In this document: positions 1-64,000 of the stretch, piece by piece | Layout of the letters: each line of letters opens with the position of its first letter | Position numbering within the stretch: position 1 is the stretch's first letter | Source: Aphrocallistes beatrix | Lineage: Eukaryota > Porifera > Hexactinellida > Sceptrulophora > Aphrocallistidae | Length of the DNA: 64,000 bases | Direction of reading: 5' to 3' | Assembly: GCA_963281255.1 (NCBI GenBank) | Contig: OY725492.1 | Location: forward strand, 434,001 to 498,000 | Notes under the pieces: model-generated | Seen by the model: only the letters and a program-made list of their open reading frames with translations | Told to the model about the DNA's origin: nothing | Database searches by the model: none | Program-made: the position numbers and the translations under genes

Positions 1-480
1 AGTATCAAGATAGGAGACAATCTTCCTGACAAAGAACTAACAGAGGGAACTCCGGGGAATAAAGTGAGTATCAAATCTCTGTTTACTGGAAGGAAAGGCA
101 TCGTGTTTGGGGTCCCAGGAGCATTCACTCCAACCTGTTCCAACGTACACTTGCACGGGTTTATACAAGATGCTGAAAAGTGGAAAGAGCAGGGATTTGA
201 CCCATTAATATGTGTCTCAGTGAACGATGTATTCGTAATGGCAGCCTGGGGGGAAGAGAAAGGGGCGAGTGGGAAGGTAAGAATGCTATCCGATACAGAT
301 GCAAACTTCACCAAGGCTATAGGGATGGATTTTGATGCTACCGGAATATTGGGAGGCACTCGTTCCAAACGATATTCCCTCGTCGTGGAAGACGGAGTTG
401 TGACAGGTTTGAGTGTAGAGGAAGATCCAGGAAAAGCAACTTGCACTTCTTCGAAAGAAATGCTCGATTCAACTAAATAA
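1..480 (+). CDS. PRDX5: Peroxiredoxin-5 (atypical 2-Cys), 5' partial
   Basis: The reading frame is already open at base 1 and continues to the TAA at 478-480, so the gene starts left of the window; an in-frame GTG at 64 is not the start. The protein reads like PRDX5 from near its mature N-terminus (SIKIGD, then EGTPGNKVSIKSLF). The catalytic motif GVPGAFTPTCS holds the peroxidatic cysteine, LICVSVND the middle cysteine, and the late GKATCTSS the resolving cysteine of this family. PRDX5 reduces H2O2, alkyl hydroperoxides and peroxynitrite using thioredoxin, in mitochondria, peroxisomes and cytosol. Any targeting peptide lies outside the window. Seen: motifs and spacing. Known: function. The family call is firm; only the N-terminus is missing. 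Confidence 0.93.
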   Translation, partial: SIKIGDNLPDKELTEGTPGNKVSIKSLFTGRKGIVFGVPGAFTPTCSNVHLHGFIQDAEKWKEQGFDPLICVSVNDVFVMAAWGEEKGASGKVRMLSDTDANFTKAIGMDFDATGILGGTRSKRYSLVVEDGVVTGLSVEEDPGKATCTSSKEMLDSTK

Positions 481-633
481 TCCTAAAACCCTGAATTAAT
501 GTATTCAGGTGCTTTATCCTTTTTTCGAAAAAGTAGAACATTAGTGAACTAATTTTAGAATTAATTCCCTATATAAATTATGCTTCTATTTTGAGTTATG
601 TAGTTGCAATATCATACATTGAATACTTTAGGT

Positions 634-770
634 CAGCGGTTTTCAAACTTTTTTTGACTGTGGACCCCAATTTTCCTATATTATGTGGACCCCCTGATAT
701 CTTCTGTGGACCCCCTGATATCTTCTGTGGACCACTAAGGGGTCCATGGATCCCAGCTTGGGAACCACTG
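634..770. mobile_element. hAT-type MITE, 137 bp, perfect 8-bp TSD
   Basis: Imperfect terminal inverted repeats (CAGCGGTTTTCAAACT on the left, inverse of AGCTTGGGAACCACTG on the right) are flanked by CTTTAGGT at 626-633 and 771-778. The 8-bp duplication and CAGNGG ends fit the hAT superfamily. It has internal GTGGACCCC repeats and no transposase. Together with the element at 1110-1305 it is the main content of the spacer 481-1388; I see no gene there. Confidence 0.85.
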
Positions 771-1109
771 CTTTAGGTCTTTGGTGTCTGCTTGATTTGG
801 ACACGAACTATTCCCAGACCATTTTTATAAGATCAGTTATCTGTTTCAGGTTTATTCATCTCATTGAATAAACCACAAAACTTCGCTTTTTTTGCATCCT
901 CATCATCATCTGTTCCCTCTCTTTCTTTTCAGGCCAAGAATTTCTCCCATCCTACTCCCTGCTCCTTCTCCCTTTAATAGTGCAACAGTTTGGATCCCTT
1001 CTTGCTGTGAATTCCTTGATTGAAAGGACTGAAAATGCATTTATGAAATCAAAATCTTTTTCTTAAAAACTGTTAAATTTTGAACTCAAATTTCCTTTAG
1101 TAATATTAT

Positions 1110-1305
1110 CATACTTGCCAATTGTCCCGCTTTTTTCACTCTTCTATTGAGATAATTTTCTCGAGTGTCCCGCTTTTACATGAAATTTCCCCATTATGTC
1201 CCGCTTTTTTTTACTCATGTATAATACTTTTCTATTGCGCCCCGCCATGTCCCGCGAAATTCAACGCTGCGTCCGTTTTTATCATGGCTCAGGTTGACAT
1301 GTATG
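1110..1305. mobile_element. 'CATAC' MITE, copy 1
   Basis: The ends are CATACTTGCCAA and the inverse TTGACATGTATG. The interior is rich in TCCCGCTTTT. The same family recurs at 5555-5744, 7333-7523 and about 55731-55905, always about 175-196 bp, with the same ATCATGGCTCA segment near the right end. No clear long target duplication is visible, so the superfamily is not assigned. Confidence 0.7.
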
Positions 1306-1388
1306 TATTATTAACCTAACAAATTACACATACTACGTACGTATAAGCAGTTTGTGATTAGAGAATGTTTTACTGTTGAACAGCTCCA

Positions 1389-2318
1389 ATGGCTACTAGG
1401 TCACTCACTCCGGGAGAAAAAGTGAAACCAGGGCAGCGCTGGGAGATCTTGAAGGGCGCAGTTCTGAAACAGCCTAGAGAGGTGGTTTATGGAAATCGAA
1501 CCGCTTCCGTACGCAATTTTGAAGGATTTTCTCTCTTCGAGAAGAGATTTATTCTTAGCCCATTCGTAGAATATTGGGACTCTCCCAATACTGAAATAGA
1601 TTCTCTCCCTGGAAAATGGTATCTATTTGCCCCTACTCAAGAAAAATATTCTCAAATAAAGATAAAAATAAAGATCTTAACTGGTGCTGTCTCTAAGAAA
1701 GACTTAATCGGGTTTGATAACACAGGGAATATATGCGTATGGCCGTCTGAAGAGGTTCTAGCCTATTTGATGCTGAAACTCGGAAGAGAATTGGAAGGAA
1801 AGAACATCTGTGAGCTCGGAGGGGGTATGACTGGCTTCGCAGGAATAACAACAGCTCTAACTAAGTATCCGAATTTCGTTTTATTATCAGACGGCAATCA
1901 AACTTCTGTCAATAATTGTCGAATTAATGTTAGAGGGAATTCTGAGGAATTTGGAGGATCAAACGTTTCATGTCATGAAATCAGATGGGGAGAGTCTGAC
2001 ACTTATGCTGAGTATAAAGAGAAATTTGATTTAGTTATCGCTGCGGATTGTCTGTTTTTCGATCATTTACATTTGGAACTGATTCAAACTATTTGTAATT
2101 TATTGAGGAAAGAAGGTAAAGGGATCCTTTTAGCACCGAGGAGAGGAACATCCCTCGAAAAGTTCAGTGAGAAAGCTGCTAAATATTTCAAGATTATTAT
2201 AGTAGAAAGATATGACGATCTGATTTGGGATAATCACATCCTGATGCAAGAACATTACTCCGATTCTTACATAAAGGATCTTCACTATCCTATCCTTGTC
2301 AAGTTATTCAAATATTGA
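1389..2318 (+). CDS. CAMKMT: Calmodulin-lysine N-methyltransferase
   Basis: A 309-residue single-exon protein. It belongs to the seven-beta-strand methyltransferase group that trimethylates a lysine of calmodulin. CAMKMT signatures are GFDNTGNICVWPSEEVLAY (about residues 108-126), SAM-binding motif I CELGGGMTGFAG (141-152), the post-motif acid SDGN (167-170), AADCLFFD (218-225), APRRG, and the C-terminal LHYPILVKL. The start ATG at 1389 gives the expected length. No N-terminal targeting peptide is evident. A 'CATAC' MITE ends 84 bp upstream and a hAT MITE starts 61 bp downstream. Calcineurin, itself calmodulin-activated, lies further along this strand, but I infer no functional link. Confidence 0.9.
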   Translation: MATRSLTPGEKVKPGQRWEILKGAVLKQPREVVYGNRTASVRNFEGFSLFEKRFILSPFVEYWDSPNTEIDSLPGKWYLFAPTQEKYSQIKIKIKILTGAVSKKDLIGFDNTGNICVWPSEEVLAYLMLKLGRELEGKNICELGGGMTGFAGITTALTKYPNFVLLSDGNQTSVNNCRINVRGNSEEFGGSNVSCHEIRWGESDTYAEYKEKFDLVIAADCLFFDHLHLELIQTICNLLRKEGKGILLAPRRGTSLEKFSEKAAKYFKIIIVERYDDLIWDNHILMQEHYSDSYIKDLHYPILVKLFKY

Positions 2319-2379
2319 GTTATAACATTGTAATACGTCCGTCCGTTCGGAAAATCTTCCGGAATCTTAAGATCTACAT

Positions 2380-2544
2380 CAGCGCTGTCCAACAGGCGGC
2401 CCGCGGCCTTGCTTTGTGCGGCCCACGTTGCGTCCAAAATGCCTCTATCCATACCCATCCCGAGTGCACGCCCCTGTATTGCGGCCCGCCACTAAATGGT
2501 ATGAAGCAGTTGCGGCCCGAAGTAAATATAGTTGGACAGCCCTG
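2380..2544. mobile_element. hAT-type MITE, 165 bp, perfect 8-bp TSD
   Basis: The ends are CAGCGCTGTCCAACAGG and the inverse TTGGACAGCCCTG. They are flanked by ATCTACAT at 2372-2379 and 2545-2552. The interior is rich in GCGGCCCGC. It is non-coding and distinct from the GTGGACCCC hAT family at 634 and 13237. Confidence 0.85.
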
Positions 2545-2712
2545 ATCTACATGATTGATATGGGATGAATTACTTTACGGTGTAGATGTACATATAATTT
2601 ATGCTCTAAAGTTCTTTGGTGAAATTTCATGAATTTTGTGCGGGGTTTTTATCATTCTATATTTCGATTTGTTTGCACCAATTTAATTCAATTCACATTT
2701 TTATACAATAGT

Positions 2713-2847
2713 TACAAGCGCACTTCGCTTGCTTGCGCTGCGCGGGTGGCGGACACAAAGTGTCCGCCAGAGGCACATCTCTAAATACGTCTGCCTTACT
2801 GATATAATCGAAATTACTCAAAATATCGAGTTTTAATAGTAAGGATA
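2713..2847. repeat. Short copy of the GC-rich 'GCGCTTCGC' repeat family
   Basis: It starts with ACAAGCGCACTTCGCTTGC, has a GCGGACACAAAGTGTCCGC stem-loop, and ends with GAGTTTTAATAGTAAGGATA. Longer relatives lie at about 29370-31305 (split by a Tc1 element), 37895-38125, 41040-42105, 57110-57190 and 59475-59510. Its ends resemble those of the large element at 56970-58436, so they may be one rolling-circle-like family, but this is unproven. The rest of 2319-2983 shows no gene. Confidence 0.6.
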
Positions 2848-2983
2848 ATATAAGCATTCCATGATTTATTAAACGTGTACGTCTTGTATTTTTTGCACAT
2901 TCTTACGAATTTATATTTTTTAATGTATAAATATAAGAAAATATTAATATTAATTTCTTTTAAGGCTTATAATAGTGTCTAGA

Positions 2984-3346
2984 ATGGCCCTGCGTATCCT
3001 AGCAGGCATGAGACAGCCTCGATACAGACGTACTGATGCCCGTTTCTTTACAGAGGTAGTTATGAGCGATTTCGCCAAGGCAAACCTAGCAGAAAGAGTT
3101 CATGCTGGGAAGTCCTACAAAACGTGGAAAAGAATGAGTTTCATTCTTGTCATCCCAGCTGTCACCTTTGGGATTTACAACTCTTATGAGCTGGAGAAAG
3201 AGCACTATACCCATCCGAGAGCTGATTTTGAGGCGTACAAGCATCTCAGAATCCGTTCCAAGCCGTTTCCATGGGGAGACGGTTCCCGAACTCTCTTCCA
3301 TAACGCACACTACAACGCTCTCCCAGACGGCTATGAAGACCTATAG
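2984..3346 (+). CDS. COX6A: Cytochrome c oxidase subunit 6A, mitochondrial
   Basis: A 120-residue nuclear-encoded subunit of respiratory complex IV in the inner mitochondrial membrane. The frame is open from a GTG at 2975, but the first ATG (2984, MALRILAGMRQPRYRR) gives an Arg-rich, acid-free presequence typical of mitochondrial import. One membrane helix follows (MSFILVIPAVTFGIYNSY). The family signature is then HLRIRSKPFPWGDGSRTLF, ending LPDGYEDL. No intron is visible inside. The next gene, ATP synthase subunit g, begins only 208 bp downstream on the same strand. Confidence 0.93.
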   Translation: MALRILAGMRQPRYRRTDARFFTEVVMSDFAKANLAERVHAGKSYKTWKRMSFILVIPAVTFGIYNSYELEKEHYTHPRADFEAYKHLRIRSKPFPWGDGSRTLFHNAHYNALPDGYEDL

Positions 3347-3554
3347 TTAGTCCGAACTTCTAATCCGTACTGTGTTCTAATTATATTGGTAGTTTGTGTG
3401 AAACTCACTTTGTTATGTGTTACGACTATTGTTGAATCATAAGAATCTAATCATAAATTGGATTACGTACTGGGCTTTGTTAAAATGATCTAGAATGGGA
3501 GTATCGTTCTCTCAAAATTTCACTGATTTTACAAATCTATTTATTGTAGCGAAA

Positions 3555-3890
3555 ATGGCAATGCTCGTTCGTATGGGCAAGAAGACAGCTAATCTGTCCG
3601 TATCGCTCGTCCAACGAACGATCTCTTTTTCCCGGCCCAAACTAAACACGTTCTGGGGACATGCACGTAAAGAACTGTTACCCCCCATGCCAGGAGAAAT
3701 GGGAGCAGCGATGGAACAAGCTGGCCGAGTATACCAGAATTTCATAACAATGAAATTCCTCAACTTGACAGTGAAAGAGGGTGGAAGGAATGCACTCGTT
3801 GCTCTGGAAATAATGTGCTGGTTCTTCGTAGGAGAGATTATAGGCAGAGGCTCCATCATCGGCTACAAACTCCCAAGCACTGAGAAATAG
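3555..3890 (+). CDS. ATP5MG: ATP synthase subunit g, mitochondrial
   Basis: A membrane subunit of F1Fo ATP synthase that supports dimerisation and cristae shape. The 111-residue protein has KLNTFWGHARKELLPPMPGE, the conserved LTVKEGGRNALVALE and the helix IMCWFFVGEIIGRGSIIGYK, which carries the GxxxG-like dimer contact. The open frame starts at an ATG at 3495, but 3555 (MAMLVRMGKK) matches family length. TTTATTGTAG just before 3555 also looks like a splice acceptor, so the upstream 20 codons may be 5' UTR or intron. Very close to COX6A on the same strand. Confidence 0.9.
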   Translation: MAMLVRMGKKTANLSVSLVQRTISFSRPKLNTFWGHARKELLPPMPGEMGAAMEQAGRVYQNFITMKFLNLTVKEGGRNALVALEIMCWFFVGEIIGRGSIIGYKLPSTEK

Positions 3891-4114
3891 GATAATCTCT
3901 TTATTATAGTGTAATAGTTACATATGTAATTGCAACTCTGCTATGAGTGAATACATGTACGTACACTTCTATTAATTAATTGAAATCTCGAATACAATTA
4001 TATGCTCCAAGGTTCTATCCATACATGCAATACTACACTGCTACAAGCACTCCTTATTATGCATATAATTAGTTAAAAGGATTACGGAGGAATTCGGTTT
4101 TCCAAATACATATA

Positions 4115-4283
4115 CAGTCGACTCCGCTTAATAGGGTCACATCGGTCAGAGGACATTTTGCCCCGATTAAGCGGAACCCTAATAACCGAAATATTTTGTA
4201 TTAGCTTCTATGTGTGAGAGCTATTCCGATCCTACCAAAAGTGGCCCGATTAAGCAGTTGACCCTATTAAGCGGAGTCGATTG
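4115..4283. mobile_element. pogo/Tigger-like MITE, 169 bp, TA target site
   Basis: Termini are CAGTCGACTCCGCTTAAT and its inverse, flanked by TA. The ends resemble pogo-type Tc1/mariner termini (CAG...CGCTTA). This is the commonest MITE of the left half; relatives lie at 8779, 12141, 13700, 15454, a fragment near 41530-41598 and a degenerate one near 45905. It fills the spacer between ATP5MG and NCAPH2. Confidence 0.8.
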
Positions 4284-4330
4284 TATTTGAATCCCATCTC
4301 TAAACTTCTCTAATAATTTAGGATAGCGCA

Positions 4331-6453
4331 ATGACACAGCTATCCACTCAAACGGCTGAGAACCATCGATTCCAACAGCTCCTAGACCCGATACGAGACC
4401 TGACAGAGAACTGGAACATAGACCTGGCCTCCCAGCTAGAAGAGTACCTTGAAGAGATCGAGCAAGTTGAGATTACATTCGACAATGGGAAATCTCAAAT
4501 CGACTTTGTTCAAGCTGCATTGCTGATACAAGGCTCTACACACGTGTTTAGTAGGAAAGTTGAATACCTCTACACTCTGGTGGTACAAACGTTAGACTTA
4601 TTATCCAGCCAGAAGAAACTTGAACAAGTCACTAACTCTCCACACCCAACCTCACGTGCACACAACCAGACCACATTCGATCTTCTCACACTAGATGATG
4701 TACCAACACGTGATTCAGAGCTGAAAGAGAGCATTCTTGTGAAAGACACAAGGTTGATCCCTGAAACGCCTACTGCCCTGTTAGCTAACACCAGCTGTGT
4801 CCCAGCTACGCCCCTCTACAACACGAGTAGAGAAGTGATCGGCCATCGGCAAGACTTCCACCTTCTAACAGCCATCCCGCACCATTCAGGCACTCTCCTA
4901 TTAGAACCCAGCTTAGCTTCATTCCTGAACACAGAACCTTTCAACACGACTGCTATATCTCCACATGATGCGTGTATGCATGGAGATGATGGAGGTAGTG
5001 GCTATGACTCTCCTGGTTGCCCAGATAGTCCATCGACCCCGCATCGCAGTGCCCCACCTAGTTCAGTTATAAACCTCCCACACACCGCTTCAATCGCTCA
5101 ACTGTTTCAGTCGGGCGATGCGAATAATGAGAAAAATCTCTCAGTTGGATCGCTCGCTAATCCTCTGATGAATCTCCTCAATCCGTATGACACAATGCCA
5201 GGCAGCGAGAAACCGTTCAAAAAGGGGAAAACCTATCGAATCCCCCCGTCACTCCAGGTGACAGCTGTTCCTGCCAAGCGAAAGAGAGAACCACAGACGG
5301 AGACAATTGGACTCATAGAACATCTTACTCACAATCTATGGTCGGGTAAGAATCAGTTTCCTAAGAACTCACTGTTACAGCTGTCCTTCTTACCGCTGGA
5401 GCAGAAGTACTGGGAAGAAGTGAAGAGGCGCGGAGAAGCGCTGAAGAAACTGCAGAGAAACGCAGCACTACAAAGGTCTCGAGCGGACAGTAGCATGCCT
5501 ATCTCCAAATTCTACTCACATCTAGGTCAGCAATTGGATCGTAATGGCTGGATACATACGTGCCAATTTGCCCGTTTTTGGCGGGACGTCCCGCTTTTTT
5601 TATCTTTTTTATGGGCTAATTTTCTTGTCCCGTTTTTAGTGAAATTTTTCCATCATATCCCGCTTTTTAGGAATCCATGTATGATACTTATCGATTACAT
5701 CCCGCCATGTCCTGCTTTTATCATGGCTCAAGTTGGCATGTATGTACATAGGCTATTACTGTTAGCCTTTATTGCAACGAAAAGTTTCTCGAGTGTAGAT
5801 TTTTTGTTACGATCATGTTTGCAAATAGAAATTATGAATATCTTCCTCCAGACGCTCCAGCACAGGAGTTGGACTCAGAGGGAGAGGAGGTGATGGGGTT
5901 CCAAGAGGACGCTGGGGTCGATTCAGATCCTGAACCGGAGCCAGCAGAAGACCTCCCAAACTTTGAAATGGTGCAGAATGAACTCACACACATCACAGAG
6001 GAACCAACCGCTCCTGCACCAAGTATGGCGGGTTACGCGCGTAAAGTTCGGAAGTATCTGGATGACGTCCGTCATAAAGCGCAGAGTCATGCTCAGAACA
6101 CGGCTCTCTCCACGCGTGTTGAGGAGTGGAGACGTTATGTCACGCCAATACTTGAAAAACAGGCTGAAGAAACTGCATTCAACATCAACCAAACTTCTGT
6201 ATCCCTGGTCTCGCGTATTAAATCCCATACAACACAGAACAACATTGAATGGTCCCAATTCACACAAGGTATGCGTCCAAACGAAATTGCATGTCATTTC
6301 CTAACCTCACTCGTTCTAGCTAACAATTACAACATCCAACTGCATACTGAGACAGGCTGTACACAGGATAATGACGTCAGAATTAGTTTGCTGAATGATC
6401 GACTCGCCTTCGAAGAGGTCGCTGATTTCATTGCTCCTTCTTTAGACCAGTAA
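4331..6453 (+). CDS. NCAPH2: Condensin-II complex subunit H2 (kleisin beta), two exons
   Basis: The kleisin bridge of condensin II, which compacts mitotic chromosomes in the nucleus. The N-terminus (about residues 7-100) is the CNDH2_N domain: LLDPIRDLTENWNIDLASQLEEYLEEIEQ and the later FVQAALLIQGSTHVFSRKVEYLY. A Ser/Thr/Pro-rich linker with KRKRE follows. The C-terminal winged-helix part is in the second exon (VEEWRRYVTPIL, FNINQTSVSLV, HFLTSLVLANNYNIQL, to the stop at 6453). The first frame runs past its real end into a MITE at 5555-5744, so an intron lies here. Likely donors are GTCAGC at 5526 or GTAATG at 5541; phase-compatible acceptors follow 5851 or 5860. The exact junction is not settled. 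Confidence 0.88.
5555..5744. mobile_element. 'CATAC' MITE, copy 2, in the NCAPH2 intron
   Basis: CATACGTGCCAA and inverse TTGGCATGTATG ends, with internal TCCCGCTTTT repeats. It makes up most of the single NCAPH2 intron and adds about 60 spurious codons to the upstream open frame. Confidence 0.7.
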
Positions 6454-6933
6454 CCAGATCACTCTAACACTAGGAATTAATTGATATGGACTGTTTTATT
6501 CTGTTATGACAATCGTTTGCATTATATTCCCATCTTAATCCATACTTAGGGATATGTACAAATTCTAATTAACTATAGGAGGAAATTATCTAAATAGTCT
6601 CTTTTGTTCTTTATCTCTTTTTCATTTTTATCAAATTTATACTCTCGTTCAATATTTAATTTTACATAGCAACCTTTGTTTATTAAAAAAAAGGAAAAAT
6701 TTCCAGGAATTTTCAATTTATTCCATTGTTTAGTAAGAATTAATCAAAGCATTAAATCTCCTCAAAAAATCATTCATATTTTTCTGAAATTCTCACTGTC
6801 AAATAATGTGTATAAATTAGTTCTCATTGTGGCGTTTTCTCGGAGACTTTTCCGGCACATTTGTACACATATCCGTACCATCTCAAAGCACCCCCGCCTA
6901 GAACAGAGACTCCTGGAGAGAGCGAGTAGCAGC
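6454..6933 (+). other. Spacer NCAPH2-IDH1, probable IDH1 promoter and 5' UTR
   Basis: T-rich, with no MITE and no recognisable gene. A frame runs in from 6676 into IDH1, but its upstream part is lysine/isoleucine-rich and unlike an IDH N-terminus, so I read it as 5' UTR. The stretch just before 6934 is Arg-rich in frame, so an alternative, mitochondrially targeted start cannot be fully excluded. Confidence 0.4.
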
Positions 6934-9406
6934 ATGGCGAGTCAGAATAAAATCACAGGTGGAGTAGTCGTGGAAGCGAAGGGAGATGAAATGACTCGAG
7001 TTATCTGGGAGCTTATTAAGGACAAGCTTATATTCCCGTACGTAGAGCTTGATGTCAAGAGCTACGATCTCGGTATTGAGTACAGGGACGAGACGGAGGA
7101 TAAGGTAATGCAAATATTCAAGCAAAATAACCATCACTTAAATTCCATTTTAAATTTAAACCATATTACCGTAATAAGTCTTATTGAAATTGGGCGACCG
7201 CGAAGAATCACGAATTCGAAAATACCTGATCGAGTTGTGACATTAAATAAATTCTTACTAATATGATGGAAAATAGCTAATTATTTTATTTGTAAGTGTC
7301 TGGTACTTAAATAACCCAAGTGGCTAAGATAGCATACATGCCAGTCATCCCATTTATTCCATTCTATTATTGAGCTAATTTTCACGAGTATCCCGTTTTT
7401 ACATGAAATTTCTCCATTATGTCCCGGGTTTTTTTAATTCTATGTATAATACTTTTCTATTGCGTCCCGCAATGTCCTGCGAAATTCACCGCCGCGTTAT
7501 AATGGCTCAAGTTGGCATGTATGATACAGTCGAGGTTGTAGTATTTCAAAATAGATACTTGATAGCCAATATTTACAGGTAACAGTTGAGTGTGCGGAAG
7601 CTATCAAGAAGTACAGCGTGGGCATAAAATGTGCTACCATCACGCCTGATGAAAAGCGCGTTGAAGAGTTCAAACTGAAGAAAATGTGGAAGTCTCCGAA
7701 CGGTACCATAAGGAACATCCTAGGAGGCACCGTATTCAGAGAGGCCATCATCTGTAAGAACATTCCACGACTCGTCCCTGGTTGGACAAAGCCCATTGTA
7801 ATCGGTAGGCACGCCCATGCTGACCAGTACAAAGCTACAGATTTTGTCGTACCCGGACCTGGCACCCTCACGATTAGCTACAAACCGAGCGGAGGAGGGG
7901 AAACTCAGGATTTCATCATTCACGAGTTTGAAGGCACGGGAGGAGTGGCTATGGGAATGTACAACACTGATAAGTCTATAACCAACTTCGCACATGCTTG
8001 TTTTAAAGTTGCGTTACAGAAGGAATGGCCTCTCTACCTCTCCACTAAGAACACCATTCTCAAGAAGTATGACGGCAGGTTCAAGGATATTTTCCAGGTG
8101 AGAATTTGGGTGATTAATAAACACTTATATTCTGGTCTGTCATATAAATTTGCCTGTATTTCCAGAAACATCTTAGCTGAATACAAAAAAAGTGGGCATT
8201 AGATTAAAAAACCTGGACATTTCCAAATATAAAATAAACAAACTGGACTGTCCAAGGAGAAAAAAGGTGTTATTATCCGGTCATCATAATTTACAGCCAT
8301 TGTTTATTCTTCAATATTTATAAAAGTATCCATTTATTTAGCTAAGTAGTCAGAATTCTAATTTTATAAATCATTTTACATTTAATTTTGATATCTCAAA
8401 CTGTTTTACCATCACAACATTTCGACAATCCATCAATCCAAGTTTACACAGTCACTGTTATAACAGGACATCTTTGAGAAGGGATACCAACCCCAGTTTG
8501 AGTCGAAAGGAATTTGGTACGAGCACAGACTGATTGACGACATGGTAGCCTACGCTATGAAGTCAGAAGGAGGGTTTATATGGGCGTGTAAGAACTACGA
8601 CGGAGATGTCCAGTCTGACTCGGTCGCTCAGGGCTATGGTTCCCTCGGAATGATGACCAGCGTGCTGGTGTGTCCGGACGGTAAGACTGTGGAAGCAGAA
8701 GCAGCCCACGGGACTGTTACGAGGCATTTCAGGCAACATCAGCAAGGTAAACTGTAGAAATGTGACGTTATTGCATTACAGTCAACTCCGCTTAATCGGG
8801 ACAAGTCTCCAGGAACGAAATGGTTCCCAATACATAGAAGCTAATACTAAATTTCATCCGTTAATTGGGAACTCCGCTTAATCGGGACAAAATATCCGGG
8901 ACCAAAGTGTTGGGAAGTTGGGACTGTATATTTTGATCAGAAAATCAATGTAGAATTTTGATCAGAAATATGGAATTTGTATTAATTAGCATTGAAATTC
9001 GAGATTTCTGATCAAAATTGTGCATATTTTCTGATCAAAATATACAATCTCCTTAATTTGTTCCTACTAACTCCTTGGGGCATCAGCCATAATCCATTAC
9101 TAATTAGATTTTGTCCATGCAGGTAAGGAGACCTCTACTAACCCCATTGCTTCCATATTCGCTTGGTCGCGAGGACTCCAGCATAGAGCTAAACTGGACG
9201 ACAACAAACCCCTGTCCAACTTCTCAGAGACTCTAGAACAAGTTTGCATCGACACAATCGAATCTGGATTCATGACTAAAGACCTGGCGGCATGTATAAA
9301 AGGACTTCCTAACGTGAAGAGAAAGGACTACCTCAACACATTCGAATTCTTGGACAAGATTGCTGATAATCTGAAGCAGAAACTTGCGGCTGGAAGCAAG
9401 TTGTGA
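6934..9406 (+). CDS. IDH1: NADP-dependent isocitrate dehydrogenase, IDH1 type, 4 exons
   Basis: Converts isocitrate to 2-oxoglutarate with NADPH production. Exons 6934-7104, 7579-8097, 8467-8746 and 9123-9406 have GT-AG borders and matching phases and give 417 residues, the normal length. Motifs: [34 protein letters not shown], the substrate loop [19 protein letters not shown]-like [23 protein letters not shown], and the NADP-binding [10 protein letters not shown]. The protein ends GSKL, a canonical SKL peroxisomal signal, favouring the cytosol/peroxisome IDH1 form over mitochondrial IDH2. Odd: after the substrate-binding arginine of IGRHA the usual Y-G-D is H-A-D. Intron 1 holds a 'CATAC' MITE; intron 3 holds a pogo-like MITE and a GATC-centred inverted repeat. 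Confidence 0.95.
7333..7523. mobile_element. 'CATAC' MITE, copy 3, in IDH1 intron 1
   Basis: CATACATGCCAG left end and inverse TTGGCATGTATG right end, 191 bp, same interior as copies 1 and 2. It ends 55 bp before the exon 2 acceptor. Confidence 0.7.
8779..8926. mobile_element. pogo-like MITE in IDH1 intron 3
   Basis: Begins TA-CAGTCAACTCCGCTTAATC and ends GGGACTG-TA. About 148 bp, a diverged member of the CAGTCGACTCCGC family. Confidence 0.7.
8927..9044. repeat. Inverted repeat built on TTTTGATCAGAAA
   Basis: TATTTTGATCAGAAAAT at the left and ATTTTCTGATCAAAATA at the right are perfect inverses. Two further TTTTGATCAGAAA-type boxes in opposite orientation lie between them. It abuts the pogo-like MITE and may be a second short element or part of the same insertion. 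Confidence 0.6.
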
Positions 9407-9727
9407 TCACAGGTACTGTGTGCTAGATGAGTAGGTTGTTTCTATTCTAGGATATCTAGACCTTATAGCGTCTATCTACTAGTCTTTTTAGGTTTTATAC
9501 TTTTATTGATTTAGTTTTGTCGAAATATATACATTTATATCTTCTGTAGATCCATTATTGCACTAAAAAGGGGTGAATAGAAGCTATTAGAAATGTTAAA
9601 ATTAAATTCATTTTCTCTATTTTGTTCTGTATAAACGTTGAGGTTTCCAGTTGGATGCTAAGTATCTTCTAGTAAACGAATGGAATAAACATGTATGAAT
9701 TTAACTAGAACCATAGACACGATTAGA

Positions 9728-10429
9728 ATGGCTTCTAAGCGCTACACACGATCACGCTCCAGATCCCCTATCAACCCTCGAGAACACTCAACACGAGATA
9801 GAGACAGAGAAAGAGAAAGGGACAGAGATAGAGATAGAGAAAGGGAAAGGGATAGAGAAAGGGAAAGAGAACGAGAAGAAAGGGAAAGAGAAAGGGACAG
9901 AGACAGAGAAAGGGAGAGAGACAGAGAAAAAGACAGAGACAGAGATAGAAACCGCATCACCGCGGGTTGTCTCCCCAACAGTATAGACAGACAGAGTACG
10001 TGCCCACTCCTCCTTCGTGTCTTCTGTAGTCCGAACGGCCGGCACCACAGAGCACAAGACTTCACGAATGGAAAAGTCCCTGCAGACGAACTACAGATAT
10101 ACACGTGGATGGATTGCACTTTGAAAGAGTTGATGTCACTGGTACACGAGGTTAATCCGGACACGAGACAGAAAGGGACTGTTTTCTCCTTCGCCACTGT
10201 CTTTCCGTATGTCAGTGGGGGGAGAAGAGGCAATTCCTCATTTAGGATTAAGGAAATTGGCTGTACTACTGCTGGGAAACAGAGTTCTGATGATAACCAT
10301 ACTCTCGCTAGTCAGAAGTTTAAGATTGGAGATTATATCGATATTTCCATCAGCATCAAGCATGGTGAGAGTAGTGGAAAGCGGGAGAGAGAAAGAGTCA
10401 AGCGAAAGGAGCACACGGAAAAACCTTGA
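9728..10429 (+). CDS. SAP18: SAP18 (Sin3-associated polypeptide 18) with RD/RE-rich N-terminus
   Basis: SAP18 has a ubiquitin-like fold and acts in the Sin3-HDAC corepressor and, with RNPS1 and Acinus, in the ASAP splicing/exon-junction complex. The core is clear: DRQSTCPLLLRVFCSPNGRH, DELQIYTWMDCTLKELMSLV, GTVFSFATVFP, IKEIGCT, and SQKFKIGDYIDISI. Before it lie about 75 residues of TRSRSRSP then alternating RD/RE (DNA 9798-9950, GA-rich), and the tail is KRERERVKRKEH. The usual animal protein is about 150 residues with no such tract. The start ATG at 9728 (MASKRYTRSRSRS) is preferred; an in-frame ATG at 9695 is possible. The (GA)n tract may have expanded as a microsatellite in frame, or may be an RS-like splicing domain. 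Confidence 0.9.
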   Translation: MASKRYTRSRSRSPINPREHSTRDRDRERERDRDRDRERERDREREREREERERERDRDRERERDREKDRDRDRNRITAGCLPNSIDRQSTCPLLLRVFCSPNGRHHRAQDFTNGKVPADELQIYTWMDCTLKELMSLVHEVNPDTRQKGTVFSFATVFPYVSGGRRGNSSFRIKEIGCTTAGKQSSDDNHTLASQKFKIGDYIDISISIKHGESSGKRERERVKRKEHTEKP

Positions 10430-10854
10430 TTCAGTTTTCACTTTCTATTCTATGTTTAGTTCTGATATTAACCTTTCTTAAGAAACTTGATAGCTTGATT
10501 CCCATGGATTGAAAATGGCTGGGCTTTTTTAAAAAAATCCAGAAATTAGACATTTATTCAGGGGCAGCGCCAGGTGTTATACTACGTGGGTGGCTATCCC
10601 TGCGATGGGGTCGCGTACCGTCATCTGCGTATCAAAATTATTTTTGATATTCGATCGATTGCTATTAGTATTTGGAATAGACCCAAGTTTCAAGATTATT
10701 TAGCGCAGTGAATAGTATTTACTGTTTCGAATCTGTTAGAATATTCCAGAATCATAAAAATAAAGTAAAATATTAAAAATCTCGCGATCCCTGCGACCCC
10801 TCTCGCCCGCTCCTGATTTAATTAACCCTCCGTTGCCCCTGGAATGTGTCGCGT
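10430..10854. other. Spacer downstream of SAP18
   Basis: Holds the SAP18 3' UTR and a GC-richer piece (10560-10625). It contains no recognisable gene or clear transposon ends. Confidence 0.3.
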
Positions 10855-10935
10855 CATTTCCGGTTTAAGCCATTTTGGGCGGGGAAGCCATAAAAATTCG
10901 GGGTATTTACTATAAATAGAAAAAACCTAAGCCAT
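10855..10935 (+). promoter_or_regulatory. Dispersed GC-box/TATA element, likely COX6C promoter
   Basis: Contains CATTTTGGGCGGGGAA (an Sp1-type GGGCGGGG box) and, about 40 bp later, CTATAAATAG (TATA at 10911), 75 bp before the COX6C-like ATG and on its strand. The same arrangement recurs at about 12405-12487, 18998-19085 and 29270-29355, and in part at 26110-26155. It is therefore a repeat family carrying core-promoter-like boxes. Promoter activity is inferred from motif and position only. Confidence 0.5.
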
Positions 10936-10985
10936 CCGAGGGATACGTATTACTAATTACCATGCAATAGCTCTATTAGCAAATC

Positions 10986-11279
10986 ATGTCGATCTCCAAG
11001 CCTGTGATGCGTAACTTGTGCCATGACCACTTCTCCCTTCAGGTGCAATATGCGAGCATCGCCTCCGTTATCGGCGGACTGGTCTACTGGTACGGATACT
11101 TGATGCCGAGACGCCGTCGCATCACGACATTCTACGATCACTTCGATCCAGACGCTGCCGCAGAAGAAATTCTCGCCAACCAACGTAAGCGTAATCCTAA
11201 GCTAGCGGAAGAGCATGAGAAAGTGATGGCGATTCTGAAACGTAGGCAAGCGGAGCGTGAAGCTGCAAGCCAGAAATAG
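10986..11279 (+). CDS. COX6C: COX6C-like cytochrome c oxidase subunit
   Basis: A 97-residue protein from the ATG at 10986. It starts SISKPVMRNLC, similar to the KPxMRGL start of COX6C. A single hydrophobic helix follows (ASIASVIGGLVYWYGYLM), then an Arg-rich matrix-side turn (PRRRRI), then FYDHFDPDAAAEEI, matching the FYxxYD...E pattern of subunit 6C. The Lys/Glu-rich C-terminal extension is longer than in vertebrates (about 75 residues). COX6C is a small single-pass subunit of complex IV in the inner mitochondrial membrane. Identification rests on short motifs, so another small inner-membrane subunit cannot be excluded. Confidence 0.65.
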   Translation: MSISKPVMRNLCHDHFSLQVQYASIASVIGGLVYWYGYLMPRRRRITTFYDHFDPDAAAEEILANQRKRNPKLAEEHEKVMAILKRRQAEREAASQK

Positions 11280-11622
11280 ACTCTACGAAGTTACAATAGA
11301 TGAACTAATCAGTGCTTATTACGTTGTTAGGATACTTACTATGGTGATGATGATAAAGTATGTATTGTACGTTGCTAGGTAGGTTAATGAGGGGACACAA
11401 TAGAAAATGTGATCGTATTTAATGGGTTTTAAGACAATAAGAACGATTATATGCAAAAAATATGTATACATTCCTTTCCATACAGATTGTAATATAAACA
11501 CTCGATAGGGATTTACTCGACTGAATTGTCTGGAATAAGTTGCTATAGAATTTTCACTTTATTATTTATTTATGAATTTAAGTTTACTGAGCTAGAAGAC
11601 AGGCATTAGTTCTACACACACA
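11280..11622. other. Spacer COX6C-calcineurin
   Basis: AT-rich, with no recognisable gene, MITE or long inverted repeat. Confidence 0.3.
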
Positions 11623-16458
<4,836 letters not shown>

Positions 16459-17005
16459 ACGCACACTGAGAGAGGAAAGTTTGGTACTCTCTTGTGTACA
16501 GACTTTTATAACATTTAGTTTGTTTAATATTATCGCTGAGTAAACTGATAGTATCTATGTCTTTGTGAAGGCTATTAGTCCCTCTTGTTATTTTAATAGA
16601 AATACTAATCGAGGTCTCTATCATCAAGATTGTGTATTTATTGGATTATTGAGATGTGTTCAATGTTATACTATTATATGTGCGGTATCTCTACATTTTT
16701 AGATATGGGTGTAATGTGTGTATAGGGATGGTGTTCACTACTGTAGTCTTATATGGTAATGAATGCTAACTGTAAATTACTTAAGGAAGTTCAATAATTC
16801 GGTTTATCCAAATTACTCTTTTGGTTGCCAACGTTAAATTTTTAGTTGTCTTACGAGTGGAAACTTTGACAAGATGTTACCACAGATATGTTATGGGGCA
16901 CTATAGTTCATTTTCACTATTTTATTTCTGGCAAGTGAATATGCCTCAGGTTTGGAAATCGCTATATGGCCGCTATTATTCAATAAAATATAGTATTCCA
17001 TTAAT

Positions 17006-17118
17006 TCCCAATCTGGGGTCCACAGGTTTCGAAATTTTGTATTACGGTTAATGGGAGGGGGTCCACATAATATAGAAAAATTGCTATGGGGGTCCACAAC
17101 CAAAAAGGTTGAAAGCTG
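17006..17118. mobile_element. 5'-truncated hAT MITE remnant
   Basis: Right part of the GTGGACCCC hAT family: TCCCAATCTGGGGTCC on the left, AAAGGTTGAAAGCTG on the right, with CATTAAT on both sides. The first terminal bases are missing. The rest of the convergent spacer 16459-17273 shows only 3' UTR-like AT-rich DNA. Confidence 0.55.
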
Positions 17119-17273
17119 CATTAATGGCTAGTTCCCTCTGTTTTATTAATGACCCATCACGTACGTTCAAATACAGTATGACAGACAGTCTTTCAGATCG
17201 AGTTTAATTAATTAACATTGGTTAAGATAGCACGTGTTGAGAGTATAAGTGATGATATATAGGTAAGGGAGTC

Positions 17274-18896
17274 CTAGTCTAATTGCAAGAGAGCAGGGAA
17301 GGTCTTCAGTCTGAGGCGTTCCAGCTCGGATCTCAGTGCACTGATCTCCCTCGCTTGGGACTTTGCCATGTCGAGCATTTTCCTGCGTAACATCACACCT
17401 CGCACGCGCTTTTTCGCGAGTTCCTGTGGGTCTGGTCGCTCCCTCTCCACAAGTCTGGCCCTCTCTGCCTCTGACACGGCTGTGTCCTGAAGGTCGACGT
17501 CTAAATGTTGGTTGCTGTCCTTTCTCTTCGCTATTTCCCTCTCGAGATCTGACAGCTGGGAGTTTAGGAGCGACAGCTATAGAGATAAGACTTCTATGAA
17601 ACAAGTACTGTGCGAGTTAAATTATAATAAATTAAAAGGCTTTTAGATTTAGTCAACTTGTCCAAAGCAAGAAATCATTCAAACTTCGACAGAGATAAAT
17701 TTTAACAATTTATACAATGCCATCGAATTTAGTACACTTGCGTAGATTCGTGAGATTCTTATACTACATAACCATGGATGGTTTTGTAGCGTAGAATTAT
17801 GAAATTAGCCGTATAATCGTGAGATTTTGTTTCACTTACACAAATGGCCTTGTGGTTCAATCTGTTTCATCGTAACTTGATAGCCATCGCCACCAAATTG
17901 TGGCACACGACACGATTTACTATGGTAAACCCATATGGACCATGGATGAAATTTATTTGCATTTATGGTCCATATGGGGTTTCACCATAGTAAATTGTGT
18001 CGCGTGCCACTAAATTGTGTCGTGTGCGACGATTTGGTAGCGATGGCTATCAAGTTACGATGAAACACATTGAACCACAAGGTCATTTGTGTATGTGAAA
18101 CAAAATCTCACGATTCTAAGGATAATCTCGGAATTCTACGCTTCAAAACTATCCATGGTTATGTAGTATAAGAATCTCACGGATCTACGCAACAGTACTC
18201 TATTTCGATTGACGTAATTCAACTCTACCAATCGCTTACTTTTGAATCATGCGCTAGCTGATTATGCTCCAGTGTTCGCTCCAACACATCCATGTCAGCC
18301 TTCGTATCTCCAACTTGATCTCTGTCCTGCATTCGAAGCTGCATTTCTTTTGTAAGTTTCAAAGTTTGGATTTCTTTCGCTTTCTTCTGCAAATCTTCTG
18401 CTTCCATTCGCAGTTTGCGGTGTTCCCATTCCAGCAAGTGTATCCCACGTTTGAAATCCATATTCTGTTTCATGCGGTCTAATTTCTCTTTGCCCAGTAG
18501 CTTCACTTGTTTGTTCAATTCGTCCACGGATTGTTTCCATATCAAAATACTACCAGAATGGTCTGTTAGGAAGCTACCTGCGTTATCTATCTCAACTTGT
18601 CCCTGTTTCACCAAGAGCTGGACTTGAATGTTAAGATAGAGGCGGTTTTTCACACTTCTCACTCTATCTATCTCCTTGATAATTGATTCTGTATCAGTTT
18701 GTGCATGCTCATCTTCTCGTTCCAATTCCAAAGAGTAGGACTGCATTTCAGCTAAATCCATCGCTTCCTTCTTCACTCGTTGTTCACTGTCGATCTTTTG
18801 TCTCCTGGCCTGTACCACTCTCTCCCAGGCTTCTCTCTCAACGCCCTCTGGTGCATGCGTAAATGAATCCAGCTCTTCGAGTGCATCTTTCAATGC
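17274..18896 (-). CDS. CFAP43: CFAP43 exons 10-11 of those visible (C-terminus)
   Basis: Exon 18896-18240 (219 codons, phase 0 at both ends) holds the long coiled coil from ALKDALEELDSF to HDSK. Exon 17576-17274 (101 codons) ends in the TAG at 17276-17274. The intron between is filled by a foldback element (17738-18192). Confidence 0.85.
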
Positions 18897-21800
18897 CTAG
18901 AAATGAAATTACACAAATAAAAAATTTCTTTCATATCCGTACTTTATGTTTGATATACAACAAGCTGTGCGTTAAAACTCATCAATGTACTATGAATTTT
19001 GCTCATTTACGGTTAAGTTATTTTGGGCGGGGAAACCTTAGAAATATGGGGTCCATGCTATAAATAGAATGGACCCCAGGTCATTAGTAAATGTTTTTCG
19101 TGCTCAGTATATTTCCCACAAGAACTCTTCGATTTCAAACGCAAGAGTTAAGTTAAAACCGTAGAATGCCCACTGGGGACACAGTGTCCCCGATATCGCG
19201 GATATCTCCCATCCATTTTCTATGGCACTGAAGCCATATACATGCTAGGAATTCTTAAATAAGCATTTATGATTTAACATTATTTAAAATCCGGAAGCAC
19301 TTACGGAGAAACACAGGTAGTATCAGATGTTATAGAAGACTAAATAACCATAATGAAGTCTACACATTTTCAAAAATATAATATAAATTCAAATCTTCTG
19401 CGTATACCATCTATACGGAGATATACTCTCAGAAACATGATACACTTCCAAGAAATCAGCAACTAACCTACGAATCATTCTCTAATTATTCTCTTATTCA
19501 TATTACACATACGATACACAATGCAGTGTCAGCTCAAGCTCCCAGCTTACCTTGTATACTATAAGTATCCACTCAAATATACTAATCAGTAAGAACGAGC
19601 AAATCATTCAACCATAACCAATGGCTTCCAAACTTCCTGACAGTGTACCTTCTCCCGATTCTCAACCATTCATCAAAGCGAGAATAGTTATCGAAAATGC
19701 ATTCAACAGTCTGATCCATAAGCTGGAAATAAGGAGGGACCAGTTGCTGGGAGAACTACACGAGATGGGAACCAACTATTTCAGCAAAGAAGAGACACGA
19801 ATTAAAAGCATTAAAGATATAGATCAACTGAAAATGAAAATTCAAGAAGCGACTATTGAGCAAAACTACATAGCTAACGTGCAAGCGGAAGAGATCGAAA
19901 AGATGCGAGTACTAAAAGAAAAATTCCAGTCACCAACGCAGATTCCATTCCCTCAATTCGACGCATCTCATCTAGAAGAGCTACGAGAACAAATCGAAGT
20001 GTTTGGGTCCCTACAAGATATGGCTACTCAATTCAACACTAAAGTCCAGCCGATAAGATCTATAGGCAAGAAGGGGAAGGGAAAAATCGAGTTACTAGGT
20101 CCATATGGCATTGCGACAGATGGGAAACTAAATCTGTACGTAGCTGAAGTGAATAACGGTAGAATTCAGGTGTTGAGTTTAGATGGCCAGTTCATCCGTG
20201 AGTTTGGTAAAGGAGAGTTAGCCAGACCTCAGTCCTTATCTCTTTACAAAGATTGGCTATTCGTAGCTGATTTTAGTAAAAACAAAGTCCTGAAATATCA
20301 CACACAAAACTATCAATTGGAATGCCAGAGCGAGTTAGGACTTAATTACCCATACGGTATAGCAGTAGATAGTGATGAAGTGTTCGTAGCAGATCGCCAT
20401 AACAATAGAATAGTAGTGCTAAGCTTAGATCTTACATTTATTAGAGAGTTAAGAGATAAGGTCAAGAAACCGCGAGATGTCAAAGTGAATAGAGACCAAG
20501 TGTTTGTAGCTAATAATGATAAACCTCATAATATACATATATTTTCGAAGCAAGAAGGCAACATGATAAAGAGTATTATCACCTTGATAAATGGATCTGG
20601 TTCAATACTGCTCTGTTTTGATAAGTTTAATAATATTCTAATTAGTGATTGTTTAGGTAAGATTGTACAGGTGTATACTACAGAAGGTGATTTAGTGCAT
20701 AGCATTAAGTGTGACTTCAATCCTACAGGAATAGCAGTAACTCGAGATAATATTATTTGTGCAGATTATTATGCTCATAAATTACATTTGTATTAGATTC
20801 TATTGATTAAACTCAACAGTGTTCCATTAGTTATATAGTTTTTAATAATGAATCCTAATATTTTTGAGGAATCGAATTTAGTCGATAAATCGAACGACAA
20901 ATGACATTTTGGCTGTCTCTGTTTGAGGAACAGTAGAACTCAGTACGTACTCGGGATAAGAAGTACTTCGGCTTAGTACGTACTCTTCTCTGATGAACCA
21001 AAATTCATTTAATATATAGATTCCTATGTAATATCAATTAGTACGTACTTTTTTCCGCTTCCATTTAATCTTAAAAAAACTACTTTTATACATGCATAGA
21101 ATCTCATCTTTCGCTTTTGGACATTGAAATTCAACCTAATGCATATGGTATTGTACGTAAGTACGTATATATTACGTGAGTAGCTTCTATCACTTAAGTT
21201 TGAGGAAACATCTTGAAATATACACCTAGATATAATCAACAAAGTCCCAAATGTGCTAAACCAATACTTAGGGTAAAGTCAATAAGTTCTGGGTTCGAAT
21301 CGTTTAACTATGAATGAAGATAAGAATTTTGGAGATCCTTGAACAGCAGTTCGCTGCTAGAAGGAGGGAGACCGAATTCCAATTGCTCCAGTGGGTCTTC
21401 GCCTCTGTTAAGAAGCACTCCCTCTTCACTTTGAAGTGTCTCAACGATCTTGTTGAAAGTCGGTCTGTTGTGGTTGTTAGGATTCCAGCAGCTCACCATC
21501 AGTTCATAAACTTTCCGGGGACACCCAGAGGGTGGAGGTAGGATATTACCTTGAGATAGGCGCTCGATCAGCTAAAATGACACAAATATAAATGCCACCG
21601 TACATATTGCTACAGTAGAACCTCGTTAATACGAACACCATGGATGGTCGGAATTTGTTCGTATTGGCCGGAGTGTTTCATGCATTTTCCTCCGTAGGGG
21701 CTTGAATGTTTGTTCGTATTATATCCAGAATTTCGTATTACAGTCAAGGTCGCTTATTGTGAACCACCAGGGGACCAAAAAATATGTTCATAATAGAGAT

Positions 21801-24800
21801 ACTTCATATTAAGCGAACTTGATTCAATACAAATCCTATCTAAAAAATGAAATTGGGACCAGGAGGTTAGTTCATAATAAACGAATGTTCATAATAAGCA
21901 ACCCTGACTGTATCTGTGTTCGTATATAAACGAGGTTCTACTGCAGTGGCGGGCAACCTTAATCCTTAAGTGGGCTACAATTGGGGCCCAAATCTGTCAG
22001 TTCTTGTTACAGTCACATCACCATGGCCGTAGCAAGAACTGACATTAGAAACCTATATGGAAGCAATGTAATAACTAAAATTATACTTATAAAAGCAAAA
22101 ATAAGTAAAATAAATTGAATCATCATATAATGATTATAGAAAATATATTGATATTCAGCATCAATTTCACAACAAAATTAGGCGGACCCATTTTGTATTA
22201 CAATCACTAACACGCGGGCCCCATAATAGAGTGTTTGAAAAGAGTCGCGGGCCATCAAATTTAATCTCGCGGGCCCCAGGTTGCCCACCGCTGTTCTACT
22301 ACATATAAGTAGTACCGAGCAGTGGAGCAAGGTGCCCCCAACTGTATAATTGGTAAATATCCAACCAAATATTTATCTAAAAACTTCTTTAGGCACATGA
22401 CCATAAATCAAACTGTATTTAGGAGCGGGAATATATCATGATTCAACCTTGCTGAATATATTTTTAAGTTAAATCATGTGCTACGGATATTTTGATGAAA
22501 CACTGATATGAATGTTTTAAACTTACCACTTCCGATGTTACATTTTCCCAAGGAATTCCTCCCACTGTCCATACTTCATAGATCGTGACGCCATAACTCC
22601 AAACATCGCTCTTCTCGGAGAATTTCTTGAAGAATATTGCCTCTGGGGCTGTCCATCTCAGTGGGATCTTCCCGCCAGAAGATTTGTAGTACTCATCATC
22701 CTTAATCGCGTGCCTTGCGAGTCCAAAATCTGATATTTTGCACGTCAGACTGTGACTGAGTAGAATATTCCTCGCTGCCAAATCTCTGTGTATGAATTTC
22801 TTATTGGCTAAGTGCTGCATTCCGCTCGCAATGTCGTTGGTAAGTCTTAGGAACAGGATAGCGAACAGGTCGAAGTTGATGCTCCCTGTTTCTTTTATCG
22901 TTTTTAAGAACTCTTTCAGCCCTGTTTTCATCTGCTCTGTCACCATTAAGAGTGGTTTGGAGAGGGTAACCACTCCCAAAAGTTTGAGAACGTTAAGGTG
23001 TTGGAATTGTCCAAGCATAGCTGCTTCCTGGAGAAATTCAACATCTGAAGAACCATCTTCCATTTTTAACGTTTTTATTGCTACTTGCATCGACGCTTTA
23101 TTCGTTTTCCAACGACCACCCATAACGAGTCCGAAATTTCCCTCTCCTAGCTTAGACCCCATCACCAACTCACTCCTTTCGATTTCTCTATATTGATACT
23201 CTGCCATCTGGGCATATATGTTTTCAATAGTCGTCCCTGGTTCCCAATATTCACTTTCCGCAGCTAAAGTGTGGTATATTTCCTTGGGTTCTGGTACATA
23301 ACGAGGAGTCGCTACTCCCTCATGAACTCTCTCTTCACACGACTGCACGAATTGACTATGGCTCATGAGCACATTTTCATATATGTTTTGAGATTGCTGT
23401 ATCCTGTAATTATTATTCTGTGAGCAGTGAGCGATAATTTCTGACACGTCTAACGGCTTTATGCCACCTTCCTGATCCTGAAAATCTATCTCAACATATG
23501 GAGAGTCGTTAAGCTGGGATTCTTCATTATTTATTATGCTAACTCCCAAGTTGATTGGTGCATTCGCGTAAGCTGTGGACTTTCGTTTTAGTGTTTTTCT
23601 TTGGACTATTCTCATTCTGATTAAGATCGAGCATGTTATTATTCCTATCAAAGTGAGGAGAAGTACCAAAAATAATAATATAGGTACGATGATTTTTTCT
23701 TTTATATCATCGTCGTCAGTATTTTCATCAGGATTCATCGTCCTATTATTTACACATACAATTCGTATCACTTCGTTAGATTCACATCTCCCGTTACCAT
23801 CCTTTTGTTGGAACGTACAGTTTCTATACGAAGATGCCTGACTTCCACATTCAAAATTTATCAGCCCAAAAACATCTAAATCGTCGGGAAACTCTAGTTG
23901 TTCACTTCCATCTTCCACATACTTATAACCCAGCCCTTGACATAGCAGATCACCGACGCTTGTGTTCCAATTATTTTCGTTGAAACAAAAATGAGCCCAT
24001 ACGAATAATTGCGAATTGTTAGGCTTTATGAGATATAGGATCCTCCCATCTGCAAGCTGTCGTAGGTCCCCTTCACTACTATTGCCTCTGCTCAAGCATG
24101 TTATATTAGCATGTCGCCCCCCGGTCCTTGTATCGACATCGCATTGAGATACGGCTACATCCTCTACATCACATCTTAGCAGTGCCAAAGGTATCCCCTC
24201 TACTCCATCTTCGTTTCTAACGTAGTTCAGGAGTGGGTTGCTTGTCAGGTTATTACAAAGAATTGATCCTTCTTCATAGCTAAACATACCTCTAGCAATA
24301 TAAAGCCAATCTCTCATCCCTTCATACTCTGTGTATATCTGAATCCCTGATACGTTGAACCGAACATCATTCAAATTCTGTCCTCGTATTTGACAGACAT
24401 AGATTACAAACAAAAGCCACGTGTAAAAAAATTTCATCTTACCACTGCACCTATTTTATTAATAAACTGATTCAACCAATATAATCTCTAAATAGTCTTC
24501 TCTAGAAGTAATTTGATCTCACCTATTTCCTCATGGAACTAATACTATATCCAGCTACCTATACAGCCACTTAAGTTAATAGCTATTTTCAAGTTCTTAA
24601 AATAAATCTATTCATTTATTATCTTAAAGTAAACCAACGTATCAATTAACAATTCTCAACTCAATGATCCTTTTAATGCATGTTTAAAGTACCTGTGTAG
24701 GAGAGGAGGGTCTCATTGAAAATACGCTGAGAGAAGAATCAGGAGCCGGTAGAATTGGTCTCTTCTGCACTCGCGGTCTCTTCCTGAATATCTTGTACAG

Positions 24801-27800
24801 TGCGTCTACATACGGTTCTAGGTCTGAATGTTCCTTCTTGAAATTCCTATCACAAATTTCCAAAATGAAAATTGACTTAAGAACATTGCCTCATTGTGAG
24901 GCGTAACAATGCTTAATCATTATATTTATAAAATTAATTAAAACGTTTGGAAAATTTAAAAAATTGTGTTGCAATTTTTAAAAAATTTAACATGAATACC
25001 TTTAACAGGTACTTGTGAGTATACCACCTGTGAACGAGGACATTCAGAGAAATCCTAACTCGAATAAAAATAGAATTTTGAAGGGAAAAGGCTAAGAACG
25101 TAAGCGATGACGAAAATTTGCAGAGAGAGAGTGGAAGTACTTCAAATTTTGTTCAGGTTCAAGATTATCTGAGGTATCACCATTAACCTGTCTAAGTTCT
25201 TGTCGTCTAACTGGCTGGCGGAGTAATTCTCAGTAAACTTCTCAACGTGTTGCTTAATCTGAGTTATTTCATCACTGGTGTGCAGTTTGTGTTCTCGACT
25301 TCGTTCCAACAAACTCAGTAGAAACTCTTCCTGCTTGATCAGTTCCTATAGAATACAACTAATAATTATGTGAAACGTAAATGCATAATCTTTTTGCAGA
25401 GGTTAACATATTAAAAATCAAAATCAGAGATACAAGCATGGTCAAACAAACGATGTTTATTATTATAAAAAATCTTGATTTTTGTTACTACTGATTTATG
25501 CGTCGAGGTCCATTATAATATAATACATTCTGTCCAGTCTGAATTCCCGTAACATAGTGATAACCAAGGGATTATCTAGGAACGCAAGACGCTCCTTTAG
25601 GCGTATGATTTTAAGCCCGAAAGTGTTTAGGAGCGTGAAATTTTCGAATATTCTCCAATTTACCCTGTATTACTTGTATAATGTTATTCATAGATTTAGA
25701 CGTATGAAAATTTATGGGTTTGAGATTAGGAGCGTATCTCTGGAGGGCTGTATAATATACCTTGATAATAACTCCGCGATAGAACCATTATCAAAGTAGC
25801 AACACTGGTTTTAACATCGAAATTAATGACCAAATTAAAAAACAATCTAATTTATAAACGAATCAGGCAATTAACTAAATATTTTCTCCAAATATATGGA
25901 ACGTTTATATTAACTTCACATGCTTGTACCCTGTGGATATTCTGTTAATGTTCGCGGGTCCCAGGTAAGAATAAATAGGGAAGCATGAAATATTGTTAAC
26001 TTATCCAAGGAGAGCACACAAAATATAATACATACTTTATTATAAATATATATACAAGTAGCAATGATCCAACAAGATCAGTAGTTTCTCTTTAAGAGAA
26101 GTTCTGTAGAAATGCGGGATATATTCTATAAATAGAATGGACCCCAGGTCATTGTCGGGATAATTATAATATACTATATTAATAGTTTGACGTAATTCCG
26201 GAGGAAAATATAGTTGATTTTCAATCCTACACATTGGTGAGGAGACATCTAGCTAGGATGAGAAGGTTTATACACATCATAAGACCACAATTCCTTTTAT
26301 TTATTTATAGCATGTGTACCAATTCACACCAGTTTAGTTCGTCTTATAATAGTTTGAACTTTATTGTAACATACAACTACAGTAGAAGATTGTGAATACG
26401 AATACCAGGGGACTGTCGAAATTTGTTCATATTATAAGGAATTTGTATTAATTTTCCTCCCTAGGGGATAAATATCTGTTTGTATTATCTGGAGTTTCAA
26501 ATTGTCTGTGTTCGTATTAATGAGGTTCTACTATAATTGTAAACATAGCATTATGTAATGCTAAGATGGGGATATTCATAAATATTTCTCTTCTAACATT
26601 TCTTCCAAGATATACTAAATACATGTTGTCTTGGAAAAAAACGAGTTAGAACAGTGATATGCTATCCTTGGCATTTTACTCAAAAATACGACGAAAGTAA
26701 ATGATAATTGCCAAAGGAACCATAACCAGTAGATGGGAGTAAGTTGCAGAAAGTTCGCCGGACTCATTCACAAATACAAAATCGTATAATTAGTACGAAA
26801 TATGCACTACATGTATATGTAGATATATTATATACAGTATATAGGGATAGTCTTCATAACCTTAATTGATAATCTGAGGTAATAAAACATTCATTATTAT
26901 TGAGTTTAGAGCACAGAAACAAAACTATGTATAATAACAGCACACATTTAACTATAGCAGTGGTTCCTAGCCTGGGGTCTGTGGAAGTCCACGGGAGATA
27001 TCAGGGATCCATTTTTAAATTTGTATTATAGTTAATGGTAAGGGGTCAACAGAATATTGTTATAAGGGGTACACAGCAAAAAAAGGTGAAAATCGCTGAA
27101 TTATAGACTTTTCCACTACAAAATCAGTTGTATCGTCTCCTTAAGAGAGGTTCTAGTTTTTCATAATTGTAGCGATACTGATCTTCTTTCTCGGTACATC
27201 TCTTCACACACTTGATGATGAGTGGGGCGAATGTTATACCGCATAAAGGTAAGAAGAGGGAGAGAAGGTATATCGTAATAACTAGTGAATCTATTAAAAG
27301 TATTAACCTTTGAAGCCAAGCTCGGTCATATGAAAGAAATGATGGAATTATTATTTTCTGGTCTATTTGGAGCTGGCAAGAGTAGTGCATAAAAATTTTA
27401 ATTGATCTCCATACAAAAAATAGTACTTCAACGAGAATTAATAAGAATGTTGAAATCAGTGAGACGATACGAAATATGCGATAGAAATTGTATGCTGATA
27501 ATTGTGTATTATAGAATACTCTGTCGTTAGAATGGAGTTTGATTTCCATTAGATGAGACCTGAGTACACGAGATAGAATGGAAGTGGCTCTCAGTAACAG
27601 AATCCAGTTAGTTAAACCGATAATAGGAAAGATAAAAACCATGAAAATCCAAGTGTACTTTGTTGTGCAGATTCCAGTCAAAATACATTGAATAGAACAC
27701 CAGATGAGATACTTAATGAGAGTAGGTTTGAAAGGATGGTTAAGGTATCTCGTAGCGAGATAACGAGATAGGATTGCAAGAAAAGTCAAATGCAAAGCAA

Positions 27801-30800
27801 AGAGTAAAGAAAATGAATGTAGAGTAGGAAGAACAAATTGGTATTTGTTATAGATCGGTAAATAGCCAAATATATATTGGCAATGCAAAAATCCCATTAC
27901 GAAATCTGATTCATCGTCATGTGGATGTCCTAATATCCGTTCCATTGTGAAGTAACTTCCTGCACCAATAAAGCTAGCAACTTCAAAAGAACAACACACG
28001 ATCATCAGGATATATTTAGTGAAATGAGTTTTCAGGTTGTATAGTCTCCTCTGTTTAGAAAGATATTGTACATCTGAGTAGAGGGGATGTAGAACAGGGG
28101 TTTGTTTACAAGTTTTGTATTCTTTGTATATTCTCCAGCATTTTACAATAAAGTAAATAATCCAGCCAATAATTAGTATAATGGTTAAAAAACTTAACGG
28201 CACAATTATAAATGTATTAATGAAATCTCTTATTTTATTATTTATCGAAAACATTCTTTATATTAAATCCGTATATTGAATTTAGACTTAAATACTTAAT
28301 ATATACACGTCTGTTATTTCTCACTGTTAGCATCTGTACCAAATTACATCTATTTAGTTCGGCCTCAGAATAGATGTAACAATATTTTAACACACAAGCA
28401 TAGCATTATGTAATGCTAAGATGGGGATATTTCACAAATACTTATCTTTTAGCTAAGCCTCCAAGACTACTAAATACATCATATAGAAAGTAGAGAACAA
28501 AGGTATTCTATATCTTAGAATGAGTGCTATGATGCAATAATGGATAATAATTCCTGCGGGACATGTCCTATGAAATAATCTGAAATGCAGTGAGTTATAT
28601 TGTAGCTGTGTTTGTTTGAAGACGATGGAAATGTTTGTAGTAATCCAGCCAAATAAAACATGTAGAATAGTAGAAGCATATTTCGAGTCAAATTCAGGAG
28701 AAATCCATTGAGGAAGAGAACATTGTGAGCGGCCTTATAGGTAGCGTTGATTTGAGTGTCTGGGAATCTCTTTATCATCCGATGAATCCAAACATAGCAA
28801 TACATTCATCAAAACATGTGACAATAGATAATAACTTATTGAAGTATCGTTTTGGAAGGGTGCATACTAGATACACTCCCAACCTTAATGATCCATTCCT
28901 CATAGCCTCGTACTCTGACCAGGCTTTTAGATTGTCTCTTATTTATTTGTTTTGCATATAACCGCTAAAATACTATATTATCCATTTTATCCATTGAAGT
29001 TAACATTCGGAGAAATGGGACGATTTAAAAAATTAAAAAAATCCTTGTTTTGGGCAATGAGCTTGTTAAACTTTCTTTTTCTTCACCTAAATCCCCCTTT
29101 CTGTCTGTACTTTGGGGTTTTAGGTAAATAAATAAGTTTAACAAGTTCATTGCCTAAAGCAAGGTTTCATTTAAAATGGTCAAAATCCATCATTTTTAAC
29201 CTTAACATCAAGGCTTGATTTGGATGATAGGTAATTAATAATCCCATCATTGAACTATGGATTTTGCTACTCATTTCAGGTTAAGTCATTTAGGGCGGGG
29301 AAACCTTCCAGAAATGCGGGATCCATGCTATAAATAGAATGGACCCCAGGTCATTGTCGGGATAATAATAACAAGCGCGCTTCGCTTGCTTGCGCTGCGC
29401 GGCTGGCGGACACTTTGTGTCCGCCGGAGGCTCCCTTCGGTCGCCTGGGGTCACATTGGTTAATTATAAGGGGGATAACATCTCTAAATATGTCCATCTT
29501 AGTGTTAAAATCGATTTCACTCGAAAAATCACCAAATTTGTCAATTTTAAAATTTTTGATGCGTAATGATGACGTCATGACAAAGTGATGAGTCATCATT
29601 TCTTGATGACTCATCACTTCGCATCATATGTGAGGTATGTTAGTATACAGTTTGTCCCATAATTATTGCAACATACATTTTTGATATAAATTTGATTATA
29701 TAGGAAGAATGAATCGTCTTAAACTAATTCTATTGAGTCTAAAAGTTAATGATAGACATAGTAACTAATAATTAATTTTAAAACCATTGTTTGTGACACA
29801 CAATTCGCAACGTCGCCTCATTGATTTATAGTAGGGCTTTAGAAACTCCGGGGTGATAGAATTCCAAATTTCTTCAAGGCGAGTTTTCATGTCACCAATT
29901 GTCTTTGGACGATTCCTTTTCAGTTGATTTTTTATCCATGCGAATAGGTTTTCGATGGGGTTTAAGTCTGGGCTCTGACTGGGCCAATCTAAGACATTAT
30001 TAGGAATGTTGTCTGATATCCACTTCTTCGCCCGCTTGCTGGTATGCTTGGGATCATTGTCCTGTATCAAGAACCACTTCTTATCGTGGTAAACCTTGGC
30101 GTTTTCTACCAAATGCCACCCTAATATCTTCACGTAGAAAGCGGCATCCAAATTATGACTAAAAATGCATAAGGGAAACGTCCCCATTGAGGAAAAGGCA
30201 GCCCACATGTGGACTTTACTGGAATGTTTAACAGTAGGAATAACCCGTTTTTGGTTCCCTTTAGTCCACATTCGTACTTTCCCCGCATGCAACCAAAAAC
30301 TAGCCTCATCAGAGAATACTGCATGGCACCAATGCTTATTTTTGTTTCTTAGTGCTCACTCGATCCGTTTCAGCCTATTTTTCTCTGACAACATCGGAAC
30401 CAAACTAGGATAAGGCTTCGAGTATTTCATCTTCTGAAGGGTCCTATGTACGGTGCTCTTGGACACACTGATACCATGTTTGGCTTCTATATCATTCGAT
30501 ATTTATCTGACTGGCTTTTGCAAATCAGTGTTTACATATTTAGCACATTTATACTTGACGCTCTGATTGAGTTTTGCTGGTCTTCCTGCTCCCTTTCTGT
30601 GTTCAACCGTACCAGTCGAATTGTGTCTCTTAAGAACCCTCCAAACTGTTGTCCGGTTGACACCGATAATGGAAGAAATTTCCTTGACACTGTGCTTCTC
30701 ACCTTCGGAAAGTGTAAGGATCTGTTTACGGATATCCTCTCTTGACATTTTATGACTGGTTAAACGAAAATGGTGATTCTCTATGTTAGAACACTATCTC

Positions 30801-33800
30801 AGAAGGAATTCAGACAAAAATGATGACGCAACAGGAAAAAAATATGGATAATACGAAAAAAAATTCTTCAAAAAAATATATCCAAGCTGAAAAATATCGA
30901 ATAACGTACATAGGAACTAAAAATAATGCGTTAGTAGCTTATGCAATGTAAACATAGCTGAAACGTATAGTTCAATGAGAAATAGCCTATGTTGCAATAA
31001 TTATGGGACAAACTGTACATATTCTATTAAAATTTCAGCCTTCTATCTCCTATAATGGCTGAGTTATGCTCGAATAACGCTGTTGCTTAACTTTTAAAAA
31101 TGTGACAATGACGTCATAATTCCATGATGAGTCGACATTTTGCTCTGAACTCAGAACTTACTGGAGCCATAGCCAATAGACTCCCACATGCCAAAAATCA
31201 GCCTTCTGCGCCCGGCAGTTTCTTCAATCAATTCGTTACAGATATATAGATATAGATATACTACGTACTTGTATATATATAAATATACAATAATCGAGTT
31301 TTAATAGTAAGGATATATATTAATAGTTTGACATAATTCCGAGAGGAAATATAGTTGATTTTCAATCCTACACATTGGTGAGGAGACATCTAGCTAGGAT
31401 GAGAAAGTTTATACACATCATAAGACCACAACTCTTTTTATTTAGAGTATTTGTACCAATTTACACCAGAGTTTAGTTCGTCTTATAATATGTTGAACTT
31501 GATTGGAACATACAACTACAGTAGAACATCGTAAATTCGAATACCAAGGGACTGTCGAAATGTGTCCATATTATCCAGAATTCGTATTATCTGGAGTTTC
31601 AAATTGTCCGTGTACGTAGTAATGAGGTTCTACTATAATTGTAAACATAGCATTATGTAATGCTAAGATGGGGATATTTCATAAATATTTCTCTTCTAAC
31701 ATTTCTTTCAAGATATACTAAATACATGTTGTCTTGGAAAAAAACGAGTTAGAACGGTGATATGCTATCCTTGGTATTTTACTCAAAAATACGACGAATG
31801 TAAATGATAATTGCCAAAGGAATCATAACCAGTAGATGGGAAGAGTAAGTTGCAGAAAGTTCGCCGGACCCATCCACAAATATAAAATCGTATAATTAGT
31901 ACGAAATATGCACAATATGTATATGTATTATAGATATATTATATATAGTATATAGCAGGGGTTCTTAACCTTTTTGTCCTTGCGCCCCCTTTTATAACCA
32001 TTAAATCATTATGACCCTTGACTTTGAAATCTATTTGTTAAAAGTACACATTTTAATTATTTTGATTAATCGAGTAACTGATTGAGTAAAGTATTATTGA
32101 ATTAGTGGAGGGTTGTAAATACCAGTTAGGGAGGTATATAGTATTGTCTATAGGATATATACATACACACTGAAGTCCCATTATAACCAAATAGGTTATA
32201 AGGAGGTGGTTATTTGTCCCTTTTAAAATCAGATTCTAAATTCACATCATGGATGATATTCGAGGCACCAAGCTTCAAATGTAAGTACTAGCCATGTCAA
32301 AAATTTTAAGATTTACACACTTGAAAAAATCAAAATGTAAAATTCGAAATCAAATGCCACGTCCCCCTGAAATGATCATGACGCCCCCCAGGTTAAGAAC
32401 CTCTGGTATATAGGGAAAGTCTTCATAAACCTTAATTGATAATCTGAGGTAATAAAACATTCATTATTATTGAGTTTAGAGCACAGAAACAAAACTATGT
32501 ATAATAACAGCACACATTTAACTATAGCAGTGGTTCCTAGCCTGGGGTATGTGGAAGTCCACGGGAGATATCAGGAATCTATTTTTAAATTTGTATTATA
32601 GTTAATGGTAAGGGGTCAAACAGAATATTGTTATAAGGGGTACACAGCAAAAAAAAAGGTGAAAATCGCTGAATTATAGACTTTTCCACTACAAATCAGT
32701 TGTATCGTCTCCTTAAGAGAGGCTCTAGTTTGTCATAATTGTAGCGATACTGATTTTCTTTCTCTCTACATCTCTTCACACACTTGATGATGAGTGGGGC
32801 GAATGTTATACCGCATAAAGGTATGAAGAGAGCGAGAAGGTATATTGTAATAAATAGTACTTCTATTAAAAGTATTAACCTTTGAAGCCAAGCTCGGTTA
32901 TATGAATACAATGATGGAATTATTATTTTCTGGTCTATTTGAAGCTGGCAAGAGTAGTGCACAAAAATTTTAATCGATCTCCATACAAAAAATAGTATTT
33001 CAACGAGAATTAATAAGAATGTTGAAAACAGTGAGACGATACGAAATATGCGATAGAAATTGTATGCTGATAATTGTGTATTGTAGAATACTCTGTTGTT
33101 AGAATAGAGTTTGATTTCCATTAGATGAGACCTGAGTACACGAGATAGAAAGGAAGTAGCTCTCAGTAACAGAATCCAGTTAGTTAAACTGATAATAGGA
33201 ACGATAAAAACCATGAACATCCAAGTGTACTTTGTTGCGCAAAATCCAATCAAAATACATTGAATAGAACACCAGATGAGATACTTAATGAGAGTATGTT
33301 TGAAAGGATGGTTCAGGTATCTCATAGCGAGATAACGAGATAGAATTGTAAGGAGAGTCAAATGCAAAGCAAAGAGTAAAGAAAATGAATGTAAAGTAAG
33401 AAGAACAAATGGGTATTCGTTATAGAGACGTAAAAATCCATAGGTACTATTGCAATGCAAAAAACCCATTACGAAATCTGTTCTACCTTCATAATGTTGA
33501 TGTTCTAACTTCGACTCCAATGTAAAGTAACTTCCTGCACCAATAAAGCTAGCAACCTCGAAAGAACAACACACGATCATCAGGATATATTTAGTGAAAT
33601 GAGTTTTCAGGTTGTATAGTCTCCTCTGTTTAGAAAGATATTGTACATCTGAGTAGAGGGGATGTAGAACAGGGGTTTGTTTACAAGTTTTGTATCCTTT
33701 ATATATTCTCCAGCATTTTACAATAAAATAAATAATCCAGCCAATAATTAGTATAATAGTTAAAAAACTTAATGGTACAATGATAACTGTATTAATGAAA

Positions 33801-36800
33801 TCTCTTATTTTATCATTTATAAAAAACATTCTTTATATTAAATCCGTATATTGAATTTAGTCTTAAATCCTTAATATATACACGTCTGCATTATCCTATG
33901 ATGCAATGTTATTTCTCACTGTTAGCATCTGTACCAATTTACATCCATTTAGTTCGGCCTTAGAGTAGGTGTAACAATATTTTAACACACAACTTATCAC
34001 AAGCATAGCATTATGTAATGCTAAGATGGGGATATTTCATAAATATTTATCTCTTGTCATACCCTCCAAGACTACTAAATACATCATATAGAAAGTAGAG
34101 ACCAAAGTTATTCTATATCTTGGAACGAGTACTATGATGCAAAGATGGATAATAATTCCTGCGGGACATGTCCTAGGAAATAATAGAATAATTCTGAAAT
34201 CAGTCCAAAATCTCCTTATATACTCTTATTAGTCATGATGAAGTTATCTCCCTAAGGGTAAGCCTAAATATTACGTACTATAAAAACTTATAAGTGACTA
34301 CATTTGATGAAGATACACAATTGTTATTTTCTATTACAGGGTGGCTCATAAGTTCTGATACAAGCTTCATTAGGTATAAAATTTTTTATACTCAAACAAT
34401 CTTAGTTATTATGGTCTTTAGAGATCGTAATTCGAATATTTTCAATGGTTTTAAAAGATTTTTCGAGTCTAAGACCTGGGAACTGTGATTTGTAGGGTGA
34501 ATTTTATGGAGAAAAAATGTGTCCTGGCACGCAGCGAAAATCGAGAATCAAGGTCACTGCTTCTGTAAAAAATGTCTTCATAATCGATGTTCTATGACGA
34601 TTTAGCACCAGATACCTTTTATTCACCATGGAGTTATTTCATAAATCCATTGAATTCATTATCAGAAACGAGAGAAAGTTATTATTTCACGAGATCAAAT
34701 TAGGTACATTTAGCAAAATCACCCAAAATTGCACTTTTTTCCACATCACCAAAAATCTGATCCAAATGGTTCTCAATATGTACTGATATAAACATCCTTT
34801 AATTCTACAAATTTAGAGTGTTCGAGAAAAATGTGAGAGCCAATTTTTCCTAGAATTTGAATACTCTAGAATGATCATTTGGAAAGCAGTGGGCCCTGAT
34901 TCTCGATTTTCGCTGCATGCTAGGACACATTTTTTCCTCATAAAAATCACCATACAAAACATAGTTCCAGGTCTTAGACTCTAAAAATCTTTTAAAATCA
35001 TTGAAAATATTCGAATTACGATCTCTAAAGATCATAATAACTAAGACTGTTCGAGTATAAGAAATTTTATACCTAATGAAGCTTGGCACAGAACTTATGA
35101 GCCACCCTGTACATTAACCATGATATATGTAGACTTACTGCTGGGTGCTTATACATGTATCTTGATGCTATCAACATTAGTGTGGGAGGCTACTTTGTAA
35201 AGATGATTCTCTTCTGTTTTAAATTATACCGTGATTGCGTAGAGGAAGCAAAAACTGACAAACTCTTAACTCGGTAACTCTTCAGAGCTAGACTCCACGA
35301 CAAAACCGAAATAGTTTAGTACTTTTCTGTTAGCAATCCAATCACTGTCTGATTTATCGGGAGAAAAGTTCGGAAGAAATTGCATAGAAGTTCGCCGAAC
35401 CCATCCACAAATACGAAATCATATAACTAGAATGAAATATGCACTACGTATATATGTATATATATATATAATGCATATAGTTATAGGGATAATCTTCCTG
35501 TACCTTAATTGATGATCACGAAGTAATAAAACATTCATTATAAAGATTTTCTCAAGAAGAAACACAAACAAAATAAAAGAATATTACACATACGTTTTAA
35601 TTATAGCAATGATCTAAGCCAGGAATCCGTGGTGATCCATGGGAGATATCAGGGGTCCAGTTTTAAATTTGTATTATGGTTAATGGTAAGGGGCCAACAT
35701 AATATTGCTATAAGGAGTTTACAGGTAAAAAGGCTGAAAACTTTTCCACTACAAGGTCAGTAGTGTCTCCTTAAGAGAGGTTCTAGTTTTTCATAATTGT
35801 AGCGATACTGATCTTCTTTCTCTCTACATCTCTTCACACACTTGATGATGAGTGGGGCGAATGTTAGACCGCATAAAGGTATGAAGAGAGCGAGAGTGTA
35901 TACTATTAAACACAGTACATCAAGTACATGCATCGTATACCGCAACAATTCTGCGTTATTTGAACTGAATGGTTGTATTATTATACTTTGACCTATTTGT
36001 ATCTGGCAGGTGTGATAGAAAAAAACTTTAAGAGCTCTCCAAACAAAAAATAAGACTCCAGCCAGAATTAGAAAGAATGTTGATATGAGTAAGACGATAC
36101 GAAATATGCGATAGAAATTGTATGCTGATAACTGTGTTTTGTAGAATACTCTGTTGTTAGAATAGAGTTTGATTTCCATTAGATGAGACCTGAGTACACG
36201 AGATAGAAAGGAAGTAGTTCTCAGTAACAGAATCCAGTTAGTTAAACTGATAATAGGAAAGATAAAAACCATGAAAATCCAAGTGTATTTTGTTGAGCAA
36301 AATCCAATCAAAATACATTGAATAGAACACCAGATGAGATACTTAATGAGATTTCGTTTGAAAGGATGGTTAAAGTATCTCGTAGCGAGATAGCGAGATA
36401 GGATTGTAAGGAGAGTCAAATGTAGTGAGGTGAGTAAAGGAACTGAATGTAGAATCGGGAGATAAAATGAGTAAATGTCATAGAGTTCCAACCAACTAAA
36501 ATATACATAGGTGCAATTTAAATAATCTAGCACGAAATATGTGTTATTGGTAAGTCGTGGTAATTTCGCTTCTAAAAGACAGCAACAGCAAAAAGCAAGC
36601 ATACCAATAACCTCAACTAAACAACACACGATCATTATAGTGTATTTAGTGAAATGAGTTTTCAGGTTGTACAGTTTCCTCTGTTTAGAAAGATATTGTA
36701 CATCTGAGTAGAGGGGATGTAGAACAGGGGTTTGTTTACAAGTTTTGTATTCTTTGTATAGTCTCCAGCATTTTACTATGAAGTAAATGATCCATCCAAT

Positions 36801-39800
36801 AATGAGTGCAAAAGTGAAAACATTTAATCATTAAATGTTTTCACTTTTGCACTCATTATTGGATGTTTTAATGAAAGAAACGTAAGAGCTCCAATATATT
36901 CTAGCATTTTTAGTGAGAGTATGACATTCATTATTATATTTTAAATTATTTTGTTGAACTCAGTCTTCTATTTATAGTGTTCCTCTTCCTCATAATTACG
37001 TCTTAATCACATAATATCATCCCTCACTTTCAGCATTTGTAATAGAATTTTCACATCAGCTAGTCCAGCATTATATAATGTAGTTACATTCTAAAATGAC
37101 GAAATAGTATTACAAGCATAGCATAATGCATGCAAATATGGAGATATTTCATAAATATTATTCTTTTGGGATATCTTTGAAGAATAACTAGATACATCAT
37201 ACAGAAAGCACACGAACAAAGTTATTTCTATATCTTTAGAAATACAGTTTGCACAAGGGTAAAAGTAGATATAATTACAGAGGGAGGTACCGATATTGTA
37301 ATTCTAGGAATTGACAAAATATACGTTCATCATTATTGATTTTAGAGCACACAGACAAAAATATAATAATAGTATACATATTATTATAGCAGTGGTTCCC
37401 AGCCTGGGGTCTGTGGAGGTCCACGGGAGATATCAGGGGACACAAGTTCGAAATTATTATTATAGTTAATGGGTTATATCTTGAAAACCGCAAGAGCTAG
37501 ACATTCAAATTTAAATAAATTTGATAACCAATAGACTACTTCTTTTTAAGCGATAATATAATTTATATGTCTAAATTCAATGGTTTACGAGTTATTAGAC
37601 AATTCATCCTATTGGTCACATTTGGTAATTTATCGAGTATCTCGTAAACCATTGAATTTAGACGTAGACATTATTAATGCTTAATGGAAAGTAGTCAATT
37701 CACTATCAAATGGAGTTAAATTTAAAGTCTAGCCCTTGCGGCTTTCAAGATATGACCCAAACTGACCAAAATACGTGTCCATAGTACACTGGAATGTAGT
37801 AACATTCCATTAAAAAAACCCCCAAATTTTTCGCATCAACCCATTCACAGCTCAGTTCTATGCAAAAAAATTCATAATAAAAGCACTTAGAAGTGCCCTT
37901 AAATGGCGTCATCATTACGCATCAAAAAGTTAAAAATTGACAAATTTGGTGATATTCCGAGTGATATCGATTATAATATCAGTAAGACAGACGTAATTAT
38001 AGATGTTATCCACTTTACGTATAATTAATCAATGTGAGCCTAGGCATCCAAAGGACGCCTCCAGCGGAACAAAGTGTTCGCTAGCCGCGCAGATCAAGCA
38101 AGCGAAGCGCGCTTGTATTATATATATATACGTAGTTATAGGGATAGCCTTCCTATACCTTAATGATCACGAGGTAATAAAACATTCATCATTATTGATT
38201 TCAGAGCACATAAACAAAAATATAATAAGAGTACACATATTAATTATAGCAGTGGTTCCCAGTTTGGGGTTTGTGGAGGTCCATGGGAGATATCAGGGAT
38301 GTTTTAAATTTTTATTATAGTTAATGGTAATGGGTCAACATAATATTGTTATAAGGGGTACACAGTCAAAAAAAAGGAGGAAAACTGCTGAATTATAGAC
38401 TTTTCCACTACAAAATCAGTTGTATCGTCTCCTCAAGAGAGGTTCTAGTTTTTCATAATTGTAGCGATACTGATCTTCTTTCTCTCTACATCTATTCACA
38501 CACTTGATGATGAGTGGGGCGAATGTTATACCGCATAAAGGTAAGAAGAGGGCGAGAAGGTATATTGTAATAAATAGTAACTCGGGTTTCGGCCCATAAT
38601 TTGCACACCGTTGAAGTAATGGCTGGAATGAATACCCATTGATATTTTGCAAAATTGTGTCGTCGTAAAAATACAGCAAAAGTTGAGTAAGAATCAAGAA
38701 CAGGTGAAAGTTTGAATTTAGTATGCTATAACGCAATTGTTGCATATCTTGGCACTAGAATAGTTATAATCTGAACATCTCATAGTTACTATCATGTATA
38801 AGTACTAGTGAAATATTAAAATTATAACTATCAAATAAAAAATCTTATTCAGCAAGGATATAATTATATTAGTCTTTGAGATATCGTTTTATCCTTTAAA
38901 TCCCCGTTTTTATCTTTTAAATAAAAATACGGGTTAAAATGTGAGAATATGTACACATACAGTAGAGCGTCGTTATTATGAACACCGAAAGATGGTCGAA
39001 TTTCTTCCATATTACCTGGGTGATGTATTTTCCTCCGTAGGGATGAAATATATGTTCGCTCGTTTTACGAGGTTCTGCCGTTATTCCATACAATGATTGA
39101 AACGTTTGAAATTATTAAACATGAAACGAAGTTAACTTTATTTAAATCGAGCATACAAAATATCACATTTACACTATACTTTATGTATTAATTACAGACT
39201 ATTGTATCTGTGTACATCTCAAGGTCAGTAGTGTCTCCTTAAGAGAGGTTCTAGTTTTTCATAATTGTAGCGATACTGATCTTCTTTCTCTCTACATCTC
39301 TTCACGCATTTGATGATGAGTGGAACGAACGTTATACCGCATAAAGGTAAGAAGATGGAGAGTATGTATACAATAATAAATAGTGAATCAAATAAGATGA
39401 TCAGCTCTTGGATCCAATTTCGGTTATCGAGTTCGAATGGTGGTATTATTACAGTTTGATCTATTTTAATCTGGCAAGAGTAGCGTAGAAATATTTTAAT
39501 TGCTCTCCATACGAAAAATATTACTTCGAAAAAAATTACAAAGAATGTTGAAATGAGTAAGACGATACGAAATTTGCGATAGAAATTGTATGCTGATAAT
39601 TGTGTATTGTAGAATACTCTGTTGTTAGAATAGAGTTTGATTTCCATTAGATGAGACCTGAGTACACGAGATAGAAAGGAAGTAGCTCTCAGTAACAGAA
39701 TCCAGTTAGTTAAACTGATCATAGGAATGATAAAAACCATGAACATCCAAGTGTACTTTGTTGAACAAAATCCAATCAAAATACATTGAATAGAACACCA

Positions 39801-42800
39801 GATGAGATACTTAATGAGAGTCCGCTTGAAAGGATGGTTAAGGTATCTCGTAGAGAGATAACGAGATAGGATTGTAAGGAGAGTCAAATGCAGAGCAGGG
39901 ATTAAGAAAACTAAAAGTAAAGTCGGAATAACTAAGGGGTAGTCGTTATAGAGTGCAAACCATCCGGATACTTGTGTACAATGTAAATATCCTATCACGA
40001 GATTTCTTGTATTGTTAAGTGGTTGTAACTTTAATTCTATTATCGAGGAACTTCCCGCAGCAAGAAAGCTAGCAACCTCGAAAGAACAACACACGATCAT
40101 CAGGATGTATTTAGTGAAATGAGTTTTCAGGTTGTACAGTTTCCTCTGTTTAGAAAGATATTGTACATCTGAGTAGAGGGGATGTAGAACAGGGGTTCGT
40201 TTACAAGTTTTGTATTCTTTGTATACTCTCCAGCATTTTACAATAAAGTAAACAATCCATCCAATAATGAGCGTAATAGTTAGAAGACTTAATGGAAAAA
40301 TTATGCAAGCAATAGGGAAAATTCTTAAATATCTTCTCAATAAGGACGTGTCAGGCATTACATTAAAAAAAAGTGTTTTAGATTTAATTTTATATTTATA
40401 TCGTTTGTATTATCCTCCAAGTGTCTTATAATTACATAATATTGAATCCGTATATTGAATTTAGCTTTAAATCCTTAATATATTATACAAGTCTGCATTA
40501 TCCTATGATACAATGTTATTTCTCAGTGTTAGCATCTGTACCAATTTACATCCATTTAGTTCGGCCTTAGAGTAGGTGTAACAGTATTTTAACACTCAAA
40601 TTATCACGAGCATAACATTATGTATAATGCTAAGATGGGGATATTTCATAAATACTTATCTTTTGGAAAATCCTCGCAAGACTACTGAATACATCATATA
40701 GAAAGTAGAGAACAAAGTTATTCTATATCTTGGAATGAGTACTATGATGCAACGATGGATAATAATTCCTGAGGACATGTCCTAGGAAATAATAGAAGAA
40801 ATCTGAAATTCAGTGAGTAATGTAGCTGTGTTTGTTTGAAGACGATGGAAATGTTAGAATATTAGAACAGTGCTATACTAAGTATGCATTTTACCCAAAA
40901 ATATAATTATCTACGACTAACGTAAATGATAATTACCAAAGGAATCATAATCAGTAGATGGAGAGAGTAATTTACAGAAAGTTCGCCGGACTCATCGACA
41001 AATCCACAATCGTATAACTAGTATGAAATATGCACAATCTATCCTTACTATTAAAACGATTAATGAATACATATTTATAAGCGCGCTTCGCTTTCTTGCG
41101 CTGTGCGGCTGGCGGACACATCTCTAAATACGTCTGTCCTACTGTTATAATCGATATCGCACGAAAAGTCACCAAATTTGTCAATTTTTGATGCGTAATG
41201 GTCATAACAGAGTGATGAGTCTTCACTTTTTGAAGATGGTTACATTATATGTGAGGTATATTAATATACACATTCTATTAAAATTTCAGCCTTCTATCAC
41301 CTAAAATGGCAGAGTTATAGTCGAAAAACTGAAATTTCTCATATTAGAAAAAGGTGACAATGACGTCATAATTCCATGATGAGTCGACATTTTGGTCTGA
41401 GGTCAGAACATAGTGGAGCCATAGCCAAAAGACTCCCACATGCCAAAAATCAGCCTTCTGTGCCTGGCAGTTTCTTCAATCAATTCGTTACAGATATAAA
41501 TATATACGTATACACACATACACAAACATTAATCGAAAAGTGGCCCGATTAACCGGTTGACGCAATTAAACAGTGACCATATTAAGCGGAGTCGACTGTA
41601 TATAGATATCTCTGTAACAAATTGATTGAAGAAACTGCTGATTTTTGGTATATGGGAGTTTTTTGGCAATGGCTCCACTAAGTTTTGAGCTCAGACGAAA
41701 ATGTCGATTCATCATGGAATTATGGCGTCATTGTCACCTTTGGTATAATTAGAAATTTCAGTTTTTTCGACTATAACTCAGTCATTTTAGTCGATAGAAG
41801 GCTGAAATTTTTATCGAATGTAGATATTAATATATCTCAAATATGATACAACTATCATCAAAAGATGATCACTCATCACTCTACTATAACGTCATCATCA
41901 CGCATCGAAAATTAACAAGTTGACAAATTTGGTGAATTTTCGAGTGCTATGGATTATAACAGTAAGCCAAACGTGTTTAGATATGTTATCTACCTTATAA
42001 TTAATCATTGTGAGCCTAGGCGCCCAAATGGCACCTCTGGCGGACACAAAGTGTCCGCCAGCCGCGCAGCGCAAGCAAGTGAAGTGCGCTTGTATACACT
42101 AAATACGGGATAATATTCCCATACTTCAATTGATAATCACGAAATAATAAAACATTCACTATTATTAATTTTAGAGCACACATACAAAAATATAATAAGA
42201 GTACACATATTAATTATAGCATTGGTCCCAGCCTGGGGTTTGTGGAGGTCCACGGGAGATATCAGGGGGGCATAGGTCCGAAATTATTATAATTGTTAAT
42301 GGTAAGGTCAATAAGGGGATACAGCTAAAAGGCTGAAAACCGTTCAATTATAGACTTTTCTACTACAAATTTAGCTGTGTTGTCTCCTCAAGAGAGGTTC
42401 TAATTTTTCATAATTGTAGCGATACTGATCTTCTTTCTCTCTACATCTCTTCACACATTGGATGATGAGTGGGGCGATCGTTATGCCGCATAAAGGTAAG
42501 AAGAGAGCGAGAGTGTATATCATGAAACACAGTGTATCAAGGAAATGCATTGTATACCGTATCCATTCTGCGTTATTTGAATTGAATGGTGGTATTATTA
42601 TTCTTTGACCTATTTGAATCTGGCAAGTGTGATAGAAAAAAGCTCCAAGAACTCTCCACACAAAAAATAGTACTTCAATCAGAATTAGAAAGAATGTTGA
42701 TATGAGTAAGACGATGCGAAAAATGCGATACAAATTGTATGCTGATAATTGTGTATTGTAGAATACTCTGTTGTTAGAATAGAGTTTGATCTCCATTAGA

Positions 42801-45800
42801 TGAGACCTGAGTACACGAGATAGAAAGGAAGTAGCTCTCAGTAACAGAATCCAGTTAGTTAAACCGATAATAGGAAAGATCAAAACCATGAACATCCAAG
42901 TATACTTTGTTGAACAAAATCCAATCAAAATACATTGAATAGAACACCAGATGAGATACTTAATGAGAGTTCGTTTGAAAGGATGGTTAAGGTATCTCGT
43001 AGCGAGATAACGAGATAGAATTGCAAGGAGAGTCAAATGCAGAGCAGGGATTAAGGAAACTAAATGTAAAGTCGGAATAACTAAGGGGTAGTCGTTATAT
43101 AGTGCAAACCATCCATATGCATTTGTACAATGTAGATATCCTACTACGAGATATGTTGTATTGTTAAGTGGTTGTAACTTTGATTCTATTATCCAGTAAC
43201 TTCCCGCAGCAAGAAAGCTAGCAATCTCGAAAGAACAGCACACAATCATCAGGATATATTTAGTGAAATGAGTTTTCAGGTTGTACAGTTTCCTCTGTTT
43301 AGAAAGATATTGTACATCTGAGTAGAGGGGATGTAGAACAGGGGTTTGTTTACAAGTTTTGTATTCTTTAAATAGTCTCCAGCATTTTACAATAAAGTAA
43401 ACAATCCATCCAATAATGAGTGCGAAGGTGACACTAACTGTAATAAACATGAATATTCTAACATATTCTAGAAATTTTAGTAAGAATATGGCACCCATTA
43501 TGCTTAATTATTTTGTTGAATTTACTCTTCTACTTATACTCCTCTCTTTCCTTAATTGTATCTTTATTACATAATATTAGTCCTCATTGTTAACATTTTT
43601 ATCGATTTAAACACCAATTTAGTTCGACTTTATATTACACGTAACTAAATTTAAATGACAAAATATATTGCAAGCACACTATATGCTAAGGTGGAGATAT
43701 TTCATAAATATTTTTTCTTTTGGGATATCTTCTAAGAATTACTAAATACTACATCATATAGAAAGCACACGAACAAAGGCATTTATATATCTATAGAAAT
43801 ACAGTTTACAAAAGGTGAATTTAAGGTGGATAATAATTACAGAGGGAGGTACCGATATTGTACTTCTAGGAATTCACAAATATTTTTGAAATTAATTGAA
43901 TTCTAATTTACCTGTGGTAAATAGACAACAAAATATTAACTAATAAATTAATATGCAGTAGAAAGTTAAGACGAGATAGTTTCAGGGAAAATCATTGAGA
44001 GAAGAGAACATTGCAACTTTTGCATATTTTGGTACTACTCATCAAAAGAAGTACTTAGAATATTTATGAAATATCCATCCAATATACCCCGAATTTTTAT
44101 AAATATTTTTGTATGAACATTATTTGTGATCAAATATGTCACCAAATTTAAAAAAACACACACATACACATACACATACACAAAGAAATTAGCACTACTG
44201 GGCAAAAATGAAGTATGGACTCGGGTTTCTCTCCATTACCGATGAAAAATTCTTAATGCCATTTAAAAAGGTTAATTATACGTATAGTGGAATTCGCTTA
44301 TTAGCAATATTGCTCTATTAGCAACCAATCTTCAGGTCCCAGGTGAAGATTTTGTGTTAATTATGTGAGACCTGTTTCATGCTATTTTCACCCATATGCT
44401 ATTTCCACCCAAACCATTGATATACCATGGATATTCCATCTCTATGCTACTTTCACCCAAGTGTTGATTAGTAGATTATCGTTTTTATGGTTTCGATCAT
44501 TGTTGTTGATGATGATTACAATGGTATTTATTTTAGCTCTACGTATATTTACTATTCATACATTTATAACAATAATCACATAGTTTAAAACTCATGATTG
44601 TGCATAACTGTATATAAATAATACCATTGTAATCATCATCAATAACAATGATCGAAACCATAAAAACGATAATCTACTAATCAACACTTGGGTGAAAGTA
44701 GCATAGGGATATAATATCCATGGTATATCAATGGTTTGGGTGGAAATAGCATATGGGTGAAAATAGCATGAAACAGACCTTATATACAGTAGGCTATGCT
44801 TCAGTCTATTGTGTTGATGTTGAAAATTTTCAAATAAATCCTAGTTTTGAACAGAGTACTTGTTAAACTTCCTATTCTCCACGAAAAACCCCCCAAAGGG
44901 GGATTTTGGAGAACCAAATCGTCACAATAACCTGTAACAGGAGTTTTTCGAAAAATTTCAACAGTCAAATCTTGTATCAGTCTAACTCAGTCATTTTTCG
45001 GTTGACAGGAATCGACGCAATGGTCCTGGCTTTCATCTCATCCGCTTAGAATCGAGAAACGAAGCCGTTTTAACGAGTTAAGCTGTTTTAAAGTTTAAGG
45101 TCTCCCCAATTTTGCTGGTGTTTAAAATTTAACAGCATAACCCGAAAAAACGGTCTCCTATCTTGATCGATTAAGACATTAGGTGAAAGCTGGATGTCAA
45201 CAGAATCACGATAGCATGAAAACGCACTGACTTAGAGTGATACAAAGCTTGGTGGTTGATAATTTTTGCAAAAATGCCCCTGTCAAAAATTATTGCCCTA
45301 TGTGACGATTTTGGTACTCCAAAAGCCCCTTTGGGGGATTTGGGGGATTTTAGTTGGAGAATAGGAAAGTTTAACAAATATTTTAACCAAAACAAGACTT
45401 TATTTGAAATTTTCAAAATCAACACAATTTATCACGAGCATAGCATTATGCAATGCTAAGATTGGGATATTTCATAAATACTCTTTTGGCAAATCCTCCA
45501 AGACTACTGAATACATCATATAGAAAGTAGAGAACAAAGTTATTCTATATCTTAGAATGAGTAGTATGATGTAATGATGAGTAATAATTCCTGCGGGACA
45601 TGTCCTAGGAAATAATAGAATAAATCTGAAATTCAGTGAGTTATAATGTAGCCGTGTTTGTTAGAAGACGATACACAATCTTTTCTGTATAATACATTCA
45701 AAATTATGTATATTTAGTAGTGGAAGAATATTTCGAGTCGAATTCAAAAATCCATTCAGGGAGAGAAGAATGCGACCTTATAGGCAGCTTTGAGTTCAAT

Positions 45801-48800
45801 CGATGAATCCAAACATAGCAATGCATCATCAAAACATGTGACAATAGATACTAACTTATGTTGAGTTTTCCAGATAAACCAGAAACTGAGAAAATTCATA
45901 TAAGAAGACAGTTTACTCTGCTTAATTAGGACACTGGTTTATGATCAGTAAACCGCTTAATTGGGACAAAAAGTTTGGATGACATTGCACTGAAGTATCG
46001 TTTTGGAAGAGTCTGTCTAGTAGATTCAATCCTATCCTTTACTGACCCACTTCTCATAGCCTCGTACTATAAACAGGCTTTTAGATTGTATCTTATTTGT
46101 TTGTTTTGTATATAATTAACTGCTAAAATTCTAATTTTATCCTTTAACATCAAGATTCTATTCGGATAATAGATAATTAATATAGTTTGGTGTAATTCCA
46201 GGGTTAAATATAGTTGATTTTTATAATCCTACACACTGGTGAGGTGCATCTAACTAAATGATAATTACTAAAGGAATCATAACCAAAAGTTTGAGAGAGT
46301 AAGCTGTGGAAGGTTCGCCGGGCCCATCCACAAATACAAAGATCGTATAATTAGTACGAAATATGCACAATCTGTATACACTAAATACGGGATAATATTC
46401 CCATACTTTAATTGATAATCACGAAACAATAAAACATATATTTATTATTATTGATTTTAGAGCAAATAAACAAAATATAGTAATAGTACACATATTAATT
46501 ATAGCAGTGGCTCACCTCCACAGACCCTGGGGTCTGTGGAGGTACATGGGAGATATCAAGGGGGCATAGGTTCGAAATTATTATAATAGTTAATGGTAAG
46601 GGGTCAATCAGGGGATGCATCTAAAAGGCTGGAAACCGTTAAATTATAGACTTTTCCACTACAAAATCAATTGTATCGTCTCCTTAAGAGAGGTTCTAGT
46701 TTGTCATAATTGTAGCGATACTGATCTTCTTTCTCTCTACATCTCTTCACACACTTGATGATGAGTGGGGCGAATGTTATGAAGCATAAAGGTAAGAAGA
46801 GAGCGAGAGTGTATACTATGAAACATAGTGTATCAAGTAAATGCATTATAGACCGTATCAAATCTCGGTTATTCGAATTGAAAGATGGTATTATTATACT
46901 TCGACCTATTTGTATCTGGCAGGTGTGATAGAAAAAAACTTTAAGAGCTCTCCAAACAAAAAATAACACTTCAGCCAGAATTAGAAAGAATGTTGATATG
47001 AGTAAGACGATGCGAAATATGCGATAGAAATTGAATGCTGATAACTGTGTATTGTAGAATACTCTGTTGTTAGAATAGAGTTTGATTTCCATTAGATGAG
47101 ACCTGAGTACACGAGATAGAAAGGAAGTAGCTCTCAGTAACAGAATTCAGTTAGTTAAACCGATAATAGGAAAGATAAAAACCATGAAAATCCAAGTGTA
47201 CTTTGTTGAGCAAAATCCAATCAAAATGCATTGAATAGAACACCAGATGAGATACTTGATGAGAGTTCGTTTGAAAGGATGGTTAAGGTATCTCATAGCG
47301 AGATAATGAGATAGGATTGCAAGGAAAGTCAAATGCATGGCAAAGAGTAAGAAAACTAAAAGAAAATTCGTAATAACTAAAGGGTAGTCGTTATAGAGTG
47401 CAAACCATCCGGATACATGTGTACAATGTAAATATCCTATCACGAGATATGTTGTATTGTTAAGTGGTTGTAACTTTGTTTCTATTATCCAGTAACTTAA
47501 AGCAGCAAGAATGCTAGCAACCTCGAAAGAACAGCACACGATCATCAGGATGTATTTAATGAAATGAGTTTTCAGGTTGTACAGTTTCCTCTGTTTAGAA
47601 AGATATTGTACATCTGAGTAGAGGGGATGTAGAACAGGGGTTCGTTTACAAGTTTTGTATTCTTTGTATATTCTCCAGCATTTTACAATAAAGTAAACAA
47701 ACCATCCAATAATAAGCGTAACAGTTAGAAGACTTAATGGAATAATTATAAACGTAGAAATAAAAACTCTTACATCTCTTCCTAATACATACAAGTCAGC
47801 CATTACATTAAAGTAAATGTAATCAATTTAGTTTTCTATTTATATACGTTTATATTATCCTCCAGATGTCTTATGATAACATAATATTATTTCCCAGTGT
47901 TAGCATTTTCACTATATTTGTTTGGTTCGGTTTTAAGTTTGGCATAAGTTCTAGAATACTAACAGACATTAAAAGCTTAGCATTATGTGATGATAATACA
48001 GGGATTTTACATAATTATTTTAACCTCTTATATCTCCAAAGAAATACTAGATAGATTATATAATAGGAAGTATAACATCAAATATATTCTGACAATTATA
48101 TTGAAATATTTACTAGGAGTATGATAGTGCTTCCTATCTTTAAAACAGGGTTCTTGAATTTTTTGCTCAAAAATCCTGTCCAATTTTGAGTACTAATGTT
48201 TAGTTAGGAGATATTGAAGAAATGATCAAATTTAATATGTTTGAGGCAGTGCTGCATGCCCCCCTCCTCCCTCCCCCAACTTTTACAAAAAAAACTACAC
48301 CTATCAGCCTATGCAAGTAGAACTCTTTTGGGAAAATGAGGTCTTTATTCATACTTTGGTCCGCTATTGGTACATCACTGGCGCATTGACAAAAATCAAT
48401 ATTCAGCAAGAATTAAAAACCTATGAAAAATATGAATTCAGTATGCTATCAAACGAAAGGTAGTCGGACACTTCGTCGCTGGACATTTCGTCGCTGGACA
48501 CTTCGTCGCCGGAACTTTCGTCCCTGGAATTTTCGTCCCCGAACTTTTGTCTCATTAAAGCTAAATAAACAGGCACTAATATGTAAGGAACGGAAAGTGA
48601 GGCTTTTGGAGTGGAGTATGTTTTTAAAAAAAGGTGAAAATGAGGCATTTTGATTGAGAAATCAGTAAGTGCGAAAGGGACATTTCAGGGGACGAAAATT
48701 CCAGGGACGAAAATTCCGGGACGAAATGTCCGAGCGACGAAATATCCGGGACGAAATGTCAGGCGACGAAGTGTCCGCCATTCCAAACGAAATAGCTATA

Positions 48801-51800
48801 CAGACACACTTGTACGTTAGTAACTAGTATATATTAATATTAGTTATAAACTGTCCAAGAGCAAAATCGGATTCTACCTATAGTCGGCACTCGTTATAAA
48901 GTGCATCAGGGATGGTCGAAAATTGTTAGTCTTTACCGTGTTCATACTCGTGAGAGTCTTGTCTGTCTTGTAATATATAACAAGCGTGAAAATAAGTATA
49001 TTATATAATTGTCATACTAATGATTGAGAAACATTGAGAAAATCACACAAAAAATGTAGTTGGTTTTGCAAGTATTAATAATGAGCACACATAATTATCA
49101 CATTTACGTTCTATTTTTACATTTAATAATAAAATAGAGTAGAGCAATAAGTTTTCCACTACAAAATCAGTTGTGTCTCCTTAAGAGAGGTTCTAGTTTG
49201 TCATAATTGTAGCGATACTGATCTTCTTTCTCTCTACATCTCTTCACACACTTGATGATGAGTGGAGCGAATGTTATACCACATAAAGGTAAGAAGAGGG
49301 CGGGAATATATAGTATGAAGAATAGTTCTTCTAGTAAAGATATTACCTCATCAAACCACAATCGGCTATCGAAGTAGAATGATGGTATTATCACAGTTTG
49401 ATTTATTTGAATCTGGCAAGAGTAGTGTAGAAATGTTTTAATCGCTCTCCATACGAAAAATAGTACCTCGAAAAGATTTACCGAGAGAGTTGAAATCAGT
49501 AAGACAATGCGAAATATGCGATAGAAATTGTATGCTGATAATTGTGTATTGTAGAATACTCTGTTGTTAGAATAGAGTTTGATTTCCATTAGATGAGACC
49601 TGAGTACACGAGATAGAAAGGAAGTAGCTCTCAGTAACAGAATCCAGTTAGTTAAACTGATAATAGAATTGATTAAAACCATGAACATCCAAGTGTACTT
49701 TGTTGCGCAAAATCCAATCAAAATCCATTGAATAGAACACCAGATGAGATACTTAATGAGAGTTCGTTTGAAAGGATGGTTAAGGTATCTCGTAGCGAGA
49801 TAACGAGACAGGATTGCAAGGAGAGTCAAATGCAGAGCAGAGAGTAAGAAAACTAAAAGAAAATTCGTAATAACTAAGGGGTAGTCGTTATAGAGTGCAA
49901 TCCATCCGTATGCATTTGTACAATGTAAATATCCTATCACGAGATCTGTTGTATTGTTAAGTGGTTGTAAATTTGATTCTATTATCGAGTAACTTCCTAT
50001 ACAAAGAAAGCTAGCAACCTCGAAAGAACAACACACGATCATCAGGATGTATTTAATGAAATGAGTTTTCAGGTTGTACAGTTTCCTCTGTTTAGAAAGA
50101 TATTGTACATCTGAGTAGAGGGGATGTAGAACAGGGGTTCGTTTACAAGTTTTGTATTCTTTGTATATTCTCCAGCATTTTACAATAAAATAAACAAACC
50201 ATCCAATAATGAGCGTAACAGTTAGAAGACTTAATGGAATAATTATAAACATAGAAAGAAAAACTCTTAAATCTCTTTTCAATACATGTAAGTCAGCCAT
50301 TACATTAATGTAAATGTATTCAATTTAGTTTTCTATTTATATACGTTTATATTATCCTCCAGATGTCTTATGATATCACAATATTATTTCCCAGTGTTAG
50401 CATTTTCATTATATTTGTTTGGTTCGGCTTTAAGTTTGGCATAAATTCTAGAATAACAGACATTAAAAGCTTAGCATAATGTGATGATAATACAGGGATT
50501 TTACATAATTATTTTAACCTCTTATATCTCCCAAGAAATACAATAGGAAGTATAGCATCAAACATATTCTGACAATTATATTGAAATATTTACTAGGAGT
50601 ATGATAGTGCTTCCTATCTTTAAAACACTGTTCTTGAATTTTTTGCTTAGAAAACCTGTCCAATTTTGAGTGCTTATGTTTAGTTAGGAGATATTGAAGA
50701 AATGGTCAATTTTAGTATGTTTGAGGCAGTCCTGTGTCATTAGAGGTTTCGACTTAATCTCGCTCGCTCTTGCCCCCCTCCCTCCCCCCACTTTTACAAA
50801 AAACTTATGCCTATCAGCCTGTGCAAGTAGAACTCTTTGGGGAAAATGAGGTTTTTATTCATACTTTGGTTTGCTATTGGTACATCGCTGGCGCATTGAC
50901 AAAAATCAATATTTAGCAAGAATTAAAAACCTATGAAAAATATGAATTCAGTATGCTATCAAACGAAAGGTAGTCGGACACTTCGTCGCTCGGACATTTC
51001 GTCGCTGGACACTTCGTCGCCGGAACTTTCGTCCCTGGAATTTTCGTCCCCGAACTTTTGTCTCATTAAAGACTAAATAAACAGGCACTAATATGTAAGG
51101 AACGGAAAGTGAGGCTTTTGGAGTGGAGTATGTTTGAAAAAAGGTGAAAATGAGGCATTTTGATTGAGAAATCAGTAAGTGCGAAAGGGACATTTCAGGG
51201 GACGAAAATTCCAGGGACGAAAATTCCGGGACGAAATGTCCGAGCGACGAAATATCCGAGACGAAATGTCAGGCGACGAATCGTCCGAGCGATGAAGTGT
51301 CCGCCATTCCAAACGAAATAGCTATACAGACACACTTGTACGTTAGTAACTAGTATATATTCATATCAGTTATAAACTGTCCAAGAGCAAAATCGGATTC
51401 TACCTATAGTCGGCACTCGTTATAAAGTGCATCAGGGATGGTCGAAAATTGTTAGTCTTTACCGTGTTCATACTCGTGAGAGTCTTGTCTGTCTTGTAAT
51501 ATATAACAAGTGTGAAAATAAGTATATTCATAGCCTACTATACATAAGGCCTCACAACTGATTGTGGATTTTGGACCAGGGATGCGGAGGAAGACCGTTG
51601 AACTAATGCATGAGCTGCCTTAAATCATTTACAAAGCACAATAGAGCTTAGGAATATATTATCAGCATATATAAATATGGTGTCAAAGTACCCATATCCA
51701 TTGTTAAAAATTTTATTAGTCACCATATGGTTGCGCAATAGGTTATATTTGTGACAAATTTGGTGATTTTCAGAGGCCGTTTAGGGGCACTTCTAAGTGT

Positions 51801-54800
51801 TTTTACTGTAAAATTTTTCGCATAGAACTGAGATGTGAAATGGGTTAATACGAAAAATTTCTAATTTTTTCATGGAATGTTGGTACATTCCACTGTTGCT
51901 ATGGAAACGTGTTTTGGTCATTTGGCGTTATATCTTGAAAACTGCAATGGCTACACATTCAAATGTAATTCCATTTGATAGCGAATATACTACTTCCTAT
52001 TAAGTGATAATATAATTTCGACCTCTAAATTCAATAGTTTATGAGATATTCGACAATGTACCATATTGGTCACATTTGATAATTTGTCGATTGTCTAGCT
52101 CTTGTGGTTTTCAAGATATGACCCAAACTGACCAAAACACGTTTCCATAGCAACACTGGAATGTACCAACATTCCATAAAAAAATTAGAAAATTTTCGTA
52201 TTAACCCATTCACATCTCAGTTCTATGCGAAAAATTTTACAGTAAAAACACTTAGAAGTGCCCCTAAACGGCCTCTGAAAATCACCAAATTTGTCACAAA
52301 TATAACCTATTGCGCAACCATATGGTGACTAATAAAATTTTTAACAATGGATATGGGTACTTTGACACCATATTTATATATGCTGATAATATATTCCTAA
52401 GCTCTATTGTGCTTTGTAAATGATTTAAGGCAGCTCATGCATTAGTTCAACGGTCTTCCTCCGCATCCCTGGTCCAAAATCCACAATCAGTTGTGAGGCT
52501 TTATGTATAGTAGGCTATGGTATATTATATAATAGTCATACTAATGATTGAGAAACATTGAGAAAATCACACACAAAATGTAGTTGGTTTTGCAAGTATT
52601 AATAATGAGCACACATAATTATCACATTTACGTTCTATTTTTACATTTAATAATAATAGAGTAGAGCAATAAGTTTCCCACTACAAAATCAGTAGTGTCT
52701 CCTTAAGAGAGGTTCTAGGTTTTCATAATTGTAGCGATACTGATCTTCTTTCTCTCTACATCTCTTCACACACTTGATGATGAGTGGGGCGAATGTTATA
52801 CCGCATAAAGGTAGGAAGAGGGCGAGAATATATAATATGATGAATAGTTCATCTAGTAAAGTTATTATCTCATCAAACCACAATCGGCTATCTAAGTGGA
52901 ATGATGGTATTATCACAGTTTGATCTATTTGAATCTGGCAAGAGTAGTGTACAAATATTTTAATCGCTCTCCATGCGAAAAATAGTAGATCGAAAAAAAT
53001 TACCGAGAGAGTTGAAATCAGTAAGACAATGCGAAATATGCGATAGAAATTGAATGCTGATAATTGTGTATTGTAGAATACTCTGTTGTTAGAATAGAGT
53101 TTGATTTCCATTAAATGAGACCTGAGTACACGAGATAGAAAGGAAGTAGCTCTCAGTAACAGAATCCAGTTAGTTAAACCGATAATAGGATTGATAAAAA
53201 CAATGAACATCCAAGTATACTTTGTTGAGCAAAATCCAATCAAAATACATTGAATAGAACACCAGATGAGATACTTAATGAGATTTCGTTTGAAAGAATG
53301 GTTAAGGTATCTCATAGCGAGGTAACGAGATAGGATTGCAAGGAGAGTCAAATGCAAAGTAGAGAGTAAGAAAACTAAATGTAAAGTCGGAATAACTAAG
53401 GGGTATTCGTTATAGAGTGCAAACCATCCGGATGAATATGTGCAATGTAAATATCCAATTACGAGATCTGTTGTATTGTTAAGTGGTTGTAATTTTGATT
53501 CTATTATTCAGTAACTTCCTATACAAATAAAGCCAGCAACCTCGAAAGAACAACACACAATCATCAGGATATATTTAGTGAAATGAGTTTTCAGGTTGTA
53601 CAGTTTCCTCTGTTTAGAAAGATATTGTACATCTGAGTAGAGGGGATGTAGAACAGGGGTTTGTTTACAAGTTTTGTATTCTTTATATAGTTTCCAGCAT
53701 TTTACAATAAAGTAAACGAGCCAGCTTGCAATGAGTGCAGTAGTTAGAAGAATTAATGGAAAAATTATACACGTCTCAGAAAAGACTCTTAAATCTCTTT
53801 GTATTGCAATTGTGCTACCCATTACACTGAAATTAATGTATTGAATTTATTTTTCTATTTATTTATATCTTTGGAGTCACAATAATAAGTTTTCCCACTG
53901 TTAGCATTTGTATCGCTATACCTGTCTAGTTTAGTTGTGTGCTATATTTTGAGCTTAGCATAATGTAATGCTAAGATAGAGATTTTTGATAAATATGTTA
54001 ACCTCTTCCATCCTCGAAGAAATACTCCATACATCATATACTATAAAGTACACAAACAAAAGTTTACTATTATAATGCAAAGGTTTAAACTGACGAAAAT
54101 AAAATAAAGAATACCTGAGTAAACATTTCAGCAGCTAGCAGAGTGAGAACTTTCAACTCTTCCTGATACACAACCTTATCATAGTCTATCTTAACCCGAT
54201 ACAGCTGTTGAATTCTATCGTCCACCTTTTGACACCCCTCTACAATCCCCTGTTCTAACTTAGACATCTCTGACTCTAGTCCCCTCCTGTGTCTCTCTCT
54301 CTCTTCCTTCACTTGCATCACGTGGACCTCCCACTCCTTCTTCTTCGCTTGTAGTTCTGGGTCACCTGTCAAGTCCACTACTCCTAAGAAGTCAGGCTCT
54401 ACCAGCTCCTAGCAGTTGTGGAGCATTTTAGTAGGAGAATATAACTTATCCAATTAGCTATTATAATCAATGTTACATCAAATTAGGATGTTTTGGAATT
54501 CACCTGTTATTTAAAGATAGGGATAAATTCAGACAAATAAAATAACTGAAATAAATTCCCAGTTGACTAATGAGCGTATCTATCAATAAAAAACTACATA
54601 ACTTTTACAAATTTGCATTTATTTTGAAGTTAGGCAATACTCTGAATGTATCCCTAATGGTATATTGTTCTTATCGAATTGACTCCACACTTTTAAAGTT
54701 TATCTGCCCCCAAAAGCAAATTTATGCTTTAACTATTTCGGGAATTTTTTGGTTGTATTCTCATTCTGCAGGGCCTCATCAATGGTCTTCCAAGCACATT

Positions 54801-57800
54801 ATTTAAGCCGAGTTTGTTTGATTAATTAACTATGCAAACTGAATTGCATTCAACTGATCCATTCTCAGAGTGGGAGGCAGACAATTGATTTCTTAGCCTA
54901 CCCATTCATCTACGTATTACTACAATCAGTGGCGTAGCTAGGGGGGGCGAGGGGGGCGGACCGCCCCGGGCGGCGCTTAATAGGGGGCGGCACTTGACCT
55001 TGTGTTTCATAAAATATATATTGGTAAACTCAGAATTTTTCCAGAAACATGTGTTGTGGGGGGCGGCATGAAATACATCCGCCCCGGGCGACATAGGTGT
55101 AAGCTACGCCAGTGACTACAATGAATATATTTCAACACTAGCATGATCAGGATTCACAATTAGTTTTCAACTCCATTATTATCCCCGTAAGCAGATAATA
55201 CCACTAATAATAACTACGTATATCAAGTGTAGAAGAATGTAAGTCAGCATTTACCTTGAACAGTTCATCCTCTGTGTCTATCTCTAGTTTCCCTCCCATC
55301 ATCATGTCGAGGGCTCTCTCTCTCCAACGGTCCCCCATTTCAGCCAGGATGCGCTCTTCCTCAATCTTAGCTAGCTCCTCTCGCTGCTTCCTCTCTAGAT
55401 CTGTCTCGTACCTCTCTAGCTTCACTTCAGAATCTTTAACCTAATTCGTATGCATAAATGCCAACTTGAAACCTAAGTTGACTAATTCATCGAAAGATGA
55501 TGAAGAATTATGAATTATTCAATTAATGAATTATTCAAAATCTCAAACATTAGTGCAGATTCTATGCCCAAAAGTGGTCAAAAGGTTGCTCATGTTATAT
55601 ACCTCTAACATTGCTCAGTCCCTAAGCGAAATATCAAATATTTTTTCATTATTTTAGTTTCAAATTTTGAGTAATTCATCGATAATTCATGAAATAGTCA
55701 ATTTAGCTTGAAACATGATAAAAGCGGGACGCGGTGTTGAATTTCGCGGGACATGGTGGGGCACAATATGAAAGTATTATACATGGGATCCGAAAAAGCG
55801 GGACTTAATGGAGAAATTTCGCGTAAAAAAGGGACACTCGTGGAAATTAGCTCAATAAAAGTGTGAGAAAAGCGGGACGTCCCGCCAAAATCCGGACATA
55901 TGCTTCAGTTATAACCTAAAACTAGTCGCTTAAAGAAATAAATAAGTTCATTTTACCTCAAGTAGCTTCTCAGGTTCTTCATAAGGGTGTAGCTCCAGCA
56001 AATCACTATTAGTGCTAGCTGTCACTCCGTGCTTCATCTTCAGGTCATACATTATCTGACCTATGCGAGCACAGCGTTCATTGCTTCGAGTCACTTCGGA
56101 TTGCTTTAACTTCAAAACTTCGTCAAACTCTTGATTGAAGTGTTGCTTTACCTGTCAAGATAAGTAAATATGAGACAGTAGCCCAATAAAAGCATTAGGT
56201 AATTTGAAAATGCGTTATTCTTATTAATGTAGACATTTTAAACTGAACTTGAATTAAACTTAAAACTGTCTAGTTGTAAGAAACGAATTTTCTGAAAGTA
56301 AGTCTTGGTGAACTATGATTAGTCAGGTTCAACGTAGGAGTATTATCTTATTAAACTAAGTTCAAATATGTTAGAACATAAATTAGAACGATAAAGGTCA
56401 GTGTAAGTAGATACGAATTGAGACATTTTAAACCGTATCACTACCTTCTCCACAGATTGCTGTAAAAGCCAAACTTGATCGCGATAAGATAAGAGACTAC
56501 GAGTATTGAACTGAGATGGCACAACCAGTCCGCCATGTTCCTCAGCCCTTCTGCCTTCTATAGACTCAGTATCAATCCCTCCTTTGGACTGAGCAGGGCT
56601 ACCTGAGTCCACTTCTCTCTCGAGTGGTTCCTCATCTTCTTCTTGCTTCTCTTCGACATGACTAACCTAACCAGAGTCAGAATCGTATTTTCAATGCTTT
56701 TAGAAAGGAGATTAAGAATTGTGTGATTCTACCGGTATTGGGCAGCTTATGAAACATCTGAAATTGGGTTTTTAAGAACAATTTTCAAAATTTGTTTGCA
56801 TAAAAACAAAACAATTCAGTATTTAACTGTTCTCATCGTGCACTCTTTTTTACGATTTCAACGATTATGTTATTTTAGATTTAGCAGAATGCCTCCACAG
56901 CCTATAGGACAGTCCACACCATAAAATGTCTCTCTGCAACAGCTGAATTTAAAAAGCAACAATAAATATCTTATATATTAAAACTCAATGGTTTTTTTGT
57001 TTGTTTGTTTGTGAAGTTGATTGAGGAACTGGGAGGTGCTAGAAATAATTATATAATAATTATAAAATAATTATATAATTATTATATAATTATCATATAA
57101 TTATTACAAGTACGCTTCGCTTGCTTGCGCTGCGCGGCTTGCGGACACTGCGTGTCCGCAGAGTCATCCTGCGGGTGCCTGGAGTTACTCAATCTAACAT
57201 ATTTTGGGATTTTTTTCATTTATATAAATATTTTAAACAAAGGTCAACGAAAAATTTCTCATATGGATCCGAAAATATATTATTCGAAATCTACAGCACT
57301 AAAACCCCCATGTCAACCGTTGGAAGCTAGTCTCTGGCCGATTTTTGTAATTTGTTTACTTTATGTATCTATTGTAAACAAAAGTAAACAAAAATTTATC
57401 ATATCGATCTGTAAATATGATATTCGAAATCTACACCCCTAAAAAACCCATGTCAACCGTTGGAAGCTAGTTTCTAGCCTTTTTTTTTTAATTTGTTTAC
57501 TTTATGTATCTATTGTAAACAAAAGTAAACAAATAATTTATCATATCGATCTGAAAATATGATATTCGAAATCTACACCTCTAAAACCCTATGTCAACCG
57601 TTGGAAGCTAGTTTCTAGCATATTTTTGAGATTTGTTTACTTTATGTATCTATTGTAAACAAAAGTAAACAAATTGATCATCAAATTTACTCGAAAATAT
57701 GATATTCGAAATCTACACCCCTGAAAAACCCATGTCAACCGTTGGAAGCTAGTTTCTAGCCTATTTTTTTAATTTGTTTACTTTATGTATCTATTGTAAA

Positions 57801-60800
57801 CAAAAGTAAACAAATAATTTATCATATCGATCTGAAAATATGATATTCGAAATCTACACCTCTAAAACCCTATGTCAACCGTTGAAAGCAAGTTTCTAGC
57901 ATATTTTTGAGATTTGTTTACTCAATGTATCTAATGTAAACAAAAGTAAACAAATAATTTATCATATAGATCTGAAAATATGATATTCGAAATCTACACC
58001 CCTAAAACCCCATGTCACCCGTTGGAAGCTAGTCTCTAGCATTATTTTCAAAATTAATCAAATGGTGTGAAAAAATGTATATAAAGGTGTGAAAATATGC
58101 AGATAATCTTTTTTATTGCCAAATACTATAATACATTTAAGATATCAAACATAAGTTGTGGCTTTGAAATAATAATAACAATGACGATCTATTGTAGTGT
58201 CGTACAATGGTTTCTATTGTGATAGTGTAGTCATTTATTTTGTATAGAAAAGGTGTGAAAATTTGTTTTTCATTTTTTTTGCAGAGGTGTGAAAATTTCG
58301 CTTAGATTTTCGAACTTAATCCTAGATTCATCATTTGACACCTACATGCAATTTTCGTACCTCTATGACTGCCAATTCTTCAATCAATTCGGACAAACAA
58401 ACAAACAAACAAAAATCCTAGAGTTTTAATATATAAGAAATAATAATTATATAATAATTATATAATAATTATATAATAATTATATAATAATTATATAATA
58501 ATTATATAATTATTATATAATTATTATATAATAATTTTATAATAATTATATAATAATTATATAATAATTGTATAATAATTATATAATAATTTTATAATAA
58601 TTATATAATAATTTTATAATAATTATATAATTATTATATAATTATTATATAATTATTCGTTTGCTGTTTGTTCGAATTGATTGAAGAATTGGCATGTAGG
58701 TGTCAAATGATGAGTCTACGATTAAGTTCGCAGATCTAAAGGCGAAATTTTCCCACCTCTGCAAGAAAAATGGAAAAAATTTTTACACTTCTTCTATACA
58801 ATATATATTACTTCACTCTCACAATATAAATCATTGTACGACACTCCAATAGACTGTAATTATTATTAATACTACTTCAAAGCCATAACTTATATAGATA
58901 TCTTTGAAGATATGCTAGAAACTAGCTTCCAACGGTTGACATGGGATTTTAAGGGGTGTAGATTTCAAATATCATATTTTCGCATCTTCACACCTCGCCG
59001 AGATAGGTGAAAAATTGTACTGACCAATATAATGCGATTATTATATAATGCATAAGGGATTATTTGTTATTGAAATTCATTGGTTCATGTGAGAACCAAT
59101 CAATTATCAGACTTTTAAAATGCGATTCACACTATCTTATTTCATATAAATGATTGAATACAGTAAAAGTTATTTAATTAATGATCAAATTGTTGATCAT
59201 TAGTGTATAACACTACCTCGATTGTTTTTAACGCTACTCGACTGAAGTTGCTCAAGTCGTTCAGATATAATAATCTTTGGAAATGTGAACTTCGTGGTTT
59301 CAAATTAACATATATTCAGGATTAGCCTATTATTAAGCAAATTCCTTTTATCATGAACCTAATTTTTCTTCCCCAGTTCTGAATTCATTATTAACCGTAG
59401 ATAAATTACATTTTTGGTGGAGAATTAGGGAGCAATTAACCGTTTATTTGATATCCCAGGGACCCATAGGGCGACTCTGCGGACACGCAGTGTCAACAAG
59501 CGCGCTTGTACAATATTAAATATCTTTTAAATCTTCCAGTCTTACACTTCTCAATCAATCTCTTACCTGTTTAAGGTAGTAACTCGGGTCTATGTCTCCC
59601 TCCAGATCCTCTCTCGCCTCACTACACTCCTTCACAATCTCCAGCCTGTCTATAGCAGCCTGTGTGAGCTTGCGCTCTCTCTCGCTCAGCTTACATAGAG
59701 GGTAATTGGAAACCTCTACTTTACCGTTGAAAGAGTACACACTCTTGCCAGTAACCTAATTACATCATGGTAATACAAGTACATACTGTTGCTACATTGA
59801 TTCGAGAAAATTCAGTACATTTATTTTCTTGTCAAATCTTATTAAGTATGTACTCACAGACATTGTCTCCCAGCATGTATCCTTCAACTGCTCAGTGAGG
59901 TAGAGTCTAGCTAAGTTCTGTAGGTGTATCTCTTTCTCTTTCCTAGCCACTGATTCTTCCTGTTTCTGTTTCATCTCTCTCTGACTGTCTAAATCCAGCA
60001 CAAAATCTGTTCTCTCCAACTGTTCAATCTCAGGCAATCCCTGGTTCCGCTCTATCATTTGTAACACTGTTTCTCTCAGCTCATTCAATCCATTCATTAG
60101 TTCTTCTCGCTGTGTATTGAACGTGACTCTTTCCTCTTCTTCTCTCTCGCGGTTACGCAAGTCAAGCCAAGTGTTAGTTTCCGCACTCAACTCAACTCCA
60201 TTCAGTTTGATAGTGAGTGCTGTAGCACCTGTATTAATAATAATAATAATACAGGATCGTTCGGATTAGTGAATTTGTTCCGATTAGTGAAATAACACTA
60301 ATCAATAGGGCATTAATTATAATAAATTTGTATTGTTAGAATATGAAGGGTACTATTTCGCTATGATTGCTTATTTAACGAGGTTTCTCAATATTATTGA
60401 TAGATTTAAGTTTATAAACGTTTATTCAAAGCATAGAGGCGAATAATAATATATTTTGGGTGTTCGGATTTTAAGAATGAAGTATTCGGATTAGCGAGGG
60501 TTCGGATTGGCGAGGTTCGGACTATCGAGGGTGTACTGTAATAATAATAATAATAAGTTAATGGAAACTTTGCTCTATTGAAGGTCAACAAATTTGGAAC
60601 TTTTCGTTGCTATCTCAAACATAAAAATCTGGGATCATCATATTCACAAAATCTTAAACTTAACCTTGATTTAAGTTTAAGATTTCTTGCGATTAAGGCC
60701 ACTGGTTTAATGCAACTTTTACTCATACAATAGCACTAAAATAAGAATGTAATAACATCTTTGTGGACGGTACACGATACTGCTGTAATTTGATGATGAA

Positions 60801-61988
60801 ACTACTGCAGCTGGTAGAAGTTAATAGAGTGTGCTGTAGTATTCAGTTTAGAGGATAATAATGGATATTAGTGATGGCACCACCACATTGCAATGTGGTT
60901 AATGAATGTGAACAGAATTAAGATCAACCTGTAAAATGTATGTAATTAAATATGAATGAGATATGGTGAAGATGTTGGTTACTGAGTTGAATAGGGAACG
61001 TATGAAATAGTTTAACTTAGGTCGTCACGAATTAAACAAAAATGTTGATTGCAAAATACTGACTAGTGTCTGTTACAGTTAAATCGTCAAATCAGTTATT
61101 ATGTAAAAATACCTGAAAACCCCAGGCATTCTCCATCAGTTATTATGCGTGATTCCTGAAATTTTCCGGTATTTTACATAATAACTGATTTGACGTTTTA
61201 ACGGGAACATTTATACCTTCAGTATCCCTGTATTCCAACTTTCCAATCTGAGGGAGAGTTTCCATTTGAACCAGTTCCTTCTCTCTCGTCTCTCCCAGAG
61301 CTTTCTCTCTCATTCTTTTGCTCGCAAACGCCGCCTGCGTTTTCTGCCTACCAATGAGTGTCTCGCTCCCTTCCAACCGAACACAGGCTACCCCCCCGCC
61401 CCACTTGGACAAGCAGTAGATACTCTGCCCACTCTCAGAGAATGTGACACCTAAGATGTTATCCCGTGTGTAATGTGACACTGTGGTACACATACACCCA
61501 ACTTCCGGTTCTAACACCCTGTACAATAGTACACGTCCATCCCTGAACACTGTGCACACCCACTCGTTGGTAGGACTACCAAGTACACACGCATTCTCTA
61601 CCTCCCTGAACCTAGCACCTGTCACAAGATGACCATTATAAACCTCGTCAACTCTAAACGCTTTATGACCCTCTTCTCCATCTACTTCATCATCTCCTAT
61701 ACTAAGCACAAGACGCAACAACTCCCCACTCACTCTATTCACGCTATACAGAGAACTGGGTCCTACTACACACAATCCTGTTAGTGCATACGGCTCTAAA
61801 CTGCTCACAAGGAAGTTTGCAGTGGATTTATTCAATAATCGAGTGTTCGGGTCGCTGTAGCATAGATTGGGATCTCCTTCACTCCATGATGTGTTGAACT
61901 GGAATGTTATGACGTCATTAATACCGCCCAGGAGTGCGATATAGAGAGTGTCCTTATAGGTGGGCGTGTAAATTGAAACTGAGCTGAC
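17274..61988 (-). CDS. CFAP43: CFAP43-like ciliary protein, 11 exons seen, N-terminus off window
   Basis: WD-repeat/coiled-coil protein that helps tether axonemal inner dynein arms in cilia and flagella. Exons in order (minus strand): 61988-61217, 60228-59858, 59755-59567, 56666-56445, 56151-55957, 55440-55255, 54408-54115, 25345-25188, 24846-24693, 18896-18240, 17576-17274. All joins keep phase, giving about 1,166 residues. The first exon carries late WD repeats (GRVLLYRVLEPE, IYCLSKWGGG). The rest is Glu/Lys-rich coiled coil. CFAP43-type landmarks are RALDMMMGGKLE, VQLLVKQGQVE, WEHRKLRMEAEDL, and the end ELERLRLKTFPALLQLD. CFAP44 is the close alternative. The earlier WD repeats (about 500 residues) must lie beyond 64000. 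Introns of 5.8 kb and 28.8 kb contain other genes. Confidence 0.8.
17738..18192. mobile_element. 455-bp foldback element in a CFAP43 intron
   Basis: Two arms of roughly 210 bp are inverted copies: TTGCGTAGATTCGTGAGATT at the left and its inverse ending CACGGATCTACGCAA at the right. ACCATGGATGGTTTTG, GATAGCCATCGC and ATTTACTATGGT each have an inverted partner. No coding capacity. A non-autonomous DNA transposon is likely; no clear target duplication is visible. Confidence 0.7.
18998..19085 (+). repeat. GC-box/TATA dispersed element
   Basis: GGGCGGGGAAACC, then GGGGTCCATG-CTATAAATAG-AATGGACCCC, in which GGGTCCAT and ATGGACCC form a stem around the TATA box. On the plus strand, 540 bp before the NHL-repeat gene, so it may or may not drive it. 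A degenerate GTAGAATGCCCA palindrome follows (19158-19256); the remaining DNA to 19620 is plain. Confidence 0.5.
19621..20796 (+). CDS. Coiled-coil/NHL-repeat protein, single exon
   Basis: 391 residues from the ATG at 19621. Residues about 20-140 form a charged alpha-helical coiled coil (EIRRDQLLGELHEMG, IEKMRVLKEKF). From about 150 to the end lie six NHL-type beta-propeller blades, visible as repeats of the kind LLGPYGIATD, LNLYVAEVNNGRIQVLS, LNYPYGIAVDSDEVFVADRHNNRIVVLS and FNPTGIAVTRDNIICADYYAHKL. There is no RING or B-box, so it is the back half of a TRIM/NHL protein. Such proteins bind RNA or protein partners; no specific role can be given. It is intronless and lies inside a CFAP43 intron on the opposite strand. 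Confidence 0.8.
   Translation: MASKLPDSVPSPDSQPFIKARIVIENAFNSLIHKLEIRRDQLLGELHEMGTNYFSKEETRIKSIKDIDQLKMKIQEATIEQNYIANVQAEEIEKMRVLKEKFQSPTQIPFPQFDASHLEELREQIEVFGSLQDMATQFNTKVQPIRSIGKKGKGKIELLGPYGIATDGKLNLYVAEVNNGRIQVLSLDGQFIREFGKGELARPQSLSLYKDWLFVADFSKNKVLKYHTQNYQLECQSELGLNYPYGIAVDSDEVFVADRHNNRIVVLSLDLTFIRELRDKVKKPRDVKVNRDQVFVANNDKPHNIHIFSKQEGNMIKSIITLINGSGSILLCFDKFNNILISDCLGKIVQVYTTEGDLVHSIKCDFNPTGIAVTRDNIICADYYAHKLHLY
20797..21307. other. Convergent spacer NHL gene-receptor kinase
   Basis: 3' ends of two converging genes. The motif TAGTACGTACT occurs several times in both directions (20943-21050). No gene or clear transposon is visible. Confidence 0.3.
21308..24437 (-). CDS. Receptor tyrosine kinase with SRCR-like ectodomain, 2 exons
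   Basis: Exons 24437-22527 and 21571-21308 join in phase 0 to 724 residues. A signal peptide (about 1-19) precedes an ectodomain with two divergent scavenger-receptor Cys-rich blocks (about 29-114 and 125-229: RQLADGRILYL, CQGLGYKYVEDGS, NFECGSQASSYRNCTF). One helix (249-275) follows. The kinase begins near 424: GEGNFGLV (431-438), VAIK (Lys455), HRDLAARN (550-557), DFG (570-572), YY583-584, RWTAPEA, and DVWSYGVTIYE. The juxtamembrane region carries SPYVEI (ITIM-like) and IYENV (Grb2-type YxN). It would signal from an unknown ligand by tyrosine phosphorylation. Complete gene inside a CFAP43 intron, same strand. Confidence 0.88.
21613..21943. mobile_element. MITE (CAGTAGAACCTCGTTAATAC) with a second MITE nested inside
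   Basis: Outer ends are TA-CAGTAGAACCTCGTTAATAC and inverse AACGAGGTTCTACTG. Inside it, 21741-21910 is a separate 170-bp element with TA-CAGTCAAGGTCGCTTATT and inverse AACCCTGACTG-TA. Uninterrupted relatives of the outer family lie at about 26388-26530, 31518-31633 and 38957-39073. It lies between the two exons of the receptor kinase. Confidence 0.7.
21944..22293. mobile_element. hAT-type MITE inserted at the end of the previous one
   Basis: CAGTGGCGGGCAACCTTAAT and inverse AGGTTGCCCACCGCTG ends, with target duplication TTCTACTG/TTCTACTA (21936-21943 and 22294-22301). The target is the 3' terminal repeat of the neighbouring MITE. 350 bp, non-coding. Confidence 0.75.
24693..25345 (-). CDS. 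CFAP43: CFAP43 exons 8-9 of those visible
   Basis: Exon 25345-25188 (ELIKQEEFLLSLLERSREHK... to DR) ends with two bases of an Arg codon, completed by the first base of exon 24846-24693 (NFKKEHSDLEPYVDALYKIF, then a basic KRPRVQKRP segment). Donors GTTAAT and GTACTT, acceptors TATAG and GATAG. These two small exons separate the kinase/NHL intron from the 7TM-array intron. Confidence 0.8.
26383..26535. mobile_element. MITE of the CAGTAGAA family in duplication unit 1
   Basis: CAGTAGAAGATTGTGAATAC start and inverse GTATTAATGAGGTTCTACT end. The same insertion is found at the matching place of unit 2 (about 31518-31636), so it predates that duplication. 25346-26382 otherwise holds no gene I can recognise, only a fragment of the GC-box/TATA repeat at 26110-26155. 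Confidence 0.6.
26958..27098. mobile_element. hAT MITE in the 3' flank of 7TM copy 1
   Basis: CAGTGGTTCCTAGCCTGGGG start and GGTGAAAATCGCTG end, with duplication AACTATAG/AATTATAG. Orthologous insertions with the same flanks lie at 32528-32671, 35607-35740, 38250-38390, 42220-42345 and 46505-46640, and a fragment at 37389-37466. Copies 5, 8 and 9 lack it. Confidence 0.8.
27124..28254 (-). CDS. 7TM receptor-like protein, copy 1 (376 aa)
   Basis: I do not recognise the family. One exon, seven hydrophobic helices at about residues 16-38, 81-103, 140-162, 179-196, 200-221, 261-283 and 315-348. Lys/Arg-rich stretches between helices 1-2, 3-4 and 5-6 and in the tail predict N-out/C-in topology, as in G-protein-coupled receptors. 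The 39-80 loop (PVLHPLYSDVQYLSKQRR) is shared by all copies. The predicted outer loops hold one conserved Cys each (C125 in GFLHC, C293 in HYSCQ), a possible disulfide. The tail ends YRYNYEKLEPLL with a YxxPhi-type YEKL. No DRY or NPxxY motif is seen. Same strand as the host gene CFAP43. Confidence 0.8.
   Translation of the reverse strand: MFSINNKIRDFINTFIIVPLSFLTIILIIGWIIYFIVKCWRIYKEYKTCKQTPVLHPLYSDVQYLSKQRRLYNLKTHFTKYILMIVCCSFEVASFIGAGSYFTMERILGHPHDDESDFVMGFLHCQYIFGYLPIYNKYQFVLPTLHSFSLLFALHLTFLAILSRYLATRYLNHPFKPTLIKYLIWCSIQCILTGICTTKYTWIFMVFIFPIIGLTNWILLLRATSILSRVLRSHLMEIKLHSNDRVFYNTQLSAYNFYRIFRIVSLISTFLLILVEVLFFVWRSIKIFMHYSCQLQIDQKIIIPSFLSYDRAWLQRLILLIDSLVITIYLLSLFLPLCGITFAPLIIKCVKRCTEKEDQYRYNYEKLEPLLRRRYN
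28255..29262. other. 5' flank of 7TM copy 1, with shared upstream motif
   Basis: Contains the palindromic motif AGCATTATGTAATGCT at 28402-28417 followed by AAGATGGGGATATTTC, found before other copies too. A 92-codon open frame at 28527-28805 lies in DNA that recurs upstream of copies 2 and 5 without staying open; I do not count it as a gene. A TIR element with AACAAGTTCATTGCC ends lies at about 29035-29170. Confidence 0.5.
29265..29355 (+). repeat. GC-box/TATA dispersed element
   Basis: TTAGGGCGGGGAAACC, then CTATAAATAG followed by AATGGACCCC. It lies directly beside the GCGCTTCGC repeat and far from any plus-strand gene. Confidence 0.5.
29648..31015 (-). mobile_element. Tc1-like DNA transposon, 1,368 bp
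   Basis: TA-flanked inverted ends CAGTTTGTCCCATAATTATT and its inverse. Full length for a Tc1 family element. It carries a broken transposase on the minus strand. It inserted into a GCGCTTCGC repeat located between 7TM copies 1 and 2. Confidence 0.9.
29765..30748 (-). pseudogene. Tc1/mariner transposase, two in-frame stops
   Basis: One frame of 328 codons. The N-terminal helix-turn-helix (VKEISSIIGVNRTTVWRVLK) and GRPAK linker are followed by a DDE domain with FSDEA, LIQDNDPKH and SPDLNPIENLF, the spacing of a DD34E enzyme. Two nonsense codons interrupt it: a TAA after QKPVR near 30503 and a TGA near 30380. No frameshift. The element cannot encode an active enzyme from this copy. Confidence 0.88.
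31956..32405. mobile_element. 450-bp hAT-type element in unit 2 only
   Basis: CAGGGGTTCTTAACCTTTTT and inverse CCAGGTTAAGAACCTCTG ends; perfect target duplication GTATATAG at 31948-31955 and 32406-32413. Unit 1 has the single uninterrupted GTATATAG near 26836. Non-coding. Confidence 0.85.
32696..33829 (-). CDS. 7TM receptor-like protein, copy 2 (377 aa)
   Basis: The closest relative of copy 1; helices, inner loops and tail are nearly unchanged. Differences cluster in the loop between helices 2 and 3 (LESKLEHQHYEGRTDFVMG, NSTYGFLRLYNEY) and in the 6-7 loop (SLYSYNRAWL). The hAT MITE and both flanks match unit 1, so unit 1 and unit 2 are products of one multi-kilobase duplication. Complete open frame. 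Confidence 0.8.
   Translation of the reverse strand: MFFINDKIRDFINTVIIVPLSFLTIILIIGWIIYFIVKCWRIYKGYKTCKQTPVLHPLYSDVQYLSKQRRLYNLKTHFTKYILMIVCCSFEVASFIGAGSYFTLESKLEHQHYEGRTDFVMGFLHCNSTYGFLRLYNEYPFVLLTLHSFSLLFALHLTLLTILSRYLAMRYLNHPFKHTLIKYLIWCSIQCILIGFCATKYTWMFMVFIVPIISLTNWILLLRATSFLSRVLRSHLMEIKLYSNNRVFYNTQLSAYNFYRIFRIVSLFSTFLLILVEILFFVWRSIKIFVHYSCQLQIDQKIIIPSLYSYNRAWLQRLILLIEVLFITIYLLALFIPLCGITFAPLIIKCVKRCREKENQYRYNYDKLEPLLRRRYN
34007..34022 (-). promoter_or_regulatory. Shared palindromic motif upstream of 7TM copy 2
   Basis: AGCATTATGTAATGCT, 178 bp before the start codon, followed by the conserved AAGATGGGGATATTTC. The core TTATGTAA fits PAR-bZIP/NFIL3-type sites. Function is inferred from conservation of position only. 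Confidence 0.4.
34337..35109. mobile_element. 773-bp foldback element, TA target
   Basis: TA-CAGGGTGGCTCATAAGTTCTG and its inverse at the right end, with about 240-bp arms that are inverted copies of each other (e.g. TCGAGTCTAAGACCTGG / CCAGGTCTTAGACTCTA). The two short open frames inside are mirror images and not genes. Tc1/mariner-like by ends. Confidence 0.75.
35757..36827 (-). pseudogene. 7TM copy 3, N-terminus lost to a hairpin
   Basis: From TFALIIGWIIYF through the 39-80 loop and all later helices to the stop, the frame is intact and copy-6-like (HTCQIQIGQSIII, PFSSNNAEL). Upstream it runs into a perfect 35-bp inverted repeat (36793-36827 / 36831-36865, loop TCA) that puts stop codons in frame. 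Beyond the hairpin, the former N-terminus survives in another frame (start at about 36932, MNVILSLKMLEYIGALTF). A shorter product could start at the internal ATG 36635, but would lack helix 1. Confidence 0.75.
36793..36865. repeat. Perfect 35-bp hairpin inside 7TM copy 3
   Basis: Left arm ATCCAATAATGAGTGC... through CATTTAA, loop TCA, right arm TTAAATG... through CTCATTATTGGAT. Both arms derive from helix-1 coding sequence of the 7TM gene. Confidence 0.9.
37389..37870. repeat. MITE fragment joined to foldback-related sequence
   Basis: 37389-37466 is the left half of the hAT MITE that marks 7TM 3' flanks. It passes into an inverted-repeat region (TTATATCTTGAAAACCGC, TTTCAAGATATGACCC, CATTGAATTTAGACG) that resembles the interior of the foldback element at 51529-52519. 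A GCGCTTCGC repeat fragment follows at 37895-38125. No gene. Confidence 0.5.
38250..38390. mobile_element. hAT MITE in the 3' flank of 7TM copy 4
   Basis: AATTATAG on both sides, CAGTGGTTCCCAGTTTGGGG start. Orthologous to the insertion at 26958. Confidence 0.75.
38416..38583 (-). pseudogene. 7TM copy 4, C-terminal fragment
   Basis: Only helix 7 and the tail remain (LLFITIYLLALFLPLCGITF, KCVNRCREKEDQYRYNYEKL). The open frame continues to 38745 but the added residues do not match the other copies, so the break lies near 38583. Its 3' flank still has the marker MITE. Confidence 0.7.
39225..40358 (-). CDS. 7TM receptor-like protein, copy 5 (377 aa)
   Basis: Complete. Outer loop 1 is IIELKLQPLNNTRNLVIGY then CTQVSGWFALYNDY, with an NNT glycosylation sequon. 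Outer loop 3 has RYSCQIKIDQTVIIPPFEL. N-terminus MPDTSLLRRYLRIF. It lacks the marker hAT MITE in its 3' flank, which groups it with copies 8 and 9. The upstream palindrome is present in altered form at 40614-40632 (AACATTATGTATAATGCTA). Confidence 0.8.
   Translation of the reverse strand: MPDTSLLRRYLRIFPIACIIFPLSLLTITLIIGWIVYFIVKCWRVYKEYKTCKRTPVLHPLYSDVQYLSKQRKLYNLKTHFTKYILMIVCCSFEVASFLAAGSSSIIELKLQPLNNTRNLVIGYLHCTQVSGWFALYNDYPLVIPTLLLVFLIPALHLTLLTILSRYLSTRYLNHPFKRTLIKYLIWCSIQCILIGFCSTKYTWMFMVFIIPMISLTNWILLLRATSFLSRVLRSHLMEIKLYSNNRVFYNTQLSAYNFYRKFRIVLLISTFFVIFFEVIFFVWRAIKIFLRYSCQIKIDQTVIIPPFELDNRNWIQELIILFDSLFIIVYILSIFLPLCGITFVPLIIKCVKRCREKEDQYRYNYEKLEPLLRRHY
41040..42105. repeat. Two GCGCTTCGC repeats in inverted orientation
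   Basis: Left copy about 41040-41500 and right copy about 41605-42105 are inverted relative to each other. They share CAGTTTCTTCAATCAATT, GACGTCATAATTCCATGATG, GACAAATTTGG and the GGCGGACACAAAGTGTCCGCC stem-loop. A 5'-truncated pogo-like MITE (to 41598) lies at the centre. About 1 kb, non-coding. Confidence 0.65.
42220..42345. mobile_element. hAT MITE (decayed) in the 3' flank of 7TM copy 6
   Basis: AATTATAG on both sides, degraded CATTGGTCCCAGCCTGGGG start. Orthologous to the one at 26958. Confidence 0.65.
42371..43498 (-). CDS. 7TM receptor-like protein, copy 6 (375 aa)
   Basis: Complete. N-terminus MGAIFLLKFLEYVRIFMFIT differs from copies 7-8. Outer loop 1 is IESKLQPLNNTTYLVVGY then CTNAYGWFALYNDY. 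Outer loop 3 is of the YHTCQIQIGQRIIIPPF class shared with copies 3 and 7. This copy has CGITIAPLIIQC at helix 7, where others have CGITFAPLIIKC. Confidence 0.8.
   Translation of the reverse strand: MGAIFLLKFLEYVRIFMFITVSVTFALIIGWIVYFIVKCWRLFKEYKTCKQTPVLHPLYSDVQYLSKQRKLYNLKTHFTKYILMIVCCSFEIASFLAAGSYWIIESKLQPLNNTTYLVVGYLHCTNAYGWFALYNDYPLVIPTLHLVSLIPALHLTLLAILSRYLATRYLNHPFKRTLIKYLIWCSIQCILIGFCSTKYTWMFMVLIFPIIGLTNWILLLRATSFLSRVLRSHLMEIKLYSNNRVFYNTQLSAYNLYRIFRIVLLISTFFLILIEVLFFVWRVLGAFFYHTCQIQIGQRIIIPPFNSNNAEWIRYTMHFLDTLCFMIYTLALFLPLCGITIAPLIIQCVKRCREKEDQYRYNYEKLEPLLRRQHS
44372..44777. mobile_element. 406-bp foldback element
   Basis: CTGTTTCATGCTATTTTCAC and its inverse bound about 170-bp arms with ATTGATATACCATGGATAT, CACCCAAGTGTTGATTAGT and AAACCATAAAAACGATAAT in inverted pairs, around a loop of about 60 bp. 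A short open frame in the left arm is not a gene. Confidence 0.7.
44812..45423. mobile_element. 612-bp element with about 75-bp inverted ends
   Basis: TTGAAAATTTTCAAATAAA and TTTATTTGAAATTTTCAAAA ends, then TTAAACTTCCTATTCTCC and its inverse GGAGAATAGGAAAGTTTAA. Inner arms carry ATCCCCCAAA-like pairs. No transposase. The rest of 43499-46504 is duplicated 7TM flank (the AGCATTATGCAATGCT motif recurs at 45440) plus a degenerate pogo-like piece near 45905-45975. Confidence 0.6.
46505..46640. mobile_element. hAT MITE in the 3' flank of 7TM copy 7
   Basis: AATTATAG upstream and AAATTATAG downstream; orthologous to 26958. Copy 8, otherwise the 5' twin of copy 7, lacks it. Confidence 0.65.
46667..47803 (-). 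pseudogene. 7TM copy 7, full length with one nonsense codon
   Basis: 379 codons in one frame, interrupted only by a TGA at 47149-47147 (codon 219). In all other copies this is TGG (Trp of LTNWILLLRA), so one G-to-A change explains it. The N-terminal half (MADLYVLGRDVRVF..., NNTTYLVIGY) is like copy 8, while the 6-7 loop and 3' flank (YHTCQIQIGRSIIIPSF) are like copies 3 and 6. It may be a recent or polymorphic pseudogene, or a sequencing error. Confidence 0.8.
48464..48777. mobile_element. MITE with CGGACACTTCGTCGC ends
   Basis: CGGACACTTCGTCGC and inverse GCGACGAAGTGTCCG ends, with repeated GGACGAAA(T/A)(T/A)(T/C)C boxes. The same insertion lies at 50975-51303, the matching place of the next duplication unit. 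The interior open frames are artefacts of the repeats. Confidence 0.65.
49167..50300 (-). CDS. 7TM receptor-like protein, copy 8 (377 aa)
   Basis: Complete. N-terminus MADLHVLKRDLRVFLSMF matches copy 7. Outer loop 1: IIESNLQPLNNTTDLVIGY then CTNAYGWIALYNDY. Outer loop 3: HYSCQINQ-class (QIQINQTVIIPSFYFDS) like copy 9. No marker MITE downstream. Its 5' flank (50301-51521) is a near copy of 47804-49012, including the CGGACACTTCG MITE. An altered upstream motif (AGCATAATGTGATG) lies about 170 bp before the start. Confidence 0.8.
   Translation of the reverse strand: MADLHVLKRDLRVFLSMFIIIPLSLLTVTLIIGWFVYFIVKCWRIYKEYKTCKRTPVLHPLYSDVQYLSKQRKLYNLKTHFIKYILMIVCCSFEVASFLCIGSYSIIESNLQPLNNTTDLVIGYLHCTNAYGWIALYNDYPLVITNFLLVFLLSALHLTLLAILSRYLATRYLNHPFKRTLIKYLIWCSIQWILIGFCATKYTWMFMVLINSIISLTNWILLLRATSFLSRVLRSHLMEIKLYSNNRVFYNTQLSAYNFYRIFRIVLLISTLSVNLFEVLFFVWRAIKTFLHYSCQIQINQTVIIPSFYFDSRLWFDEVISLLEELFFILYIPALFLPLCGITFAPLIIKCVKRCREKEDQYRYNYDKLEPLLRRHN
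50975..51303. mobile_element. MITE with CGGACACTTCGTCGC ends, second copy
   Basis: Sister of 48464-48777 carried along by segmental duplication; a few extra repeat boxes (GCGACGAATCGTCCGAGC) at the right end. Confidence 0.65.
51529..52519. mobile_element. 991-bp foldback element with empty sister site
   Basis: CATAGCCTACTATACATAA and its inverse bound arms of about 400 bp or more that are inverted copies over nearly their whole length. Flanked by GTATATT at 51522-51528 and 52520-52526. The matching sequence in the neighbouring unit (about 48995) is uninterrupted AAGTATATTATATAA. No open frame. Confidence 0.85.
52689..53822 (-). pseudogene. 7TM copy 9, full length with one nonsense codon
   Basis: 378 codons in one frame with a single TGA at 53510-53508 (codon 105, in IGSY-stop-IIESK). 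Copy 8 has TCG there. The rest is intact, with N-terminus MGSTIAIQRDLRVFSETC and outer loop 3 HYSCQIQIDQTVIIPSF. If read through or repaired it would be a normal family member. Nearest copy to the upstream CFAP43 exon; the shared motif AGCATAATGTAATGCT is at 53957-53972. Confidence 0.8.
54115..56666 (-). CDS. CFAP43: CFAP43 exons 4-7 of those visible
   Basis: Exons 56666-56445 (VSHVEEKQEE... QQSVEK), 56151-55957 (VKQHFNQEFDEVLKLKQ...), 55440-55255 (VKDSEVKLERYE... RALDMMMGGKLE) and 54408-54115 (ELVEPDFLGVV... to EMFTQ). All are multiples of three, so each could be skipped without a frameshift. Introns hold a hAT MITE (54927-55114) and a 'CATAC' MITE (about 55731-55905). Confidence 0.82.
54927..55114. 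mobile_element. hAT-type MITE, 188 bp, perfect 8-bp TSD
   Basis: CAGTGGCGTAGCTAGG and inverse AAGCTACGCCAGTG ends, flanked by ACTACAAT at 54919-54926 and 55115-55122. GC-rich interior (CCGCCCCGGGCG). In a CFAP43 intron. Confidence 0.85.
55731..55905. mobile_element. 'CATAC' MITE, inverted copy 4
   Basis: Interior in reverse orientation: AAAGCGGGACGCGGTG, GAAATTTCGCG, AAAGCGGGACGTCCCGCC, TCCGGACATATG. The ends are decayed. In a CFAP43 intron. Confidence 0.55.
56970..59515. mobile_element. Composite element with inverted ends and about 140-bp tandem repeats
   Basis: CTTATATATTAAAACTC at 56970 and its near-inverse GAGTTTTAATATATAAG ending at 58436 enclose a GCGCTTCGC segment (57110-57190) and about six tandem copies of a 140-142-bp unit (key phase at 57286, 57426, 57568, 57708, 57849, 57989) with AACCGTTGGAAGCTAGT and TTTGTTTACTTTATGTATC. 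An (ATAATTATATA)n tract (58440-58660), a partial inverted copy (58665-58990) and another GCGCTTCGC end (59475-59510) follow. No coding region. Central minisatellites are typical of Helentron/pearl-like elements, but this assignment is a guess. It lies in a CFAP43 intron. Confidence 0.6.
59567..61988 (-). CDS. CFAP43: CFAP43 exons 1-3 of those visible (WD/coiled-coil junction)
   Basis: Exon 61988-61217 carries the last beta-propeller blades and the start of the coiled coil and ends in one base of a Gly codon. Exon 60228-59858 (ATALTIKLNGVELSAETN... ETMS) and exon 59755-59567 (VTGKSVYSFNGKVEVSNYPL... YYLKQ) follow. The acceptor before 61988 (TTTTAG) shows that more exons lie upstream. A palindromic MITE (about 61070-61212) abuts the 61217 donor. 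Confidence 0.82.
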
Positions 61989-62978
61989 CTAAAATAACAT
62001 TCTAATGGTAACATATCATAGAAGAATATTGAAATTTGTAGTCAGAACTTTGATCTTTGTGTGCTGACATTGTATAATAATGATAGGTTTCGCTAACTAA
62101 CTAATTGTCTACATTAAATTAACGAATGATAAGTATATGGGAACATGAAATCTTACGAGTTCTAACCTTCTCAAGTTCCAATCTTGAATAGGGGGCACTG
62201 CATTAGAATTTAAATGTTGGCATTAGTTCGAATTACATAGAATTCCTAAAATCGACATTGCATTTTAGAAGAGCTTTTGATAAGAAAGCAGGGAAAAGCA
62301 GCATTTTCTGTTGAGAATATCTCAAAATGGAGGGATAAGCAACATTTTCTGACGAGAATATGAGTCAAATGAGCGTGAAAAAGGAATTTCTGAAACATTG
62401 GTTGATTGGCATTTTAGAAGAGTTATTGATTATAAATTTCGCTGGTTAATATACATTAAGATATAATTCGGAGCATATCAGTTGGCATATACGTATCTAA
62501 CTTTTGAACAAATGCATAACTAACTTTCAAACTAACGTCAACATCGGAATTAATTCGAATTAATACAACTACTTTCGAACTAACGCAGGCGCCTCCTTAA
62601 ATAGTTCGCTCAATCACTGCGTTGTTAAGATACTTTATTAAAGGTAAAATGGAGAAAACATTTTGTGAGGTCTGATTCAAAAGTGTAGCATTATCTCAAC
62701 ATTTCGAGTCTCCTACACATGAGCCGCAAAGGTTAATTATTCCATTCGATTACAATGCCTCTCTCACTAAGTCTGCTTAATTGAATGGTTACTACTTCAA
62801 TTAAGAATTTTAATATAATTAGTTTGATCGGTTCATATCGTCCGACCACGCATCCTGTAAAAATAATGTTTAAATTAATAAATGAAACAGTTTATTAAAT
62901 TCAAGTTTATTGAGTAGGTAAATAAATGTAAAGAAATTACAAATCAAACACTAATTCAACACAAAAGCCTGCTACAAA
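61989..62978. other. Spacer/intron between CFAP43 exon and the proton channel
   Basis: AT-rich; no frame, splice-compatible WD-repeat exon or clear transposon seen on either strand. If CFAP43 continues beyond 64000 this is intron. Confidence 0.35.
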
Positions 62979-63988
62979 TTAAGCAATGGATTCTCGTCCA
63001 GAACTGTCACGCCTCTCCAATAAGTTATAGGCGTCTGGGTGTATGTTCAGGTCTTCGATCTCCAAGAGAGTGATGTTATAACCGGGAGGGAAAGGGCTGC
63101 CTTTGAGGGCGATCACGAGTTGTCTAAGCCTAAGCACTTCGTTACAGGCGTATTCATACTCGCGATACAGTTCCTTGTAACGCTTCTTTTCATTCTGCAT
63201 CAATTTGCTTATCTCACTTTTATGACTTTGCGTCTTGGCAGTGTTGTAGCTAGCTAATGCGCCCGTTATAATACGTACAACTCGCCACAGACGGAATGCT
63301 ATCAGCAGGTCGAAGAATTGCAACTTAGCAATGGAGTCCTCATTATCGAGACCGGGATTTGTCAATTGTTGAATTGTGAAGACAATTTTTACAAACTCCA
63401 TTATAAATGAAGTGAAGACAATCACTGCGTCGAATACCTCGAAAAACTTCTTGAAGAATTTCAAACCAAACGCAATGATTTTCAAAGTAATTTCCAGTAT
63501 GAATACGAATAGAATGAAGAGGGAGACACCATTCAGAATGACAACGATAGGAACATTGCTAGCGTCAATTTCCACGCACTCACGTGTGAATCCAACAAAC
63601 TTACACACCATGTTAGTATTGTTAGCCATGTACCCATTCTTTTCCAAGCAATCGTATTTCTGAACACAGTCGTTACTGCAGATGGATGCATTGCATTGCG
63701 AATTATCTGTACAATGACCAACCAGCAGATTACCTGTGATGATTAGGTCGAGTAGGACGAGGAACACGTCAAGGAGAACGAGAATGGTGACCAGTGCATG
63801 GAACCTTAAACTCAGGAGATAGGTTTGTAGCTTGCCCCGCCAACCTTTGGGCGTTTCCCCCCTTATGTCCAGATCTGTGTCGCTATTAGGGTTGAGTGAG
63901 GGAAGTAACACATCTTTCTGGATGCTGCTGACATTTTCATGAAGTGGTTGGGTTTCTATCACTTTGAACTCAACCGCTGGGCGTAAGT
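62979..63988 (-). CDS. HVCN1: Hv1-like voltage-gated proton channel, 5' partial
   Basis: A voltage-sensor-only channel that extrudes protons. An acceptor (TTTCAG) ends at 63989, so earlier coding lies outside the window; about 335 codons are seen. S1 (FHALVTILVLLDVFLVLLDLI) has the Asp used for proton selectivity. S2 is VVILNGVSLFILFVFILEITLK, S3 VFDAVIVFTSFIMEFV, and S4 AFRLWRVVRIITGAL has three arginines at every third position. A C-terminal coiled coil follows (SEISKLMQNEKKRYKELY), which dimerises Hv1. Odd: the S1-S2 outer loop is about 60 residues with eight cysteines (GHCTDNSQCNASICSNDC, ...), far longer than in vertebrates. May be nested in the 5' part of CFAP43. Confidence 0.88.
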
Positions 63989-64000
63989 CTGAAACAAGGA

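Follow-up and report, generated by a model that had tools for sequence, protein, structure and literature searches.

The receptor-like genes arrayed at 27124–53822 of the 64,000-nucleotide stretch of Aphrocallistes beatrix DNA analysed here (the window) appear to form one cluster of a large family with a predicted GPCR fold and without detectable sequence kinship to any of the GPCR classes tried. We assign a probability of roughly 0.65 to the whole explanation, in which these are lineage-restricted, single-exon receptors that would function in environmental chemoreception and share a conserved inner coupling face.

All nine copies in the array lie on the minus strand; five are intact (375–377 codons), three are full-length with internal stops, one is a remnant of 53–55 amino acids, and no introns were seen in any of the nine. 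With the five intact proteins as queries, tblastn finds nine locations in the window at E≤1e-5, all of them on the minus strand within 27127–53822, and these, together with the open reading frames (ORFs), bear out the initial annotation's description of nine same-strand, intronless copies of 375–377 codons when intact. The intact copies, each identified both as an ORF and by tblastn, are copy 1 (27124–28254, 376 aa in a single exon), copy 2 (32696–33829), copy 4 (39225–40358) and copy 7 (49167–50300), the latter three of 377 aa each, and copy 5 (42371–43498, 375 aa), the protein of which was modelled. Copy 3 (35757–36929) has two adjacent stops in its N-terminal part and an ORF starting at an inner ATG (35757–36635), and there is one internal stop in each of copy 6 (46667–47803; ORF 47147–47803, 218 aa) and copy 8 (52689–53822; ORF 52689–53315, 208 aa); these stops are given as assembled, and assembly error or polymorphism may be their cause. 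The remnant (38419–38583), found by tblastn, corresponds to C-terminal residues only. The copies are spaced 0.6–4.4 kb apart, and four of the intact proteins share 71–78% identity with the remaining one. The repeat includes part of the flanks, with pairs of copies aligning, for example, over 1.8 kb at 92% DNA identity; the longest repeated tandem unit (46652–51528, minus strand) pairs 46652–49002 with 49152–51528, an alignment of 2.4 kb that takes in flanking sequence and has 90% DNA identity.

The superfamily to which the array belongs has at least 249 loci in the 100.5 Mb genome, at least 221 of which span 900 bp or more, both counts being lower bounds. Two subfamilies were compared: A, which includes the window array (99 members), and B (44 members in the motif count). 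By these locus counts the array's family would be the largest GPCR-fold family of the genome, in which one rhodopsin-type (7tm_1) match and three Frizzled matches of its own were found, and in which G-alpha genes are present. Gene number, close spacing and decay states had been likened to those of chemosensory or allorecognition receptor families, and a receptor-like mode of evolution is supported.

Hydropathy averaged over 99 relatives has seven clear peaks, with a weak eighth (0.95) that is a continuation of TM6, in keeping with the seven hydrophobic segments described previously; by a simple method applied to individual sequences (n = 100), seven segments are seen in 56, eight in 30, six in 10, nine in three and five in one. 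Because positive charge sits on the inner loops and the C-terminal tail, an N-out/C-in orientation is predicted, as it had been from the basic inner loops. The mean numbers of K+R and D+E residues are 9.9 and 1.8 in ICL1, 3.8 and 0 in ICL2, 8.8 and 2.9 in ICL3, and 7.5 and 2.4 in the C-terminal tail, and on the outer side 0.7 and 1.0 in the N-terminal tail, 2.8 and 2.5 in ECL1, 0.2 and 0 in ECL2, and 1.2 and 2.1 at the ECL3 end. The N-terminal tail is about 14 residues long and the outer loops about 40, with a very short ECL2 of about six.

The family was thought at the outset to be an unrecognised one, and the sequence searches agree. Pfam searches with the five window copies returned only scattered, unrelated families (E≥0.24); those with 99 members gave scattered chance-level matches (best E 0.0097) and no 7tm_1 at E≤0.1, those with 10 distant members chance-level matches (best E 0.18) and no 7tm_1 at E≤1, and neither set matched the 7tm_3, Frizzled 7TM or TAS2R signatures. 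In PHROGs a window copy has no match, and another locus of the family (L040) matches three families of unknown function (E 0.015–0.27). No relative of a solved structure was found among PDB sequences using a single protein and two profiles, the one match being an integrase at E 0.42. Searches of 5.8 billion proteins with single proteins gave no Pfam domain or name among the 120 and 61 matches listed, and the best 120 of 136 matches to a profile, likewise without Pfam domain or name, had all been found previously. Alignment by hhalign gave 0.5% or less against the genome's own receptors, although these references are thin, being four of its 36 class C receptors and a single class A sequence; for that reason the lack of signal is not counted against kinship.

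Structure prediction and fold comparison, which the initial annotation had proposed, gave a seven-helix model and matches to GPCR-type receptors. The model of intact copy 5 has seven long helices of membrane length (residues 2–51, 60–107, 140–170, 175–194, 201–240, 244–288 and 307–374), a short helix (130–136), and strands in ECL1 (116–119 and 122–125) and ECL3 (292–296 and 299–302), the latter forming a beta hairpin (292–302) that includes C292 and is the loop between TM6 and TM7 in the subfamily A model. The cytoplasmic ends of TM1, TM2, TM5 and TM6 are long in the model, and TM7 is a 68-residue helix. The 50 matches listed by VIA-align for each of two models (A and B) are all receptors with a 7TM of the GPCR type, mostly class A, the fold match of the subfamily B model being from VIA-align alone. 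Because Foldseek on its own gives no PDB match at E≤0.001 with the window subfamily model, the bundle is clearly unlike those of the solved classes; the best E is 0.016, with FZD7 (9epo_A; TM-score by query 0.40), and query-normalised TM-scores are 0.48 or less among the 50 matches listed. The predicted helix bundle and N-out/C-in orientation support a family that is GPCR-like by predicted fold.

In subfamily A, TM3 carries [TS]RYLA close to its cytoplasmic end, R being found in 97 of 99 members and the acidic DRY residue absent, and subfamily B has MKYL at TM3, with K instead of R in 44 of 44; the TM4 tryptophan is present in A and missing from the B consensus. In intact copy 5 the corresponding residues are R163-Y-L-A near the TM3 end and W184 in TM4, with P209 in TM5 and the acidic E91 in TM2, which we take to be the approximate places, without residue-by-residue superposition, of R3.50, W4.50, P5.50 and D2.50, respectively. 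The initial annotation recognised no GPCR hallmark motif; that point is revised by the GPCR-like predicted fold and by the RYLA, W and P residues of subfamily A. By eye, NPxxY is in neither the A nor the B consensus, the TM7 consensus of A being LPLxCxTxxPLI. ECL1 and ECL3 each contain one cysteine of a conserved pair (C124 and C292 in intact copy 5; both present in 50 of 53 members), which would probably form a disulphide in the modelled protein, rather than the class A pattern of TM3 top to ECL2; C195, near ECL2, is found in 85 of 99 subfamily A members and not in the B consensus.

Across the family, sequence is conserved on the cytoplasmic side and varies on the outer one, and within clusters there is a contrast at silent sites between inner and outer segments, a grouping picked after the segment-wise dN/dS result. 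The contrast is weak in the C4 cluster (0.08 versus 0.15), and a dN/dS of 10 for TM5 was set aside as there is almost no silent change there. A Sawyer-type test of the longest silent runs in 36 pairs had none significant after correction (best p 0.0035), and these patterns are only suggestive of gene conversion within clusters. Clustered protocadherins, unrelated as proteins, are comparable in mode of evolution: gene conversion keeps their shared part alike within a cluster and the outer part diversifies.

The origin of the family could lie in very diverged class A (rhodopsin) GPCRs that have drifted past Pfam detection, and not in a separate class, a possibility that we rate somewhat below even and one that is compatible with the proposed chemoreceptor role. 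Most of the VIA-align matches listed are class A, the R/K-Y-L near the TM3 end, the TM4 tryptophan (subfamily A), the TM5 proline and E91 fall roughly at class A key positions, and this genome yielded only a single 7tm_1 match; however, 7tm_1 signal and NPxxY are absent from the family, the cysteines are in ECL1 and ECL3, ECL2 is minimal, the cytoplasmic helix ends and TM7 are long, and subfamily B is without the TM3 arginine and, by consensus, the TM4 tryptophan. The Amphimedon queenslandica class A receptors AqRho-A to E share the predicted fold, the N-out seven helices and an arrangement of adjacent similar genes (clusters of 2–8 genes at 51–74% identity; PMC4302439), although that sponge-specific set was gathered via Pfam. 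Frizzled/Smoothened (class F) gave the best Foldseek E of all, but the array family, with its N-terminal tail of about 14 residues, has no cysteine-rich domain. Identity to class T (TAS2R bitter) receptors is 10%, with no Pfam match, and the TAS2R cysteine pattern differs. The choanoflagellate Remi-sans-famille (RSF) and other choanoflagellate orphans are similarly 7TM proteins without other domains and outside previously described GPCR families, but RSF, reported absent from metazoans, carries NxLQxxMNxL in an additional short helix that lies between TM6 and TM7 (PMC12716839), where the array family has the hairpin with C292; by eye, the motif is not in the family consensus.

Ligand-gated ion channels of the insect odorant/gustatory receptor type (ORs/GRs) resemble the family, as do gustatory-receptor-like proteins, in having seven helices and large chemosensory repertoires, and the long cytoplasmic extensions of TM5–TM7 also recall them. 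Insect ORs and GRs are N-in proteins with an ion-channel fold, opposite to the N-out topology predicted here from charge; they have no Pfam match here and, like other non-GPCR 7TM proteins, are absent among the matches listed by VIA-align (both models) and Foldseek, which are GPCR-type receptors, an absence that is not equivalent to exclusion, and we consider a channel very unlikely. Even less probable is a tandemly expanded non-receptor membrane protein (scramblase, transporter or structural), for which the weak Foldseek E-values and a receptor function that is itself predicted leave some room; the VIA-align matches listed for both models are receptors, the conserved inner and variable outer sides are contrary to a conserved transport path, and neither sequence nor fold searches gave a confident match to a non-receptor membrane family. 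Immune or allorecognition receptors, in which the outer face would recognise microbes or foreign tissue and not soluble food or chemical cues, would account for the turnover of tandem copies, the disrupted copies, the rapid change of the outer loops and the cluster-by-cluster similarity of the inner part, features common in many immune families. Known allorecognition receptors carry an ectodomain, however, for which the short tail and loops leave no room, and we regard this reading as improbable, although by analogy gene number, turnover and a variable outer surface fit either a chemosensory or an allorecognition role.

In the preferred chemoreceptor reading, the C124–C292 bridge would probably hold the outer face together, with ligands probably contacting the outer loops, which are variable, as well as TM1, TM3, TM6 and TM7 at their outer ends. 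Binding would act on the conserved cytoplasmic face (ICL1, the TM3 RYLA, ICL2, ICL3 and the proximal tail), and through it on a common partner, for which a heterotrimeric G protein would be the simplest candidate. The family would grow by tandem duplication and lose copies through stops, with inner segments kept similar within a cluster, probably by gene conversion and purifying selection, as outer segments diversify. The most likely role would be environmental chemoreception of waterborne or microbial cues. More tentatively, and at slightly less than even odds, we speculate that this is a separate, lineage-born GPCR class, probably of glass sponges, with an ECL1–ECL3 bridge, a helical cytoplasmic stalk and hundreds of single-exon genes, providing an olfactory-type repertoire without neurons in which local gene conversion keeps the coupling face and selection diversifies the outer face.

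We found no paper on a glass sponge chemoreceptor family in the open-access PMC literature searched, Oopsacas minuta GPCRs included. The Aphrocallistes genome paper describes tandem clusters of genes, many of them single-exon, the largest of these clusters with AIG1 domains. Neither "receptor" nor "GPCR" turned up when its main text was searched for these words, and its uncharacterised clusters may include the present family. Should this reading hold, an early-branching animal would have as its largest GPCR-like family one that escapes Pfam profiles, and receptor surveys that rely on Pfam would thus count too few GPCRs in genomes of this kind. Inner segments that stay alike next to outer ones that diverge offer a clean system for studying gene conversion in receptor clusters, and the family would be a new test case for the independent origin of large chemoreceptor repertoires. 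It may be the animal's main receptor set for sensing its surroundings, and would then provide a concrete molecular entry point to the sensing of water, bacteria or neighbours in an animal that lacks neurons.

The tandem array proposed in the initial annotation is real, with nine minus-strand copies of one gene at 27124–53822; five are intact, three are full-length with internal stops, and one is a remnant of the last 53–55 residues. The copies were duplicated together with their flanks, the longest pair extending over 2.4 kb at 90% identity in a DNA self-comparison of the window, and four further full-length copies and some fragments are located 23–41 kb past its left end (C6:392726–410945). 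The window itself (C6:434001–498000, in a genome of 100.5 Mb and 28 contigs) has a GC content of 32–43%. Four fold-back elements of 0.4–1.0 kb, with 68–91% identity to their own reverse complement, are seen in the self-comparison in gaps between copies (51529–52519, 41118–41986, 44808–45428 and 44372–44776), and a minus-strand DDE_3 transposase fragment, presumably Tc1/mariner-like, lies between copies 1 and 2 (29765–30271; Pfam E 9.6e-16).

Adjoining the array is a minus-strand receptor tyrosine kinase in a single open frame (22464–24437), which combines a kinase domain (Pfam E 8.7e-68) with an SRCR domain and a single hydrophobic stretch; SRCR receptor tyrosine kinases are typical of sponges. 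Other genes recognised by Pfam are those for a lysine methyltransferase (1389–2318, plus strand), Condensin II subunit H2 (4331–6453, plus; two overlapping frames with the N- and C-terminal domains, probably with an intron between them), an isocitrate dehydrogenase-type protein (7684–8202, plus), SAP18 (9695–10429, plus), a CFAP43 coiled coil (18225–18761, minus) and an NHL-repeat protein (19621–20796, plus). A 216 aa protein (62979–63629, minus) matches Ion_trans over residues 30–123 only (E 4.8e-9), and we take it to resemble a voltage-gated proton channel.

The array is part of a superfamily of at least 249 loci in this genome, of which 221 span at least 900 bp and 191 have a family neighbour no more than 20 kb away. 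A window copy as query finds 100 places, down to E 7.8e-4 (109 of 157 candidates scored), and a distant match on contig C1, L040 (24% identical over the match), finds at least 114, all scored ones at E <1e-70 (114 of 453 first-look candidates scored); four further queries enlarged the set. Places less than 400 bp apart were merged, with coordinates copied by hand and repeat rows entered once. Queries from the window's subfamily A yield about 90 loci and those from L040's subfamily B at least 161, and 249 is a lower bound because each of the three B queries scored only part of its first-look candidates (114 of 453, 116 of 389 and 110 of 448). By profile comparison the two subfamilies are homologous (hhalign 97.6%, E 3.3e-12, 296 columns), and the L040 protein matches the subfamily A profile at E 1e-15. 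Places with full-length matches are mostly single open frames, mostly of 360–425 codons, and a minority of family places contain stops or are fragments only. Two subfamily B places, C4:4694327–4695397 and C5:5535–6605, score equally in three B queries, and the latter is 5.5 kb from its contig start, so they may be recent duplicates, or the two contigs may overlap in the assembly.

Among the matches listed from two single-protein searches of 5.8 billion proteins, 30 of 181 proteins correspond to retrieved loci of this genome. For 82 of the 85 relatives P0036–P0120, no locus in the retrieved part of the genome's own set exceeds 51% identity, and these 82 probably derive from other genomes, since the own-genome search gives few places at their score level. 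A profile search of the same 5.8 billion proteins revealed no further relative among the best 120 of 136 matches. In a tree built from 50 own and 73 other sequences (123 in all), 68 of the others form one clade (support 0.62) and 28 own sequences another (support 0.50); the expansions are thus likely separate, with both clade supports being weak.

That the family is unrecognised by sequence holds on wider sampling: Pfam assigns no receptor family to 99 subfamily A members, returning eight families with one member each (E 0.0097–0.095), the best value for 10 distant members is E 0.18, and PDB sequence searches found no related structure. We put the probability that the proteins have a GPCR fold, taken alone, at about 0.9; as modelled, they would constitute a new family with this fold, and possibly a new GPCR class. 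The charge distribution agrees with the basic inner loops noted earlier, placing the inner loops ICL1, ICL2 and ICL3 and the tail inside. Eleven residues (numbered as in intact copy 5, 42371–43498) are kept in at least 90% of 53 diverse A and B members: W31, K80, E91, C124, L161, Y164, L165, P209, L230, C292 and R360. Within subfamily A, R163 is present in 97/99, W184 in 99/99 and P209 in 96/99, and in subfamily B the TM3 residue is K in 44/44 and the TM5 residue P in 39/44. C124 and C292 occur together in 50 of the 53, the other three having one of the two, and with one cysteine in outer loop ECL1 and the other in ECL3 they would form an ECL1–ECL3 disulphide bridge. In class A receptors the bridge joins TM3 and ECL2, and the family departs from class A in Pfam signature, NPxxY and cysteine pattern. 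It behaves like the 126 rhodopsin-type GPCRs of Amphimedon, which fall into sponge-specific groups, several being adjacent in clusters of 2–8 and 51–74% identical (PMC4302439). It differs in the TM6–TM7 loop from choanoflagellate orphan families such as RSF; Oopsacas is among the proteomes used there (PMC12716839).

Matches to known GPCR classes also occur in the genome. There are 36 class C matches (31 over cut-off), three Frizzled matches and 134 exon-level 7tm_2 matches, and G-alpha genes are present. Exon matches to 7tm_2 (adhesion/secretin type) follow one another densely at C4:4.94–5.89 Mb and mark a further large expansion of GPCRs. The single 7tm_1 match found, L001 (C10:4157164–4158087), encodes in one open frame a receptor of 618 aa in which DRF and NPxxY-type motifs can be recognised by eye. 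No Wnt match was found in this genome by the method that detected Frizzled; the same search was silent in control genomes, so absence is unproven. The glass sponge Oopsacas minuta is reported to have lost Wnt, to retain Frizzled B and to have eight G-alpha genes (PMC10280926). Taken with the small genome, the GC content of the window and the adjoining SRCR receptor tyrosine kinase, this makes a glass sponge the most probable host, at roughly two-to-one odds.

For the five intact copies of the window, dN/dS (Nei-Gojobori; pooled pairs, not independent) is 0.36 in cytoplasmic segments, 0.92 in outer segments and 0.64 overall. Silent divergence is 0.07 in an inner group (ICL1, ICL2, TM4, ECL2, TM5, ICL3) and 0.31 in an outer group (N-tail, TM1, ECL1, TM3, TM6, ECL3, TM7), a grouping that leaves TM2 and the tail in neither and was chosen after the segment-wise dN/dS results were known. 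Three other four-copy clusters differ in the same direction (0.19/0.57, 0.07/0.34 and 0.08/0.15), and inner silent divergence is 0.14 between the window cluster and its same-contig neighbour and 0.33–0.50 between clusters on different contigs. The observed contrast was reached in 6 of 367 shifts of the labels along the gene and in 0 of 10,000 column shuffles. These values fit homogenisation that acts locally on the inner part; gene conversion is the simplest such process, which we infer rather than detect, since a pairwise run test for it gave nothing significant after correction.

The combination of a conserved, shared inner face and a variable outer face is the pattern of receptors that detect many ligands but signal through a single transducer. 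Given the GPCR fold and the G-alpha genes in the genome, that transducer would most simply be a G protein. The most likely role, putative and, taken alone, at somewhat better than even odds, would be the sensing of waterborne or microbial cues.
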